The position numbers and the translations under genes are program-made. The notes under the pieces are model-generated. The model was not told the origin of the DNA. It worked only from the letters and a program-made list of their open reading frames with translations, and searched no databases. This document shows, piece after piece, positions 1 to 64,000 of a stretch of DNA of 64,000 nt. The stretch's first letter is position 1. Each line of letters begins with the position of its first letter. This DNA is from Frondihabitans sp. PAMC 28766 (lineage in GTDB: Bacteria; Actinomycetota; Actinomycetes; Actinomycetales; Microbacteriaceae): positions 1,426,001 through 1,490,000 of the forward strand of contig NZ_CP014513.1 in NCBI RefSeq assembly GCF_001577365.1, given 5' to 3'.

Positions 1-246
1 GGCGACGTGCTGCGTGCCTCGGTCGAGGCCGTGTCCGCGGCGGGCGAGTGGACGCACACCGCGCTCGAAGAGGCGCTCAGGGGTGCGCTCGTCGAGGGCC
101 TGGGGCTCAAGCCTCGAGTGGCCTTCGGCCCCCTTCGAGTCGCTGTGTCAGGCCGCAGGGTGAGCCCTCCTCTCTTCGAGTCGATGGCGATCCTGGGCCG
201 GGAGTCGACCGTGGCCCGCCTCGAGAAGCTGGCAGCGAGGGTGTGA
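1..246 (+). CDS. gltX: Glutamate--tRNA ligase, C-terminal fragment
   Basis: The frame is open from the first base of the window, so only the last 81 residues are present and the start lies upstream. The tail reads like the anticodon-binding C-terminal helix bundle of GltX: a block ending in LKPRVAFGPLRVAVSGR, then SPPLFESMAILGRE, the usual end of actinobacterial glutamyl-tRNA synthetases. The full enzyme charges tRNA-Glu in the cytoplasm. The stop codon overlaps the GTG start of the flavin oxidoreductase that follows (GTGA), so the two are probably translated from one message. The family call rests on the conserved tail only; catalytic motifs are outside the window. Confidence 0.85.
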   Translation, partial: GDVLRASVEAVSAAGEWTHTALEEALRGALVEGLGLKPRVAFGPLRVAVSGRRVSPPLFESMAILGRESTVARLEKLAARV

Positions 247-1187
247 GCGGCACCGCCGACACCTACGACGTCGCCGTCGTCGGAGGAGGGCCCGCCGGCT
301 TGAGCGCAGCCCTCAACCTCGTGCGGGCGCGCCGACGCGTGCTGCTGATCGACAGCAACCGCCCCCGCAACTCGGCGACTCTGATGTCGCACGGCTTCCT
401 CACCCGCGACGGCATCTCGCCGCTCGAGCTGCGTCGGCTGGGCCGCGACGAGTTCTTGGGCTACGAGGGCGCCGAGCACCGTACGACACTGGCTCAGAAG
501 GTTACACGCGCCGAAGACGGCTATGTGATCGAGTGCGCGATGCGAAACAAGGCCAGCTCGGCGACTGCGCGCACCGTGCTCGCCGCCACCGGCCTTCATG
601 AGACGCTGCCGACCATCGAGGGCCTCCGCGCCTTCTACGGCACGGCCATCCACAGCTGCATCGAATGCGACGGCTACGACAAACGCGACCAGGCCCTCGC
701 CGTCATCGGCGAGCACGACGACCTCGCCGAGCGGGCAGTGCTGCTCTCGCAGTGGAGCGACGACCTCATCGTCTTCACCAACGGCGTCGACATCGTCAGC
801 CGCGGCGACGAAGAAGCCCTCGAAGCCCGAGGCATCACGACCGACCGACGCACCATCTCGTCCATCGAAGGCGACCGCGACGGTCTCACCGGCATCCGCC
901 TGGCCGACGGCGACGTCGTCCCCCGCCAGGGCGGTTTCGTGCGGCCCGCCTGGTCGAGCGAACTCGGCTACCTCGACACGCTCGCCCCCGATCTCGACAT
1001 CGACGGCCTGCTCGTCGCCGACAGCCACGGGCGCACCAGCGTGCCCGGCCTCTACGTCGCCGGTGAATCCGCAGCCCCAGGCCCCCAACAGCTGATCGTG
1101 GCCGCAGGATCCGGGGCACGCACCGCCGCGACCATCAACCGCGACCTCGTCGGCGGCATTCGAGACCTCGCGGATGCTGTACAGTAG
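243..1187 (+). CDS. Thioredoxin-reductase-like FAD/NAD(P)-dependent oxidoreductase
   Basis: A 314-residue class II pyridine-nucleotide-disulfide-type flavoprotein. The N-terminal FAD-binding motif GGGPAGLSAA starts at residue 14, and a CIEC motif at residues 139-142 sits where thioredoxin reductases carry their redox-active CxxC. The C-terminal GLYVAGE and QLIVAAGSGARTAA blocks are the second FAD-contact region. The frame is open further upstream, but a GTG overlapping the gltX stop matches the family start and gives the expected length. Physiological partner unknown: with no adjacent thioredoxin it may be a stand-alone bacilliredoxin- or thioredoxin-reductase-like enzyme rather than trxB itself. 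Confidence 0.85.
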   Translation: MSGTADTYDVAVVGGGPAGLSAALNLVRARRRVLLIDSNRPRNSATLMSHGFLTRDGISPLELRRLGRDEFLGYEGAEHRTTLAQKVTRAEDGYVIECAMRNKASSATARTVLAATGLHETLPTIEGLRAFYGTAIHSCIECDGYDKRDQALAVIGEHDDLAERAVLLSQWSDDLIVFTNGVDIVSRGDEEALEARGITTDRRTISSIEGDRDGLTGIRLADGDVVPRQGGFVRPAWSSELGYLDTLAPDLDIDGLLVADSHGRTSVPGLYVAGESAAPGPQQLIVAAGSGARTAATINRDLVGGIRDLADAVQ

Positions 1188-1239
1188 ACACTCGGTTCGG
1201 TAACGAGTCGCGAGGCTGAGATGTTCTGCATATCAGTTT

Positions 1240-1311
1240 TGGGGTATGGTGTAATTGGCAACACGACTGATTCTGGTTCAGTTGTTCTTGGTTCGAGTCC
1301 AGGTACCCCAG
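1240..1311 (+). tRNA. tRNA-Gln (anticodon CUG)
   Basis: A cloverleaf can be drawn: acceptor TGGGGTA (1240-1246) pairs with TACCCCA (1304-1310). The anticodon stem is ACTGA/TCAGT around a TTCTGGT loop, with anticodon CTG at 1273-1275, reading CAG. The T-arm carries GGTTCGAGTCC. The discriminator base is G1311, and CCA is encoded directly after it (1312-1314). Confidence 0.95.
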
Positions 1312-1319
1312 CCATTCGG

Positions 1320-1353
1320 TTCCCCGTGTCCTTCCTTCGGAAGGAGCGGGGAA
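1320..1353 (+). terminator. Hairpin downstream of tRNA-Gln
   Basis: Nested perfect stems TTCCCCG/CGGGGAA (outer) and TCCTTCC/GGAAGGA (inner) with a tiny loop, beginning six bases after the tRNA CCA end. No long T-run follows, so termination is inferred from structure and position. Confidence 0.6.
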
Positions 1354-1660
1354 TCGCTGTCTGTGTCGATTGGTCGGCTCCGCCGACATGCGGCTGCAGC
1401 AGGGCAGCCAATGTTCTCCCGCCGCATCGAGTTGTTCGGTTGGGGGTGCGGCTTCGCTTTGCTCGCCGCGCGCCGGCTCCGCCGATATGCGGCTTCGCTT
1501 CGCTCGCCGCGCGCTCCCGGCGGCCGACGCCGCAGCGCCGGCCGAACGCTGGCCGTGGGCTGTCGATCATCTCGGCTGACATCCGGGGGGTCGGCTTCCG
1601 CCATATGATTTCGGCTGTGCCAGGAGACACGCCGCAGCGGGAGCGGATAGGGTGCCGGGC
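1354..1660. repeat. Gene-less GC-rich spacer with a 26-bp direct repeat
   Basis: No open frame here looks like protein. The stretch holds a 26-bp direct repeat at 1448-1473 and 1489-1514 with one mismatch (core GCGGCTTCGCTTTGCTCGCC, TTCG in copy two). The unit CGGCTCCGCCGAYATGCGGCT is partly repeated near 1376 and 1474. It looks like local slippage or duplication debris rather than a regulatory site. Confidence 0.5.
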
Positions 1661-2071
1661 ATGAGCAGCCGTGGGCCGAAGCCGTACCTGTTGATGCCAG
1701 GGAGCGCGCGGGCAGCGCTCGAGTTCTGGGGCCGGGTCTTCGGCGGCGAGGTGACCGTGTACACCCTGGCGGAGTTCGGGCGCGAGGACGGGCCCGCCGA
1801 GGCGGTCGCGCACGGGATCCTGGCCGGGGACGTCGAGCTCTACGCCGCCGACGCGACGGGCGACGACAAGCCCTTCGCCGGGGAGGGGGTGCTGTTCTCG
1901 CTGCTCGGCATCGCCCCGCGAGAGGTGCTGCATCGGTGGTTCGACGCGCTGGGCGACGGGGGCACGGTGCTCGACCGGCTGCAGGTGCGGCCGTGGGGTG
2001 CCTCCGACGGGCAGGTGCGCGATCGGTTCGGCGTGACCTGGCTCATCGGCTACGAAGCCGAAGAAGGCTAG
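1661..2071 (+). CDS. VOC-family (PhnB/glyoxalase-like) protein
   Basis: About 136 residues with a PhnB-like vicinal-oxygen-chelate fold. It opens with PYLLMPGSARAALEFWGRVFGGEV, the hallmark of the first beta-alpha-beta module (quoted here in part), and closes with VRDRFGVTWLIGY, the typical last strand. Members bind small molecules or act as metal-dependent isomerases; substrate unknown. ATG at 1661 is preferred; a GTG at 1652 would add three residues. Its stop overlaps the oleD stop by a few bases, so the two genes converge without a terminator between them. Confidence 0.8.
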   Translation: MSSRGPKPYLLMPGSARAALEFWGRVFGGEVTVYTLAEFGREDGPAEAVAHGILAGDVELYAADATGDDKPFAGEGVLFSLLGIAPREVLHRWFDALGDGGTVLDRLQVRPWGASDGQVRDRFGVTWLIGYEAEEG

Positions 2072-3045
2072 GGAGACGGGGCCGCGTACCAGGCGGCCAG
2101 GCGGGCGAAGCCCTCGTCGAGCGAGACGGCAGGACGCCAGTCGAGGTCGTGCCGGGTGCGTCGCTGGTCGAACCAGTGCGACGTCGAGAGCTGCTCGGCG
2201 AGGAAGCGTGTCATGGGCGGCTCGTCGAGCCCCGGTCTGACGCTCCAGATCCGTTCGATCAGCGATCCGGCGCCCCGAGCGAGGCCCGCCGGCACGCTGA
2301 GCCGGGGCGGTGTCACACCGGCCGCGCGGCAGATGCCGGCGAGCAGTTCGGCGACGGGCCGTGGCTCGCCGTTCGTCAGCACGTAGGCGTTGCCGTGCAC
2401 TGTCTCCGCCCGAGCGAGCGCCTGCGCGACGCCCGACGCGGCGTTGTCTATGTAGAGGGTGTCGATGAGGGTCCGGCCGTGGTCGAGCAGCGGCAGGCGG
2501 CCGCGCCGTGCACGGTCGACGATCCGCCCGATCAGCTGGGTGTCGCCTGGGCCCCAGACGAGGTGCGGGCGGACTGCCACGGTGGCGAAGCCGGGGCGAT
2601 CAGCGGCGAGGGCCAGGAGTTCGGCCTCGGCCTTGGTCCGGGCGTAGTCGCCGCGGGCCCGCGCCGGGTCGGCCGGGTCGGCATCGGCTCCCGAGATCGA
2701 CGAGCCCGCGTGGGCGACCGACGGCGAGGACACGAAGACGAAGCGGGAGACACCGACATCGGCAGCGGTCTTCAGCAGGTGGGCTGTGCCGCCGACGTTG
2801 ACGATGCGGAACTCCCCGGGGTCGCCGGCGAGCGACACCCGCGCGGCCAGGTGCACAACGGAGTCCACGCCGTCGAGCGCGCGAGAGACCGCGGCCGGTT
2901 CGGTGAGCGACCCCGTGGCATCCTGCGCCCCTTCGACGCCCGAGGGGCGACGCTGGAAGGTGCGGACGTCGTGTCCGCGCGTGACGAGCTCGGCCGCGAC
3001 TGCGCCGCCGAGAAGGCCGCTGGCGCCCGTCACGAGGGTGGTCAC
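2068..3045 (-). CDS. oleD: OleD, NAD(P)H-dependent 2-alkyl-3-oxoalkanoate reductase
   Basis: A 325-residue extended short-chain dehydrogenase/epimerase. The Rossmann motif TGASGLLG starts at residue 6 and the catalytic YxxxK is Y134/K138. In the Ole pathway OleD reduces the 2-alkyl-3-keto acid made by OleA to the beta-hydroxy acid. The assignment depends on context: it is the last gene of oleA-oleBC-oleD, and its GTG start overlaps the oleC stop (GTGA). By sequence alone it could only be called a 3-beta-HSD-like epimerase. Intact, unlike the gene before it. Confidence 0.88.
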   Translation of the reverse strand: MTTLVTGASGLLGGAVAAELVTRGHDVRTFQRRPSGVEGAQDATGSLTEPAAVSRALDGVDSVVHLAARVSLAGDPGEFRIVNVGGTAHLLKTAADVGVSRFVFVSSPSVAHAGSSISGADADPADPARARGDYARTKAEAELLALAADRPGFATVAVRPHLVWGPGDTQLIGRIVDRARRGRLPLLDHGRTLIDTLYIDNAASGVAQALARAETVHGNAYVLTNGEPRPVAELLAGICRAAGVTPPRLSVPAGLARGAGSLIERIWSVRPGLDEPPMTRFLAEQLSTSHWFDQRRTRHDLDWRPAVSLDEGFARLAAWYAAPSP

Positions 3046-5748
3046 GCCGGTCGGCCCGGGTTCTCGCCGCGCAAGAGGCGGCTCGCCCAGGCGGCCAGGC
3101 CCGAGCGGTCGATCTTCGAGTTGTGGCGCACGTCGGTGGGTAGCCGAGGCACCAGGATCACGGCGGCGAGGGGAACGCCCGCGGCGGCGCGGATCGAGGC
3201 GGCGAGGCTCTCGCCGGCCAACTGCACCCGAGACGAGGGCGGGCTGGTCTCGGCCACCACGACGACCTGCTGGGTGCCGGAGGGGCCGACACCGACGGCA
3301 GCCGCGCGGGCGACACCGGACGCCGACTCGGCGCCCTGCTCGACGGCGACGGGCGTGACGACGCCGTCGGCCGTGGTGATGACGTGGGGGAGGCGCCCTT
3401 CGACCCAGAGCCGACCAGCCCGGTCGAGGTGGCCGACGTCGCCGGTGCGATGCCAGCGCTCGCCGGGACGAGCCCCGCTGACGCGGCGGCTGGCACGATC
3501 GGTCAGCCAGAGGCGGTCGTAGTGGTCCATCACGTGCGGGGCCGCGACGACGATCTCGCCGGTCAGATCGGGCGACTCGGTCAGCGCGCCGGTGGCGTGG
3601 CCGTCGGCGTCCAGGGCGCTGACACGGATTCTCACTCCTGCCGCGGCGCGACCGACGCAGACGCCGCCGCCGGATCGGGCAGCATCGCCGGGTGCGGACG
3701 CGGCCACCGCGTGGATCTCGTCGAGGGTGACGTCGGTCATCAGCAGGCCCTCGGTCATTCCGTAGGGCGTGTGCGCTGTCGCATTCGGCATCAGGCGTGC
3801 AGCCGCCTCGACGAGAGGCGGTGCGACCGGAGCGCCGGCCGAGAGGAAGGTGCGCACCCCGTCGAGCGCCTCGAGGTCGGCCGGCGACAGGGCACCCGAT
3901 GTCGCGACCACGTTGGCGACAGCGGCGGGCGATAAGAAGATCACTGTCGCCCGGGCCTCGTGCGCTGCGGCGGCCACCGCGGTCGCCGAGAGCGTGGAGG
4001 GCTTCGTGACGTCCATGTCAGGGTCACCGAGCGGGCGCCGAGGGCCGGCCCGAGCAGGGCGAACGGTGCGAACCCGGCGACGAGCCCCGTGTCGGGCCCC
4101 ACGTCGTAGGTCGCCGAGAGCAGGTCTCGCACGGCCTCGAGTTGCGCGTGCGTGTAAGCGACCCCCTTGGCCGGGCCGGTCGACCCCGACGTGAACAGGA
4201 TGGCGGCGAGATCGTCGACTGACGGCGCAGCGGGCACGGGATGCTGGGCAGCGGCGCCGAGCGAGGCGATCTCGGGCAGCGAGTGCGCCACACCGAGCGA
4301 GCGCGCCACGGCCGGGGCCAGGGTGCGCGTCGAGATCTTCTGGCCGGGCCAGCCAAGGGCTCGCGCCGCCGTGAGGCCGGGCAGCTCTCCGATGAGGTGG
4401 CGGGGCCAGGATCCGCGGACCGCTCTCGTCAGCCCTCTCACCCGAGCCCGGCGTCGGCGACGACGACCACGGCCCCGATGCGGAGGCACGCGTACAGCAC
4501 GGCGGTGAGGTCGGCCCCGGGCGGCACCAGCAACGACACCCGGTCACCGTGCTCGACGCCGACAGCCCGGAGGCCCGCCGCCAGCCGCGCGACCTGGTGC
4601 GACAGAGCGTGCCACGTCACGGCTCGGGGCATCGACGAACGGGTGCCCCGAGGGGCCATCTCGACCAGGGCGGTGTCGCGGCTGTCGCGGCGCTCGTCGA
4701 GGAAGGCCCAGAGTCGACGCGACGCGGCCTCGTCGACCTGGTGGGGCGCAGGATCCTGATGCCCCGCCTCGTCGGCGCCGGCCCCGTCGCCGAAGCGGTC
4801 GCCTAGCCAGGTGAGCGCAGCGGAGGCGAAGTCGACGTCTTCGGCCACGAAGTGCCCGGCGCCCTCGTAGCGGTGTACGTCGGCGTGCGGCAGCCGGCCG
4901 ACGAGGTCGTCGAGGTAGCGATCGGAGAAGATCGGGTCGCGCGGGCCCCACAGCATCAGCGCCGGCACCGTGAGCGTGCGGAGCGACTCGGCGATGCGCC
5001 GCCGCTCGGGCTCGCTCGGGTGGCCTTTGTCGGTGGGGATGTCGGCGACGAAGCCGCCGATGCCGCCGCGGCGTTCGGCGCCGCGGTAGGGCGCGCGATA
5101 GGCCTCTTTGACGTCGAGGGGCAGCGCGGGATGCGCGAGCGCGAGCGTCGTCTCGAGGAAGGCCGGTGTCGAGACGGTCGCCTGCCCGAGCACGCCCCGA
5201 CTCAGCGCGAAGCGGAGCGGGGCCGGGATCTGTGAATCGGACGGCTGGTTGACCGCCGTGTTGAGCAGCATCACGCCTGCGAGCTGCTCGGCATGGTCGA
5301 CGGCCCAGCCGAGCGAGATGACGCCGCCCCAGTCGTGGCCGAAGGTGACGACCGGGCCGTCGAGGCCGAGCGAATCGGTGAGATCGGTGAGATCGCCGAC
5401 GCGCAGGGTGAGGTCGCGTTCGACCCCCGTGCGCTCGGAGAAGCCCATGTCGAGCTGGTCGACTGCGATGACGCGCCAGGCGGCGCCGCCCGTGAGGGCC
5501 TGCTCGGTGGCTCCCGAGACGAGGGATCGCCAGAGGTACGACCAGGTCGGGTTGCCGTGCACGCAGAGCACGGTGCCCCGGGCGTCGATGCCGGCCTCGT
5601 CGAGCGCCGCCTGGTTGTCGACGACGTGCCAGGTGCGGCCGGAAGCTTCGACCAGTCGGGAGAACCGCCGGTCGAGGCCGGGCAGTCCCGTCGGCGGCAG
5701 AGACGCGGGCGCTGGAGCCCGGCTTGCGGCCGGCAGGCGCGAGGTCAC
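3042..5748 (-). pseudogene. oleBC: OleBC fusion (beta-lactone decarboxylase + beta-lactone synthetase), frame broken twice
   Basis: Starts at a GTG that overlaps the oleA stop. Residues 1 to about 300 are an alpha/beta hydrolase of the haloalkane-dehalogenase type (HGNPTW at 64-69, nucleophile D139 in GHDWGG, late GAGHFVAED), matching OleB, which decarboxylates the beta-lactone to an olefin. The rest is an AMP-ligase fold (LFTSGSTGPAKG, YGMTEG, GERWHRTGDVGH), matching OleC, the beta-lactone synthetase. OleB-OleC fusions are known from Micrococcus-type actinobacteria. As written, the frame breaks at about 4441-4443 and 4021-4023. One extra base in each short G/C run restores a continuous protein of about 902 residues (DAGLG-VRGLTRA and ARSVT-PDMDV), so consensus error is more likely than a true pseudogene. 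Confidence 0.85.
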
Positions 5749-6767
5749 CAGGCCAGCTCGGTCATGGCGGTGTTGATGCCCGACCCGACTCCCATCAGCA
5801 GCACCCGGTCGCCCTTCGAGAGGGTGGCCTTCTCTTCGACGAGGGTGATCGGGATCGAAGCGGAGCCGACGTTGCCGAGGGTCGGATAGGTGACCGGCAC
5901 GAGTGCCCGGTCGATGCCGGCCGACTTGACGAAGTCGGCGGTGTGGATGTCGGAGACCTGGTGCATGACATAGCGGTCCATGTGGGCCCAGTTCCACTCG
6001 GTCTTGGCATCCGTCCAGGCCTGCACGACGAGCTCCATTCCGTGCTTGAGCAGACCCTTGGCGTCGGTGAACATGCCGTTGACGGTGCCGACGCAGAGGT
6101 CGTTGTACTGGCTGGCCGAGCGCGTGATGCCGCCGACGATGCGGTGCCCCTCGGGGTGCCGGTCGGCTCGGCCGAGGACGGCCGCCGCCGCACCCGACCC
6201 GAGGGTGAGGCTGGCGAACTCGCTCATGAAATCTTTGCGGGCGATGTCGCCGTGCAGCAGGCGATCGACCGTGTTGGTCTGGACGTCGTCGAAGTCTTCG
6301 CCGTCGATGATGACCGCGTAGTCGACCTGGCCGGCGTCGATGAGCGTGGCTGCGAGGTTCATGCCGTTGACGAAGCCGAGGCAGGCGTTCGCGATGTCGA
6401 AGTTGAGAGCGGCCGACCCGAGACCCAGGCCGTCGTGCAGGTGCACGGCGACGCTCGGCTCGAGGTTGCGGCGCGTGATCGACGTGTTGATCAGGAGGCC
6501 CACCTGGTCGGCGCGGATGCCGGCCTCGGCGAGGGCGCGCTTGCCGGCGTCGATGGCCGCCTTCTCGAAGGTCTGCGTGGCGCCCCAGTTGCGACGCTCG
6601 ATCACCCCGGCGACTCGCTGGAGAAGGCCCTTCGGCAGCTTGAGCCGCTTGAGGACGGGTTGGAGTAGACGGTCGAGATCGTCGGATGTCGTGACACGGT
6701 CGGCGAGAGTGCTCGTCACCGACAAAAGAGCCACATTCTTGTGTCTCGTCGTTGCATTGCCGTCCAA
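5745..6767 (-). CDS. oleA: OleA, thiolase-fold acyl-CoA head-to-head condensing enzyme
   Basis: A 340-residue ketoacyl-ACP-synthase-III/thiolase-superfamily enzyme that joins two fatty acyl-CoAs to a 2-alkyl-3-keto acid, the first step of long-chain olefin synthesis. Catalytic triad by motif: C129 in NACLGF, H269 in YVMHQVS, N299 in TLGNVGSAS, with spacing as in characterised OleA. The start is TTG, supported by AGGGAG five bases upstream; no better ATG lies in frame. First gene of a minus-strand operon with oleBC and oleD, each joined by a stop/start overlap. FabH or HMG-CoA-synthase-like roles are excluded mainly by the oleBCD context. Confidence 0.92.
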   Translation of the reverse strand: MDGNATTRHKNVALLSVTSTLADRVTTSDDLDRLLQPVLKRLKLPKGLLQRVAGVIERRNWGATQTFEKAAIDAGKRALAEAGIRADQVGLLINTSITRRNLEPSVAVHLHDGLGLGSAALNFDIANACLGFVNGMNLAATLIDAGQVDYAVIIDGEDFDDVQTNTVDRLLHGDIARKDFMSEFASLTLGSGAAAAVLGRADRHPEGHRIVGGITRSASQYNDLCVGTVNGMFTDAKGLLKHGMELVVQAWTDAKTEWNWAHMDRYVMHQVSDIHTADFVKSAGIDRALVPVTYPTLGNVGSASIPITLVEEKATLSKGDRVLLMGVGSGINTAMTELAW

Positions 6768-6903
6768 CGGATCTCCCTGTCGAATTGTGCTCGGGTGCCT
6801 TTGTAGCCCCTCGAGTTTACGACCGGTTCAACTGGACATGTGCCGCGCGTGTGTGTGCCCATTATGCCCCGATGAGCATATGGGCGGGTTGTCGCCGGTG
6901 GCG

Positions 6904-7521
6904 CTACTTCTTCGCCTTCGGCGGCGTGAACTCGAAGTGCCACGCCTCGCCGAAGGAGTTGCCGATCGGGAACCAGCCGAATGTCGGGCCGTTCTTGTCG
7001 GCCCACTTCTTCTGAGCGCTGCCCGCCGTCTGCACGCCCGACGAGAAATCGATGGCGAGGGCCCAGCCGTGCACCGAGGTGCCCGGGGCTGCGGCAACCG
7101 ACTGGCCCTTGTTCAGAGTCCAGTACAACCCCGCCCAGAAGACGCTGCCGGCCACCTTGTTCTTGTGGGGCGTGTAGCGCGACTCGAAGATCGAGAGCTG
7201 CTGCTTGAGGGGGCGGTAGCCCTGCGTGACGGAAAGCGGCTTGTGGAAGGCCGACTGGAAAGCGGCCGCCATGGAGTTGTACGCGACGGCGGCGTCGGCG
7301 CGCACGTGCGAGCCGTCGGCGACCGGAGCGAGACGGGACGTCGGGATGTTGCCGTTCGTGAAGCCGCCCCAGGCGTCGGGCTGCTGGTACGCGGCCGCAT
7401 TCGCCTGGTCGGGGAGGGCTAGTGCGGCCCCTGTCAGGCCGACGGCGAGAGCAGCGGCAGCCCCGGTCAGGAAGGTGCGGCGGGAGGCAAGAGCAGGGGT
7501 TCTCGTGGTCAATGAGGACAT
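6904..7521 (-). CDS. Exported M15 (VanY-type) D-alanyl-D-alanine carboxypeptidase
   Basis: 205 residues. The N terminus carries a twin-arginine-like export signal (SRRTFLTG from residue 13, hydrophobic run, then ALPDQANA-A cleavage region), so it probably acts outside the membrane on peptidoglycan. Peptidase M15 zinc ligands are visible as SVHGWALAID (H151, D158) and EAWHFEF (E192 catalytic, H195 ligand). It lacks the substrate-binding lipoprotein box or anchor of some VanY proteins. It stands alone between the ole operon and tRNA-Thr, transcribed on the minus strand. The role may be D,D- or L,D-trimming; the substrate cannot be told from sequence. Confidence 0.87.
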   Translation of the reverse strand: MSSLTTRTPALASRRTFLTGAAAALAVGLTGAALALPDQANAAAYQQPDAWGGFTNGNIPTSRLAPVADGSHVRADAAVAYNSMAAAFQSAFHKPLSVTQGYRPLKQQLSIFESRYTPHKNKVAGSVFWAGLYWTLNKGQSVAAAPGTSVHGWALAIDFSSGVQTAGSAQKKWADKNGPTFGWFPIGNSFGEAWHFEFTPPKAKK

Positions 7522-7535
7522 GCGTCGACCCTCGC

Positions 7536-7553
7536 ATCATCCTTCCGGATGAT
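7536..7553. repeat. 7-bp inverted repeat upstream of the M15 peptidase
   Basis: Perfect arms ATCATCC/GGATGAT with a TTCC spacer, 15 bases before the peptidase ATG on its coding strand. It could be an operator or part of the leader. A second GC hairpin (CTGCCCCC...GGGGGCAG) follows at about 7554-7588. Confidence 0.35.
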
Positions 7554-7704
7554 CTGCCCCCAGACCGGGTCTCCCCAGTCCGGGGGCAGTGCGGCGTGGC
7601 GGCTTGATTCGGGCGTGGGTCAGGGCCTGCCGGCGGTCACCATGATCGCGTTTCAGGGAGCTTGCGGATGTCGCAGGAGAGTTGGGAACCTACGGAATCA
7701 ATGG

Positions 7705-7777
7705 GGCCGACTGCGGGACTTGAACCCGCAACCTGCTGTTTACAAGACAGCTGCGCTACCAATTGCGCCAAGTCGGC
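7705..7777 (-). tRNA. tRNA-Thr (anticodon UGU)
   Basis: On the minus strand the acceptor GCCGACT (from 7777) pairs with AGTCGGC. The D-arm reads GGCGCAATTGGTAGCGC, and the anticodon stem GCTGT/ACAGC encloses CTTGTAA, giving anticodon TGT. The T-arm is GCGGGTTCAAGTCCCGC. CCA is not fully encoded. Confidence 0.93.
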
Positions 7778-7852
7778 AAGTGGCCCCAGTCTACGGGAAG
7801 CTCCGCGAGGGCTTAGGCTTGTCGTAGTAATCGGAGTGAACGAGGAGTCCTG

Positions 7853-8038
7853 TTGTCCAACATCATCATCGCCGTGCTCGCCATCGCGCTGTTCATCTTC
7901 GGCTTCCTCTGCTTCGGGTTCGCCTTCCAGGTGCCCGAGGCGTGGCGCTACCTGACCTTCCTCGGCGGCATCCTCGCCTGCACGGCGGCGCTCTTCGTGC
8001 CGATGACCTTCATCGGGCGCAGCAACCGCAGCTGGTAA
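7853..8038 (+). CDS. Small two-helix membrane protein, function unknown
   Basis: 61 residues beginning at TTG, with GAGGAG seven bases upstream. Two hydrophobic segments (about residues 3-24 and 31-53) flank a short VPEAWRY loop, and the tail is basic. Not recognised as a named family; small proteins of this kind are common in Microbacteriaceae. It starts about 75 bases past tRNA-Thr, in the opposite direction, and appears monocistronic. Confidence 0.7.
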   Translation: MSNIIIAVLAIALFIFGFLCFGFAFQVPEAWRYLTFLGGILACTAALFVPMTFIGRSNRSW

Positions 8039-8073
8039 CAGCCTCCAGTCGCTTCGGCGCCGGCCCGCACGCC

Positions 8074-8655
8074 TCAGAGCGAGGTGACGAACCGCTCGGC
8101 GTCGATCGTCTTGCGAGGCTTCTCGTCGTCTCGAACGGGCTCTCCGACATAGAGCCAACCGAGCAGCTTCTCGCCGGGCGCTAAACGGTGCGCTGCGGCG
8201 ACCTCGGGTGATCGAGTCCAGATGCCGGTGCGCCACAGCACGCCCCACCCGGCCTCGTCCAGCAGCAGGCTCAGCAGGTGCGCGACGCCCGAGGCTACGG
8301 CCTCCTGCTCCCACTCGGGCACCTTGCGGCTCTCGCGGGGCGAGAGCACGACGGCGACCAGAAGGGGTGCCCGAAGCGGCTTGAGCGCGAGCTTCGCGGC
8401 AGCGTCGCCCTCGGCGCCGCCGGCCGCAGCGATCGCGTGGCCCACGTCGAGACGGGCGTCGCCGCGCACCTCGATGATGCGCCACGGCTGCAGACCAGAG
8501 TGGTCGGCGACAGTGCCGGCCGCCTGCACCAGCTCGACGAGTTCGGCATGCGACGGCGCCCTCTCGGCCACCTTCGAACGCGAACGCCGACGAAGCGCTG
8601 CCGCGCGCACCGGAGACGGTGCGCGCGGCGGTGGCGTCACCGAATCGTCGGTCAC
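8074..8655 (-). CDS. Nitroreductase-family flavoprotein
   Basis: 193 residues. It shows the nitroreductase fold pattern: RRSRSKV near the start, then DHSGLQPWRIIEVRG (FMN contact), AGWGVLWRTG, and GWLYVGEP near the end. Enzymes of this family reduce nitro compounds, quinones or flavins with NAD(P)H; the true substrate is unknown. The frame is open well upstream into msrB, but GTG at 8655 overlaps the msrB stop (GTGA) and gives the family length, so that start is chosen. Cotranscription with msrB hints at a redox or oxidative-stress role (inference). Confidence 0.85.
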   Translation of the reverse strand: MTDDSVTPPPRAPSPVRAAALRRRSRSKVAERAPSHAELVELVQAAGTVADHSGLQPWRIIEVRGDARLDVGHAIAAAGGAEGDAAAKLALKPLRAPLLVAVVLSPRESRKVPEWEQEAVASGVAHLLSLLLDEAGWGVLWRTGIWTRSPEVAAAHRLAPGEKLLGWLYVGEPVRDDEKPRKTIDAERFVTSL

Positions 8656-9056
8656 TCGGCCGCGGGCTCGAACGTGAGCGACAGGCTGTTCATGCAGTAG
8701 CGGTCGCCGGTCGGCGTGCCGAACCCGTCGGGGAAGACGTGGCCCAGGTGCGAACCGCAGTTGGCGCAGCGCACCTCTGTGCGAGCCATGCCGAGCGAGT
8801 CGTCTTCGATGAGCTCGACCGCGTCGGGGTTCACCGACTCGTAGAACGACGGCCAGCCGCAGTTCGAGTCGAACTTCGTTCCGCTCTTGAACAGTTCGGC
8901 GCCGCAGGCGGCACACGCGTACAGACCGGAGCGCGACTCGTCGAGCAGCTCGCCCGTCCACGGGCGCTCGGTGGCCGCCTGGCGAAGCACGGCGAACTCC
9001 TCAGGGCTGAGCTCCTCGCGCCACTCGGCGTCCGACTTCTCGACCTTGTATTCCAC
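8652..9056 (-). CDS. msrB: Peptide-methionine (R)-S-oxide reductase
   Basis: 134 residues, the normal size of a stand-alone MsrB that repairs oxidised methionine. Four zinc cysteines are present in two CxxC pairs (C48/C51 and C97/C100). The catalytic cysteine is C121 in RYCMNSLSL, and C66 in SNCGWPSF could resolve the sulfenate. ATG at 9056 follows an ACCCTGTGGAA-type leader without a strong Shine-Dalgarno. First gene of a two-gene minus-strand unit with the nitroreductase. Confidence 0.97.
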   Translation of the reverse strand: MEYKVEKSDAEWREELSPEEFAVLRQAATERPWTGELLDESRSGLYACAACGAELFKSGTKFDSNCGWPSFYESVNPDAVELIEDDSLGMARTEVRCANCGSHLGHVFPDGFGTPTGDRYCMNSLSLTFEPAAE

Positions 9057-9182
9057 AGGGTTCTCCTTCGTTTGCGGGGCGACCCGATGGTCTCGGGGCC
9101 CACATCATTCAACACGCATCCGGCCCGGTTGATTCCGTGAGTCGGCCCCATGCCGGCCGTACGTCGACCGTAGGCTCGCCGC

Positions 9183-10175
9183 ATGACGACGGCCGGACGA
9201 TTCGCCGACTTCGCCGAGGCCGCGGCACTCGGTGGCTCGCCGGTCTACGCGGAGTGGGCGACGGGAATGGCGCAGGATGCCGAGCTGGTCGCCCTCGTCG
9301 ACCGGGCCCGGGCGTCGCAGCGCCAGCCCGTTCTCGTCTTCGCGGTGGCTCGCCTCTTGGGGGCGCCTCTCGGATCGTTCGACGAGCTGCGGTCGTGGCT
9401 GCGAGGCCACGCCGACGACTTGGTGGCCGAGCTCGACCGCCGACACACGCAGACGAACGACGTGCGCCGAGTCGGGCCGATCGCGTGGGCGCTTTCTCGC
9501 ATCCTGCCGCCTGGCGCTCTCGAGACCGATGCCGTGCCGCCCGTCGCCCTGCTCGAAGTCGGGGCATCGGCGGGGCTCGGCCTCTACCCCGACCGCTTCG
9601 ACGTGCGCGTCGGCTCGGCGCGCCTCGGCGACCCGTCGAGCGTGGTCCGCGTCACCGTCGCTGTCGAGGGGGCGCAGGATGCCCTCGCTCACGTCGGTCG
9701 CATCCCTCCCGTCGCCTTTCGCGCGGGCCTCGACCTCGCGCCTCTCGATGTCCGCGACGAGGCCGCCATGCAATGGCTCGAGACGCTGCTGTGGCCGGGG
9801 CAGGTCGACCGTGTCGCCCTCCTCCGGGCCGCCGCCGACGTGGTCCGGCGAGAGCCGCCGACGCTGCTCATCGGCGACGCCGTGGACGCGCTGGGAGACC
9901 TCGTCGCGCTGGCTCCGGCCGGCACCGTGCCCGTCGTCGTCACGGTCGGCACGCTCGTCTACCTGCCGGGTGCTCGGCGCCAGGCATTCGTCGACACGGT
10001 CGCGGCGCTGGGCGTGCGGTGGATCTCGTACGAACGGACGGGGTTGCTGACGAGGGTGCACGCGACCCTCCCGCATCCTGAAATCGCCGACGGCTGGTTC
10101 GCGACGCTCGCCGTCGACGGTCGCGCCATCGCCGTCGGCGACGCGTACGGCCGACGATTGCACCTGCTGACGTAG
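9183..10175 (+). CDS. DUF2332-family protein
   Basis: 330 residues with the actinobacterial DUF2332 pattern: an N-terminal helical YAEWATGMAQDAELVAL region, the central VALLEVGASAGLGLYPDRFDV motif (here in part), and a C-terminal VVVTVGTLVYLPGARRQAF block. The central GxSAGLxL motif resembles a nucleotide- or methyl-donor-binding loop, but no catalytic role is established for the family. No membrane segments or signal. It is divergent from msrB across about 125 bases and looks monocistronic. Confidence 0.8.
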   Translation: MTTAGRFADFAEAAALGGSPVYAEWATGMAQDAELVALVDRARASQRQPVLVFAVARLLGAPLGSFDELRSWLRGHADDLVAELDRRHTQTNDVRRVGPIAWALSRILPPGALETDAVPPVALLEVGASAGLGLYPDRFDVRVGSARLGDPSSVVRVTVAVEGAQDALAHVGRIPPVAFRAGLDLAPLDVRDEAAMQWLETLLWPGQVDRVALLRAAADVVRREPPTLLIGDAVDALGDLVALAPAGTVPVVVTVGTLVYLPGARRQAFVDTVAALGVRWISYERTGLLTRVHATLPHPEIADGWFATLAVDGRAIAVGDAYGRRLHLLT

Positions 10176-10257
10176 CGCAGCCTCGTCGACGCCGGGCGTG
10201 CCTTCCCGGCGCTCACCCCTGCCCGCCCTAGGATTCCAAAGACTGCAGAGGCGGGCG

Positions 10258-10521
10258 ATGAGAGACGACAGGGCGAACGAGCTGACGGAGCAGGATCGCA
10301 GGATCCTCGACTTCGAGCAGCGCGCACCCGTCGCGGTCTCCCGCAAGGAGGCAGCGATTCGCACGGAATTCGGCCTGACCGGGCCGAGATATCAGCAATT
10401 GCTCGGTTGGCTCATAGAAAAACCCGGTGCACTGGCGTACGCGCCCATGCTCGTCGGGAGGCTCCTGCGCCTTCGCGACACCCGAGCCGAGGCGCGCAGT
10501 GCCCGCAGCTTCGGGCGCTGA
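10258..10521 (+). CDS. DUF3263-family small helix-turn-helix-like protein
   Basis: 87 residues. The pattern ILDFEQRAPVAVSRKEAAIR followed by GLTGPRYQQLLGWLI is that of the actinobacterial DUF3263 family, whose helical layout suggests a small DNA-binding protein (inference). ATG at 10258 is preferred over an upstream in-frame start because it removes a non-conserved basic leader. It lies 32 bases before the LytR_C gene, and this pairing recurs in related genomes, so the two probably share a message. Confidence 0.8.
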   Translation: MRDDRANELTEQDRRILDFEQRAPVAVSRKEAAIRTEFGLTGPRYQQLLGWLIEKPGALAYAPMLVGRLLRLRDTRAEARSARSFGR

Positions 10522-10553
10522 CCCGAAGCCCACGACGGAAGACCACCACATCC

Positions 10554-11165
10554 ATGGCCAAGTTCCCGCCCGACCGGTTCGACGGCGTCCCTGAATCGCC
10601 CCTGCGCGTCGGTGCGCACCGTTCGGGCGTCAAGCGGCACGGCGGCTGGATCGTCTTCGCCTGGGCGGCGCTGGCCTGCCTCGTCCTGGTCGGCATCGGC
10701 GTGGCCGTGCTCAAGATCACCGACAGCAACAACCAGTTCCACGACACCTCGACGACCGCGCCGAGCATCTCGGCGACGCCCGGCAGCTCGTCGGGCACCC
10801 CGTCGCCCGGCGCATCGACCTCGACGACGCCCACGGTCGCCCCGACGCCGACGCCCCTTCTCGACCCGTCCCAGATCAACTCGGCGGTGACCACCATCAC
10901 GGTCCTGAACTCGACGAAGACGGCAGGCCTCGCGGCCAACGCCGGCGGCGCCCTGAAGAACGGCGGCTGGGTCGTCGGCAACGAGGGCAACGCGACGACC
11001 GAGGTGCCGACGTCCGTCGTCTACTACGACTCGTCGGCGGCCGACAACGAGTCGATCGCCCTCGGCATCGCCAAGACCCTCGGCATCTCGCAGGTGCAGC
11101 AGAGCACCGCCTTCCCGAGCTCGACGATCACCGTCGTGCTGGGCAGCGATTACGTCTCCAAGTAA
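10554..11165 (+). CDS. LytR_C-domain membrane protein
   Basis: 203 residues. A short cytoplasmic N terminus is followed by one membrane helix (WIVFAWAALACLVLVGIGVAV, about residues 31-52), a Ser/Thr/Pro-rich linker, then a C-terminal LytR_C domain starting near ITVLNSTKTAGLAANAGG and ending SSTITVVLGSDY. The domain faces outward and is thought to bind cell-wall material; there is no LytR-CpsA-Psr phosphotransferase domain. ATG at 10554 is the first start giving the conserved MAKFPPDRFD-like beginning. Confidence 0.87.
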   Translation: MAKFPPDRFDGVPESPLRVGAHRSGVKRHGGWIVFAWAALACLVLVGIGVAVLKITDSNNQFHDTSTTAPSISATPGSSSGTPSPGASTSTTPTVAPTPTPLLDPSQINSAVTTITVLNSTKTAGLAANAGGALKNGGWVVGNEGNATTEVPTSVVYYDSSAADNESIALGIAKTLGISQVQQSTAFPSSTITVVLGSDYVSK

Positions 11166-11339
11166 CGTCAAACCGCGCGTCAGGTTACGGCCGTGTTAAA
11201 AGCGGCTGATCCAGGCTCTCCGAGTCGATTTTTTACCGCCGAGGGAGGGATTTCGGGGTCGTTCTTCATTACTATCTGGAACCAGTCGTCGTCCGAGCAC
11301 ATGGGCTGGTGGCGAGCGTTCACAGCTAGGGAGTACGAA

Positions 11340-11543
11340 ATGGCAAACGGAAGCGTCAAGTGGTTCAACGCCGAAAAGGGCTACGGTTTCATCACCGTCG
11401 AGGGGGGCGGGCAGGATGTCTTCGTTCACTACTCAGCCATCGACATGAGCGGCTACAAGGTCCTCGAGGAGGGCCAGGCAGTCGTCTTCGAAGTCGGCAC
11501 CGGCAACAAGGGCCCGCAGGCCGAGGCTGTTTGCCTCGCCTGA
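11340..11543 (+). CDS. CspA-type cold-shock protein
   Basis: 67 residues, the usual length of a single cold-shock domain. RNP1 KGYGFITV and RNP2 VFVHYSAI are both intact, so it should bind single-stranded RNA and DNA. Start ATG with TAGGGAG seven bases upstream. A leader of about 170 bases without ORFs precedes it, as is common for temperature-regulated csp genes. A terminator follows, separating it from groEL. Confidence 0.95.
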
Positions 11544-11559
11544 CTCGGCATCCTTCTGA

Positions 11560-13353
<1,794 letters not shown>

Positions 13354-13382
13354 TCCGGGCTGCTCTGCCGCTGCAACGCTCA

Positions 13383-13413
13383 GGCCGGTTCCCCTTCGGG
13401 GGAGCCGGCCTTT
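13383..13413 (+). terminator. Rho-independent terminator of groEL
   Basis: 12-bp stem GGCCGGTTCCCC / GGGGAGCCGGCC capped by TTCG and followed by TTT, 30 bases after the groEL stop. Confidence 0.85.
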
Positions 13414-13457
13414 GCCGTTGCGCTCGCGGCGGCGGCCGCCGCGGCCGCTGGGCCTGA

Positions 13458-13517
13458 ACCCTCGCGGACGGCGTGCGCGCCGCGCCTAGGCATTGCGCGG
13501 ACGCCGTCCGCGAGGGT
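13458..13517. repeat. 17-bp perfect inverted repeat in the groEL-histidine kinase gap
   Basis: Arms ACCCTCGCGGACGGCGT (13458-13474) and its exact complement (13501-13517). Inside them a second stem CCGCGC/GCGCGG closes a nine-base loop after a five-base bulge. No T-run follows. It sits between a plus-strand gene and a minus-strand gene, so a bidirectional transcription block is the simplest reading; a protein-binding palindrome is possible. I see no gene elsewhere in 13354-13683. Confidence 0.6.
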
Positions 13518-13683
13518 GTGTGCTGGGCGCGGGGGCCTGTGCCAGGGGAGTGATGGCGCTGGAAAGAGGAGTGGGCGCCTCCCGGAGCTGCACGTCGACG
13601 GGCTCGACCCTCGTCGCCGGACCACGCTACGGACCCAAGACCACCGCGGTGTCCGGGGGCGCGGGTCTGAGCCCCGCGTGGGG

Positions 13684-15342
13684 CTAGGCGGCGGCGGGGA
13701 GGAGCGGCAGCGAGACGCGGAAGGTGGCGCCGCCGCCAGGGGTGTCGAAGACGTCGACGTCGCCGTGGTGCGCCGCCACGATGCCCGACACGATGGCGAG
13801 GCCGAGCCCCGAGCCGCCGGTGTCGCGGGTGCGGGAGGTGTCGGCGCGCCAGAAGCGCTGGAAGATCTTCTCGCGGATCTGCGGAGGGATGCCCTCGCCG
13901 TGGTCGATCACGTCGATCGTCGCCATGCCGCGGCCCGGGTCGGCCTGCACGGCGAGCTCGATGGGCGCGTCGTAGTCGGTGAACCGCATCGCGTTGCCCA
14001 TGAGGTTCGTGACGACCTGCCGGATCTTGTTCTCTTCGCCGAGCACGATCGGGCTGATGGCCCTCTCGGTCGCAGGATCGAGACGCGGAAGGTCTTCGGG
14101 TGGAGTGACCCCCGCGGCCGCGGCTCGGGCCCTGCGGGTGCGAAGCCGGGCGAGGGTGGCGCCGGCGAAGGCGATGGGGCCCGTGACGTTCGGTGACGCT
14201 GCGGCCGTGACGACTGCCCGTGGAACGACGTACTCTTCGGGGCGGTCGTCGCCCGGCTCGACGGGCTCGCGCACGATCACGCGGATCTCACGGTCGGTGT
14301 TCGACGCCATCGTGTCGAGCGCGGAGTCGCGGGCGATCGTGACCAGGTCGACGGGCCCGAGCTCGAGCGGCTTCGACTCGTCGAGGCGGGCGAGCTGCAA
14401 CAGATCCTGCACCAGGCCGCCCATGCGGATGGCCTCTTTTTCGATGCGGTCCATCGCCTGGGCGACGTCTTCGGGCTTCTGCAGCGCGCCCATGCGGTAG
14501 AGCTCGGCGTAGCCGCGCAGCGAGACGAGGGGGGTGCGCAGCTCGTGGCTGGCGTCGCCGACGAAGCGCCGCATCTGGTCGATGGTTTTCGCACGATCGT
14601 CGAAGGCCGAGTCGATGCGCGAGAGCATGAGGTTGAGCGAGCCGTTGAGGCGGCCGACCTCGGTGTTGGGCGTGGTGGTGTCGAGGCGCTGGCTGAAGTC
14701 GCCGTCGGCGAAGCGGGCCGCGGTCTCTTCGACGTCTCGGAGGGGGGCGAACGTCGACGTCACCAGGAGGCGCGTGATGGCTGCGCCGAGCACGACGACC
14801 GAGAGACCGAACCCCAGGAAGATGTAGGTGAAACGGGCGATCGTGTTGTTGGTCTGGGCGAGGTTGGTACCGGTCACGACGCTGTTCACGCTCGTCGTGC
14901 CCGTGGTCGTGTCGGTCACGTCTCTTTCGGTGGCGAACAGCCGCCACTCCTGCGTGTGAGTCTTGTTGTAGGCGGTGAACGCCCCTTTGTGCTTCTTCAC
15001 GTCGGCCGCCGTGAAGCCGGGCAGGTAAGGGTTCGAGCCCTTGTCGAGATCACGCTCGTTGTCGCAGACGAGTGTGCCGTCGGGGGCGATGATCGCCAGG
15101 TACGCCGACGACTCGTAGCCGAACTGGGCGATGCAGTAAGTGCCGGCCTTCTGCACCGTGCCCGTGCTGTTGGCCGCCGTCGACAGGTTCGTGTTGACCT
15201 GCGCATACAGATACGTGCTGAGCACCGTCATCGTGCCGAGGCCCGCCACGAGCAGCCCGAGGGTCACCAGAGCCACCGTGATGCCGGTGATCTTGGTGCG
15301 GATGGAGATCTCGTTCCACCACTGCGAGAGGCGACTGTGCAT
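13684..15342 (-). CDS. Two-component sensor histidine kinase
   Basis: 552 residues. TM1 about 18-45, an extracellular sensor region to about 168 (contains C70 and C93), TM2 about 170-193, then HAMP, HisKA with H266 in DASHELRTPL, and HATPase with N box RQVVTNLMGNAMRF, DHGEGIP and GGSGLGLAI. Odd point: about 70 extra residues (roughly 361-430, PRAVVTAAASP... rich in Ala/Arg) lie between the HisKA helices and the N box. Partner of the OmpR-type regulator 47 bases upstream on the same strand. The signal sensed is unknown. Confidence 0.93.
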   Translation of the reverse strand: MHSRLSQWWNEISIRTKITGITVALVTLGLLVAGLGTMTVLSTYLYAQVNTNLSTAANSTGTVQKAGTYCIAQFGYESSAYLAIIAPDGTLVCDNERDLDKGSNPYLPGFTAADVKKHKGAFTAYNKTHTQEWRLFATERDVTDTTTGTTSVNSVVTGTNLAQTNNTIARFTYIFLGFGLSVVVLGAAITRLLVTSTFAPLRDVEETAARFADGDFSQRLDTTTPNTEVGRLNGSLNLMLSRIDSAFDDRAKTIDQMRRFVGDASHELRTPLVSLRGYAELYRMGALQKPEDVAQAMDRIEKEAIRMGGLVQDLLQLARLDESKPLELGPVDLVTIARDSALDTMASNTDREIRVIVREPVEPGDDRPEEYVVPRAVVTAAASPNVTGPIAFAGATLARLRTRRARAAAAGVTPPEDLPRLDPATERAISPIVLGEENKIRQVVTNLMGNAMRFTDYDAPIELAVQADPGRGMATIDVIDHGEGIPPQIREKIFQRFWRADTSRTRDTGGSGLGLAIVSGIVAAHHGDVDVFDTPGGGATFRVSLPLLPAAA

Positions 15343-15389
15343 AGATCCGCCAGATTAGCGGCTGGAACTGAGAGGTGAGGCCGCGAGGG

Positions 15390-16082
15390 TCAGGCCTTGG
15401 CGGCCTTCAGCATGTAGCCGAAGCCGCGCTTGGTCTGAATGATCGGCTCGGCCGAGAACTGGTCGAGCTTGCGGCGGAGATACGAGATGTAACTCTCGAC
15501 GATTCCGGCGTCGCCGTTGAAGTCGTACTCCCAGACGTGGTCGAGGATCTGAGCTTTCGAGAGCACGCGATTGGGGTTGAGCATCAGGTAGCGCAGCAGC
15601 TTGAACTCGGTGGGGCTGAGCTCGATCGCGGTGTCGCCGATGGTGACCTCGTGCGTGTCCTGGTCCATCGTGAGTTCGCCGGTGCGGATCACGGCGTCTT
15701 CGTCTTCGTTCATGGTGCGGCGGAGGATCGCCTTGATTCGGGCGACGATCTCGTCGAGGCTGAACGGCTTGGTGACGTAGTCGTCGCCGCCCACGGTGAG
15801 GCCGGTGATCTTGTCTTCGGTGTCGTCCTTCGCCGTGAGGAAGAGGATGGGCGAGGTGTAGCCGGACGAGCGGAGGCGCTTGGTCACGCCGAAGCCGTTC
15901 ATGTCGGGCAGCATCACGTCGAGGATGATCAGGTCGGGCTCTTCTTCGAGAACCGCGGAGATCGCCTGCGCCCCGTTGCCCACGGCACGGACGGCGAACC
16001 CGGCGAACCGGAGGCTCGTCGTCAGGAGATCGCGGATGTTGGGCTCGTCATCGACGATCAGAATCTTGGGGCCATCGCTCAT
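15390..16082 (-). CDS. OmpR/PhoB-family response regulator
   Basis: 230 residues: receiver domain with acidic pair D11/D12, phospho-acceptor D55 (LDVMLPD) and K in VTKPF, then a winged-helix DNA-binding domain (LSPTEFKLLRYLM, GYMLK at the end). It resembles the PrrA/TcrX/PhoP group of actinobacterial regulators; I cannot pick one. It is transcribed first, with the histidine kinase 47 bases behind it. The spacer of about 100 bases to the XPB gene holds its probable promoter. Confidence 0.95.
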   Translation of the reverse strand: MSDGPKILIVDDEPNIRDLLTTSLRFAGFAVRAVGNGAQAISAVLEEEPDLIILDVMLPDMNGFGVTKRLRSSGYTSPILFLTAKDDTEDKITGLTVGGDDYVTKPFSLDEIVARIKAILRRTMNEDEDAVIRTGELTMDQDTHEVTIGDTAIELSPTEFKLLRYLMLNPNRVLSKAQILDHVWEYDFNGDAGIVESYISYLRRKLDQFSAEPIIQTKRGFGYMLKAAKA

Positions 16083-16182
16083 GGAATCAAGTATCTGCGC
16101 GCCGTCTAAGCGTTTCCTGGGAGTCGCTCGTGCGCGAGTTGTCTGTGGCCGGTGAGGCCGGGGCCCGCCTCGGCAGCCCGGG

Positions 16183-17817
16183 TCAGGCGGCGAGGGCGAT
16201 CGAGTCGAGGATCGTGTAGCTGTAGCCCTGCTCGGCGAGAAAACGCTGGCGGTTCTGCGCGAAGTCCTGGTCGACGGTGTCTCGCGAGACGAGCGTGTAG
16301 AACGAGGCGGGCAACCCGCTCTTCTTCGGCCTCAGCAGCCGGCCGAGACGCTGCGCCTCTTCTTGACGCGAGCCGTAGGATCCGGAGACCTGGATCGCCA
16401 CGGTCGCCTCGGGCAGGTCGACCGAGAAGTTCGCCACCTTCGACACCACGAGCACCTTGACCTCACCGTCGCGGAAGGCCTGATAGAGCCGCTGCCGTTC
16501 GTCGACGCTCGTCGCACCGGTCAACTTCGGGGCGTTCAGGCTCTCGGCCAACTCGTCGATCTGGTCGAGGTACTGGCCGATCACCAGGATCTGCTCGCCC
16601 TCGTGCTTCTTGACGAGGTCGCGCACGACATCGAGCTTGATCGGGGCGGTGGCCGCAAGACGGTAGCGCTCGTCGTCGGGGGAGGCGGCGTACTCGAGTC
16701 GGGCCTCCTGCGGCAGGTCGACGCGCACCTCGTAGCAGCTGGCAGGAGAGATGAAGCCCTGGGCCTCGATCTCCTTCCACGGGGCGTCGAAGCGCTTCGG
16801 GCCGATGAGGCTGAACACGTCGCTCTCGCGGCCGTCCTCGCGCACGAGCGTCGCGGTCAGCCCGAGTCGGCGGCGGGCCTGCAGCTCGGCGGTGAGCTTG
16901 AAGACGGGCGCGGGCAGCAGGTGCACCTCGTCGTAGACCACGAGGCCCCAGTCGAGCGCGTCGAGCAGAGAGAGGTGCGTGTACTTGCCCGCCCTGCGCG
17001 CGGTGAGGATCTGGTAGGTCGCGATGGTGACCGGTTTGATCTCTTTGACGGCGCCCGAGTACTCGCCGATCTCGTCTTCGGTGAGCGTGGTGCGCTTCAG
17101 CAGCTCGTCGCGCCACTGGCGGGCGCTCACGGTGTTGGTGACGAGGATGAGAGTGGTCGTCTTGGCCTCGGCCATCGCGCCCGCCCCGACGAGGGTCTTG
17201 CCCGCGCCACAGGGCAGCACGACGACGCCCGAGCCGCCGGCGAAGAAGTTGTCGACGGCCTTCTGCTGGTAGTCGCGGAGGTGCCATTCGGAAGTGTCGA
17301 GGTCGATGTCGTGCGGGGTGCCCGGGGTGTAGCCGGCGTGGTCTTCAGCGGGCCAGCCGAGCTTGATCAACTGCTGCTTGACCTCGCCTCGAGCCCAGGG
17401 CAGCAACTCCCACAGATCGTCGGCGCGCTTCACGCCGAGCAGCTCGCCGACCTTCTTGGCGCGGGTGACCTCGCCGAGCACGGCCTTGTCGGTGCCTCGG
17501 AGCAGCAGCTGGTCGCCGTCGCGCTCGATCACGATCCGGCCGTAGCGGGCCACGGTCTCGGTCATGTCGACGGTGACGCTCTGCGGCACCGGGAACTTGC
17601 TGTACTTCTCGAGGGTCGCCAGCATGTCGTCGGCGGAGTGGCCGGCAGCACGCGCGTTCCAGAGGCCGAGGCGCGTGATGCGGTAGGTGTGCACGTGCTC
17701 GGGGGCGCGTTCGAGCTCGGCGAAGACGGAGAGATCGTGCCGGGCGTCTTCGGCGTCGGGGTGGGCGACTTCGAGCAGCACGGTGCGATCGCTTTGGACG
17801 ATCAGGGGTCCGTTCAC
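16183..17817 (-). CDS. XPB-like DNA repair helicase (superfamily 2)
   Basis: 544 residues. An N-terminal XPB-type domain (about 1-175) precedes the RecA-like helicase core: Walker A PCGAGKT at 202-208, DEVH box at 296-299, motif III LTATLVRED, motif VI QEEAQRLGRLLRPK. Archaeal and bacterial XPB homologues unwind DNA 3' to 5' and are linked to nucleotide-excision repair; the bacterial role is not settled. GTG start at 17817. The gene upstream (17988-19895) encodes a helicase-associated protein with which XPB is commonly paired in actinobacteria. Confidence 0.93.
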   Translation of the reverse strand: MNGPLIVQSDRTVLLEVAHPDAEDARHDLSVFAELERAPEHVHTYRITRLGLWNARAAGHSADDMLATLEKYSKFPVPQSVTVDMTETVARYGRIVIERDGDQLLLRGTDKAVLGEVTRAKKVGELLGVKRADDLWELLPWARGEVKQQLIKLGWPAEDHAGYTPGTPHDIDLDTSEWHLRDYQQKAVDNFFAGGSGVVVLPCGAGKTLVGAGAMAEAKTTTLILVTNTVSARQWRDELLKRTTLTEDEIGEYSGAVKEIKPVTIATYQILTARRAGKYTHLSLLDALDWGLVVYDEVHLLPAPVFKLTAELQARRRLGLTATLVREDGRESDVFSLIGPKRFDAPWKEIEAQGFISPASCYEVRVDLPQEARLEYAASPDDERYRLAATAPIKLDVVRDLVKKHEGEQILVIGQYLDQIDELAESLNAPKLTGATSVDERQRLYQAFRDGEVKVLVVSKVANFSVDLPEATVAIQVSGSYGSRQEEAQRLGRLLRPKKSGLPASFYTLVSRDTVDQDFAQNRQRFLAEQGYSYTILDSIALAA

Positions 17818-17824
17818 AACCGAT

Positions 17825-17913
17825 GATCCTATGCGCGGCCCCTGTGAGCCGATCAGGGGTGCAGCTCTGTTCGGACGATCAGCGATCCTCTGCGCGGCCC
17901 CTGTGAGCCGGTC
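17825..17913. repeat. 30-bp direct repeat upstream of the XPB gene
   Basis: GATCCTATGCGCGGCCCCTG... (17825-17854) recurs at 17884-17913 with two mismatches, 59 bases apart. It lies in the promoter-proximal region of the minus-strand XPB gene and could be a tandem operator or a local duplication. Confidence 0.5.
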
Positions 17914-17921
17914 GGCCTACT

Positions 17922-17978
17922 CGAGAGTGCGCAAATCGCGGCTGAGCGCGAAAGTGAGCCGCGAGTCGCGCACTCTCG
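17922..17978 (-). terminator. Long inverted repeat after the helicase-associated gene
   Basis: Outer arms CGAGAGTGCGC/GCGCACTCTCG and inner arms TCGCGGCT/AGCCGCGA, with a three-base internal loop and a 13-base apex. It lies just past the stop at 17988 on the minus strand. It lacks a T-run, so terminator is inferred from position. Confidence 0.55.
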
Positions 17979-17987
17979 GCGGGATGT

Positions 17988-19895
17988 TCAGCGCGGGGCG
18001 GCGGCGACGGCGACGATGCTCGAGAGCGGCAGGGTGCGCTCGATGTCCGAGCGGCGGTCGCGGCCGCGCACGCGCCCGCCGCCGACGCCGGTCGGCTCCA
18101 TCTGCAGCTCGGAGGTCGAGCCGTCCGGCATCGCGACGGTCACGAGCACGGTGAGCCTGCCCTTGACGGCGGCGTCGAGCTGGCGCGCGATCCAGGCGCG
18201 GTCGGTGTCGGACTCGCTGCCCGACGACGACGAGACCACCCGCGCGACGAGGTCGCCGAGCTGGTCGGTCGTCGCGGCCGGTGCGGGCCTCCGTGACCGG
18301 CGGCGTCGGGGCGCTCGCAGCGCCTCCTGGTCGACGCCCTCGACGATGACGGGGTAGCGCTCGTCGACGAGCCCCCAGTAGACGGTCTCGGCGTCGAATC
18401 GGCACAGCATTCGCAGCGGACCGACCCGCCTGAGGCCGAGCGGAGACAGCGCCTGGTCGACCTCGACCGTGTCGAGGAACGCAGGATCATCGGCGCGCAG
18501 CTGGCTCACCGCCCCGAACCGCAGAGCCTCCTGGTCGAGCCCGCCCGCGCGCCCCGGCCTGTCGGCCTCGAGGGTCGACACTCGGTATCGACCGTGCCGC
18601 GCGGCCGTCTCGGTCAGCAGATAGTCGACCGGCTGGGGGATGCCCGTCGACGACAGGGCGCCGAGGAATTCGCGAAGGCCCTTCTCGGTCTCGCCCTCGC
18701 TCAGTGCACGCTGGATTCCCGCCTCGCTGATGCGGTAGGTCGCCGCGAGCCCGGCACTCTCGACCTCGGCGATCGTCCGGAGCCGCGCGTCGAGGTCGGG
18801 CGCGAGCGGGCCCGGTGCCACGACGGTGAGGTCGTGCTGAAGGTAGACGCTGTCGATCGCCGTCGGCATGAGGGTGGCGACGATCGCCTCGGCCGCGTCG
18901 ACGCCGTCGCGCAGCAGGGCGATGGCGACGCTGGTCGGCCGCGACCCCGTCGTCAGGCCGAACAGCTCGGCCGCCCGCTCGAACGCGGCGAGGCGGTCGG
19001 GCACCCACGCGTGCCCGGCAGGGAAGAACCAGTCGCTGAACGTGCGCAGCGGCTCGCCCCACGACGTGTCGGCGCGCTGGTCGAGCACCACGCGCACCTC
19101 ACGGGGCAGGGTGTCGAGCCAGGATCCGACGAGTCGCGCCCAGCGCTCGGCCCACGTCGCGAGCAGCCAGGCATCGGCCTCGGGGCCGGGGCCCCAGCCG
19201 TCCGGGCCCGGCTCGACCAGACCCGCAGCGCTCGCCGCCGAGAGCAGAGGTGCGACGTCGTCGACGTCGACGCGCGCGGATTCGGCCAGGCGTCGGGTCT
19301 CGGGCAGGGCGAGGCCGCCCTTGGCCAGCTCGCGCGCCGGTGACGTCGTCACGGCCCGAACGATCTCGGCCGTCTCGACGACGACGGCGTACAGGCGCTC
19401 GGAACTCGTCGCATCCTGCGCCTCTCGATCGACGGAGTCGACTGCCTCGAGCACGACCGGAGGCGTGGTGGTCGCCAGCTCGAGCGCCGACAGGGTCGTG
19501 TCGTCGTCGAGGACGAGCGCGACGGCGTCGAGTGTGACCGTGCGGTCGGTGCCCTCGACGGGCAGCGCCAGGAAGAGCACGCGGACGTGCTCGGCCGCGC
19601 GCTCGACGTCGGCGACCGACACGGAGAATGCGGGTGCTATGGCCTCGAGAAGACCCGCGGGGTCGGCGGCCGTGCGCGCCGCCTGAAGAGTGAGGAGGGC
19701 AACCCGGTCGAGTCGGCTCAGGGCGTCGCGGATCGACGCGTGCTCGAGGAGGGAGTCGGCGAGGTCGAAGGCGTCTTTGACCTGCGCGGCCCGCGCGATC
19801 TGGCGCTCGCGGAGGCGCACGCGCAGCTCGTCGGCGGAGAGTTCGCGGAGGGCACCGGCGAGTTCGAGCGCGCTAGCCACGGGGCGCCGTTGCAC
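17988..19895 (-). CDS. Helicase-associated (Helicase_C_3/XPB-Ssl2 N-terminal-like) protein
   Basis: 635 residues. No Walker motifs, so not a helicase itself. It carries the actinobacterial helicase-associated region: helical N-terminal ALSRLDRVALLTLQAARTA, then the C-terminal block STLEADRPGRAGGLDQEALRFG, and the late ELQMEPTGVGGGRVRGRDR... segment typical of XPB/Ssl2-N-like proteins. Probably works with or regulates the neighbouring XPB helicase (inference from conserved neighbourhood). The GTG at 19895 lacks a clear Shine-Dalgarno; a GTG five codons in is an alternative. Confidence 0.83.
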   Translation of the reverse strand: MQRRPVASALELAGALRELSADELRVRLRERQIARAAQVKDAFDLADSLLEHASIRDALSRLDRVALLTLQAARTAADPAGLLEAIAPAFSVSVADVERAAEHVRVLFLALPVEGTDRTVTLDAVALVLDDDTTLSALELATTTPPVVLEAVDSVDREAQDATSSERLYAVVVETAEIVRAVTTSPARELAKGGLALPETRRLAESARVDVDDVAPLLSAASAAGLVEPGPDGWGPGPEADAWLLATWAERWARLVGSWLDTLPREVRVVLDQRADTSWGEPLRTFSDWFFPAGHAWVPDRLAAFERAAELFGLTTGSRPTSVAIALLRDGVDAAEAIVATLMPTAIDSVYLQHDLTVVAPGPLAPDLDARLRTIAEVESAGLAATYRISEAGIQRALSEGETEKGLREFLGALSSTGIPQPVDYLLTETAARHGRYRVSTLEADRPGRAGGLDQEALRFGAVSQLRADDPAFLDTVEVDQALSPLGLRRVGPLRMLCRFDAETVYWGLVDERYPVIVEGVDQEALRAPRRRRSRRPAPAATTDQLGDLVARVVSSSSGSESDTDRAWIARQLDAAVKGRLTVLVTVAMPDGSTSELQMEPTGVGGGRVRGRDRRSDIERTLPLSSIVAVAAAPR

Positions 19896-19916
19896 CGGGG
19901 CGGTCGGCGCTGCCGA

Positions 19917-20198
19917 TCAGCGTGAGGTGCCCTTGTTCTTTCGGGACAGACGCACGATGTTGACGACGATCAGCGCCAGGATCATCAGCACGGCGATCGG
20001 GAAGGCGATCTCAGGAAGCAGGTTGATGGTGGGCCAGATGCCGGCGCGCGAGTTGCTCGCCCCCGTCACCGAGCCGACGAGTGTGAGCACGATGCAGACA
20101 ACGCCGAGACCGACGACGGAGATGGCACCGAAGATGAGCACGCGCGCCACACGCTCGATGCCGTGCAGGCTGCCGCTGGTTTCGATGTTCTTGGCCAC
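19917..20198 (-). CDS. Small membrane protein, function unknown
   Basis: 93 residues with two hydrophobic helices (about 19-43 and 62-84) and a basic C-terminal tail RLSRKNKGTSR. Not recognised beyond a hypothetical membrane protein. Twenty-one bases separate its stop from the helicase-associated gene, so both may be on one minus-strand message. ATG at 20198; the promoter probably lies in the gap to the divergent cold-shock gene. Confidence 0.8.
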   Translation of the reverse strand: MAKNIETSGSLHGIERVARVLIFGAISVVGLGVVCIVLTLVGSVTGASNSRAGIWPTINLLPEIAFPIAVLMILALIVVNIVRLSRKNKGTSR

Positions 20199-20359
20199 GG
20201 AGCCAAGCGTAGCCGGGCGAGCCCGACCTGTGGGCCCGGGATCCTGCCGTCGCCCACGGGCGCACGCGGTCGTCTGCCGTCGCCTGTGTCACCGTAGTGA
20301 GCCGCCGTCGAGTGGGGCCCGTATGCTGAGGTCGCCCCAAAACCCCTAGGAGTCCAGTC

Positions 20360-20737
20360 ATGCCCACCGGCAAGGTCAAGTTCTACGACGACGAGAAGGG
20401 CTTCGGCTTCATCTCGAGCGATGACGGCCAAGAGGTCTTCCTCCACGCGTCGGCCCTGCCCGCCGGCACGACCGGTGTGAAGGCCGGCACCCGCCTCGAG
20501 TTCGGCATCGCCGACGGCAAGAAGGGCGCGCAGGCGCTCTCGGTGCGTGTGCTCGACAAGCCCGTCAGCCTCGCCCAGCGCAACCGTCGGTCGGCCGAAG
20601 ACATGGCCGTCATCGTCGAAGACCTGGTCAAGGTGCTCGACGACGCCGGCAACAAGCTGCGCCGCGGCCGCTACCCGGCCAACGGCAAGCCGATCGCCGC
20701 CATGCTGCGCAACATCGCGGACGACCTCGATGCCTGA
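20360..20737 (+). CDS. Cold-shock-domain protein with C-terminal extension
   Basis: 125 residues: a full cold-shock domain (KGFGFIS and VFLHASAL RNA-binding motifs) in the first 67, then a conserved 58-residue tail (NRRSAEDMAVIVEDLVKVLDD, RRGRYPANGKPIAAMLRNIADDL). This long form is an actinobacterial type distinct from the short csp at 11340. ATG with CCTAGGAG upstream. Its stop overlaps the start of the DUF3027 gene, so the pair is translationally coupled. Confidence 0.93.
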   Translation: MPTGKVKFYDDEKGFGFISSDDGQEVFLHASALPAGTTGVKAGTRLEFGIADGKKGAQALSVRVLDKPVSLAQRNRRSAEDMAVIVEDLVKVLDDAGNKLRRGRYPANGKPIAAMLRNIADDLDA

Positions 20738-21332
20738 CGCGGCCATCGACACCGAGGCGTACTACGCCCTCGCTCGTCGAGCCCTGCTCGAGATCACGCG
20801 CGACGACACCCTCGGCGAACCCCTCGAGATCGTCGACGAGGGCGAAGGCGTGGCCACCGTCCGCTTCGCCAACACTCTGCCCGGCTACCCCGACTGGAAG
20901 TGGACGGTCAGCATCGCCCACGTCGAGGGCGAAGAGCCCACCGTGCTCGAGACCGAGCTGCTGCCCGGCGACTCGTCGCTGCTCGCGCCCGACTGGGTGC
21001 CGTGGGCCGAGCGGCTCGCCGAGTACGAGGCGACGCAGGAGGCGGCGCACGCGGCCGAGCACAGCGACTCGGGTGAAGCGGGCGACGACTCGGACGATGA
21101 CGATGACGACGACGATTCTGACGACGACGATTCTGACGACTCCGACGACGACGACGATTCTGACGACGATGACGAGTCGGACGAATACGACGACGACGAA
21201 GACGACGACCTCGAAGGCGACGCGGGCGACGACGAGTTCGACGGCGTCGACGTGGAGGAGGCGGCTGAGGCCGCCGGCCTCGACGCCAGTGCCGCCGAAA
21301 CGCGCAGCGGCGACGACGACGAGTCGGAGTAG
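20730..21332 (+). CDS. DUF3027-family protein with aspartate-rich tail
   Basis: 200 residues. The first 115 or so match DUF3027 (YYALARRALLEI, VRFANTLPGYPDWKWTVS, DWVPWAERL). Residues about 118-175 are almost only Asp with a few Ser/Glu, from GAC/GAT tandem codons, giving a very acidic disordered tail. Family role unknown. It starts inside the cold-shock gene (ATG eight bases before that stop), which suggests a joint RNA-related function (inference). The repetitive tract may vary in length between strains. Confidence 0.85.
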   Translation: MPDAAIDTEAYYALARRALLEITRDDTLGEPLEIVDEGEGVATVRFANTLPGYPDWKWTVSIAHVEGEEPTVLETELLPGDSSLLAPDWVPWAERLAEYEATQEAAHAAEHSDSGEAGDDSDDDDDDDDSDDDDSDDSDDDDDSDDDDESDEYDDDEDDDLEGDAGDDEFDGVDVEEAAEAAGLDASAAETRSGDDDESE

Positions 21333-21414
21333 CACCTCAACACCGTCACACGGCTGTGGCGGTAGCCCTCGGGCCACCGCCGCAGCCGTTTCTCGACGTG
21401 CGGCCGAATTCGCG

Positions 21415-23393
<1,979 letters not shown>

Positions 23394-23613
23394 TTCTGCG
23401 GGCAGATCTTTACCTTTTCGTTACAAAGATCAGCCTTCAGGATGACACCGGCGTCGTACTCGGGTACGCTCGCCAAGTCCGAACAGCCAGGAAGGCCGGT
23501 TGTCGGATCCGTGGCAAGACGTCTCCGACCCCGTCTCTTGCTGTGAGTCGTTGATCCAACGAACGGGATGGGGACAGCCCTGCAGGCTGTCGAGGCGCAG
23601 GAGAGACCCACTC
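23394..23613 (+). promoter_or_regulatory. Structured 5' leader of the NlpC/P60 gene; riboswitch candidate
   Basis: 220 bases with no reading frame but several stable stems: TCCGA/TCGGA near 23479-23516, TCGTTG/CAACGA (23548-23562) and GACAGCC/GGCTGTC (23573-23591), ending just before the AGGAGAGA ribosome site. In actinobacteria, cell-wall hydrolase genes of this class are often led by c-di-AMP (ydaO/yuaA) riboswitches. I could not match the signature loops with confidence, so the class is left open. Confidence 0.45.
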
Positions 23614-24537
23614 TTGACCAATGGCATCATCATGACGCCGAGCACACAGCTCGCCCGTCGATCGACTCCCCGCACCGACCCGATCCGCACCGGTCCCATC
23701 ACGACCGTGACGCAGACCGCTGCCGCCGCACCGACCACCCGTCGTGCCGCTCGCGAGGCCGGACGAGCCCAGGAGCGCGCTGCCGCTGCGGCCGCCCGCT
23801 CGAAGCGCACCGGCGCCAAGAAGACGGTCGTGTCGGTCGCCGTCATGACGATCACCGCGGGCCTCTTCGGCACCATGGCCCTCCCCGCCTTCGCCCACCC
23901 GGCGACCACCGCCACCGGCTCGTCGGCCAGCGCCGCCGCCATCGCTTCGGCTCGCGCCACCGGCGCCCAGAACATGAAGGTCGCCAGCACCGTCGCCGGC
24001 GCCGCCGTCTCTCGCGACACGTACACGACGACCCTGCCCGTGGTGCAGACCGCGACCACGAAGCTGGCCTCGACCGCCACTGCGTCGACCACTGCGGCCG
24101 CCGAGGCCTCGCGTGCCACCTTCGCCGCGAGCACCGCCTACACCGGCCAGACCGCGGCCGACTACCTCGCCGCCCCGGCCCACCCCGCCTTCAGCCTCGC
24201 GGCCGTCTACCAGACGGCCCTGCAATACCAGGGCGTGCCCTACGTCTTCGGCGGCGCCACCCCGGCCGGCTTCGACTGCTCCGGCTTCGTCATGTACGTC
24301 TACGCGCAGTACGGCATCTCGCTCCAGCACTCCGTGCCGCTCGAAGACGCCGCAGGCACCACGATCTCGCAGGCCGACGCCGAGCCCGGCGATCTCGTCG
24401 TCTTCGACAACGAAGAGCACATCGGCTTCTACGCCGGCAACGGCATGATCCTCGACGCCCCCAAGCCCGGCGGCGTCGTGAGCGTCCGACCCATCTGGGA
24501 CCAGGCGCACCACTTCGTGCGCCTCGGCATCAAGTAA
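23614..24537 (+). CDS. Secreted NlpC/P60 peptidoglycan endopeptidase
   Basis: 307 residues from TTG at 23614, eight bases after AGGAGAGA; an ATG seven codons in is an alternative. A long charged N terminus precedes a signal-like hydrophobic segment (VVSVAVMTITAGLFGTMALP, cleavage after AFA). An Ala/Thr-rich linker leads to a C-terminal NlpC/P60 domain: catalytic C222 in FDCSGFVMYVY and H269 in EHIGFYAG. It should cut gamma-D-Glu-diaminopimelate-type bonds in the wall, aiding separation or growth. The unusually long pre-signal region (about 60 residues) is odd for Sec export. Confidence 0.9.
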   Translation: MTNGIIMTPSTQLARRSTPRTDPIRTGPITTVTQTAAAAPTTRRAAREAGRAQERAAAAAARSKRTGAKKTVVSVAVMTITAGLFGTMALPAFAHPATTATGSSASAAAIASARATGAQNMKVASTVAGAAVSRDTYTTTLPVVQTATTKLASTATASTTAAAEASRATFAASTAYTGQTAADYLAAPAHPAFSLAAVYQTALQYQGVPYVFGGATPAGFDCSGFVMYVYAQYGISLQHSVPLEDAAGTTISQADAEPGDLVVFDNEEHIGFYAGNGMILDAPKPGGVVSVRPIWDQAHHFVRLGIK

Positions 24538-24610
24538 GAGCCGAGCCGTCGGATCCTGCGGCCCTGTCGGCCTCGCAGCCAGGCTTCGCCCCGTGAACCC
24601 TTTGTAAACC

Positions 24611-24643
24611 ATGAGCCGCCCTGCTATGTGCAGGGCGGCTCAT
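24611..24643 (+). terminator. Perfect 13-bp hairpin after the NlpC/P60 gene
   Basis: Arms ATGAGCCGCCCTG/CAGGGCGGCTCAT around a seven-base loop, 73 bases after the stop codon. There is no T-run, but no other stop signal precedes the next unit. Confidence 0.6.
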
Positions 24644-24692
24644 GTCGTAACCTGGTGCTCTCGGAGTTCCAGTACGCCCTTGGGAGAGTCTG

Positions 24693-24770
24693 ATGTCGCA
24701 CACAGGAGTCATCCGCACCATGGATGCACGCCTGAGCTGTGCCATACAGACTGGATCGCCAGCCGCCTGA
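24693..24770 (+). CDS. 25-residue small ORF ending at a terminator; leader-peptide candidate
   Basis: ATG preceded by GGGAG at seven bases; translation MSHTGVIRTMDARLSCAIQT then GSPAA and TGA. The stop codon sits one base before a strong Rho-independent terminator, the arrangement of a leader peptide with an attenuator or of a short coding RNA. The HNH gene lies beyond that terminator. No family recognised; being too short for statistics, it needs conservation or expression data. Confidence 0.4.
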   Translation: MSHTGVIRTMDARLSCAIQTGSPAA

Positions 24771-24771
24771 A

Positions 24772-24800
24772 GCACCGTCACGTCGTGACGGTGCTTTTTT
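24772..24800 (+). terminator. Strong Rho-independent terminator before the HNH gene
   Basis: 10-bp perfect stem GCACCGTCAC/GTGACGGTGC, three-base loop, then TTTTTT. It ends the small transcript that begins after 24643 and lies 82 bases upstream of the HNH start, so it may act as an attenuator for that gene. Confidence 0.93.
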
Positions 24801-24882
24801 CGTCGGGCCCCACCCCTTCGCGTGCAGCACCCCGAGAGATCGAATGCCTGGAAGCCGTCCAGGCCGTTTCGAAAGGGACCCA

Positions 24883-25377
24883 ATGCGCACTCTTGTCCTC
24901 AACGCCGGCTACGAGCCGCTGGCCGTCGTGTCGTTCCGCCGAGCACTCGTACTCGTGATGAGCCAGAAGGCGACGGTGCTGGCGGCCGACGCCGAGCACC
25001 CGGTGCTCGCCGCCACGACCGTCTTCGACCGGCCTTCCGTGATCGTGCTCACGCGCTACGTGCGGCTGCCGCACCAGCGCCAGATCCCCGTGTCCCGCCG
25101 TGGCGTGCTGCGACGCGACGCGCACAAGTGCGCTTACTGCGGCAAGGCGGCGACCACGATCGACCACGTGCAGCCGCGGTCGCGCGGCGGCCGCGACTCG
25201 TGGGAGAACCTCGTCGCCTGCTGCCTGAAGTGCAACAACATCAAGAGCGACCGCACGCCGCTCGAGATGGGCTGGAACCTCCGCTTTGTGCCGAAGGCGC
25301 CGCACGGCGTCGGCTGGGTCGTGCGCGGGGTCGAGCAGCCGCAGGCCGTCTGGGACGAGTACCTCGCCGCCGCCTAG
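24883..25377 (+). CDS. HNH endonuclease
   Basis: 164 residues. An N-terminal part (LVLNAGYEPLAVVSFRRALVL) is typical of the chromosomal actinobacterial HNH family. Zinc pairs CAYC (83/86) and CLKC (114/117) flank the HNH core DHVQPRSRGG, with N109 and N119-K121. These proteins are widely conserved and not obviously mobile or restriction-linked; their biological role is unclear. ATG at 24883 fits the family start MRTLVLN. Confidence 0.9.
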   Translation: MRTLVLNAGYEPLAVVSFRRALVLVMSQKATVLAADAEHPVLAATTVFDRPSVIVLTRYVRLPHQRQIPVSRRGVLRRDAHKCAYCGKAATTIDHVQPRSRGGRDSWENLVACCLKCNNIKSDRTPLEMGWNLRFVPKAPHGVGWVVRGVEQPQAVWDEYLAAA

Positions 25378-25399
25378 CCTTCGGTAGGCTGGAGGGTCA

Positions 25400-25471
25400 G
25401 CCTCTGTAGCTCAATGGAAGAGCAGTTCCGTCCTAAGGAAAGGGTTGGGGGTTCGAGTCCCTCCAGGGGCA
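25400..25471 (+). tRNA. tRNA-Arg (anticodon CCU)
   Basis: Acceptor GCCTCTG (25400-25406) pairs with CAGGGGC (25464-25470). The anticodon loop GTCCTAA lies within TTCC/GGAA and gives CCT, reading AGG. T-arm GGGGGTTCGAGTCCCTC; discriminator A25471. It ends next to the stop of the minus-strand isomerase gene. Confidence 0.93.
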
Positions 25472-25472
25472 C

Positions 25473-26222
25473 CTAGTCGTTCGGTCCGAGGGTGGCGGCC
25501 TCGTCCAGCACGCGTTCGACGTTCGACGGGTCGTGGGCGAAACGACCCAGGAAGAGGCCGTCGACGGCGGGTCGCAGCGAGGCCAGGAGGCCGGGGCCGG
25601 CGCTTCCGCCGTAGATGAGGGGAATGTCGGCGAGGGCCTGGGGTAGGCCGGCCCGGATTCCCTCGACGACGGCGCGGACGTAGTCGGCGGGGGCGGCCTC
25701 CGGGGCGCCGATCGCCCAGACGGGCTCGTAGGCGAGCACGATCCGTCCCTCCGACGCGTCGGCGACCTGCGTCAGGCAGGCGTCGACCGCGCCGGTGACC
25801 GTGGTGCGTTCGCCCTCACCGATGCAGAGCAGCGAGGCCAGCCCGGCATCCCGCGCCTGGGCCAGCTTCGCTCGGATCACCTCGGGCGTCTCGCATCTCG
25901 TGGCTCGCCTCTCGGCGTGCCCGATCTCGACGAGTTGCACACCCATCTCGGCGAGCAGCGTCGCCGGGACATCGCCCGTGTGGGGCCCGGCAGCGTCTGA
26001 GGAGACGTCCTGCGCCGCGACGACCACGGCCGAGCCCGCGGCTAGACGGACGGCCGACTCGAGCAGCGGCTCGGAGGGTGCGATGAAGAGCCGCACCCGC
26101 CCGGAGGAGACGGCCTCGTGGTGCCGCGCGATGTCGGTGACCTGCTGCAGCCACTCCAGCGAGGCTCGGTAGCCGAGGTACGACTTGGTGCTGATTCCGA
26201 CGATGACAGGGCGACTCGACAT
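25473..26222 (-). CDS. Triosephosphate-isomerase paralogue
   Basis: 249 residues of TIM-barrel isomerase. The three catalytic residues are kept: K13 in GISTKSY, H102 in EIGHAERR, E166 in YEPVWAIG, plus the phosphate loop YGGSAGPG. The N-terminal GISTKSYLG replaces the GNWKMN of housekeeping TpiA, so it is one of the divergent paralogues used in sugar or polyol catabolism (for example tetrulose-phosphate isomerases of the erythritol pathway), not the glycolytic enzyme. Substrate unproven; no sugar kinase or transporter lies next to it. Confidence 0.82.
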   Translation of the reverse strand: MSSRPVIVGISTKSYLGYRASLEWLQQVTDIARHHEAVSSGRVRLFIAPSEPLLESAVRLAAGSAVVVAAQDVSSDAAGPHTGDVPATLLAEMGVQLVEIGHAERRATRCETPEVIRAKLAQARDAGLASLLCIGEGERTTVTGAVDACLTQVADASEGRIVLAYEPVWAIGAPEAAPADYVRAVVEGIRAGLPQALADIPLIYGGSAGPGLLASLRPAVDGLFLGRFAHDPSNVERVLDEAATLGPND

Positions 26223-26280
26223 GGTTCGAGCGTAGGTCAGTGCGCCGTGAAGGCGCCGTCGATGAGCGGCTGCGGGGTCG

Positions 26281-27321
26281 TCAGATGGCGGGGATCGCCG
26301 ACGGCGTCAGCTGCGAGCGGTCACCGTCGGCACCGTTTCGGAGGGCGCCGACGACGTCGTCGAACGGTGCGCCGAGACGAATGGCGCTCGCCGTCTCGAG
26401 AGCCTCGTAGTGCCGGTCGTCGAGCTCGACGTCGAGCGACGCCAGGTAGCCGTCGAGGTGGGCCGTCGTGCGGGGCCCCACGATGGGCACGAGCGACGTC
26501 GCCGACAGTGAGGCGCGCTTCCGCAGCCAGGCCAGCGCGATCTGGGCCGGCGGCGTCTCGAGGGCGGAGGCGACGTCGAGGACCGCGTCGAGGACGGCGT
26601 CGCGCTGCCCCGAGTGCAGCCGGTCGGAGGTGCTCAGCCTTCCCTCTTCGCCGCGTCGGTACTTGCCCGTGAGCAGGCCGCCGGCGAGCGGCGAGTACAT
26701 CACGACACCGAGCCCGTGCGCCTCGGCCATCGGCAGCAGCTCTCGCTCGGCAGAGCGTTCTGCGAGGCTGTACTCGGTCTGAATGCCGATGACGGACGAG
26801 CCCGAGCCGAGCTCGGAGCGGAGGGCGGCCCCGGCGACGCGCCACGCGGGGAAGTTCGACAGGCCGCCGTAGCGGATCTTGCCCGCCTGGATGAGCTCGT
26901 CGAATCCTGCCAGGATCTCGGCCATGGGCGTGATGCCGTCAGGGAAGTGCGGCATGAGGATGTCGACGTAGTCCGTCTTCAAGCGAGCGAGGCTGTCTTC
27001 GACGGACCGCACCATCGACTTGCGGGAGTTGCCGGTGACGCTCGGCCGAGCCTGCGGGTCGATGCTGGCGCTGTATTTCGTCACCACGACGAAGCGGTCG
27101 CGCTCGTGGCCGAGCAGGGTGCCGAGAACTCGCTCGCTCTCGCCGGCCTGGTAGATGCTCGAGGTGTCGAAGGTCGTGCCTCCGGCTGCGACGAACGAGT
27201 CGAAGATCGCACGCGACCCCTCGACCCCCGCCGATGTCGGCGCGGACCCGAAGTTGGCTGTCCCGAGCACGAGTTCGGAGACGCGCAAGCCGCTCCGTCG
27301 CCCGAATGTCTGATAGCGCAT
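26281..27321 (-). CDS. Aldo/keto reductase
   Basis: 346 residues, AKR fold. Start MRYQTFGRRSGLRVSELVLG, catalytic D and Y in FDTSSIYQAGESE, K in VVTKYS, H in LMPHFPD, and a C-terminal LAWLRKRA...PIVGPRT NADPH-binding segment. It reduces or oxidises aldehydes or sugars with NADP(H); substrate unknown. It is divergent from a TetR gene across 66 bases containing a TetR-like operator, so it is the likely regulated target. Confidence 0.88.
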   Translation of the reverse strand: MRYQTFGRRSGLRVSELVLGTANFGSAPTSAGVEGSRAIFDSFVAAGGTTFDTSSIYQAGESERVLGTLLGHERDRFVVVTKYSASIDPQARPSVTGNSRKSMVRSVEDSLARLKTDYVDILMPHFPDGITPMAEILAGFDELIQAGKIRYGGLSNFPAWRVAGAALRSELGSGSSVIGIQTEYSLAERSAERELLPMAEAHGLGVVMYSPLAGGLLTGKYRRGEEGRLSTSDRLHSGQRDAVLDAVLDVASALETPPAQIALAWLRKRASLSATSLVPIVGPRTTAHLDGYLASLDVELDDRHYEALETASAIRLGAPFDDVVGALRNGADGDRSQLTPSAIPAI

Positions 27322-27368
27322 GAGCGCTCCTTCCGTTCGCGATCGATTAGGCTAGGAACGTATCACAA

Positions 27369-27382
27369 AACGAAAGGTCGTT
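27369..27382. promoter_or_regulatory. Candidate TetR operator between aldo/keto reductase and tetR
   Basis: Inverted repeat AACGA-AAGG-TCGTT in the 66-base divergent promoter, five bases before the TTG of the TetR gene. It shares the core ACGA-N4-TCGT with the larger palindrome at 43014-43039. Confidence 0.5.
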
Positions 27383-27387
27383 CTCTT

Positions 27388-27924
27388 TTGCCGAAGGTGA
27401 GCCAATCGCACCTCGACGCGCGTCGCGAGCAGATCCTCGACGCCGCTCGCGACCTCTTCGCCGCGCGAGGTTTCGCCCACACGTCGATGCCCGACATCGT
27501 CGAGAAGTCCGGGCTCTCGGTCGGCGCGATCTACCGCTACTTCACTGGCAAGGACGAGATCGTCCGGGCGATCTGCGAGCAGGGCGCCCAGTCGCTGCCC
27601 GGTGAATTGACGGCACCCGCCATCCGGGCCTTCCTGGAGGAGGTGCAGACGCTGTCGAAGCAGCGAGGGCACGCCCAGCTCGTCGCCCAGATCTACGCCG
27701 AGGCAGCTGTCTCGCCCGACGTGGCGGGCATCGTCCGCACTCAACTCGACGAGGTCCGGGCGCGCCTTGCGGCACTCGTGCCCGAGCGGGACGCCGCCGA
27801 CGCCCGTCGAATGGCGGTGGCCTTCGCGGCGCTCTGCCAGGGGTACTCACTGCAGATGGCGGTGGGTGTCGACGTCGACGTCGATGCCGCCACCGCCGCG
27901 CTCCTGGCCGCGAGCAGGCTCTGA
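27388..27924 (+). CDS. TetR-family transcriptional regulator
   Basis: 178 residues. The N-terminal helix-turn-helix reads REQILDAARDLFAARGF then GLSVGAIYRYFTGKDEI, the standard TetR DNA-binding domain. The C-terminal domain is ligand-binding and unassigned. TTG start at 27388 with CGAAAGG upstream; the frame extends further but into the divergent gene. Probably a repressor of the adjacent aldo/keto reductase and of itself (inference). Confidence 0.88.
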   Translation: MPKVSQSHLDARREQILDAARDLFAARGFAHTSMPDIVEKSGLSVGAIYRYFTGKDEIVRAICEQGAQSLPGELTAPAIRAFLEEVQTLSKQRGHAQLVAQIYAEAAVSPDVAGIVRTQLDEVRARLAALVPERDAADARRMAVAFAALCQGYSLQMAVGVDVDVDAATAALLAASRL

Positions 27925-27984
27925 CCGTCTCGACCCGGAGCTCGAGTGAGCCGGCCGCCGATGTCGCGCAGGTGCGTCGAGGGG

Positions 27985-28770
27985 TCAGGCGCCCGCGCCG
28001 CCGTCGACCGGGACGATGGCACCGGTGACCGCCGAGGCGCGGTCGCTGAGGAGGAACCCTGCGACCTCCGCCACCTCGCGAGGCGTCGCCATCCTGCCGA
28101 TGGGGCTGGCCGCGTTGTTGGCCTCGATGATGCCGGGGGCCTGAGCCTCCCACTCGTCCATCATCTCGGTCGCGGTGCCGCCCGGAGTGATGCCGTTGAC
28201 CCGGATGCCCTCGGCCGCCCAGGTGACGGCAGCGGTCTCGGTGATGCTGTTGAGGGCGCGCTTCATGGCGGCGTAGGCGGGCAGCGGAGGGACGGCCCGA
28301 CGACTGCCGATGCTGGACGTGTTCACGATTGCACCCCCGCCGGACTTCCGCATGAGGGCCGCCTCGGCGACCATCGCGACCCAGTGCGAGCGGAAGTTCA
28401 CGGTGAACTGCTCGTCGATGTCGTCGTCGGGGGTGCTGTCGAGCGGGCCGATGACCCGCTGGCCCACCCCGCCGTTGTTGAAGGCGGCGTCGAGGCGGCC
28501 GTGCAACTGCTCGACCCGATCGACGGCGGCGCGGATGGACGTGCGGTCGGTGAGGTCCATGGCGACGGAGTCGGCCGTGCCGCCGCCTGTGCGGATCTCG
28601 TCGACGAGAGCGTCGAGGGCCGTCGTGTTGCGGGCGGCGAGCACGACGGCTGCGCCCTCGCCGGCGAAGAGCCGAGCGGCCTCCGCGCCGATGCCGCGGC
28701 TGGCGCCGGTGATGAAGACGACCTTGCCGGCCAGCAGGGCGACGGGAGAGGATTCGGAGATGAGTGTCAT
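27985..28770 (-). CDS. Short-chain dehydrogenase/reductase
   Basis: 261 residues, classical SDR. Cofactor motif TGASRGIG, NNGGVG in place of the usual NNAG, catalytic S in VNTSSIGS, and YxxxK in PAYAAMKRA (Y-A-A-M-K). C-terminal VTGAIVPVDGGAGA. Substrate not assignable. The frame is open upstream, but ATG at 28770 gives the right length. Divergent from the helix-turn-helix gene at 28856, which may control it. Confidence 0.88.
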   Translation of the reverse strand: MTLISESSPVALLAGKVVFITGASRGIGAEAARLFAGEGAAVVLAARNTTALDALVDEIRTGGGTADSVAMDLTDRTSIRAAVDRVEQLHGRLDAAFNNGGVGQRVIGPLDSTPDDDIDEQFTVNFRSHWVAMVAEAALMRKSGGGAIVNTSSIGSRRAVPPLPAYAAMKRALNSITETAAVTWAAEGIRVNGITPGGTATEMMDEWEAQAPGIIEANNAASPIGRMATPREVAEVAGFLLSDRASAVTGAIVPVDGGAGA

Positions 28771-28855
28771 ATCGACACCGTCCCTCCTGTCGAGAACCGG
28801 ATGCAGGCACAGACGGTACCAGGGTCGGCAGCCTCGAACGGCGCACACTGGGCGG

Positions 28856-29716
28856 ATGGACAAGGACGAACTCGGCGCGTTCCTGCGCAGTCGGCGCGAG
28901 CGGCTCCACCCCGAAGACGTCGGGATGCCGTCAGGATCGAGGCGCCGCACCCCCGGGCTCCGGCGCGAGGAGATCGCCGTGCTCGCTCACATCTCCATCG
29001 AGTACTACGTGCGTCTCGAGCAGGGCCGGGCGCCTCGCCCGTCGGCCGAGGTCCTCGCCGGCATCGCGGGCGCGCTCCGGCTGACGGATGCGGAGTCCGA
29101 CCACCTCCACCTCCTCGCCGGCACCGCGCCCACCCCGTCGGGCGTGCACCGGCGCGATGTCCGGCCGAGCGTCCTCGCGCTGCTCGAGCGACTGCCCCAG
29201 ACCGCGGGCATCGTGCTGTCCGTCGCCTACGAGGTGCTCGCCTGGAACGATCTCGCAGCGGCTTTGATGGAGGACTTCGCGGCACTCGAGCCCCGCGATC
29301 GCAACCTCGCACGTCGCGCGTTTCTCAGCCCCGGTGATCCTGAGGCTGCGATCTACGGGATCTCGGACGGCGTCGAGTTCAAAGTCGGAGTCGTCACGCG
29401 ACTCCGGTCGGCGCAGGCGCGGTACCCGTCCGACCGTGCGATCGCCGACCTGATCCAGGATCTCCGCGACGGCAGCGCCGAATTCGCTCGCCTCTGGGAG
29501 CGCCACGACGTTCACGTGCCGCCGCCGCTCACCAAGACGTTCAGCGACACCCCTGTCGGCCCGATCACCGTCGACTGCGATTCGCTCACGATCGGTGAGC
29601 GCGACCAGCACCTCGTGCTCTACACGGCACCCGTCGGGTCTCGTGACGCCGAGAACCTCGCACTGCTCGGCGTCATCGGGGCTCAGGCGCTGTCGACTCG
29701 TCCGCACGCCTCGTGA
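28856..29716 (+). CDS. XRE-type regulator with MmyB-like ligand-binding domain
   Basis: 286 residues. An N-terminal helix-turn-helix with the hallmark RRRTPGLRREEIAVLAHIS and EYYVRLEQGRAPRPS, followed by an MmyB-type (PAS-like) domain VLAWNDLAAALMEDF...NLARRAFL. This large actinobacterial family often sits beside the oxidoreductase gene it regulates; here a short-chain dehydrogenase is divergently transcribed 85 bases away. ATG at 28856 gives the conserved MDKDELGAFLRSRRE start. Confidence 0.9.
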   Translation: MDKDELGAFLRSRRERLHPEDVGMPSGSRRRTPGLRREEIAVLAHISIEYYVRLEQGRAPRPSAEVLAGIAGALRLTDAESDHLHLLAGTAPTPSGVHRRDVRPSVLALLERLPQTAGIVLSVAYEVLAWNDLAAALMEDFAALEPRDRNLARRAFLSPGDPEAAIYGISDGVEFKVGVVTRLRSAQARYPSDRAIADLIQDLRDGSAEFARLWERHDVHVPPPLTKTFSDTPVGPITVDCDSLTIGERDQHLVLYTAPVGSRDAENLALLGVIGAQALSTRPHAS

Positions 29717-29848
29717 GGCCTTCGTCGCGGCTGTCGCCGATGTCCGAGATGCGCAAATGGCGAGAACGAGTGAGAACCGTTCAGCTAGTTCGGTGGGGCC
29801 CTCACACCGATCCACGGGCAGTGCGGGCGGCCAGAACGAGTCGAGCCG

Positions 29849-29992
29849 ATGTCGCGGGCCGAGCCCTGCTACGCCGACTTCCTTCGGCTCGACCCCGACG
29901 AGCGTCAGCGTCTGAGCCAGGTGATCGGGGTTCGGGGTGGTGAGGCCCCGAACCCCGAAAGCGCCTCGACCCTGATCCACATGACGAGGTAG
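29849..29992 (+). CDS. 47-residue small ORF, doubtful
   Basis: ATG ... TAG frame encoding MSRAEPCYADFLRLDPDERQ and onward to STLIHMTR. Codon third positions are GC-rich and the residues are soluble-protein-like, unlike random frames here. There is no convincing Shine-Dalgarno, and a 12-bp inverted repeat lies within it. Could be a small gene, a fragment of a lost gene, or chance. Confidence 0.3.
   Translation: MSRAEPCYADFLRLDPDERQRLSQVIGVRGGEAPNPESASTLIHMTR
29926..29957. repeat. 12-bp perfect inverted repeat
   Basis: CGGGGTTCGGGG and its complement around an eight-base loop. Terminator-like but without a T-run; about 210 bases past the regulator gene. Confidence 0.5.
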
Positions 29993-30063
29993 CCCCAGTC
30001 TGCGCCCCCCGAGAAAGTCTGGCGACCCCTCTTCGGGGGCCATGTCAGAAGGGGGCGCCGAGG

Positions 30064-30102
30064 CGCGGGCCCCGGTCGCTGGGGGAGCGCCCGGGGCCCG
30101 CG
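30064..30102. repeat. 12-bp perfect GC inverted repeat
   Basis: CGCGGGCCCCGG and its complement around a 15-base loop, followed 10 bases later by mixed sequence. A hairpin of unknown role in the gene-less stretch. Confidence 0.45.
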
Positions 30103-30210
30103 GCCGACGACATGCGAAAGCGTTGAGGGCCCGGATCAGGGGGTCCCCGCTGCCGCGGCGAGATCGCCGACCTCGACCGAGTAACCAGCCCGGTCGGGGC
30201 AAAGTTAGTC

Positions 30211-30228
30211 GTGAACCGCGCGGTTCAC
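30211..30228. promoter_or_regulatory. 18-bp perfect palindrome, LacI-type operator candidate
   Basis: GTGAACCGCGCGGTTCAC, centred on a CpG as LacI/GalR-family operators are, about 80 bases upstream of a promoter-like pair and 219 bases before the sugar isomerase gene. No LacI regulator is in the window, so the protein would be encoded elsewhere. Confidence 0.5.
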
Positions 30229-30307
30229 CAGGGGCTTGCGCAAATCGCTCCTGAATGCGGGTCGTGCGGAGTCGGCGCGACGGGCGTCGCGAAGAGCGTC
30301 GGGTCGA

Positions 30308-30337
30308 TTGTCAGGCCTTCCAGAATGGGACTATGGT
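30308..30337 (+). promoter_or_regulatory. Candidate sigma-70-type promoter of the sugar isomerase operon
   Basis: TTGTCA, 18-base spacer, TATGGT, followed by a leader of about 105 bases to the ATG at 30447. Unusually AT-rich for the region. Confidence 0.45.
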
Positions 30338-30446
30338 CGTTTTGTCGCCGTTTGCGCGACTTTCGACTGTCCATCAACAGAAGTCCTCCACGGGTCGACG
30401 ACTCCGTCGCATCGGGCCCCGAAGGCACCAGGATCCAGGAGTTCCC

Positions 30447-31265
30447 ATGGCTACCGAGACATCCGTCCAGCTCTACTCGGTGAGGGACGCGATCGCCGAC
30501 GATCTCGTCGGCAGCATCGACCGTGTGGCTGCGATCGGCTACCAGAACGTCGAGCCGTACGGCTGGGTCGACCGGGCTCCCGCCTACGCGGCCGCGCTGA
30601 AGTCGGCCGGACTCGCCGCGCCCTCCGGCCACGCCCCCGCGATCGACTCCGATGACGCCGCTGTCATCTTCGACGCGGCAGCAGTGGTGGGCATCGAGAC
30701 GGTCATCGACCCGTTCATCCCCTCCGACCGTTGGCAGACCGCCGACGACGCGAAGAAGATCGCCGAGCGCGTCAACCAGCTGAGCGCCCAGGCGGCGACG
30801 TCGGGTCTGCGCTTCGGCTACCACAACCACCAGTGGGAGTTCGGCAACAAGGTCGACGGCCGCTCGATCTATCACACGTTCGTCGAGAACCTCGACCCGG
30901 CGGTCGTGCTCGAGCTCGACACGTTCTGGTCCACCGTCGGCGGCGCCGACACGGTCCAGCTGTTGAAAGACCTCGGCGACCGCGTGCAGTTCATCCACGT
31001 GAAAGACGGCAAGGTCTCCGGCGACATCGCCGCGATCCTGCCCTCCTCCGAGAGCGCTCTCGTGGTGCCCGACGAGCTGATGGCCGCGTTCAAGCTGCAG
31101 CTTCCCGCGGGTAGCGGAGACGTCGATGTCGCCGGCATCCTGAAGGCCGCCCCGCAGGCGCTGCGTGTCGTCGAGTTCGACGGCTACGCCGGCGACGTCT
31201 TCGAGGGAATCGCCACGTCCCTGGCGTGGCTGAAGGCGAACGACCCCGAGACCGTCAGCGCATGA
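30447..31265 (+). CDS. Sugar phosphate isomerase/epimerase (xylose-isomerase-like TIM barrel)
   Basis: 272 residues of the AP-endonuclease-2/xylose-isomerase-like fold. Metal and substrate residues fall in the usual places: SGHAPAI, GYHNHQWEF, ELDTFW, FIHVKDGK, VVEFDGY. These enzymes epimerise or isomerise sugars or inositol derivatives. ATG at 30447 with AGGAG six bases upstream. Its stop overlaps the ATG of the Gfo/Idh/MocA dehydrogenase, so the two act in one pathway, likely oxidation then isomerisation of a sugar or polyol (inference). Confidence 0.88.
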   Translation: MATETSVQLYSVRDAIADDLVGSIDRVAAIGYQNVEPYGWVDRAPAYAAALKSAGLAAPSGHAPAIDSDDAAVIFDAAAVVGIETVIDPFIPSDRWQTADDAKKIAERVNQLSAQAATSGLRFGYHNHQWEFGNKVDGRSIYHTFVENLDPAVVLELDTFWSTVGGADTVQLLKDLGDRVQFIHVKDGKVSGDIAAILPSSESALVVPDELMAAFKLQLPAGSGDVDVAGILKAAPQALRVVEFDGYAGDVFEGIATSLAWLKANDPETVSA

Positions 31266-32374
31266 CGACGACCAGCACAGCCGCGGTCGGAGTCGGCTTC
31301 ATCGGCGCGGGTGTCATCAGCACCCAGTACCTCGACAACCTCACCAAGTTCGCCGATGTGAAGGTGCTCTTCATCGCCGACATCAACCTGGCCGCTGCCG
31401 AGGCTCAGGCGACGAAGTACGGCATCGAGGGCTTCGGCACGGTCGACCAGCTGCTCGCGATCGACGAGATCGAGATCGTCGTCAACCTCACGATCCCGGC
31501 CGTCCACGCCGAGGTGGGGCGTCAGATCCTGAAGGCCGGCAAGAACGTCTGGAGCGAGAAGCCGCTGGCGCTCGCCGCCGAAGACGCCTCGTCGCTGCTC
31601 GCCGACGCGTCGGCCGCAGGCCTGCGGGTCGCCTGCGCACCCGACACGGTGCTCGGCGCGGGCATCCAGTCGGCACTCCGCGCCATCCGTGCAGGCAAGA
31701 TCGGCGCGCCGCTCACGGCGACGACGCTCTTCCAGGTGCCCGGCCCCGAGTCGTGGCACCCCGGCCCCGAGTTCTTGTTCGCCAAGGGTGCCGGCCCGCT
31801 GTTCGACATGGGCCCGTACTACGTGACCACGCTCGTGCACGCGTTCGGCTCGGTCGACCACGTGCAGGCGGTGTCGTCGAAGTCGCATGACACGCGCACC
31901 ATCGGCTCGGGCCCGCGCGCCGGCACCGTCTTCCCCGTCGAGGTACCGACGCACCACGCGGCGCTGATCTCGTTCGAGGGCGGCCAGTCGTCGCAGTCGA
32001 CGTTCTCGTTCCAGCAGGCGCTGCCCCGCATGGGCTTCGTCGAGATCACCGGCACCGAGGGCACGATCGTCCTGCCCGACCCGAACACGTTCGAGGGCGA
32101 CTCGACGCTGTGGCGATTCGGCCAGAGCGAGCCCGAGACGCTGACGGCCGAGGGCTCGACCTGGGGCCGCGGCACCGGCGTGGTCGACCTCGCGCGATCG
32201 ATCCGCGCAGGCGTCACCGAGCACGCCAGCGGCGCCATCGCGTCGCACGTGCTCGACGTGCTGCTCGGCATCCGCGACGCGGCCGTCTCGAGCGAGACCG
32301 TCGCCCTGACGAGCTCGGTCGAGCAGCCGGAGACGCTGCCGGTCGACTTCGACCCGGCTGCCGCGACGCTTTAG
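31262..32374 (+). CDS. Gfo/Idh/MocA-family NAD(P)-dependent oxidoreductase
   Basis: 370 residues: N-terminal Rossmann domain (VGFIGAGVIST, then VKVLFIADINLAAA), the family signature EKPLA at about residues 100-104 (WSEKPLAL), and a C-terminal substrate domain with GPLFDMGPYYVTTLVHAFG. The substrate is probably a sugar, inositol or sugar acid. ATG overlaps the isomerase stop (ATGA). No transporter is in the operon. A complex terminator structure follows. Confidence 0.9.
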   Translation: MTTTSTAAVGVGFIGAGVISTQYLDNLTKFADVKVLFIADINLAAAEAQATKYGIEGFGTVDQLLAIDEIEIVVNLTIPAVHAEVGRQILKAGKNVWSEKPLALAAEDASSLLADASAAGLRVACAPDTVLGAGIQSALRAIRAGKIGAPLTATTLFQVPGPESWHPGPEFLFAKGAGPLFDMGPYYVTTLVHAFGSVDHVQAVSSKSHDTRTIGSGPRAGTVFPVEVPTHHAALISFEGGQSSQSTFSFQQALPRMGFVEITGTEGTIVLPDPNTFEGDSTLWRFGQSEPETLTAEGSTWGRGTGVVDLARSIRAGVTEHASGAIASHVLDVLLGIRDAAVSSETVALTSSVEQPETLPVDFDPAAATL

Positions 32375-32383
32375 CTGCGGCTC

Positions 32384-32455
32384 GCGACACCCCGTCTTTC
32401 GGGCGACCTCCCAGCGCCGCGGCGCTGGGACCTCGGCCGGAATGCGGGGTGTCGC
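32384..32455. terminator. Nested inverted repeats after the Gfo/Idh/MocA gene
   Basis: An 11-bp outer pair GCGACACCCCG/CGGGGTGTCGC (32384-32394, 32445-32455) encloses a 22-base perfect palindrome at 32409-32430 (half-site TCCCAGCGCCG). It can fold as one long arm with an extra stem-loop. Probably ends the operon, though a T-run is missing. Confidence 0.6.
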
Positions 32456-32510
32456 CGCGATGGTGGTCGCCACGTGGGTGGCGATGAGGTGCCGCGGCGT
32501 AGCGTGACGT

Positions 32511-33470
32511 ATGCGCATCATCACGCTCGAAGAGCACACCATCGACGACGCCGTGATGGCGGCGTCCGCACCTTCGCCCCACGAGACGCCGATGTCTCCC
32601 TTCCCCAACACTCTGTCCGACACGCTCCGGGATCTCGACGAGGGCCGCCTCGCCGTCATGGACCAGAACGGCATCGACGTGCAGGTGCTGTCGACCCTCG
32701 GGGCGCAGACCCTGCCGGCGTCGGCGGCCGGGCTCGTCACTCGGGCGAACGATCGGATGGCAGCGGCGGTCGACCGGCATCCTGGCCGGTACAAGGCCTT
32801 CGCGTCTCTGCCGACCGCTGATCCTGCCGCCTCGGTGCACGAGCTGGAGAGGAGCATCGGCGACCTCGGGTTCGTGGGCGCGATGATCTTCGGCCGCACC
32901 CGGGGCGACTTCTTGGACGCCGAGCCGTTCGAGCCGATCCTCAAAGCCGCCGAGCGCCTCGACGTGCCGATCTACCTGCACCCGGCGCCGCCGCCTCGCG
33001 CCGTGGTCGACTGGAACTACGCCGGCCTCTCGCAACAGGTCACGGGCGTCTTCGAGACGGCCGGCTGGGGCTGGCACCAGGAGACCGCGGTGCACTTCTT
33101 GCACATGGCACTCAGTGGCGTCTTCGACCGGCACCCGCGCCTGCAGTTCGTGCTCGGGCACTGGGGTGAGATGATCCCCTTCTATCTCGACCGGCTCGAC
33201 GACCGGCTGCCGAAAGGGATGACGGGGCTCGACCGGACTCTCGGCGAGTACATCCGCGACAACATGTACATCACTCCGAGCGGGCTCTTCACGCAGGCGC
33301 AACTGCAGTTCTGCGTCGAGACCGTCGGCGTCGACCGCATCATGTACGCGGTCGACTACCCCTTCATCGGCAACGAGAAGGCCGAGAGTTTTCTCGCCGA
33401 GGCCAGGCTGCAGGATGCCGAGAAGGAGGCGATCGCGCACGGCACCGCCGAGCGCGTGCTGCGGTTCTAG
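32511..33470 (+). CDS. Amidohydrolase-family protein (ACMSD/gamma-resorcylate-decarboxylase-like)
   Basis: 319 residues of the amidohydrolase_2 type. Starts MRIITLEEHTIDD; metal-site residues in YLHPAPPP, LGHWGEMIPF and VDYPFIGNE match the aromatic-acid decarboxylase/hydrolase branch (2-amino-3-carboxymuconate semialdehyde decarboxylase and 2,3- or 2,6-dihydroxybenzoate decarboxylases). The N-terminal HxH is replaced by EEH, as in the dihydroxybenzoate decarboxylases. Probably a non-oxidative decarboxylase of an aromatic acid; the substrate is not proved. It stands alone between operons. Confidence 0.85.
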   Translation: MRIITLEEHTIDDAVMAASAPSPHETPMSPFPNTLSDTLRDLDEGRLAVMDQNGIDVQVLSTLGAQTLPASAAGLVTRANDRMAAAVDRHPGRYKAFASLPTADPAASVHELERSIGDLGFVGAMIFGRTRGDFLDAEPFEPILKAAERLDVPIYLHPAPPPRAVVDWNYAGLSQQVTGVFETAGWGWHQETAVHFLHMALSGVFDRHPRLQFVLGHWGEMIPFYLDRLDDRLPKGMTGLDRTLGEYIRDNMYITPSGLFTQAQLQFCVETVGVDRIMYAVDYPFIGNEKAESFLAEARLQDAEKEAIAHGTAERVLRF

Positions 33471-33482
33471 CCCGCCTTCAGG

Positions 33483-34739
33483 TCACACGCGAGTGCGCTC
33501 GAGGTGCGCGTAGTCGGGCAGCTCGATCTCGTCGGCCGGCGGCGAGAAGAGCTTGCTGCCGAGGCCGCCGACGAGCCTGCTGGACGCGACCCGCAGGCCG
33601 GCGTGGAAGGCAGCCAGGCCCGCGCGCGTCCGCGGGTTCGCGATGCGCGGCACCCCCGGCGGCAGCTTCTGCGCCTGATCGACGTACGGCCGCATGATCC
33701 GCTCGTAGCCGGCGAAGGCGTCTCGGTGGTCGACGTGCGCCGCGAGCTCGCCCGCGAGCACGTAGGCGCCGACCATCGAGAGGCTCGTGCCCATGCCGCT
33801 GACGGGGGAGGCGCACCAGGCGGCGTCGCCGAGGAGGGCCGTGCGGCCACGCGACCAGGCCGGGGCGTGGACCTGCCCGATCGACTCGGTGTAGGCATCC
33901 TGCGTCGCGTCGAGTGCGGCGAGCACTCGGGGAGCCTCCCAGCCGACTCCCGCGAACTCGTCATGGAGGCGCGCCTTCTGGTCGGCGAGCGAGCGCCGAT
34001 CGACACCGGCCCCGCGAGCCTCGCCCGGGTCGTAGATCACGGTCGAGAGCACCGCGCGGATGGTGCCGTGGCGGTCGGGGCGCAGCGTGACCGAGAGGCC
34101 CGGGGTGGCGTTGAACCAGTTCCACCAGTCGTCGTCCGCGTCGGTGCGCGGGATGGTGAAGTAGGTCGTCTCCATGCCGAGCGAGGTGATCGAGACCTCG
34201 TCGCCGAAGACGAGACCGCGGGTCGCCGAGCCGATGCCGTCGGCGGCCACGACGAGGTCGAAGCTCTGTGACGGGCCCTGCTCGAAGGCGACCGTGACTT
34301 GCTCGCCCGAGTCGTCGAGCCCCGTGATCCTGTCGCCGTAGACGTAGGCGGTGCCGCCCTCGGAGTCGGGCCGGGTGGCGTCGACCAGGATGCGCGACAG
34401 GTCGCCGCGCAGGATCTCGACCTCCGCCGTCGGCCCCACCGTGTCGGACTTCGAGGCGGCGAACTCGGCGACCGGCCTGCCGTCGCTGCCGACGAAGCGC
34501 GTGCCGACCTCGCCGGTGGTCGCCTCACGGACGGCGTCTTCGAGGCCGGAGCGCCGCAGCACCTCGCGGCCGGCTCCGCGGATGTCGATGTTCTGGCCGC
34601 CCTCGCGGAAGGCGGCGGCGCGCTCGACGATCGTCGTGTCGTAGCCGTAGCGGTTCAGCCAGAAGGCGAGGGCGGGGCCGGCGATGCTGGCGCCGGCGAT
34701 CAGGATGCGGGGTCGGGTGTGCGCGAGTGGCTGCTGCAT
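33483..34739 (-). CDS. FAD-dependent aromatic-ring-hydroxylase-type monooxygenase
   Basis: 418 residues of the PHBH/TetX class A flavoprotein fold. Motifs: ILIAGASIAGPALAFWL (FAD-binding, GxSIAG variant), DLVVAADGIGSATR (DG motif), and LLGDAAWCASPVSGMGTSLSM (GD motif). It would hydroxylate a substrate with NAD(P)H and O2. ATG at 34739 (MQQPLAH) is preferred over one 11 codons upstream. The stop converges on the amidohydrolase stop 13 bases away. Substrate unknown; drug-modifying TetX-like activity is possible but not indicated. Confidence 0.88.
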   Translation of the reverse strand: MQQPLAHTRPRILIAGASIAGPALAFWLNRYGYDTTIVERAAAFREGGQNIDIRGAGREVLRRSGLEDAVREATTGEVGTRFVGSDGRPVAEFAASKSDTVGPTAEVEILRGDLSRILVDATRPDSEGGTAYVYGDRITGLDDSGEQVTVAFEQGPSQSFDLVVAADGIGSATRGLVFGDEVSITSLGMETTYFTIPRTDADDDWWNWFNATPGLSVTLRPDRHGTIRAVLSTVIYDPGEARGAGVDRRSLADQKARLHDEFAGVGWEAPRVLAALDATQDAYTESIGQVHAPAWSRGRTALLGDAAWCASPVSGMGTSLSMVGAYVLAGELAAHVDHRDAFAGYERIMRPYVDQAQKLPPGVPRIANPRTRAGLAAFHAGLRVASSRLVGGLGSKLFSPPADEIELPDYAHLERTRV

Positions 34740-34791
34740 CGACCCATCCTGGCCCGGCGAGGCTGGGCGCACGTCCGACTAGCCTGGCGAG

Positions 34792-35589
34792 ATGAGCGTC
34801 GCCGACCTGACCATCCCGTTGACCAACGCCCCCGGCGTCGAGATGCCCCTGATCGGGTTCGGCACCTGGCAGGTGGATCACGCGGCCGTGGCCGTCGCGG
34901 CGGCCGCCGGCTACCGCGCATTCGACAGCGCCACGAGCTACCACACCGAGCGCGACGTCACCTCGGGCCTGGCCGACGAGGGGCTCGCCCCGACCGACCG
35001 CTTTCTGACCACGAAGATCTGGCGCACCGACATGTCCGACGGCGGGGTGCGCCGCGCCTTTCACCTGTCGAGCCGCAACTTCGGCGTCGACACCGTCGAC
35101 CTGCTGCTGATCCACTGGCCGCAGAACGCCAAGAGCAATCTCGAGACCTGGAAGGCGATGGAAGACCTGCTGGACGCCGGCCAGGTGCGCGCCATCGGCG
35201 TCTCCAACTTCGACGCCGCCGACCTCGACGCGCTGGCCACCGGGTCGGACGTGGTGCCTGCGGTCAACCAGATCGAGCTGCACCCGCGCCGCCAGCGCAA
35301 GGCCCTCGTGGCCGAGAACCGTCAGCGGGGCATCGTGACGACCGCCTACTCGCCGCTCGGTCAGGGCGGGCCGGTGCTGCAGGATCCCGAGCTCGTCGCG
35401 GTCGCCGCCCAGCACGACGTGACCTGCGCGCAGGTCGCCCTGCGCTGGCTCGTGCAGAAGGGCATCGTCGCCATCCCGCGGTCGTCGAACCCCGAGCGCA
35501 TCCGGCAGAACATCGCCCTCGACGGCTTCGCCCTCGACGACGGGCAGATGGCGCGGATCGATTCGCTGCCGCGGCAGCTCGCCAACTGA
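34792..35589 (+). CDS. Aldo/keto reductase (2,5-diketo-gluconate-reductase-like)
   Basis: 265 residues, AKR5-like. VEMPLIGFGTWQV start, catalytic D and Y in FDSATSYHTE, K in TTKIWRT, H in LLIHWPQ, and GIVAIPRSSNPERIRQN for NADPH. The usual DTAxxYxNE reads DSATSYHTE, keeping the tetrad. Divergent from the flavin monooxygenase gene with only 52 bases between starts. Probably an aldehyde or ketone reductase; substrate unknown. Confidence 0.9.
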   Translation: MSVADLTIPLTNAPGVEMPLIGFGTWQVDHAAVAVAAAAGYRAFDSATSYHTERDVTSGLADEGLAPTDRFLTTKIWRTDMSDGGVRRAFHLSSRNFGVDTVDLLLIHWPQNAKSNLETWKAMEDLLDAGQVRAIGVSNFDAADLDALATGSDVVPAVNQIELHPRRQRKALVAENRQRGIVTTAYSPLGQGGPVLQDPELVAVAAQHDVTCAQVALRWLVQKGIVAIPRSSNPERIRQNIALDGFALDDGQMARIDSLPRQLAN

Positions 35590-35595
35590 GTCCGT

Positions 35596-35670
35596 CGCCG
35601 AGGCACCTCCGATCCGACACGGACTGGCTCGTTGGCGCGCTCCATTCGTCTGATCGGAGGTGCTTCGGCG
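35596..35670. terminator. 19-bp inverted repeat between converging genes
   Basis: Arms CGCCGAGGCACCTCCGATC (35596-35614) and 35652-35670 pair with one mismatch across a 37-base loop. Placed between the aldo/keto reductase and MFS stops, it suits a bidirectional terminator. Confidence 0.6.
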
Positions 35671-35690
35671 GCGGCGCTCGGCGGCGGCGC

Positions 35691-36962
35691 TCAGCGCCGC
35701 CGACCGTCGAGCACCAGGATCGCGGCGCCGACGACCACGTGGCAGGCGATGAGCCCGAGCACGACCAGGTGGAATGCCGCGGTGTAGACCGCCGCATGCC
35801 CCGGTGACCCTGACGCCACCGCGGCCGCGACGGAGCCTGGCAGCTGACGGGCGACGAGCGCGCTGATGCCGGCCGCGAACACCGCGAGGAACACCGCTTC
35901 GCTGCCCATCCGCACGAAGTTCAGCACCCCCGCGGCCAGACCGGTGCTCTGCGCCGGCAGCAGTGCGAGCGCGTTGCCGTCGACCACTCCGAGGGTGCAG
36001 CCGAACCCGGCCCCGATCAGGATCATCGGCACCACGAGCGCGACGTAGTGCATCCCGGGCCCGAACAGCAGCAGCCCGGCGTCACCGACGGTGAGCATGC
36101 CGATGCCGGCATACGCGACCTGCATCGGCGTGACAGTGCCCCGCGCCAGCAGGCGACCAGCCACGATCGGGGCTGCCAGCACCGGCAGGCTGAGCGGCAG
36201 GACGGCCAGGCCGGCGAGCCCGGTCGGCAGCCCCGCCACGCTCGAGAACGCCGTCGGCAGGTAGGCCAGGATCGCGACGAACCGGATCGAGCCCGAGACC
36301 GGCACGAGGCACCAGGCGATGTACGCGGGGTTCGCCAGCGGCCTCAGGTCGATTCGCCCGGAGGCGAGGTGGTGTCGGGCGATCGGCGGCACGAGCGCCA
36401 GCACGCCGATCAGCGACACGGTCAGCACGATGGCGTGCACGACGAACATGCCGCGCCAGCCGACCGCGGTGATCAGGGCGCCCGAGATCGTCGGGCTGAG
36501 GGCGATGCCGAACCCGAGCATCGTGGCGAAGATCGAGAAGGCGCGGGTGCGGGCCGTGCCCGACCAGAGGGTGCCGAGCGTGGCGCTCGCGCCGGTGAAG
36601 ACAGCGGCGGCCCCGACCCCGGCCAGGATGCGCGCGAGATCCAGCACCCCGAGCGACGGCGACGTCGCGCTCGCGACGGCTGACAGCAGTACGAGCAGCA
36701 CCCCGGCGCGCAGGGTCGTGCGGTGCCCGATGCGGTCGGAGAGCGCGCCCCACATCAGCATGAACACCGCGAACGCGACGTTGAAGCCGTTCACGACCGA
36801 GTGCAGCAGCGTCGGGTCCGTGCCGAGCGAGTCGGCGATCCGTGGCAGGGCCACCGTCGTGCCCGTGATGCTCATCGGCACGACGAAGACGCCGAGCAGG
36901 ATCGCCGGCAGCGCGAGCCGCGCGGGCGTGGCGGTGGTGACGGGGGCGTCGACTCGGGTCAT
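35691..36962 (-). CDS. MFS transporter, drug-efflux type
   Basis: 423 residues with about 12 membrane helices. TM1 LPAILLGVFVVPMSITGTTVA, then the motif A-like GALSDRIGHRTTLRAGV between TM2 and TM3, and motif C-like GFGIALSPTISGALI in TM5, which marks the drug/H+ antiporter-1 group. The frame runs upstream; ATG at 36962 is preferred. Divergent from an ArsR-type regulator with three operator-like half-sites between them, so expression probably depends on a small inducer. Confidence 0.88.
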   Translation of the reverse strand: MTRVDAPVTTATPARLALPAILLGVFVVPMSITGTTVALPRIADSLGTDPTLLHSVVNGFNVAFAVFMLMWGALSDRIGHRTTLRAGVLLVLLSAVASATSPSLGVLDLARILAGVGAAAVFTGASATLGTLWSGTARTRAFSIFATMLGFGIALSPTISGALITAVGWRGMFVVHAIVLTVSLIGVLALVPPIARHHLASGRIDLRPLANPAYIAWCLVPVSGSIRFVAILAYLPTAFSSVAGLPTGLAGLAVLPLSLPVLAAPIVAGRLLARGTVTPMQVAYAGIGMLTVGDAGLLLFGPGMHYVALVVPMILIGAGFGCTLGVVDGNALALLPAQSTGLAAGVLNFVRMGSEAVFLAVFAAGISALVARQLPGSVAAAVASGSPGHAAVYTAAFHLVVLGLIACHVVVGAAILVLDGRRR

Positions 36963-36993
36963 CCAGCACTCTCTCCGGCAAGGTGCGACAATC

Positions 36994-37046
36994 GTCGTAC
37001 CTCGAAGTAGAGCAGGATCCCAGGTACGGTGCAAGTCGTACCTCGA
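36994..37046. promoter_or_regulatory. Operator array between MFS and arsR-type genes
   Basis: Three heptamers: CGTACCT (36996-37002), AGGTACG (37022-37028), CGTACCT (37037-37043). The first and third lie in an identical 12-base repeat GTCGTACCTCGA, 41 bases apart, and the second and third form a 7-bp inverted repeat with an eight-base spacer. The arrangement suits cooperative binding by the adjacent ArsR-type protein. Confidence 0.6.
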
Positions 37047-37085
37047 CCCGAAGTCACACGAGCGCGACGAACTGGAGGCGAACCC

Positions 37086-37421
37086 GTGACCGAACCCCTC
37101 GAGCATCCCGACGTCGACGACATGTCGCTCGGCGCCGTCATGGCGGCCCTCGCCGACCCGTCCCGCCGCAAGGTCGTCACCGACCTGCTGTTCGACCCGC
37201 CGGGAGTCGAGCGCACCTGCACGTCGTTCGGCCTGCCCGTCACGAAGTCGACGCGCACCCACCACTTCCGCGTCCTGCGCGAGGCGGGCCTCGTCTACGA
37301 CCTCGACCTCGGCAACCGCAGCAGCATCACCCTCCGCCGCGACGACCTCGACCAGCGCTTCCCGGGCCTCCTCGACCTGGTCGCAGCCGAGGCCGCCACC
37401 CCCACGCCATCGAAGGAGTAG
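37086..37421 (+). CDS. ArsR-family winged-helix regulator
   Basis: 111 residues from GTG, with GGAGG upstream. Winged helix: LGAVMAALADPSRRKVVTDL (in part), then FGLPVTKSTRTHHFRVLREAGLV as recognition helix, and the wing DLDLGNRSSITLR. The metal-binding ELCVCDL of true ArsR is absent, so it is a non-metal branch. Three bases separate it from the epimerase gene downstream, while the MFS gene is divergent: it probably controls both. Confidence 0.87.
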   Translation: MTEPLEHPDVDDMSLGAVMAALADPSRRKVVTDLLFDPPGVERTCTSFGLPVTKSTRTHHFRVLREAGLVYDLDLGNRSSITLRRDDLDQRFPGLLDLVAAEAATPTPSKE

Positions 37422-37423
37422 CC

Positions 37424-38455
37424 ATGCCCACCACCCGTGTCCTCGTCACCGGGGGCTCCGGTTTCATCGCCGGCCACTGCATCCTGCAGCTTCTCGACCA
37501 GGGGTACGAGGTGCGCACCACGGTGCGGTCACTCGCGCGGGAGGCCTCGGTGCGATCGACGCTGAGCGCCGCGGGGATGGCGGCGGGGGAGCGGCTGAGC
37601 TTCGTCGCGGCCGACCTCACGAATGACGAGGGTTGGTTGGAAGCCGTCGACGGCGTCGACACCGTGCTGCACGTGGCCTCGCCGGTGCAGCCCGGAGACG
37701 TCGAGAACCCCGACGACCTCATCGTGCCGGCGCGCGAGGGCGCACTCCGGGTGCTGCGCGCGGCCCGCGACGCCGGGGTGCGTCGCGTCGTGTTGACGTC
37801 GGCCTTCCACGCGGTCAGCTGGGGCTGGCCGCACGACGACCACGTCTTCACCGAGGCCGACTGGACGGTGCTCGACGGCCCGGGCGTCGATGCCTACGGC
37901 ACGAGCAAGACGCTCGCCGAGCGCGCCGCGTGGGACTTCGTGAAGGCGGAGGGCGGCTCGCTCGAGCTCGTCACGACGCTGCCCGTCGCGGTCGTCGGGC
38001 CGATCATGGGCAGAGACATCTCGGGTGCGAACCACCTCGTGCAGTCGATCCTGACCGGCACGATGGCGGTGCTGCCGCATCTGTACGTGCCGATCGTCGA
38101 CGTGCGCGACGTCGCGGCCGCGCATATCCTGGCGATGACGACGCAGGAGGCCGCAGGTCAGCGCTTCCTGCTCTCGAACGGCCCGGCCGTGTCGATGCCC
38201 GACATCGGCGCGACGATCCGCAGGGGCCTCGGCACCGACGCGTCACGGGTGCCGACCCGGGTGGCCCCGAACTTCGTCGTGCGAATCAACGCGATCTTCA
38301 ACAAGGGCTTCCGACCCGTCGTACGCGACCTCGGCTACTCGAAGAAGACGTCGAACGAGCGCGCTCGCACGCAGCTCGGCTGGTCGCCGCGCGACCCTCA
38401 TGAGGCGATCGTGGCGGCGGCGCGGAGCATGGTCGGGGTGGAGGTGCCGGCGTGA
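37424..38455 (+). CDS. NAD(P)-dependent epimerase/dihydroflavonol-reductase-like protein
   Basis: 343 residues, extended SDR. Rossmann motif VTGGSGFIAGH, DTVLHVASPVQPGD, catalytic YxxxK in DAYGTSKTLAE, and VPIVDVRDVAAAHI. Closest to the dihydroflavonol-4-reductase/aldehyde-reductase subfamily. ATG follows GAAGGAG. Its stop overlaps the GTG of the enoyl-CoA-hydratase gene, linking the regulator-epimerase unit to the CoA-ester genes. Substrate unknown. Confidence 0.88.
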   Translation: MPTTRVLVTGGSGFIAGHCILQLLDQGYEVRTTVRSLAREASVRSTLSAAGMAAGERLSFVAADLTNDEGWLEAVDGVDTVLHVASPVQPGDVENPDDLIVPAREGALRVLRAARDAGVRRVVLTSAFHAVSWGWPHDDHVFTEADWTVLDGPGVDAYGTSKTLAERAAWDFVKAEGGSLELVTTLPVAVVGPIMGRDISGANHLVQSILTGTMAVLPHLYVPIVDVRDVAAAHILAMTTQEAAGQRFLLSNGPAVSMPDIGATIRRGLGTDASRVPTRVAPNFVVRINAIFNKGFRPVVRDLGYSKKTSNERARTQLGWSPRDPHEAIVAAARSMVGVEVPA

Positions 38456-39216
38456 TGCCGTACAGCGTCGTCCGTATCGACGACAGCGGGCCCCTGCGGG
38501 TGCTCACCCTGGACCGCCCGGCCGTGATGAATGCCGTCGATGCGGGTCTGAACGCCGAGCTCGAGCGGGCGGTCGACGATTTCGACGAGCGCGACGATCT
38601 TCGCGTGATGGTCGTGACGGGCGCCGGGGGCAACTTCTGCACCGGCCTCGACCTCAAGGCGTTCGCGGCGACGGGGGTCGTTCCCCGAGGCCGGCGCGGC
38701 TTCGGCGGCATGACCGCGATCCGCCCGTCGAAACCCGTCATCGCGGCCGTCGAGGGGTATGCCGTCGCGGGCGGTTTCGAGCTCGTCCTGGCCTGCGACC
38801 TCGTCGTCGCAGCGCGTGACGCGACCTTCGGGCTGCCCGAGGTGCGGTCCGGTCTCGTGGCGATCGGCGGCGGCGCACAACTGCTGCCACGGCGCATCCC
38901 TCGTGCCCGAGCCATGGACATCCTGCTGACCGGGCGATTCTTCACAGCGCCCGAGGCCGATGCCTGGGGCCTTCTCGCAGCCTTGGCCGAGCCGGGTCAG
39001 GCGCTCCTGCTCGCTCGCGAGTTCGCTGAGGCCATCGCTGCGAACTCGCCTCAGGCGATCGCGACGACGCGTGGGATCGTCGACGCGATCGAGCGTGCAG
39101 GTGTCGCCGGGCTCCTGCCGGCGGGTGACGACCTGACTCGCAGCGTGACGGATTCGGCGGATGCCCGTGAGGGGGCGGCTGCCTTCGCTGAGAAGCGCCG
39201 GCCGCACTGGAGCTGA
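38452..39216 (+). CDS. Enoyl-CoA hydratase/isomerase (crotonase) family protein
   Basis: 254 residues. Oxyanion-hole segments NFCTGLDLKAF and GYAVAGGFELVLACDL, and LPEVRSGLVAIGGGAQLLPRR, which retains the glutamate of true hydratases (PEV). It should hydrate a 2-enoyl-CoA or act as an isomerase. GTG at 38452 overlaps the epimerase stop, with an ATG as the second codon. Its end faces the leftward EtfAB operon. It may belong to the acyl-CoA locus by function although it is in a different transcript. Confidence 0.88.
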   Translation: MMPYSVVRIDDSGPLRVLTLDRPAVMNAVDAGLNAELERAVDDFDERDDLRVMVVTGAGGNFCTGLDLKAFAATGVVPRGRRGFGGMTAIRPSKPVIAAVEGYAVAGGFELVLACDLVVAARDATFGLPEVRSGLVAIGGGAQLLPRRIPRARAMDILLTGRFFTAPEADAWGLLAALAEPGQALLLAREFAEAIAANSPQAIATTRGIVDAIERAGVAGLLPAGDDLTRSVTDSADAREGAAAFAEKRRPHWS

Positions 39217-39252
39217 CGACGCCGCCCATCGTGGCCGGGACGACGCCCGAGC

Positions 39253-40176
39253 TCAGCGCGTGACCGATCCTGTCAACGACGCCAGCGACCGAAGCACGAT
39301 CGGCCGTGCCGCCATCCAGGCCGCCACTATGACCACCAACGACCCGGCGAAGAAGGCGAAGCCAACCCAGCTGTCGTCGTTGCGGCTCGCATACATGTGA
39401 TTGAGGTTGTTGAGGGCCCCGGTCGCGAACACGAGCGTCACGTGGACGATCACGAAGGCGACGAAGAAGATCATCGTCGGGTAGTGCGTCGCTCGCGCCC
39501 ACGCGAGGGGGAACGCCTTCGAGAGGCGCGGCGCGTTCTTCGGCCACGCCGGCGACATCCTGAGCCCGCTGAACAGCGCGACGGGTGCCGCGATGAAGAC
39601 GACCAGGAAGTAGCTCAGCACCTGCAGCGAGTTGTAGTTCGACCAGCCGTTCTCGGTCGGCCACTGGAGCGAGGCGTACTGCAGCAGGGCCGACACGGCG
39701 TTGGGGAAGACTCCCCACGAGGTCGGCACGATACGGGTCCACTGGCCGGTGCAGAAGACGAGCACCCAGAAGACGATGCCGTTGAGCACCCAGAGCACGT
39801 CGAAGCTGAGGTGCAGCCACAGGTTGATGCTGATGCGCGTCGGTGCGCCCTTCGTGCGGATCCGGCCGCGGTTGTTGCGCGTCCAGTACATGCCGGGCCG
39901 CTGCACCGTCCGGACCATCCACCCCGACCTCACCATGAAGACGAGGAAGAAGACGTTCAGACCATGCTGCCAGCCGACCCACGTGGGGAACCCGACCGGA
40001 GCGAACGACGGCAGCCGGCTCTCGCCCGGATAGCCCGCCAAGAAAGACTGCCCGGGCACACTCGCGCGGATGCCGCGAGCCGCGAGGACGAGAAGGGCGA
40101 GCCCGACGACGATCGCCGGCACGATCCAGACGAGCTTGAACCAGCGGTTCGAGGCCGTGCGGCTGACGCTCGTCAT
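39253..40176 (-). CDS. Di-heme cytochrome b-type membrane protein
   Basis: 307 residues with five to six membrane helices. Candidate heme-binding histidines sit in [30 protein letters not shown] and VIVHVTLVF, the layout of formate-dehydrogenase-gamma/cytochrome b561 subunits. Its ATG overlaps the etfA stop (ATGA). Because ETF normally passes electrons to a membrane quinone reductase and no ETF-QO gene is present here, this protein may serve as the membrane electron acceptor for EtfAB (inference). Confidence 0.8.
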
Positions 40177-41144
40177 GCGCGGACGGCCGCGATCTCGTCG
40201 ATGACCTGCGGCACGATCGTGAAGAGATCGCCGACGATGCCGAAGTCGGCGATATCGAAGATGGGGGCATCGGGGTCGCTGTTGATGGCGACGATCGTCT
40301 TGGCCGTCTGCATGCCGGCCTTGTGCTGGATCGCCCCCGAGATCCCGAGAGCGACGTAGAGATCGGGAGAGATTGTCACGCCCGTCTGGCCGACCTGCGA
40401 GCTCTGCGGCACGAAGCCCGCGTCGACCGCCGCGCGCGAGGCGCCGACCGCCGCCCCGAGGGCGTCGGCCATCCGCTCGACGAGCTCGAAGCGGTCTTTC
40501 GACTGCAGCCCTCGGCCGCCCGAGACGACCCGGGCGGCGCCTCGCAGGTCGGGTCGCGACGACGTCTGCACGACCTCGTGCATGGCGTCGATCACGGTGG
40601 CCGCCTCGCCGTCGACGTCGACGGTGCCGGCGACGACCGTCGGCTCGACGGGCACGGGGTCGTCATCGGCTCCGTCCCGCCGGACGGTGGCGACCAGCGG
40701 GCCACCCTCGACGGTGCTCTCCACGGCGAAGGCCCCGCCGAACGCCGACGTGGTCGCGACGGCGGGGCCGGCGTCGACTCGGACGTCGACCGCGTCGACG
40801 ACGAGCGCCCCGCCCAACCGGATAGCCGTGCGGGCGGCGATCTCGCGCCCGGCGATCGAGTTGGCCACGAGCACGACATCGGCGGACACCTCGCGAGCCG
40901 CCGAGACGACTGCGGCGACCTGAGGGGTTGTCAGCCGTTCTCCGACGGCGTCGCTCTGGATCAGCCGGACGTCGGCGACACCGAGGCGACCCAGCTCCGC
41001 CACGATCTCAGGGTGCGCGGGCGCCCGCGTCACGACCACGGCCGAAGCCGTGCCGAGGCGGGTGGCCGTGGCGGCAAGCGGCGCGACCGTGTCCGACAAC
41101 TGCCCATCGGACGTCGTGTCGGCGAGGAAGAGGATGGAAGGCAT
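40173..41144 (-). CDS. etfA: Electron transfer flavoprotein, alpha subunit
   Basis: 323 residues. The C-terminal FAD domain is clear: [36 protein letters not shown] (in part), [38 protein letters not shown]. With EtfB it takes electrons from acyl-CoA dehydrogenases. ATG, nine bases after etfB; overlaps the cytochrome b gene. The N-terminal half is more divergent than in the housekeeping copy one expects elsewhere, so it is likely pathway-specific. Confidence 0.95.
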
Positions 41145-41153
41145 CGGTGGCTC

Positions 41154-41921
41154 CTAGATCAGGTGTTCGTCGGACAGGAATGCGGCCAGCTCGTGCGCGG
41201 CCGAGCCGTCGTCGACGACCTTGCGGCCCGCCGTCCGTGCGGGCCGCTCGGCCGTCGACAGGACGACGGAGCGCGCTGCCGGCGAGCCGGACTCGCCGAG
41301 GTCGGAGAGCGCCCAGGTGTCCAGAGGCTTCTTCTTGGCTCGCATCGACCCCTTGAAGCCGGGGAATCGCGGCTCGGGCGAGCGCTCGGTGACGGAGGCG
41401 ACCGCAGGAAGCGAGGCGTGGACATCCTGCGTTCCCGCTTCGGTTCCGCGCTCGCCCGAGATGCCGTCCGCGGCGATGGCCAGCGAGTTGAGATAGGTGA
41501 CCTGCGGCACACCGAGGATCTCGGAGAGCATCGGGGCGATGGCACCGCCTCGGCCATCCGTCGACTCGTTGCCGGTGATCACGAGATCGAAGCCCGTTCG
41601 GCGGAGGGCGGCGGCCAGCACGGTGGCTGTCCGCACCATGTCGGAGCCGGCGAGCTCGTCGTCGAGCACGTGCACGGCGGTGTCGGCCCCCATGGCGAGA
41701 CCCTTGCGCAGCACGTCGGTCGCCTCCCGCGGGCCCATGGTCATCACGATGACGTCGGCGTCGTTCGCGTCTTTGTAGGCCAGAGCGGCCTCGAGTGCTC
41801 GCTCGCCCACCTCGTCGATGATGAGGTCGCTCGACGATCGGTCGAGGAGACCCGTCGAGAGGTCGAGGCGGCGTTCGCCCCAGGTGTCGAGAACCTGTTT
41901 CACGAGGACGACGATCTTCAC
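41154..41921 (-). CDS. etfB: Electron transfer flavoprotein, beta subunit
   Basis: 255 residues. KIVVLVKQVLDT start, IDEVGERALEAAL, and the ETF-beta signature region VITGNESTDGRGGAIAPMLSEILG (in part), GVPQVTYL, then RFPGFKGSMRAKKKP. GTG at 41921 overlaps the stop of the nitronate-monooxygenase-like gene (GTGA). It partners EtfA in the same operon. Confidence 0.95.
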   Translation of the reverse strand: MKIVVLVKQVLDTWGERRLDLSTGLLDRSSSDLIIDEVGERALEAALAYKDANDADVIVMTMGPREATDVLRKGLAMGADTAVHVLDDELAGSDMVRTATVLAAALRRTGFDLVITGNESTDGRGGAIAPMLSEILGVPQVTYLNSLAIAADGISGERGTEAGTQDVHASLPAVASVTERSPEPRFPGFKGSMRAKKKPLDTWALSDLGESGSPAARSVVLSTAERPARTAGRKVVDDGSAAHELAAFLSDEHLI

Positions 41922-42946
41922 AGTGCGCTGCCTTTCTCGGGGGATGCGGTGGAGGACGCCGTGGAGCCGACCGGATCGGCGATCGCACGGACGAGGCGTT
42001 GACGGATGACGGATTCGGCATCGCCCACGATTCGGTCGATGAGTTCGGCGCAGGTCGGCACGTCGTCGATCAGCGCCTGCGAGAGTCCGGCCCACCAGAC
42101 GCCGGCCTCGAGGTCGCCTGTCTCGTAGACCGTCCGCCCGCGGCGCCCGGCGACGAGGTCGCGGACGGCGGCGAAGTCGCCTCCGGACGCCAGGATCGCG
42201 ACGACCTCGTCCGACACCGAGTTGCGCGAGACACGCGCCGTGTTGCGCAGCGGGCGGAAGATCAGGTTGGTCTGGAGCTCGTCGCGGGCCACCAGCTCGT
42301 TCTTGACATTCTCGTGAATGGGCGTCTCGACGGTGGCCATGAAGCGCGTCGCCATGAGGACGCCGTCGGCCCCGAGCGCGAGGGCGGCGGCGAGCCCGGC
42401 TCCTGTCGCGACGCCACCGGCGGCGAGGAGGGGGATCTCGACCTGGCGGGCCACGGCGGCCAGCAGCACGAACAGGGGCACGTCGAGCTCGCCGGGATGC
42501 CCGGCCGCCTCGAAGCCGATCACCGCAACGGCATCGGCTCCGGCCTCGGCGGCCTTGACGGCGTGGCGCACGCTCGTCGCCTTGTGCACGACCTTGAGGC
42601 CGGCGTCGTGATAGGTGTCGACGAACAATGCCGGGTTCGACCCGGAGGTCTCGACGACTGCGACGCCGCCGTCGATGATGACGCGCTGGTAGTCGGCGTA
42701 CGGCGGCGGGCTGATCGAGGGCAGCGTCGTCAGGTTGACCGCGAAGGGCCGATCGGTCAGGTCGTGGCAGCGTGCGATCTCGTCCGCGAGGAGTTCGGGG
42801 GTCGCGAACGTGAGGGCGGTGATCGTGCCGAGCCCGCCGGCGTTCGACACGGCAGCGGCGAGATCGGCGTTGCCGATCCACTGCATGCCCCCTTGCATGA
42901 TCGGCGCGCGGACGCCGAATCCATCGGTGAATCTCGTCTTCACCAT
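41918..42946 (-). CDS. Nitronate monooxygenase/2-nitropropane-dioxygenase-like flavoprotein
   Basis: 342 residues, FMN TIM barrel. APIMQGGMQWIGNADLAAAVSNAGGLG at the N terminus (in part), the phosphate-binding LAAGGVATGAGLAAALALGADGV, and GFEAAGHPGE with the conserved His. Family members oxidise nitronates, but some are enoyl reductase- or 2-nitropropane-like enzymes of unknown role in CoA-ester clusters. First gene of the leftward operon, 67 bases from the 26-bp palindrome. Coupling to EtfBA suggests an acyl-CoA redox role (inference). Confidence 0.88.
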   Translation of the reverse strand: MVKTRFTDGFGVRAPIMQGGMQWIGNADLAAAVSNAGGLGTITALTFATPELLADEIARCHDLTDRPFAVNLTTLPSISPPPYADYQRVIIDGGVAVVETSGSNPALFVDTYHDAGLKVVHKATSVRHAVKAAEAGADAVAVIGFEAAGHPGELDVPLFVLLAAVARQVEIPLLAAGGVATGAGLAAALALGADGVLMATRFMATVETPIHENVKNELVARDELQTNLIFRPLRNTARVSRNSVSDEVVAILASGGDFAAVRDLVAGRRGRTVYETGDLEAGVWWAGLSQALIDDVPTCAELIDRIVGDAESVIRQRLVRAIADPVGSTASSTASPEKGSAL

Positions 42947-43013
42947 CGAAGAATCCCTTCCCGGTTCCCGGCGTGCCTCGTTGCAGGCCGGGGAAGATCG
43001 TTCATCGGGAATC

Positions 43014-43039
43014 TTGACTTACGAGCGTTCGTAAGTCAA
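43014..43039. promoter_or_regulatory. 26-bp palindromic operator between the two catabolic operons
   Basis: Perfect 11-bp arms TTGACTTACGA and TCGTAAGTCAA with a GCGT spacer, in the gap between the nitronate-monooxygenase gene and the cyclase gene; it ends 12 bases before the cyclase ATG. Size and symmetry fit a TetR dimer pair; the TetR protein at 48625 in the rightward operon is the natural candidate. Confidence 0.8.
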
Positions 43040-43051
43040 TCTGTCTCCGTG

Positions 43052-43981
43052 ATGAACGATGATGTTCCGGCCTACGACGAGCTGCCCCGGCTCGATCGTC
43101 TCGACATGGCCTACTCGTGGCGCTTCTTCGGCGAGGGCGACCAGCTGGGCGCCCTCAACTACCTGACGCCCGATGTCGTCGCCGCCGCTGGGCGCAGCAT
43201 CGTCTCTGGTGTGACCATCGGCCTCAGCCTCCCCGTCGACGAGCCGAACCCCCCGCTCTTCGGCCGCCAGCCCATTCGCCACGACCACTTCGAAGTCGAC
43301 CGGAACACGTGGGACGACAAGATCGACAACTACTTCCCTCAGGGCTCGACGCAGTGGGACGGCTTCGGCCACGTCCGCGCTCGCGAGTTCGGCTTCTACG
43401 GCGGTGTCCTCGACACGAGCGACCCCCGGCAGACGGGGCTGGGCATCGAGGTGTGGGCTCGGCGCGGCATCGCCGGTCGAGGCGTCCTGCTCGACGTGGC
43501 CGCGCACCTCGAGTCGCAGGGGTCGAGCATCCCGGTCGACGAGGAGTTCGTCATCACGCCCGAACTGCTCGTCGAGGTCGCCGAAGCCGAGGGCGTCACC
43601 GTGCATCGCGGTGACATCGTGCTCGTCCGCACCGGCTGGCCCGCGGCGTACGCGAGTCGGCCGGCCGATGCCGAACCGGTCACCAGGATCCCCGGAATAC
43701 ACGCCGGCGAAGCCACCGCTCGTCTGCTGTGGAACTGGAACGTCGCGGCCATCGCCACCGACACCCCCGCAGTCGAACCCGTTCCCGGAGACCCCGCGGT
43801 CGGATCGCTGCACCGCCGTCTGCTGCCTCTGCTCGGCATCCCGCTCGGAGAGCTGTTCGACCTCGAACGCCTCTCGACCGCCTGCCGGGAAGCCGCCAGG
43901 CACACCTTCTTCATCGCCTCCGCACCACTGAATCTCAGCGGTTCGGCCGGCTCCCCGGGAAACGCGATCGCGATTCTCTGA
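43052..43981 (+). CDS. Cyclase-family metal-dependent hydrolase (kynurenine-formamidase-like)
   Basis: 309 residues of the cyclase/KynB superfamily. The metal motif HxGTHxDxxxH appears as TQWDGFGHV, and a C-terminal segment reads AAIATDTPAVEPVP (Asp/Glu pair), GIPLGELFDLERL. The substitution of the first His by Gln (QWD) is a known subtype. It would hydrolyse an amide, lactone or cyclic acid, so it could open a ring. First gene of the rightward operon; no clear Shine-Dalgarno, and ATG very near the operator suggests a short or leaderless transcript. GTG one codon upstream is possible. Confidence 0.85.
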   Translation: MNDDVPAYDELPRLDRLDMAYSWRFFGEGDQLGALNYLTPDVVAAAGRSIVSGVTIGLSLPVDEPNPPLFGRQPIRHDHFEVDRNTWDDKIDNYFPQGSTQWDGFGHVRAREFGFYGGVLDTSDPRQTGLGIEVWARRGIAGRGVLLDVAAHLESQGSSIPVDEEFVITPELLVEVAEAEGVTVHRGDIVLVRTGWPAAYASRPADAEPVTRIPGIHAGEATARLLWNWNVAAIATDTPAVEPVPGDPAVGSLHRRLLPLLGIPLGELFDLERLSTACREAARHTFFIASAPLNLSGSAGSPGNAIAIL

Positions 43982-44012
43982 AGCACCGCAAACACAGTGA
44001 GGAATCAATTCA

Positions 44013-45242
44013 ATGAAGAATTTTCCAGCCAAACCGGTTCTCGCACTCGGGGCCGTCATCGCCTGCGTGATCGCGCTGAGCGGCTGCTCGAACGGATCAG
44101 GGGGCAGCGGGTCGAACTCCGGACCCATCACGATCGGCGTGGTCGGCCCGCAGACCGGCCCGCTGGCCGAGATCGGCCAGAACCAGGTCGCCGGCGCCGA
44201 GGTGGCCGCCGCTGAGATCAACAAGGCCGGTGGCGTTCTCGGCCGGAAGATCAAGATCGTCAACAAAGACGAGCAGCAGACGCCGCAGACGGCTGCCACC
44301 GCGGTTCGCGACCTCTCGAACAGCGGCGTGCACCTCGTCGTCGGAATGCTCGACAGCGCAGGATGCCTCGCCGTCGCGCCGACCCTGCCGAGTCTCAGCG
44401 TCGCGCTGGTCGACACCGGCTGCACCAACGACGGCCTCACCGGGCAGAACGGCAAGGCGGCGCCCTACGCGAACGTCTTCCGCACCAGCACCGACGACGA
44501 CGATCTCGTGATCAACCTCGCGAAGACCATCGCGAAGAAGTTCCCGTCGGTCACGAACTACTCGGCCTTCGGGTACAACTACATCACCGGCACGTCGCAG
44601 TGGGCGCTCTACCAGAGCTCCCTCAAGAAGGACGGCGTGCCGCTGAAGGTCACGAGCAGCACGTTCGTGCCGATCGCGCAGTCCGACTTCAGCCTCCAGG
44701 TGCAGTCGCTGATCGGCAAGGTGGGAACCCCCAAGACGAGCGCCCTCTACCTCGGCACCTTCGGCAGCGGCACCGGCACCTTCCTCAAGCAGTCGCAGTC
44801 CTACGACATCTCGAAGAAATTCGCGGTGATCCTGCAGCCCGGCGGCTACTACCCGGTGGCCCGCACGCTGAACGGTCTCGCGCCGAACGTGTGGAACGCC
44901 TACGACTACAACTACAAGGCGTTCCCGTCGAAGGCGAACACGCAGTTCGTGAACGACTACAAGGCCAAGACCGGCAAGCTGCCCATCGACTGGAGCTACG
45001 ACTCGTGGGTCGGCGTCAAGGCCATGGCCGCCGCCATCAAGAAGGCCGGCACCGACGACTACGCAAAGGTGCTCGCGACGCTTCCGGGCCTCAGCTTCAC
45101 GACCCTGTCGGGCACGCTGACGATCAACAAGACGACTCACCAGGCCGACGCGCCCGTCGTGGTCACCAACTCCGTCGGCGACACCAAGAGCCCCGAGAAC
45201 GTCAAGATCCTCAGCACGACCGTCGTGAAGACGGGGCACTGA
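44013..45242 (+). CDS. Liv-type ABC transporter substrate-binding lipoprotein
   Basis: 409 residues. Lipoprotein signal with lipobox LSGC (Cys near residue 29), then a periplasmic-binding-protein type I fold: ITIGVVGPQTGPLAEIGQNQ, GAEVAAAEINKAGGVLGRKIKIV (in part). Related systems import branched amino acids, short amides, or aromatic and alicyclic acids; the ligand cannot be read from sequence. ATG with GAGGAA. Followed two bases later by livH. Confidence 0.93.
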   Translation: MKNFPAKPVLALGAVIACVIALSGCSNGSGGSGSNSGPITIGVVGPQTGPLAEIGQNQVAGAEVAAAEINKAGGVLGRKIKIVNKDEQQTPQTAATAVRDLSNSGVHLVVGMLDSAGCLAVAPTLPSLSVALVDTGCTNDGLTGQNGKAAPYANVFRTSTDDDDLVINLAKTIAKKFPSVTNYSAFGYNYITGTSQWALYQSSLKKDGVPLKVTSSTFVPIAQSDFSLQVQSLIGKVGTPKTSALYLGTFGSGTGTFLKQSQSYDISKKFAVILQPGGYYPVARTLNGLAPNVWNAYDYNYKAFPSKANTQFVNDYKAKTGKLPIDWSYDSWVGVKAMAAAIKKAGTDDYAKVLATLPGLSFTTLSGTLTINKTTHQADAPVVVTNSVGDTKSPENVKILSTTVVKTGH

Positions 45243-45243
45243 C

Positions 45244-46131
45244 ATGACAGAGCTGATCTCGACCCTGGTGAGCGGCATCGCCTTCGGTGTGCCCCTCTTC
45301 CTGGTCGCCAGCGGGCTCACGTTGATCTACGGAGTGCTCGGGGTCTTGAACTTCGCCCACGGCTCGCTCTTCGCCGTCGGTGCGCTCGTCGCCACCTCGG
45401 TGATCGGCACGGTGTTCCCGTCGATCCCCGTCTTCATCGGCGCGGCGCTCGTGGGAGCCGTCGTGGTCGGCGTGCTCGGCCTGGTGGTTGAGCGCACCGT
45501 GGTCAGGCGCCTCTACCGCGGCGACCACATCACGATGCTCCTCGCGACGTTCGCGATCCTGCTGATCGTCGAAGGCGCCGCCGAGCTGATCTGGGGCGAC
45601 AGCCCTGCGACGGTCAACCAGCCCAAGCCGCTGAGCGGCAATGTCGAGGTGCTCGGGGCCGCGCTGCCGGCGTACTCGATCCTGCTCGTCGTCATCGGCG
45701 CGGTGTTCGCCGTCGGGCTGTATCTCCTGCTCAACCGAAGCCGCTTCGGTCGCGACGTCAAGGCCATCGCCCAGGACCAGGTGATGGGCGAGGCCGTGGG
45801 TCTCAACACCAAGCGCGTCATGCTGTTGGTGTTCGGCCTGGGGAGCGCTCTGGCGGGGCTGGCCGGCGTGCTCATCGCGCCGACGGTCTCGGTCTCGGCC
45901 AACCTCGGCGACTCGTACATCCTCGAGAGCTTCGCGGTCGTCATCATCGGAGGCCTCGGCTCGATCACGGGCTCGTTGATCGCCTCGATCCTGGTCGGCA
46001 TCACGGAGGCCCTGGCCGTGGCGTACTTCCCCTTCCTCAGCGGCTTCACGTTCTACATCCTCGTGGCCGTCATCCTGCTGGTGCGCCCCCGCGGGCTCCT
46101 CGGCAACGCCCGGATCGGAGCCGCCGCGTGA
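45244..46131 (+). CDS. livH: Liv-type ABC transporter permease (LivH family)
   Basis: 295 residues, eight or so membrane helices. GIAFGVPLFLVASGLTLIYGVLGVLNFAHGS at the start (in part) and the EAA-like cytoplasmic loop GRDVKAIAQDQVMGEAVGLNTKRV identify the LivH branch. With LivM it forms the membrane channel. Its stop overlaps the GTG of livM. Confidence 0.94.
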   Translation: MTELISTLVSGIAFGVPLFLVASGLTLIYGVLGVLNFAHGSLFAVGALVATSVIGTVFPSIPVFIGAALVGAVVVGVLGLVVERTVVRRLYRGDHITMLLATFAILLIVEGAAELIWGDSPATVNQPKPLSGNVEVLGAALPAYSILLVVIGAVFAVGLYLLLNRSRFGRDVKAIAQDQVMGEAVGLNTKRVMLLVFGLGSALAGLAGVLIAPTVSVSANLGDSYILESFAVVIIGGLGSITGSLIASILVGITEALAVAYFPFLSGFTFYILVAVILLVRPRGLLGNARIGAAA

Positions 46132-47161
46132 CGACCAAGACCGCTCCCGGCACCGTGCTCTCGCCCCGCCCCGCCCCGAAAGCCCTGGCCGGCCGACGCA
46201 CCTGGGACATCCGCCCGATCTACGAACCGGCGATCTTCGCGGTCGTCCTGTCGATCGGCTACTTCATCCTCCCGTCGAGCTGGCAGTACACGCTGACGAT
46301 CGGCGTGATCTACTCGCTGCTCGCGACGAGCCTCGGAATCCTCTTCGGATGGACCGGCACCTACACGTTCGGGCACGCCGCGTTCTTCGGGATGGGCGCC
46401 TACGCGACAGCACTGCTGCGCACCGAGTCGTGGGACGCCCTGATCTTTTTGGGGGCGTCGGCGGTCGTCGCCGCGATCGCGGCTGTGGTGATCGGGTTGC
46501 TCGGCGGGCGGCTCGTCAAGGTCGAGTTCGCCATGCTGACCATGATCGTGGGCAGATCGCCTACCTCCTTACCTATAAGATCGGGCCCCTCGGCGGCGAC
46601 AACGGTCTGGTCGGGATCACGCGCGGGTCGGTGTTCGGCTTCAACATCGCGTCGAACAACGACTTCTGGATCTACACGATCGTGGTGATCGCCGTCGTGA
46701 TGGGTGTGCTCCGCCGCATCAACCTGTCGTCGTTCGGGGCGAGTCTCAACGCCATCCGCGACGACCCGGTGAAGGCGGCCTCCATCGGGCTGCCGGTCAA
46801 GGGGCTGCGACTCGCCGCATTCACACTCTCCGGGGCGGTCGCGGGCCTGGCCGGGGCGCTCTTCGCCCAGCAGGGCGGAATCGTCACACCCGACACCCTG
46901 TCGTTCACATTCAGCGGTCAGATCATCATCATGGCGCTGCTCGGCGGCATGTACCGGTTCTGGGGGCCGGCCATCGGCGCACTGATCTTCCAGCTGCTCA
47001 GCACGGCCGTTTTCGGGAACTCGTCGAACGGCACGCTCTACCTGGGCATCATCCTGCTGGTAGTCGTGCTCGTCTTCCCGAAGGGCGTGCTGGGTCTCCT
47101 CGAGCGACTCACCAACCGGTTCCCCGTTCTCGCGCGACTACCCCGAGGGAGGAGACGATGA
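46128..47161 (+). pseudogene. livM: Liv-type ABC transporter permease (LivM family), frame broken once
   Basis: GTG start overlaps the livH stop. The N-terminal part (SIGYFILPSSWQYTLTIGVIY, LLATSLGILFGWTGTYTFGHAAFFGMGAYATALL, in part) and the C-terminal part (IAYLLTYKIGPLGGDNGLVG, LNAIRDDPVKAASIGLPVK) lie in different frames. One extra G in the GGG run at 46550-46552 gives FAMLTMIVGQIAYLL and a continuous protein of about 344 residues. All flanking transporter genes are intact, so consensus error is more likely than loss. Its end overlaps livG (ATGA). Confidence 0.88.
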
Positions 47162-47913
47162 TCGCCCTCGACCTCGTCGGAATCGATAAGAACTACGGCG
47201 GCCCGCCCGTCGTGCAAGACGTCTCGCTCTCGATCGAGGCGGGCGAGACCGTCGCCATCATCGGCCCTAACGGCGCCGGCAAGACGACCCTCTTCGGGGT
47301 GATGGCCGGTGAGACCCGCGCGACGAAGGGTCGGGTGTCGCTCTTCGGCAAAGACGTGACCCGCGCCGGTGCCCGGCACCTCGCCGAGCAGGGGGTCGCC
47401 CGCACCTTCCAGGTCGCGCGGTACTTCCTCGAGAAGACCGTCGAGGAGAACGTCGTCATCGCCCGTCTGGCGCACCAGTCGCGCTACCGCAACCTCGTCT
47501 CGAAGTCGCCGCGAGCCGACGACACTGTCGACCGCGCGCTCGAAGCGGTCGGGCTCACCTCGGCCCGGAGACGACATTCGGCCGCCCTCTCGCACGGTGA
47601 CCGGAAGAGCCTCGAGATCGCGATGGCGCTCGCGCAGGACCCCTCCGTGCTACTCCTCGACGAGCCCACGGCCGGCATGGGCGCCGAAGACATCCCCGGC
47701 ACGATCCAGCTGCTGAAGGACCTCCGCACCTCGAGGCCCGACATGACCTGCGTGATCACTGCCCATGACATGAACGTCGTCTTCGCGCTCGCCGACAAGG
47801 TCGTGCTGCTCGCCAACGGGCGCATCGCGATGCAGGGCCTGCCCTTCGAGGTGCGCGACGCCCCGCTCACCCGGGAGATCTACCTCGGCAATTCGTATCG
47901 GGAGGACAGATGA
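47158..47913 (+). CDS. livG: Liv-type ABC transporter ATP-binding protein (LivG family)
   Basis: 251 residues. Walker A IIGPNGAGKTTLFG, a degenerate signature LSHGDRKSLEIAMAL in place of LSGG, Walker B VLLLDEPTAGM, and H-loop ITAHDMNVVF. LSHG is normal for LivG. It powers import with LivF. Starts and ends in ATGA overlaps. Confidence 0.95.
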   Translation: MIALDLVGIDKNYGGPPVVQDVSLSIEAGETVAIIGPNGAGKTTLFGVMAGETRATKGRVSLFGKDVTRAGARHLAEQGVARTFQVARYFLEKTVEENVVIARLAHQSRYRNLVSKSPRADDTVDRALEAVGLTSARRRHSAALSHGDRKSLEIAMALAQDPSVLLLDEPTAGMGAEDIPGTIQLLKDLRTSRPDMTCVITAHDMNVVFALADKVVLLANGRIAMQGLPFEVRDAPLTREIYLGNSYREDR

Positions 47914-48625
47914 CATCGACACTCACCGTCACTGGGCTGTCCGCCTCGTACGGCCTCGCCTCGGCCCTCAAAGGCATCGACCTGAGCGTCGAGAAGGGAC
48001 GCACGGTTGGTCTCCTCGGTCGCAACGGCGCCGGCAAGACGACGCTACTCAAGTCGATCGTCGCCGACCCCGAGATCACGGTGCGCGGCGACGTGGCCAT
48101 CGACGGTCGATCGCTGCGCAGACTGGCCACCTTCAAGGTCGCCCGTCTGGGCATCGCCTGGGTGCCCGACACTCGCCGTATATTCACCCGGCTGACCGTC
48201 GCCGAGAACCTCGACATCGCGCGGCGCCGGGGGTGGCGTCCGACCAGCTCGAGCGCGTGCTCGACGCCGTGCCACTCGTGCGCGACCTCATGAAGCGACA
48301 GGGCTACGAGCTGAGCGGCGGCGAGCAGCAGGCCGTGACGATCGCCCGGGCACTCATGAGCGCACCCGACTTCCTGCTTCTCGACGAACCGACCGAGGGC
48401 CTCTCACCCCTCATCGTCGAGCAGCTGCAGGCCTCCATCGCCCGGCTGCCCGAGGTCTTCGACCTCGGCGTGGTCGTGGCCGAGCAGAACTTCCGATTCG
48501 TGACCGATCTCGCCGACGAGGTGCACGTCCTGGAGACTGGGGAGATGGTCTGGTCGGGCACCCCGGAACACCTGGTGTCCAACCCGGATCTCATCGACCG
48601 TCACCTGTCAGTGGGAGAGAAATAG
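47910..48625 (+). pseudogene. livF: Liv-type ABC transporter ATP-binding protein (LivF family), frame broken once
   Basis: ATG overlaps the livG stop. Walker A GRNGAGKTTLLKS is in the first frame; signature LSGGEQQAVTIARAL, Walker B LLLDEPTEGLSPLI and the C-terminal part lie in another. One extra G in the run at 48229-48233 gives IARRRG-VASDQLERVLDAV and a 238-residue LivF. As written the protein stops early and lacks its signature motif. Its TAG overlaps the GTG of the TetR gene. Confidence 0.88.
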
Positions 48626-49227
48626 TGCTGCTCGAAAAGAACGAAACCGAGACCCGGATCCTGAACGAGGCGCGCAAGCTCTTCAACAGGAAGGGCTACG
48701 TCGGCATGACTCTGCGCCAGATCGCCGGCGCCGTGGGCATGGAGGCCCAGAGCATTTACAACTACACGTCGTCGAAGCAGGCGCTCGTCGAGAAGATGAT
48801 GCGGAACGGCACCGAGGTGCTGCTCGACAAGGTCGAGACCGCGCTCAAGGCCGCGGGGCCCTCCGAGACCGAGCGGCTCTACGCCGCAGTGGGCGCGCAC
48901 ACGGCGCACTACTGCAGCTCGGACGATCTCGTGCTCGTGCGCGACGGCCTGATCCACCTCGACCCCGACGTGCGGGCGGGCCTCGTGACGATGCTCAAGT
49001 CGTACGAGCAGATCTTCAAGGACATCCTGCGCTCGGGAGTCGAGGCGGGGGAGTTCCGAGAACTCGACGTGACGCCGGTGACCTTCGCGATCCTCGGCAT
49101 GGGCGAGTCCGTCATCAACTGGTACCGCCCCGGCGGCCGCCTCACCCCCGATCAGATCGGCGACGAGTACGCCGATCTGGCCCTGCACCTGGTCGGAGCT
49201 CGCTCCGACCATCCGATGATCACCTGA
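48625..49227 (+). CDS. TetR-family regulator of the acyl-CoA locus
   Basis: 200 residues. N-terminal TetR helix-turn-helix: RILNEARKLFNRKGY, MTLRQIAGAVGMEAQSIYNY (in part), SSKQALVEKMM. The C-terminal domain resembles the TetR_C groups of fatty-acid and acyl-CoA-responsive regulators. GTG overlaps the livF stop, so it is made with the transporter. Best candidate to bind the palindrome at 43014-43039; an acyl-CoA intermediate is the likely inducer (inference). Confidence 0.9.
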   Translation: MLLEKNETETRILNEARKLFNRKGYVGMTLRQIAGAVGMEAQSIYNYTSSKQALVEKMMRNGTEVLLDKVETALKAAGPSETERLYAAVGAHTAHYCSSDDLVLVRDGLIHLDPDVRAGLVTMLKSYEQIFKDILRSGVEAGEFRELDVTPVTFAILGMGESVINWYRPGGRLTPDQIGDEYADLALHLVGARSDHPMIT

Positions 49228-49247
49228 CAGAAGGAGAGATCGACGTC

Positions 49248-50372
49248 ATGACAATGACACGATTCGACGACCCCGCGGCCGACCGCTTCCGAGCGGAGGT
49301 CAGCACCTGGGTCGCCGAGGCAATTCCCACAGAGTGGCGGGACACCCGACAGGCGCTCGGGCCCGACGACGTGCAGCGCATCCAGCGCTCGTGGGACGAG
49401 GCGCTGTTCGAGGGAGGCTTCGCGGGGTTGTCCTGGCCCGAGGAGTACGGCGGTCGCGGCTTCGGCCCGATCGAAGACCTGATCTACTACGAGGAGTCGT
49501 CGAAGGCGAACGCGCCCGACGGCTTCGGCAGGATCGGGCGGGTGCTCGCCGGGCCCACGATCATCGCCGCCGGAACCGAGGCGCAGAAGCAGAAGTACCT
49601 GCCCCGCATCCTCGACTCGTCGGAGATCTGGTGCCAGGGCTTCTCGGAACCCGGCGCCGGGTCGGACCTCGCAGCCGTCGGCACCCGAGCCGTCAAGGTC
49701 GACGGCGGCTACCGCATCACCGGCCAGAAGATCTGGACCAGCTTCGCGCAGTACTCGAAGCGTTGCCTCATGCTCGCGAAGAGCTCGACCGAGCTTCCCC
49801 GGCACCACAACCTCAGCTTCTTCCTCCTCGACATGGAGCAGGACGGCATCGACGTCCGCCCCATCCGCCAGATCAACGGCGAGCAGGAGTTCAACGAGGT
49901 CTTCTTCACCGACGTGTTCGTCGCCGACGAAGACCTCATCGGCGGCGAGCACGAGGGCTGGGCTGTCGCCATGACGGTGCTGAGCAACGAGCGCGGCACC
50001 ACCGAGGCCGCAACGCGGCTCGTCGAGGCGACCACCGAGATCGATCTGCTCGGCTCCTGCTGCTCGGCCGACAAACCGCACGACGCGATTCGCCTGCAGG
50101 ATCGCAAGGAGCTGCTCCGATGGCACATCCTCCGTGCCACCGAAGAGAAGGCGGCCGGCGAGGATTGGTTCACCGCCGGCTCGGTGCTGAAGGTGCAGTG
50201 GAGCGAACTGATCCAGGATGCGACGCGGCTCGGCATCGACACCCGCTGCCCCATTCACCGCGACTACTGGCGGCACAGCTATCTGGCGTCGAAGGCGATG
50301 TCCATCTACTCGGGCACGAACGAGATCCAGCGCAACATCATCACCGACCGGGTTCTGAAAGTGGCGAGGTAA
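49248..50372 (+). CDS. Acyl-CoA dehydrogenase, large subunit-like
   Basis: 374 residues. Substrate/FAD segments: GLSWPEEYGGRG, WCQGFSEPGAGSDLAAV, ITGQKIWTSFAQ, then the C-terminal SIYSGTNEIQRNIITDRVL, where the bacterial catalytic base is expected in the preceding helices. It oxidises acyl-CoA to enoyl-CoA, passing electrons to ETF. Directly followed (two bases) by a second, shorter dehydrogenase, the arrangement of heteromeric FadE pairs such as the mycobacterial steroid side-chain enzymes. Two in-frame ATGs begin the gene; the first is used. Confidence 0.93.
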   Translation: MTMTRFDDPAADRFRAEVSTWVAEAIPTEWRDTRQALGPDDVQRIQRSWDEALFEGGFAGLSWPEEYGGRGFGPIEDLIYYEESSKANAPDGFGRIGRVLAGPTIIAAGTEAQKQKYLPRILDSSEIWCQGFSEPGAGSDLAAVGTRAVKVDGGYRITGQKIWTSFAQYSKRCLMLAKSSTELPRHHNLSFFLLDMEQDGIDVRPIRQINGEQEFNEVFFTDVFVADEDLIGGEHEGWAVAMTVLSNERGTTEAATRLVEATTEIDLLGSCCSADKPHDAIRLQDRKELLRWHILRATEEKAAGEDWFTAGSVLKVQWSELIQDATRLGIDTRCPIHRDYWRHSYLASKAMSIYSGTNEIQRNIITDRVLKVAR

Positions 50373-50374
50373 TC

Positions 50375-51210
50375 ATGGCAACGATCGTGGCAGAAGTCGG
50401 AACGATGGCCTCCGACAACGTGGCGGAGATCCTCCAGGATCGAGGCGCGGGCGCTCCGGCCGGGCCCAGTTCCGCCGCCTGGGCCGTCCTGGCCGACGGC
50501 GGCTGGGCGAGCATCTCGGCCGACGCCGAGAACGGGATGGAGCTGCGGGAGATCCAGGAGGTCGCCCGCACCACAGGTCGATTCGCCGTCTCCACCCCGC
50601 TGGTGGCGACCCTTCTGGCGGGCCGCTGGTTCGACCTCGGCGATGACGTGCTCGACCGCGGTGCCGTGCCGCTCGTGCGGCGGGACGACCGCCTGGTGGC
50701 ACCCTATTTCGCCAGCGACGTCGCCATCGTCGACGGTGAGGGCGCCGTCGTCGACGCCGCAGGGGTCGAGACCCTCGTCTTCGCGGATCTGGTGCCCCTC
50801 GGGGCCGTGCACGCTGAACATCCTGCCCTTGAGGGGAGAAGCTCGCCGAAGCACGTGCCGTGTTCGCAGCAGTGGCGGTCGGCTGCGCTGACATCGTGCT
50901 GACGCGCTCGATCGACTGGGCCCGGACCCGTGAGCAGTTCGGCCAGCCCATCAAGGGCTTCCAGGCGGTACGTCACATGCTCGCAGACGCACACATCGCC
51001 CGGGAGCAGGCGTGGACCGCGGCCATCGCGGCCCGGCACGAGGCCTTCCGCGCCGATGTCTGGGCAGCGCAGGCATTCACGCTCGCTCGCCGGAGCATCG
51101 AGCTGGGCATCCAGGTGCACGGCGGCGTCGGCTACACCTGGGAGGTCGGGCTGCAGCACCACCTCGACCAGGTGCTCGAGCTCGACTCCCTCTTCGGAGG
51201 AGACCGGTGA
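50375..51210 (+). pseudogene. Acyl-CoA dehydrogenase, small-subunit-like, frame broken once
   Basis: About 278 residues when repaired, much shorter than a normal acyl-CoA dehydrogenase (about 380), as for the small partner of heteromeric FadE pairs. The N-terminal part lacks the usual FAD loop; the C-terminal part has RSIDWARTREQFGQPIKGFQAVRHMLAD (in part) and GIQVHGGVGYTWE. The two halves are in different frames; one extra G in the run at 50833-50836 joins HPALEG-EKLAEARAVFAA. Its stop overlaps the next gene's GTG. Probably pairs with the dehydrogenase just upstream. Confidence 0.87.
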
Positions 51211-51992
51211 CGCGCCTCGACATCGACCGCCCCGCGACCGGAGTCCTCCGGCTTCGCATGAACGGGCCCGACACCCTGAATGCCCTCGACGAGGGCGTCA
51301 AGGCGCAGCTCGTCGCCGCGCTGCAGGACGCCGCGGCCGACAGGGAGGCGCGCGTCGTCCTCCTCACCGGCACGGGCCGCGCGTTCTCGGCGGGTGGCGA
51401 CATTCGCGCCATGGGCACACGATCCGCCGCGGGCACGATCGACGTGCTCACCTTCGGGCGCGAGATCACGGAGGGCATCGCGGGGCTGCAGAAGCCCGTG
51501 GTCGCCGCGGTCAACGGCCTGGCGTCCGGGGCGGGGTTCAACCTCGCTCTCGCGTCCGACATCATCGTCGCAAGCCCCGCGTGGTTCCAGCAGTCGTTCA
51601 TCCGCATGGGGCTGATGCCCGACATGGGCGGCACGTATCTTCTCGCCCAGGCCATCGGCCTGCATCGGGCGAAGGCGGCGTTGCTCACGGCGCACCGCTT
51701 CAGCACCGACGAGGCGACCGCGCTGGGCTTCGTCTCCCAAGTCTTCGACGGCGACGGCGACTTCGACGCCGACGCCGTCGCGTACTGCGCCGACCTCGCC
51801 AAGCGCGCCCCCCTGGCTCTGGGCCTGACCAAGCTCCTCGCGAATCGTTCGGTCGACGGCACGCTCGCCGACGCTCTCGATCGCGAGACGCTCGCCCAAG
51901 CCGTGCTGTCTTCCACATCCGACCACAAATCGGCCGTCGAGGCGTTTCTCGCGAAGCGCAGTCTCGACGACCTCGTCTTCACAGGAGAATAA
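51207..51992 (+). CDS. Crotonase-family enoyl-CoA isomerase/hydratase
   Basis: 261 residues. Oxyanion-hole motifs AFSAGGDIRAMG and GLASGAGFNLALASDI. The hydratase glutamate position reads SFIRMG instead of PEI, and the next site is PDMGGTYLL, the Asp pattern found in PaaG-type isomerases, so double-bond isomerisation or ring chemistry is more likely than simple hydration (inference). GTG overlaps the preceding stop. Seven-gene context makes it part of the same CoA pathway. Confidence 0.88.
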   Translation: MTRLDIDRPATGVLRLRMNGPDTLNALDEGVKAQLVAALQDAAADREARVVLLTGTGRAFSAGGDIRAMGTRSAAGTIDVLTFGREITEGIAGLQKPVVAAVNGLASGAGFNLALASDIIVASPAWFQQSFIRMGLMPDMGGTYLLAQAIGLHRAKAALLTAHRFSTDEATALGFVSQVFDGDGDFDADAVAYCADLAKRAPLALGLTKLLANRSVDGTLADALDRETLAQAVLSSTSDHKSAVEAFLAKRSLDDLVFTGE

Positions 51993-51994
51993 CC

Positions 51995-52813
51995 GTGCCC
52001 GAATTCGTGACCACCACCGTCGATGGTCGAATCGCCCAAGTGATCCTCGATCGCCCCAAGAAGCTCAACGCTCTGAACGATCCGATGCTCGACGAGTTCT
52101 CGGAGGCCATGGCCGCTCTCGGCCGCGACAAGTCCGTCTCGGTGATCGTGATCTCCGGAGCCGGCCAGAACTTCAGCGTCGGCTACGACGTCGAGCCGTC
52201 GAACGGCTACTCAGAGGCGGCCGCGGGCCTCGCTCCTTACAACGACTGGGAGTCGCTGCGCGCCAACATCGATCGCTGGCTCGCCGTCTGGGACACCCCG
52301 AAGCCGGTCATCAGCGCGATCGAGGGCTACTGCATGGGAGGGGCGACGATGCTCTCCGTCTGCACCGACATCACCGTCGTGAGCGAGACCGCGGTGATCG
52401 GCTGGCCGTCGATCCCTCTCGGCGGCGGCCTCCTGAGCCCGCCGAGCGCGTGGCTGATCGGGCCGAAAAAGGCCAAGGAGCTCTCGTTCATCGCCGGCAG
52501 CCGCCTGTCGGGCACCGAGGCCGCGTCGCTCGGCTGGGCGAACCACGCCGTGGCGCCCGGATCCGTGCTCGACAAGGCGCTCGAGATCGCGGCGAGCATC
52601 TCGAGGATGCCGCTCGAGCTGCTGCGCATGAAGAAGCTCGCCCTCAACCGTGTGATGGACCAGCAGGGCTTCCGCGACTCGATCCTGATGGGTGCCGAGT
52701 GGGACGCGCTCGCCCACACGTCGGCCTCGACGCACATGATGACCGACATGATCACCGAGCGGGGCCTCAAGGGCGCCATCGCGTGGTTCAACTCGGAAGA
52801 GAACCAGTCGTGA
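51995..52813 (+). CDS. Crotonase-family enoyl-CoA hydratase/hydrolase
   Basis: 272 residues. NFSVGYDVEPS and EGYCMGGATMLSVCTDI form the oxyanion hole. The catalytic region reads GWPSIPLGGGLLSPPSAWLIG, where neither canonical hydratase glutamate is kept, so it may hydrolyse a C-C bond or act on a special substrate. GTG with AGGAGA. Its TGA overlaps the synthetase GTG. Divergent from the preceding crotonase, so the two catalyse different steps. Confidence 0.87.
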   Translation: MPEFVTTTVDGRIAQVILDRPKKLNALNDPMLDEFSEAMAALGRDKSVSVIVISGAGQNFSVGYDVEPSNGYSEAAAGLAPYNDWESLRANIDRWLAVWDTPKPVISAIEGYCMGGATMLSVCTDITVVSETAVIGWPSIPLGGGLLSPPSAWLIGPKKAKELSFIAGSRLSGTEAASLGWANHAVAPGSVLDKALEIAASISRMPLELLRMKKLALNRVMDQQGFRDSILMGAEWDALAHTSASTHMMTDMITERGLKGAIAWFNSEENQS

Positions 52814-54264
52814 ACCGCGCGCTCCCGCTCTTCGACTGGGCGTTCTCGCAGGCCGACAAGGCCTGCGTCGTCACCGACTCGGCTACTTACACCTACGGCG
52901 ACATGACCGACGCCATCCGGCGCACGGCCGGTGCGCTGTCGGACATCGTGCATCGCGGCACGCTCGTCGGCGTCTACATCGACAGCACCCCGAACTTCAT
53001 CGTGCACCAGTACGCCGTGTTCTATCTCGGCGGTGTCGTGATGCCGCTCAACCGCGCCATGAAGCCGAGCGAGATCGACGACATCGTCCGAGGGATCGGC
53101 CTCGAGGTGGTCATCGCCGACACGCACCTCGTCCTCGACTCGGCACCCGCCCTGTACGAGGTGTCGGGAGAGTTCTCGAGCCCCGCCGTGTCGGGCGAGC
53201 TGCCGACGATGGAACACCTCGATGCCGACGACGCCGCGATGATCCTGCAGACCTCCGGATCGACAGGCCGGCCGAAGGGCGTGAGGCTTTCGCTGCGCAA
53301 TCTCGCCGCCAACTACGACGCCACCTACCGGTGGATGAACGTCGGCAACCACGACAGGATCCTGCTGCCGCTGCCGATCTTCAACACCTACGGCCTCAAC
53401 CAGGGCATCAACCTGATGGCGATGACCGGGGCGACCCTGCGCCTGCTCCGGCGGTTCACGCCTGAGGGCTTCCAGAGCGCGCTCGACGACACGAAGCCCA
53501 CGTTCATCCCGATGGTGCCGACGATGGTGACCCGGCTGTTCCAGGCCGGCATCCGCTACGACGAAGCCGCGACGGTCGGCATCGGCGCGGCGGCATCGCC
53601 GTCGCAGATCGCCACCGACGCCTGGGCCGTCTTCCCGAACGCCTTCCTCATCTTCGGCTACGGCCTCACGGAGGGCACCGCGATCGCCTCGCAGAACCGG
53701 GTCGGCACGATCGGCCACAACACGGGCGAGTTCGCGTCCGCCGGGCGCATCATGCCCGGGGTGGAGGTGCGCCTCGACGACTCCGCGGGGGACGACGGCC
53801 GGGGCGAGATCCTGATCCACGGCGAATCCGTCTTCTCGGCCTACATCGGCACCGAGGAGGTTCGCCCGGTCGTCGACGGCTGGCTGCACACGGGCGACAT
53901 CGGCACGTTCGCGGACGGCCGGCTCAGCATCGTCGACCGCAAGCGGGAACTGATCATCCGGGGCGGCCAGAACATCTACCCCGGCGAGGTCGAACGGCTG
54001 ATCTCTGCACATCCCGCTGTCCTCGAGGCCGCCGTCGTCGGCGCTCCCGACGCCGACCTCGGCGAGCTGCCAGTGGCCTTCGTCGTGCTGCGCAACGCTT
54101 CGAAGACGTCGCCCGACGAGATCATCGAGTGGCTCCGGCCGCAGGCGGCGTCGTTCAAGGTCCCCATCGCGCTGACGGTGCTCGAATCGATGCCGAAGAC
54201 GCCGACCGGCAAGATCCGCAAGCTCGACCTCCGCGAGATGGTCGCCGGCGGGCTGACGAAATGA
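52810..54264 (+). CDS. AMP-forming acyl-CoA synthetase
   Basis: 484 residues, ANL superfamily. P-loop [71 protein letters not shown] (in part), and the C-terminal lysine in [13 protein letters not shown]. It activates a carboxylic acid to its CoA ester, feeding the dehydrogenases upstream. A little shorter than typical FadD at the N terminus. GTG overlaps the crotonase stop. Specificity unknown. Confidence 0.93.
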
Positions 54265-54271
54265 GCCGGGC

Positions 54272-54750
54272 ATGCTGACGCTGACGGGAACGGACGAAGT
54301 CGTCGGCGCGGTCGGCCGCGAGCTCGGCACAGGGTCGTGGTTCGAGGTGTCGCAGGCCGTGATCGACGGGTTCGCCGACGTGACAGGCGACGACCAGTGG
54401 ATCCACGTCGACCTCGACGCCGCTCGGGGGGCCCGTTCGGCGAGACCATCGCCCACGGATACCTCACGCTGTCGCTCATTCCGAAGCTCGCGCGGGACGC
54501 CTACGCGCTGGCCGGGTTCAGGATGCTGGTCAACTACGGCCTCGATCGCGTCAGGTTCCCCGCCATCGTGCCGTCGGGCTCGCGGGTGCGCGACCGGGCG
54601 ACGCTCCTCTCGGCCGACCCGGGCGAGCGCGGCATGCGGATCGTGGTGCGTCACACCGTCGAGATCGACGGCGCCACGACGCCGGGCTGCGTCGCGGACT
54701 CGATCACGCTGCTCGTGCCGGACCGCGTCGGCGTGGCGACCCATGTCTGA
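54272..54750 (+). pseudogene. MaoC-like (R)-hydratase, frame broken once
   Basis: Hot-dog fold of the MaoC/FabZ type: [24 protein letters not shown] (in part) in frame one, then [18 protein letters not shown] in frame two, where the conserved D..H..HG catalytic pattern sits. One extra G in the six-G run at 54426-54431 makes [14 protein letters not shown] and a 159-residue protein. It would hydrate a trans-2-enoyl-CoA. It ends eight bases inside the next gene. Confidence 0.87.
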
Positions 54751-55501
54751 ACCGGGCGGCGGGTTGCTCGAGGGCAGGATCGCGGTCGTCACCGGTGCGG
54801 CACAGGGTCTCGGCTACGCCATCGCCGAGCTGTTCGCGGCGAACGGCGCCTCGATCGTGATCGGCGACCTCGACGGCGATAGGGCCATGGCCGCGGCAGC
54901 TCGGCTCGGCATCGGCCCTCGAGCGTTCGGGGTGGCATGCGACGTGACGGTGCCCGACGACGTCGACGCGCTGCTCGCCGCCGCGACGACGACGTTCGGC
55001 CGCCTCGACGTGATGGTCAACAACGCCGGAGTCACTCGCGACCTCACGATGCGGAAGATGAGCGTCGACGACTTCCAGTTCGTCATCGACGTGCACCTGC
55101 GAGGCACCTGGCTGGGCACCAAGGCGGCCACGTCGATCATGCGCGAGCAGGGCACGGGCGGCGCGATCATCAACATGTCGTCGATCTCGGGCAAGGTCGG
55201 CAACCCCGGCCAGACCAACTACAGCGCCGCCAAGGCGGGAATCGTCGGCCTGACCAAGGCCGCCGCGAAAGAGGTCGGCTTCGCCGGGATCCGGGTCAAC
55301 GCCCTGCAGCCCGGCATCATCGAGACCGCGATGACCCAGAAGCTCAGCGACGAGATCCGGGCGCAGCGGCTCGCAGACGTCCCACTCGGTCGTTTCGGCG
55401 AACCGGAAGAGGTCGCGAAGGTCGCCCTCTTCCTTGCCAGCGACCTCGCCAGCTACGTCACCGGGGTGGTCGTCGAGATCGCCGGCGGCCGCAACATCTG
55501 A
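54743..55501 (+). CDS. FabG-like 3-oxoacyl/3-hydroxyacyl-CoA short-chain dehydrogenase
   Basis: 252 residues. [31 protein letters not shown], catalytic S in [11 protein letters not shown], YxxxK in [21 protein letters not shown] end. With a MaoC hydratase directly before it, it should oxidise the 3-hydroxyacyl-CoA to the 3-keto ester. ATG overlaps the MaoC stop. Confidence 0.92.
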
Positions 55502-55513
55502 GGGGACCATCCC

Positions 55514-55747
55514 ATGACAGCAAGTTTCGTCTACGACGGGCTGAGAACGCCGTTCGGCCGATTCGGCAGGGCGCTCGCCGGAGTGCGACCCGACGATCTC
55601 GCCGCCACGGTGCTGCGCGATCTGATGGCCCGGCACCCGGACGTTTACCCGTCGCTGATCGACGACGTGATCCTCGGCGACGCCAACCAGGCCGGAGAGG
55701 ACAACCGGAACGTGGCGCGGAGCCTCGCCGTCGTGCTCGAACGATGA
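55514..55747 (+). pseudogene. Acetyl-CoA C-acyltransferase (thiolase) with internal deletion
   Basis: 77 residues only. The N terminus is plainly thiolase (YDGLRTPFGRFGRALAGVRP, DDVILGDANQAGEDNRNVAR), but where the catalytic-cysteine loop (NRLCGSG) should follow, the frame passes straight into SLAVVLER and a stop. That ending resembles the usual thiolase C terminus (...GQGxAVVLER). So some 310 codons appear to be missing in frame, including both active-site cysteines and the GHP/NxNGG blocks. Its TGA overlaps the thioesterase ATG. As written it cannot be an enzyme. Confidence 0.82.
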
Positions 55748-56589
55748 CCGCCGGCGCGCGCGGGCTGGATTCGCGACTCACCGACCTGCTCGACCTCAAG
55801 TACCTCGGTCGAGGCGCCTTCGAAGGCGCCTCGTACCCGGGGCGGGGTGGACGGCTGTTCGGCGGCCAGATCCTCGGACAGGCCGTCGTCGCCGCGACCG
55901 CGAGCGTGCCGGTCGAGCGCTCCGTGCACTCGGTCCACGCGTATTTCCTTGCCGTGGGCGATTCGCGTCGGTCTGTGCTCTATCGGGTCGAGACCCTCCG
56001 CGACGGAGGGTCGTTCTCGAGCCGACGCGTCACCGCACTGCAGGGCGACGACATCATCTTCACGATGGAGGCGTCGTTCCAGGCGCCTGCATCGGGCGTC
56101 GACCACCAGTCGGCTCTCGTCGGCGACTTCCCCGACCCCGAGTCGCTGCCGCGTGACCTTTCCGACGGCGACGGGGTGGCGATGTCGCATCGCAGCATCT
56201 TCGACATCAGGCGGGTTCCCTCTGGGCCGAGTTCGAGCGCCACGACGGGTCAAGCCGTCTGGCTGCGTGCGCCGTCGCCTCTTGCTGCGGCGGCCCCGGT
56301 GCACCGCGCCGCCCTGGCGTTCGGCAGCGACTTCACCCTGATGGAGCTGCCGGTGCGCCGTCACGGCATGACCTTCGACGAACCGCGTCTGCGGGTGGCG
56401 AGTCTCGATCACTCGATGTGGTGGCACGCCGACGCACCCGTCGACGACTGGCTGCTCTACGTGCAGGAGAACCCGTGGGCAGGATCGGGCCGGGCGCTCG
56501 TCTCAGGGTCGCTCTACGACCGGAGCCGCCGGCTCGTCGCCACGATCGTGCAGGAAGGAATGGTGCGGCTCAAGCCGCCGGCGACTTAG
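55744..56589 (+). CDS. TesB-type acyl-CoA thioesterase II
   Basis: 281 residues with tandem hot-dog domains. GGRLFGGQILGQAVVAATASV, HSVHAYFLAVGD, SSRRVTALQGDDIIF, then the second domain with LRVASLDHSMWWHA (catalytic Asp) and SGRALVSGSLYD. It releases CoA from acyl-CoAs, perhaps to relieve stalled intermediates. ATG overlaps the thiolase remnant's stop. Last gene of the rightward operon; the RamB-like gene converges on it. Confidence 0.92.
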   Translation: MTAGARGLDSRLTDLLDLKYLGRGAFEGASYPGRGGRLFGGQILGQAVVAATASVPVERSVHSVHAYFLAVGDSRRSVLYRVETLRDGGSFSSRRVTALQGDDIIFTMEASFQAPASGVDHQSALVGDFPDPESLPRDLSDGDGVAMSHRSIFDIRRVPSGPSSSATTGQAVWLRAPSPLAAAAPVHRAALAFGSDFTLMELPVRRHGMTFDEPRLRVASLDHSMWWHADAPVDDWLLYVQENPWAGSGRALVSGSLYDRSRRLVATIVQEGMVRLKPPAT

Positions 56590-56616
56590 AGACGGGGTGA
56601 GCCGACGAGCCCCTCG

Positions 56617-58059
56617 TCACAGCGACGTCGCGTGCCGGTCGAGGAAGGCGTAGACCTCGGTGTCGTCGACCCCGGGGAAGTCGCCGGTGGGAAGCGGCGA
56701 CAGGATGTGCGCGTGCAGGCGGGCGCTCGGCCAGGCGTTGTCGGCCCAGCGCTCCGAGAGTTGTGCGTCGGGGCGGTGGCAGCACGCCTCGTCGGGGCAG
56801 GTCGAGCGGCCCCGCGAGGTGGTCTCGCGGCCTCGGAACCACTTCGCGTCGGCGAACGGCACCCCGGTCGTGATCGAGAACTGCCCGCCCGGCGTCGAGC
56901 CGGTCTGCGTCGCGCACCAGAACGTGCCGGCGGGGGTGTCGTTGTACTGGTAGAACTCGGTGGTGCGGTTGTCGTGGTCGAACGCCGTGCGGGCGCTCCA
57001 CTTGCGGCAGACCACCTGGCCCTCGATGGCGCCGGTGACGTCGACGGGAAGTGGCAGGCCGTCGTTCTCATAGCCCTTCTGGATGGCGCCGTCGTCGCCG
57101 ATCCGGAGGAAGTGCATTGTGATGTCGAGGTGCGACGTAGCCAGGTTCGTCAGGCGGAGGGCCGCCGACTCGTGGGTCGTGCCGAAGGCGTCGCGGAAGT
57201 CCTCGACCGAGAGGGCGCGTTGCTTCTTCGCCTGCTCGAGGAAGTCGATGGCGGCCGACCGCGGCATCAGGCAGGCGGCCGCGAAGTAGTTGATCTCGAG
57301 GCGCTGCTGCAAGAACTCGGCGTAGTCGACGGGCCGGTGGTGCCCGAGGATGCGGTGGGCCATCGCCTGCAGGGCCATCGAGCGGAGACCGTGCCCGCCC
57401 GGGATCGATGCCGGCGGAAGGTAGATCCGCCCGTTCGCGAGGTCGGTGACGCTGCGGGCCGAGTGGGGCAGATCCTGCACGTAGACGAGCGAGAAGCCGA
57501 GCTGTTCGGCCATGGTCGCCACCTCGCGGTGCGACAGCGGCCCGGTCGTGTGGCCCGTGGCGATGACCCGCTCTTCGGCGATCGCCTCGATCTCCGGGAT
57601 GTAGTTGGCCTGTGCCCGCATCCGCAGCCGGATCTCGGTGTTGGCACGCCGCGCCTCCTCCGGCGTCGCGATGGCGAGTTTCGACCGGCGCTCGAGCTCG
57701 CGGTGCAGCCCGATCACCGCCTCGAGGGTCTCGGAAGGGGTTCCCGCGGTCGGCTTGATCGGCGGGAGGCCGAGAGAGGCGAAGAGGCTGCCGGCCTGAA
57801 GCCTGGCCACCTCGATCTCGAGGGCCGAGCGGGGGTCGGGCGCCTCGTCGCGCATGAGCTCGCCGACCGAGACGCCGAGGGCCCGGGCGATGTCGCCCAG
57901 CAGCGAGACGCGCGGCTCTCGCTTGCCGTTCTCGACGAGAGACAGCTGGCTGGTCGAGATACCGACCTGGGAGCCGAGCTCGCTGAGCGTGAGCTGCTGC
58001 TCGAGCCGGTAGTGGCGGATGCGGTGGCCGAGGGTGTTCACATCGACAGTGAGTGACAT
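56617..58059 (-). CDS. RamB/ScfR-type regulator (XRE HTH + ImmA/IrrE-like + DUF2083)
   Basis: 480 residues. HTH at 10-65 (LGSQVGISTSQLSLVENGKREP), a central ImmA/IrrE-like domain (MALQAMAHRILGHHRP, EINYFAAACLMP), and a C-terminal cysteine-bearing DUF2083 part (VVCRKWSARTAF, RSTCPDEACCHRP). The family includes RamB of corynebacteria and mycobacteria, which control acetate, propionate and gluconeogenic genes. Divergent from pckG, its most likely target (inference). Confidence 0.92.
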   Translation of the reverse strand: MSLTVDVNTLGHRIRHYRLEQQLTLSELGSQVGISTSQLSLVENGKREPRVSLLGDIARALGVSVGELMRDEAPDPRSALEIEVARLQAGSLFASLGLPPIKPTAGTPSETLEAVIGLHRELERRSKLAIATPEEARRANTEIRLRMRAQANYIPEIEAIAEERVIATGHTTGPLSHREVATMAEQLGFSLVYVQDLPHSARSVTDLANGRIYLPPASIPGGHGLRSMALQAMAHRILGHHRPVDYAEFLQQRLEINYFAAACLMPRSAAIDFLEQAKKQRALSVEDFRDAFGTTHESAALRLTNLATSHLDITMHFLRIGDDGAIQKGYENDGLPLPVDVTGAIEGQVVCRKWSARTAFDHDNRTTEFYQYNDTPAGTFWCATQTGSTPGGQFSITTGVPFADAKWFRGRETTSRGRSTCPDEACCHRPDAQLSERWADNAWPSARLHAHILSPLPTGDFPGVDDTEVYAFLDRHATSL

Positions 58060-58172
58060 GGATTGACTGTATCGAAAAAACAGGCGATTTTTTTATCCTT
58101 TTTCTGTCGATCGCTGCGTGCTTTATCGCAGGCTCGACATGAGGCCACGAGAGCCGACGAAGGAGATCGAGG
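58060..58172. promoter_or_regulatory. AT-rich divergent promoter of ramB-like and pckG
   Basis: 113 bases with A/T runs (TCGAAAAAACAGG, CGATTTTTTTATCC, TTTTTCTGTCGA) rare in this genome. GAAAAA/TTTTTC and ATCGA/TCGAT pairs form imperfect inverted repeats. Likely holds the promoters and the regulator's binding site. Confidence 0.55.
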
Positions 58173-60058
<1,886 letters not shown>

Positions 60059-60059
<1 letters not shown>

Positions 60060-61084
60060 TGACTCTCCTCTCGCATCCCACCGGTGAGCACGACAGCCGG
60101 CCCTTCGGCGGCCGCGCCGACCGCAACCTCGGCATGGAGCTGGTGCGGGCGACAGAAGCGGCGGCCATCCGTGCCGCACCGTGGATCGGCCGCGGCGAGA
60201 AGAACCTCGCCGACGGGGCGGCCGTCGACGGCATGCGGCAGTTCTTGAACACCGTGAACTTCGACGGCACGGTCGTCATCGGCGAAGGCGAGAAGGACGC
60301 CGCCCCGATGCTCTTCAACGGCGAGCGGGTCGGCACCGGCGACGGGCCGGCCTGCGACATCGCCGTCGACCCCATCGACGGCACCTCGCTGACCGCGGCC
60401 GGCCGGCAGAACGCCATCTCGGTCATCGCCGTCAGCGACCGCGGCTCGATGTACGACCCGAGCGCCGTGTTCTACATGGACAAGATCGTGACCGGCCCGG
60501 AGGGCGCCGGCGTCATCGACCTGAATCGACCGGTCGGCGAGAACATCCGCGCCCTTGCCGCTGCCAAAGGCGTGCGGGTCGACGACCTCCAGATCGCGGT
60601 GCTCGACCGCCCGCGCCACGTCGACCTCATCGCCGCGATCCGTGCGACGGGTGCCAGCACGCGCCTGCTCCTCGACGGGGACGTCGCGGGCGGCATCAAC
60701 GCCGCGCGCTCCGACTCGCGCATCGACATGTGCATCGGCGTCGGCGGCACCCCCGAGGGCATCATCACCGCGTGCGCCGTGAAGGCGCTCGGCGGTGTCA
60801 TCCAAGGGCGGCTCCGGCCCCGCGACGACGCCGAGCGGCAGAAGGCCATCGACGCCGGGCACGACCTCGATCGCGTGCTGACGGGCGACGACCTCGTGGC
60901 GGGCGACAACACGTACTTCGTCGCAACCGGTGTCACCGACGGCGCGCTCGTGGCGGGAGTGAGACGCGAGAACGGCGTCATCCGCACCGAGTCGTTGATC
61001 CTGCGCTCGCTGTCGGGCACCCAGAGGCGTGTGACGGCCGACCACCTCGAGGCCAAGTGGCTCGACTCGGAGGCCGGCGCATGA
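60059..61084 (+). CDS. glpX: Fructose-1,6-bisphosphatase class II
   Basis: 341 residues. GlpX hallmarks: RGEKNLADGAAVDGMR, GEGEKDAAPMLFNGE, the metal motif DPIDGTSLTAAGRQNAISVIA (in part), CIGVGGTPEGIITACAVKALGG (in part). It removes the 1-phosphate in gluconeogenesis. The ATG begins in the pckG stop (TGATG), and its end overlaps the GAPDH gene. Confidence 0.96.
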
Positions 61085-62588
61085 CCGACCCCGAGCTCCG
61101 CGAGACCCTGCAGCTGACCTGGGCGGACAAGCTGGCGGCCGCCGAGTCGATGATCCCCTCATCGGGCGCCTCTATCGCCACCACGACGTCGTCGTCTCGC
61201 TCTACGGCCGGCCGCTGCTCGGCCAATCGCCGGTCGGCATCCTCAAGGCCCACCGATTCACCCGCCGCGTCGAGGAGACCGAGCTGCCGGTCACCGAGAC
61301 CCTGGCGATCCTCACCGAGCTCGCCCGCCTCGACCTGGCTCCCGCCTCCGTCGACGTCGCCGAGCTCGCCCTGCGGTTTCGCGAGGACATCACCGGCGCG
61401 TCGCTTTCCGAGTTCGTCGCCGACGAGTTGTTCCTGGCCCGCGGGTCGGGCAACGGCCCGGTGAGCAGCCGGCTCGCCGTCCAGTCGCGAGACGTCGTCC
61501 TGTACGGGTTCGGCCGGATCGGCCGGATGCTCGCCAGGATCCTGATCGAGCGCGCCGGCGAGGCGGCTCCCCTCACGCTCCGAGCCGTCGTCGTCAAGCG
61601 GCGCGGGCCGAACGACCTGGTCAAGCGGGCGAGCCTCCTGCGGCGTGACTCCATCCACGGCCCGTTCGAGGGCACGATCTCGGTCGACGTCGCGAACGAG
61701 ACGATCCTCGCCAACGGGACCCTGATCCAGTTCATCTATTCCGACTCGCCCGCCGAGGTCGACTACGAGGCGTTCGGCATCCACGACGCGATCGTCGTCG
61801 ACAACACCGGCCGCTGGCGTGATGCCGAGGGGCTGGAGCAGCACCGCCTGAGCCGAGGCGTGGATCGCGTCCTGCTGACGGCACCCGGCAAAGGGGGGAT
61901 CAAGAACATCGTGCACGGCATCAACCACGACCGGATCAGCGACGACACGATCCTGAGCGCCGCCTCGTGCACCACGAACGCGATCGTGCCCGTGCTCAAG
62001 GTGATGTCCGACCGCTTCGGCGTCGCCCACGGCCACGTCGAAACGGTGCACTCGTTCACGAACGACCAGAACCTCGTCGACAACTTCCACTCGGCCGACC
62101 GCCGCGGGCGGGCCGCCGGGTTGAACATGGTGATCACGGCGACCGGAGCCGCGCGGGCTGCCGAGAAGGCGTTGCCCGAGCTGGCGGGCAAGCTGTCGGG
62201 CAACGCTGTGCGGGTGCCGACCCCGAACGTCTCCCTCGCGATCCTGCACCTGACCCTCGACCGGGCGGCTACGCGGGACGAGATCAACTCCTATCTGCGC
62301 GACGTGTCGCTGTCGTCGGCCCTGCGTCGGCAGATCGACTACATCGAGTCGCCCGAGGTCGTCTCGACCGACTTTCTCGGCACCCGTCGTGCCGGAGTCG
62401 TCGACGGTCTCGCGACCATCGCCGACGGCTCCGAGCACGTCGTGCTCTACGTCTGGTACGACAACGAGTCGGGCTACAGCCGCCAGGTCTTCAGGATTCT
62501 GCAGGAGATGACCGGCGGGCACCCCATGTCGCTGCCGGTGCCCGTCGGCGACCAGGAGATCGCCCGGGCGACGGAGGGCGCGAGCTGA
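61081..62588 (+). pseudogene. gap: Extended glyceraldehyde-3-phosphate dehydrogenase (GapB-like), frame broken once
   Basis: About 502 residues when repaired, with about 130 more at the N terminus than normal GAPDH, as in the GapB type of corynebacteria. One extra C in the CCCC run at 61155-61158 joins AAAESMIPL to IGRLYRHHDVVVS. Core motifs: YGFGRIGRM, catalytic SAASCTTNAIVP, HSFTNDQ, WYDNESGYS. Beta-strand 2 ends VVVKRRG, with no acidic residue to favour NAD, so NADP use in the gluconeogenic direction is likely. ATG overlaps the glpX stop. Confidence 0.9.
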
Positions 62589-62631
62589 CATCGACATCGT
62601 CGTGCGCCGAACGGCGTGCGACACTGTCCGC

Positions 62632-63411
62632 ATGACCACGGCCAACCTCGAGACGAAGCCGGTGCCGGCGCTCGTCCGTGCGAAATCGATCATCGACGCC
62701 ATCTGCGACGGCACGCAGCCGCGGGGCGTCTCCGACCTCGCGCGCGAGCTCGGCCTGCCCCGCAGCACCGTCCACGGGCTCTGCCGCACGCTCGTCGATC
62801 TCGGCCTCCTGGTGCGCGTCGGGCAGACGTCGTACGCCGTCGGCCCGCACGTGCTCGTCTGGTCGAACGCGTTCGACACCCAGAACAGCCTGAGCCAGGC
62901 CTTCTCGGAGGTCGCCGACACGTTCGACCGGCCGGAGGCCATCAACCTCTCGATCCTGACCGGGCGCGAGGTCATGTACGTGGGCTGTCGCCCGGGGACG
63001 GATCCGCTCGGCGTGCGCTTCCGCGAGGGTCTGCGCTTCCCCGCGCCGTTCACCGCGACCGGCAAGGCGATCATGAGCACGATGGACGAGCAGAGCGTCG
63101 TCGACCTGTTCTCGCAGGAGTGGCCGGCGCCCAACACGGCGGCGAGCGTCAGCGGTCTCGACCAGCTGCTGCCCGAGCTGGCCGAGACGCGCGACCGCGG
63201 CTACTCCATCGACAACGGGCAGCTGCGCGAGGCGATGACGTGCTTCGGGGCGCCCGTGTTCTCGGCGGCGAGCCGGCACGAGGCGGTTGCGGCCATCGCG
63301 ATCGGTGTGCTCGGAACCCACCTGACCGCAGAGCGCGAACGGGCGTTCGGCGAATCGGCGACGGCGATCGCCACCGAGCTCTCGAGACGGCTCGGCGGCA
63401 GCTCCCGCTAG
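62632..63411 (+). CDS. IclR-family transcriptional regulator
   Basis: 259 residues. Winged helix: AKSIIDAI, RGVSDLARELGLPRSTVHGLCRTLVDLGLL (in part), then the IclR effector domain (FPAPFTATGKAIMSTM, RGYSIDNGQLREAMTCFGAPVFS, in part). It lies 134 bases upstream of a binding-protein gene with a palindrome between, so it probably controls the uptake operon that continues off the window. Confidence 0.92.
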   Translation: MTTANLETKPVPALVRAKSIIDAICDGTQPRGVSDLARELGLPRSTVHGLCRTLVDLGLLVRVGQTSYAVGPHVLVWSNAFDTQNSLSQAFSEVADTFDRPEAINLSILTGREVMYVGCRPGTDPLGVRFREGLRFPAPFTATGKAIMSTMDEQSVVDLFSQEWPAPNTAASVSGLDQLLPELAETRDRGYSIDNGQLREAMTCFGAPVFSAASRHEAVAAIAIGVLGTHLTAERERAFGESATAIATELSRRLGGSSR

Positions 63412-63479
63412 CTCGACCCGGCGACGCAGCTTGACAGCGGGGGCCGATACTGCCATCGTTCTGTCAGCAGGTTGGACAC

Positions 63480-63497
63480 TGTTCAGCATATTGAACA
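63480..63497. promoter_or_regulatory. Candidate IclR operator
   Basis: TGTTCA-GCATAT-TGAACA, a perfect 6-bp inverted repeat with an AT-rich spacer, 48 bases before the binding-protein start. A TTGACA hexamer lies at 63431-63436. Confidence 0.55.
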
Positions 63498-63545
63498 CGG
63501 ACACCTGAGAAGTACCTCGTCAACGTCGTCGAAAGGTGTTCCCTC

Positions 63546-64000
63546 ATGCGTCATCTGCGCTCCGTCAGAGTAGCCGCCCTTGCGGCCCTGTTGGCCGTCG
63601 GCGCTCTCGGGCTCACCGCGTGCAGCTCGGGCGCTGCGTCGACGCCCGGCACGGCAGCCAACTCGGGCGCCCTGCCCTCCTACCTGAAGCCCTACCAGAA
63701 GGCCCTCGACGACGCTGCGAAGCCCGTCACCTGGGCCGGGCCGACGAAGCCCGCCAAAGCGCCGACCGGCATCACCGTCGGTGCGGTCAACTGCTCGTAC
63801 TCCGTCGAAGGATGCAAATCGGGCGGCCAGGCCTTCAGCGCCGTCGCGAAGGCGCTCGGCTGGAAGGCGAAGATGATCATCGTCAACGACCCGACCGGCT
63901 ACGGCGACGCCATGCAGAGCCTGATCAACCAGGGCGTCAAGGCGATCTACCTCGGCGGCGTCGACCAGACGCTCGTGCCGAACCAGATGAAGGCCGCCGC
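63546..64000 (+). CDS. ABC-transporter sugar-binding lipoprotein, N-terminal part
   Basis: 151 residues before the window ends. Lipoprotein signal with lipobox LTAC (Cys near residue 26). GITVGAVNCSYSVEGCKSGGQAF and LINQGVKAIYLGGVDQTLV are features of the peripla_BP_4 (ribose-type) fold, although PSYLKPYQKALDDAAKP is an unusual linker. ATG with AAAGGTG. Permease and ATPase genes are presumably downstream. Ligand unknown. Confidence 0.85.
   Translation, partial: MRHLRSVRVAALAALLAVGALGLTACSSGAASTPGTAANSGALPSYLKPYQKALDDAAKPVTWAGPTKPAKAPTGITVGAVNCSYSVEGCKSGGQAFSAVAKALGWKAKMIIVNDPTGYGDAMQSLINQGVKAIYLGGVDQTLVPNQMKAA

Follow-up and report, generated by a model that had tools for sequence, protein, structure and literature searches.

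Gene content of the two arms

The window, a 64,000-nucleotide stretch of DNA from Frondihabitans sp. PAMC 28766, contains a module of about 21 genes at positions 38452–56589, arranged in two divergent arms. An earlier note had placed it at 39253–56589; the right end stands, and the left start moves out to 38452 with the addition of a third crotonase gene encoding the enoyl-CoA hydratase-like ECH3 (38452–39216, + strand; ECH_1, 170.9 bits; NF006100, 290.9 bits, cut-off 282). Homology to F. sucicola sets the left edge at this gene (blastn alignment from 38476). In Cnuibacter and in genome G011 the ECH3 relative sits within the right arm, unlike its left-edge position here.

Profile and homology searches bore out the gene content that the note had read for both arms. 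The left arm (− strand) encodes a membrane cytochrome b (39253–40176), EtfA (40173–41144; PF00766, 117.3 bits), EtfB (41154–41921; PF01012, 125.2 bits for the enclosing ORF; 65% to the Cnuibacter protein) and an FMN flavoprotein (41918–42946), annotated as a nitronate monooxygenase and related by homology to PA1024, an NADH:quinone oxidoreductase. The right arm (+ strand) begins with a cyclase-family (PF04199) hydrolase (43049–43981; 53.2 bits, over the cut-off of 23.1), whose AlphaFold model from a three-sequence input was poor (pLDDT 38). A Liv-type ABC transporter follows, comprising a substrate-binding protein (44013–45242; PF13458, 194.4 bits), LivH-type (45244–46131; PF02653, 135.3 bits) and LivM-type permeases (46128–47161; PF02653 in two frames, broken near 46549), and LivG-type (47158–47913; PF00005, 115.2 bits) and LivF-type ATPases (47910–48625; PF00005 in two frames, broken near 48229). 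The binding protein was dropped as a clue to the ligand, its solved relatives being too remote (best 72 bits). Beyond the transporter lies a TetR-family regulator (48625–49227; TetR_N 41.4 and TetR_C_24 101.3 bits), likely an acyl-CoA-responsive repressor.

The rest of the right arm encodes the large and small subunits of a paired acyl-CoA dehydrogenase, ACAD1 (49248–50372; three Acyl-CoA_dh domains) and ACAD2 (50375–51210; PF00441, frame broken near 50832); the crotonases ECH1 (51207–51992), nearest the PaaG type, and ECH2 (51995–52813; ECH_1, 111.8 bits for the enclosing ORF); an acyl-CoA synthetase (52810–54264; AMP-binding 196.3 and AMP-binding_C 69.5 bits); a MaoC-type hydratase (54272–54750; frame broken near 54425); a short-chain dehydrogenase/reductase (SDR) resembling FabG, a predicted 3-hydroxyacyl-CoA dehydrogenase (54743–55501; adh_short_C2, 217.5 bits for the enclosing ORF); a 77-aa thiolase remnant (55514–55747); and a TesB-like acyl-CoA thioesterase (55744–56589; PF02551, 98.9 bits for the enclosing ORF). 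The remnant derives from a gene of about 390–400 aa and lacks 936 bp, in frame, relative to F. sucicola. The Cnuibacter SDR passes the NF004198 FabG cut-off (337.9 against 296), and Cnuibacter ECH2 met no NCBIfam cut-off among the 25 families listed. ECH1 and ECH2 had been called divergent, which holds for their sequences alone: the genes are adjacent on one strand. By the catalytic residues we take to be diagnostic, from the rat enzyme and PaaG, ECH1 is PaaG-like, ECH2 lacks the two glutamates of the hydratase and ECH3 has the first. The note's statement that almost all genes overlap proved too sweeping, as only 10 of 18 same-strand junctions do so (8/15 in the right arm, 2/3 in the left; acad2 and acs starts and etfB end read off afterwards), by 1–8 bases, and the others are gaps of 1–31 bases.

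Operator candidate, conservation and frame breaks

Between the arms lies a 26-bp near-palindrome, TTGACTTACGAGCGTTCGTAAGTCAA (43014–43039, no strand), a candidate operator common to both. The palindrome reported there is genuine: 24 of its 26 positions are symmetric, none of 100 shuffled copies of the window contained a match, and it is the sole such site in the 4.77-Mb genome when up to 3 mismatches are allowed. A promoter scan of the intergenic region between the arms detected none. The two-arm module was found in five host species (the window's Frondihabitans, F. sucicola, Cnuibacter, Cryobacterium sp. Y50 and G011), and the palindrome occupies the same place in all of them, being weaker in Cryobacterium sp. 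Y50 (20/26) and present in two copies in G011. The note had proposed a search for conserved gene order in other Actinobacteria; across these hosts the order is kept as far as the contigs reach.

Every gene compared was under purifying selection (dN/dS 0.03–0.23 across 24 gene pieces). A phylum-wide search of 396 genomes with the cyclase returned five at E ≤ 1e-50, one being the window's own and the other four 38–42% identical, with no additional close relative among the 396; the operon is therefore rare. Given the single operator site, the two-arm layout in five species and the purifying selection, control of import and CoA-dependent beta-oxidation by one common operator is, at the level of sequence, well supported. 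A TetR-type repressor would occupy this single operator between the divergent operons, and the CoA ester of the substrate would free both arms. The gene set is rare, conserved and probably jointly controlled, and most likely serves the import and breakdown of a ring-shaped, plant-derived acid.

Four genes, livM, livF, acad2 and maoC, are not single frames in the window, with breaks at G/C runs. These breaks, together with the thiolase deletion, could be true mutations in an operon that is decaying and partly non-functional in this strain, and MaoC is interrupted near the same codon in F. sucicola as well. However, the low dN/dS holds for the frame-broken genes too, which suggests that the breaks are probably sequencing errors; the set of breaks in F. 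sucicola is mostly different, those in both genomes lie at or beside short G/C runs, and a like break was seen, by eye, in the genome's valine-degradation cluster. We therefore regard decay as quite unlikely.

A candidate membrane acceptor for reduced ETF

The left-arm cytochrome falls below the PF01292 (Cytochrome b561 / Ni-hydrogenase cytochrome) cut-off (27.1 against 30.1 bits). Its Cnuibacter relative is annotated as a 'cytochrome b/b6 domain-containing protein', and four invariant residues, His 71, 122, 231 and 245, are present in 11/11 aligned sequences. A profile of these 11 cytochromes had 0 matches among solved structures, and a single-sequence structure model was poor (pLDDT 52). Of 57 cytochrome-bearing Micrococcales genomes, 30 have EtfBA followed by the four-His membrane cytochrome.

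We found no Fer4_ETF_QO domain (ETF-QO) in the window's genome (2 of 60 relatives have one, at about 25 bits), nor a membrane FeS protein of the EtfD type, which carries two CCG domains; the single CCG match in the genome lies in an ORF that reads, by eye, as a fusion of an FAD-linked oxidase with an FeS part. Among 26 ETF-bearing relatives, the cytochrome cassette and EtfD-type proteins never co-occurred (p=0.0007 by genome; p=0.06 by family, 16 families), with EtfD defined, after the list was seen, as an open frame of 700 aa or more that has two CCG matches. Including G011, in which a shorter open frame (599 aa, two CCG matches) stands alongside the cytochrome, gives p=0.005. Presence of ETF and of the cytochrome showed no association across all 60 relatives (p=0.16). 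For genomes that are not independent of one another, the cytochrome was found in 8/8 ETF-bearing versus 8/29 ETF-less Microbacteriaceae (p=0.0003), and in 51/57 versus 109/161 genomes of the order sample (p=0.0015). Because eight of the Microbacteriaceae in the 60-genome sample carry it but lack ETF, the cytochrome must also serve another purpose.

These findings make EtfBA–cytochrome a candidate new ETF:menaquinone oxidoreductase, in which electrons would pass from the acyl-CoA dehydrogenase through EtfBA and the membrane cytochrome to menaquinone, while the PA1024-like flavoprotein would reoxidise NADH. Our literature search returned no paper on an EtfBA–cytochrome b561-type pair. We tentatively propose, at a little short of even odds, that the pair is a third, non-homologous kind of such oxidoreductase that replaces EtfD and ETF-QO in Micrococcales, and that the copy here is dedicated to a terpenoid-acid pathway in which the PF04199 hydrolase opens the ring. 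If the cassette does oxidise reduced ETF, it would explain how acyl-CoA oxidation feeds the respiratory chain in Microbacteriaceae that have ETF without a recognised ETF dehydrogenase, adding a new solution alongside EtfD.

Substrate and comparison with known systems

Relatives were sought by tblastn among plasmids only, so chromosomal relatives could be nearer. After Cnuibacter, the cyclase was closest to proteins of Rhodococcus pyridinivorans P23 and R. opacus G13 (46% each), which came next for ACAD1 again (52% and 50%). For ECH2, P23 was first in the tool's ranking (41%); by bits, a Mycobacterium branderi plasmid (206) preceded P23 (195) and G13 (190). The best plasmid relative of the synthetase outside Cnuibacter reached 34%, and that of the flavoprotein (62%) lies on another Rhodococcus plasmid, not in these clusters. 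The P23 cluster encodes a P450 scoring 872 bits to P450cin and an LLM oxygenase scoring 341 bits to 3,6-diketocamphane monooxygenase; the same cluster is present in G13 (P450cin 92%), and the presence of P450cin suggests that both degrade cineole. When P23 proteins were searched against the window, the cyclase (47%), ACAD1 (51%), ACAD2 (48%, C-terminal third only) and ECH2 (41%) matched, and P450cin, its redox partners, the LLM oxygenase and the carboxylase had no match above 90 bits. As the genes common to the operon and the cineole clusters are just 33–52% alike (ACAD2 32–33%, synthetase 26–27%), the substrates may differ.

The gene families, layout, operator conservation and cluster kinship were computed; from them we infer the reactions, regulation and substrate. 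With a probability of about 0.5, the operon serves to import a cyclic acid, probably derived from a monoterpenoid, to activate it with CoA, and to degrade it by beta-oxidation and ring opening; the most likely substrate is an acid of the 1,8-cineole/terpineol type, either cyclic or a lactone. The Liv-type transporter would bring in the cyclic carboxylic acid, the synthetase would form its CoA ester and the paired dehydrogenase would introduce an alpha,beta double bond. ECH3 and MaoC as hydratases, then the FabG-like SDR, would continue beta-oxidation, and the PaaG-like ECH1 would shift a double bond. The ring, a lactone or cyclic beta-dione, may be opened by the PF04199 hydrolase, perhaps with help from ECH2; the available text of one report describes a 'cyclase'-family enzyme that hydrolyses a C–C bond of a cyclic beta-diketone (PMC10470551). 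A 3-oxoadipyl-CoA-type thiolase, intact in relatives, would close the round; as it is deleted in the window, another thiolase must serve.

The note had called this a complete peripheral pathway. Import and CoA-dependent beta-oxidation stand, but 'complete' is too strong, because the thiolase is deleted and the window yielded neither an enzyme for a first terpene oxidation nor the biotin carboxylase/CoA-transferase block that adjoins the Cnuibacter operon. Its statement that no characterised pathway has this set agrees with our search of the open-licence literature, which found no paper assigning the gene set.

That this is a conventional beta-oxidation operon whose substrate is acyclic (a medium-chain, branched or dicarboxylic acid), with the cyclase-family protein performing an unrelated hydrolysis, seems rather unlikely to us. 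ACAD1 is nearest to the pimeloyl-CoA dehydrogenase large subunit (pimC, 210.5 bits, cut-off 623.85) and the Cnuibacter thiolase to 3-oxoadipyl-CoA thiolase, both of which use linear dicarboxyl-CoA esters, and SDR, MaoC, ECH3 and the thioesterase are generic. However, all the cited scores save those of SDR and ECH3 are far under equivalog cut-offs, and the cyclase gene is kept in 5/5 species and recurs beside the dehydrogenase pair in the P450cin clusters. The PimC shortfall led us to reject the pimeloyl-CoA (pim) pathway, and the cyclohexanecarboxylate pathway was rejected likewise, its cyclohexanecarboxyl-CoA dehydrogenase equivalogs being missed (TIGR03207, 54.3 against 575; NF043006, 90.4 against 650).

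The KstR2/HIP regulon of mycobacteria and rhodococci includes a TetR regulator, CoA synthetase, paired acyl-CoA dehydrogenases, SDR, crotonases and a nitronate monooxygenase-like flavoprotein, all with counterparts here. Cnuibacter ACAD2 has IpdE2 as its best NCBIfam match, and the solved structures closest in sequence to ACAD1, 4x28 and 6wy8/6wy9, are of enzymes that presumably act on steroid CoA esters. An operon for the steroid CD-ring (HIP, KstR2-type) or a related polycycle is nonetheless very improbable and was rejected: the Cnuibacter proteins miss the IpdE2 (58.7 against 450) and FadD3 (235.3 against 657) cut-offs, no CoA-transferase-type IpdAB was found among the cluster proteins scanned, and the window has the Liv importer and cyclase in addition. 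A phenylacetate-like or other aromatic-acid pathway is likewise very improbable, as Cnuibacter ECH1 and MaoC are nearest PaaG (TIGR02280, 167.8 bits) and the PaaZ hydratase domain (51 bits) but miss both cut-offs (345 and 563), and no ring oxygenase or reductase was found in the module. Of the cyclic or aromatic-derived acid that the note had suggested, the cyclic part gains support from the solved relatives of ACAD1 and from the kinship of cyclase, ACAD1 and ECH2 to proteins of the P450cin clusters, and the aromatic part lacks specific support.

Compared with known systems, the cytochrome shares with EtfD and ETF-QO its proposed role as membrane acceptor for reduced ETF, but is a four-His b-type protein without a CCG iron–sulfur or ETF-QO domain. 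The available text of PMC13083937 presents EtfD and ETF-QO as iron–sulfur proteins, with an EtfD structure described in 2026. The Cnuibacter flavoprotein, which shares 79% identity with its counterpart in the window, scores 397 bits against Pseudomonas aeruginosa PA1024 (PDB 2gjl) and is a putative NADH:quinone oxidoreductase. Taken whole, the operon differs from the PA1024 gene neighbourhood; R. rhodochrous GD02 has flavoprotein, ECH and ACAD genes grouped in a similar way.

The P450cin clusters of P23 (NZ_CP113799) and G13 (NZ_CP110470) likewise hold together a cyclase, large and small dehydrogenase subunits, ECH2, thiolase, TetR and an AMP-forming synthetase. Cnuibacter and G011, two of the five hosts, also share with them a biotin carboxylase and 3-oxoacid CoA-transferase block, located beyond the cytochrome gene; no such block was seen in the window. 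The Cnuibacter carboxyltransferase is 35% identical to that of P23 and 32% to its nearest match in the window's genome. The window adds the Liv importer, where the clusters have an MFS transporter, together with EtfBA–cytochrome and the PA1024-like flavoprotein. Known 1,8-cineole breakdown, in the available text of a review (PMC4097962), ends at dimethyl-oxobutyl-dihydrofuranone lactone, a lactone ketone. For the lower steps of cineole degradation, the operon and its P450cin-cluster relatives supply specific candidate genes.

Content, boundaries and distribution of the module

The genome containing the window (4.77 Mb, four contigs) carries a real, conserved and rare peripheral catabolic unit (38452-56589) organized in two divergent arms. 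The left arm (− strand) encodes a flavoprotein of the nitronate-monooxygenase (NMO) superfamily, the two ETF subunits EtfB and EtfA, and a membrane cytochrome. On the + strand, the right arm begins with a PF04199 cyclase and the five genes of a Liv-type transporter; a TetR and two acyl-CoA dehydrogenases (ACAD1 and ACAD2, the large and small subunits) follow, and then two crotonases (ECH1 and ECH2), an acyl-CoA synthetase, MaoC, an SDR, what remains of a thiolase, and a thioesterase. At the DNA level, homology to F. sucicola extends from 38476 to 56578, with no match further left among the 77 kb compared from that species. Because this homology begins at 38476, a third crotonase gene, ECH3 (38452-39216), was counted as part of the module. 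The oxidoreductase, amidohydrolase, FAD monooxygenase-like, aldo/keto reductase, MFS and epimerase/3beta-HSD-like genes to the left (31226-38455) were also unmatched in those 77 kb. At the right end, the PEPCK region adjoins the module directly in the window, while in F. sucicola the two lie 11.5 kb apart (G005:C1, about 80300-91770), a stretch missing from the window.

The operon is rare. Using the synthetase as query, we found proteins with 65-85% identity in 3 of 59 other relatives (next best, 35%). Among 395 other genomes of the phylum, the cyclase gave matches at E ≤ 1e-50 in four, all at 38-42%. A pattern-limited scan of 84,980 species genomes contributed two loci. The five operon hosts are the window strain, F. 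sucicola, Cnuibacter physcomitrellae, Cryobacterium sp. Y50 and a further genome, G011. In C. physcomitrellae, the operon resides on plasmid NZ_CP020716, which is typed as mobilizable, and its gene set matches that of genome G031.

Between the arms lies a candidate operator, a near-palindrome of 26 bp that has a single genomic site, was absent from 100 window shuffles and keeps its position in all five host species. The element (43014-43039) lies 10 bases before the cyclase start, and no sigma-70-type promoter passed a scan of the region between the arms.

Genes overlap at 10 of the 18 same-strand junctions. Four window genes lack a continuous reading frame (livM, livF, acad2 and maoC), and in F. 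sucicola breaks affect ech3, the cytochrome, the flavoprotein, SBP (the Liv-type substrate-binding protein), livH, acad2, ech2 and maoC. In both genomes, short G/C runs lie at or beside the breaks, and dN/dS between the two species is 0.03-0.23 (24 gene pieces, including pieces of broken genes). We read the breaks as probable sequencing error. Unlike the four frame-broken genes, the thiolase has lost 936 bp in frame, leaving 77 residues.

The EtfBA-cytochrome cassette

There is good evidence that EtfBA and the cytochrome form a cassette. Four histidines are invariant in all 11 aligned cytochromes, which were taken from 27 match places. The window genome has a second EtfB-EtfA-cytochrome set next to its valine-degradation genes (G000:C1:3944000-3958000, with the second cytochrome copy at 3948980-3949900), and a 3-hydroxyisobutyryl-CoA hydrolase-like gene there also seems frame-broken. 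Among 37 Microbacteriaceae genomes, the cytochrome was found in all 8 that bear ETF (adjacent to the ETF genes in 7) and in 8 of 29 ETF-less genomes. A sample of 218 Micrococcales genomes that partly overlaps the first included 57 with the cytochrome; in at least 30 of these, from five families, ETF alpha preceded it by <2 kb in the same orientation, corresponding to at least 33 of 64 cytochrome places. Several of the 218 genomes have a second ETF without a cytochrome.

The evidence for an ETF-oxidising role of the cytochrome is moderate. No ETF-QO domain was found in the 37 Microbacteriaceae genomes. Of 26 ETF-bearing relatives, 11 carry the cytochrome, 10 an EtfD-type frame (two CCG matches in an open frame of ≥700 aa) and none both (P = 0.0007; P = 0.005 counting a shorter two-CCG frame in G011; P = 0.06 by family). 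Across all 60 relatives, ETF and cytochrome presence were not associated (P = 0.16).

In G011, the EtfBA-cytochrome arm occurs as two copies in inverted orientation (99.9% over 3430 bp), and CoA-transferase genes come next (G011:C1:2838000-2857999); this is either a real duplication or an assembly effect. The G011 cytochrome (17691-19340 of locus L027) is extended at its N terminus by a long stretch in which RRGLPR..GG.PWP-like motifs recur.

Proposed pathway and substrate

The module would act in this order: uptake of the substrate, CoA ester formation, dehydrogenation by ACAD1/2, hydration followed by oxidation, ring opening and thiolysis. We consider a cyclic acid of monoterpenoid origin the probable substrate class; our best guess for the substrate is an acid of the homoterpenylic/terpenylic kind, which we take to be related to dimethyl-oxobutyl-dihydrofuranone. 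A literature search found no paper on bacterial breakdown of these acids. Dimethyl-oxobutyl-dihydrofuranone is described in PMC4097962 as a product of cineole oxidation. The PF04199 family includes, according to PMC10470551, a retro-Claisen hydrolase that opens a cyclic beta-diketone and an isatin hydrolase; therefore, ring opening of a lactone or a cyclic dione is a plausible activity for the module's PF04199 protein.

Kinship to P450cin clusters

Pathway-specific NCBIfam cut-offs were not reached by the proteins scanned, the exceptions being a generic FabG and one crotonase subfamily. Among plasmids, the cyclase and ACAD1 point to one and the same pair of records once Cnuibacter is set aside: Rhodococcus pyridinivorans P23 and R. 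opacus G13. For ECH2, the search tool placed P23 directly behind Cnuibacter and G13 fourth, although Mycobacterium branderi scored more bits. The P23 relatives sit in a cluster together with a P450 that reaches 872 bits against P450cin and with genes for flavodoxin, an LLM oxygenase, biotin carboxylase and CoA-transferase; G13 carries this cluster too, with 64-96% identity for those of the tested genes that were found. Neither the synthetase nor the flavoprotein showed a comparable connection. On the far side of the cytochrome gene, both Cnuibacter and G011 have a biotin carboxylase and a CoA-transferase. In Cnuibacter (NZ_CP020716, 205983-212667) this block comprises biotin carboxylase subunits, BioY, 3-oxoacid CoA-transferase and a thiolase; it could plausibly serve methyl-ketone carboxylation and also occurs in P450cin clusters. 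Matches to the carboxyltransferase in the window genome reach only 32%. The rankings given for the cyclase, ACAD1, ECH2, synthetase and flavoprotein come from separate searches of plasmid records.
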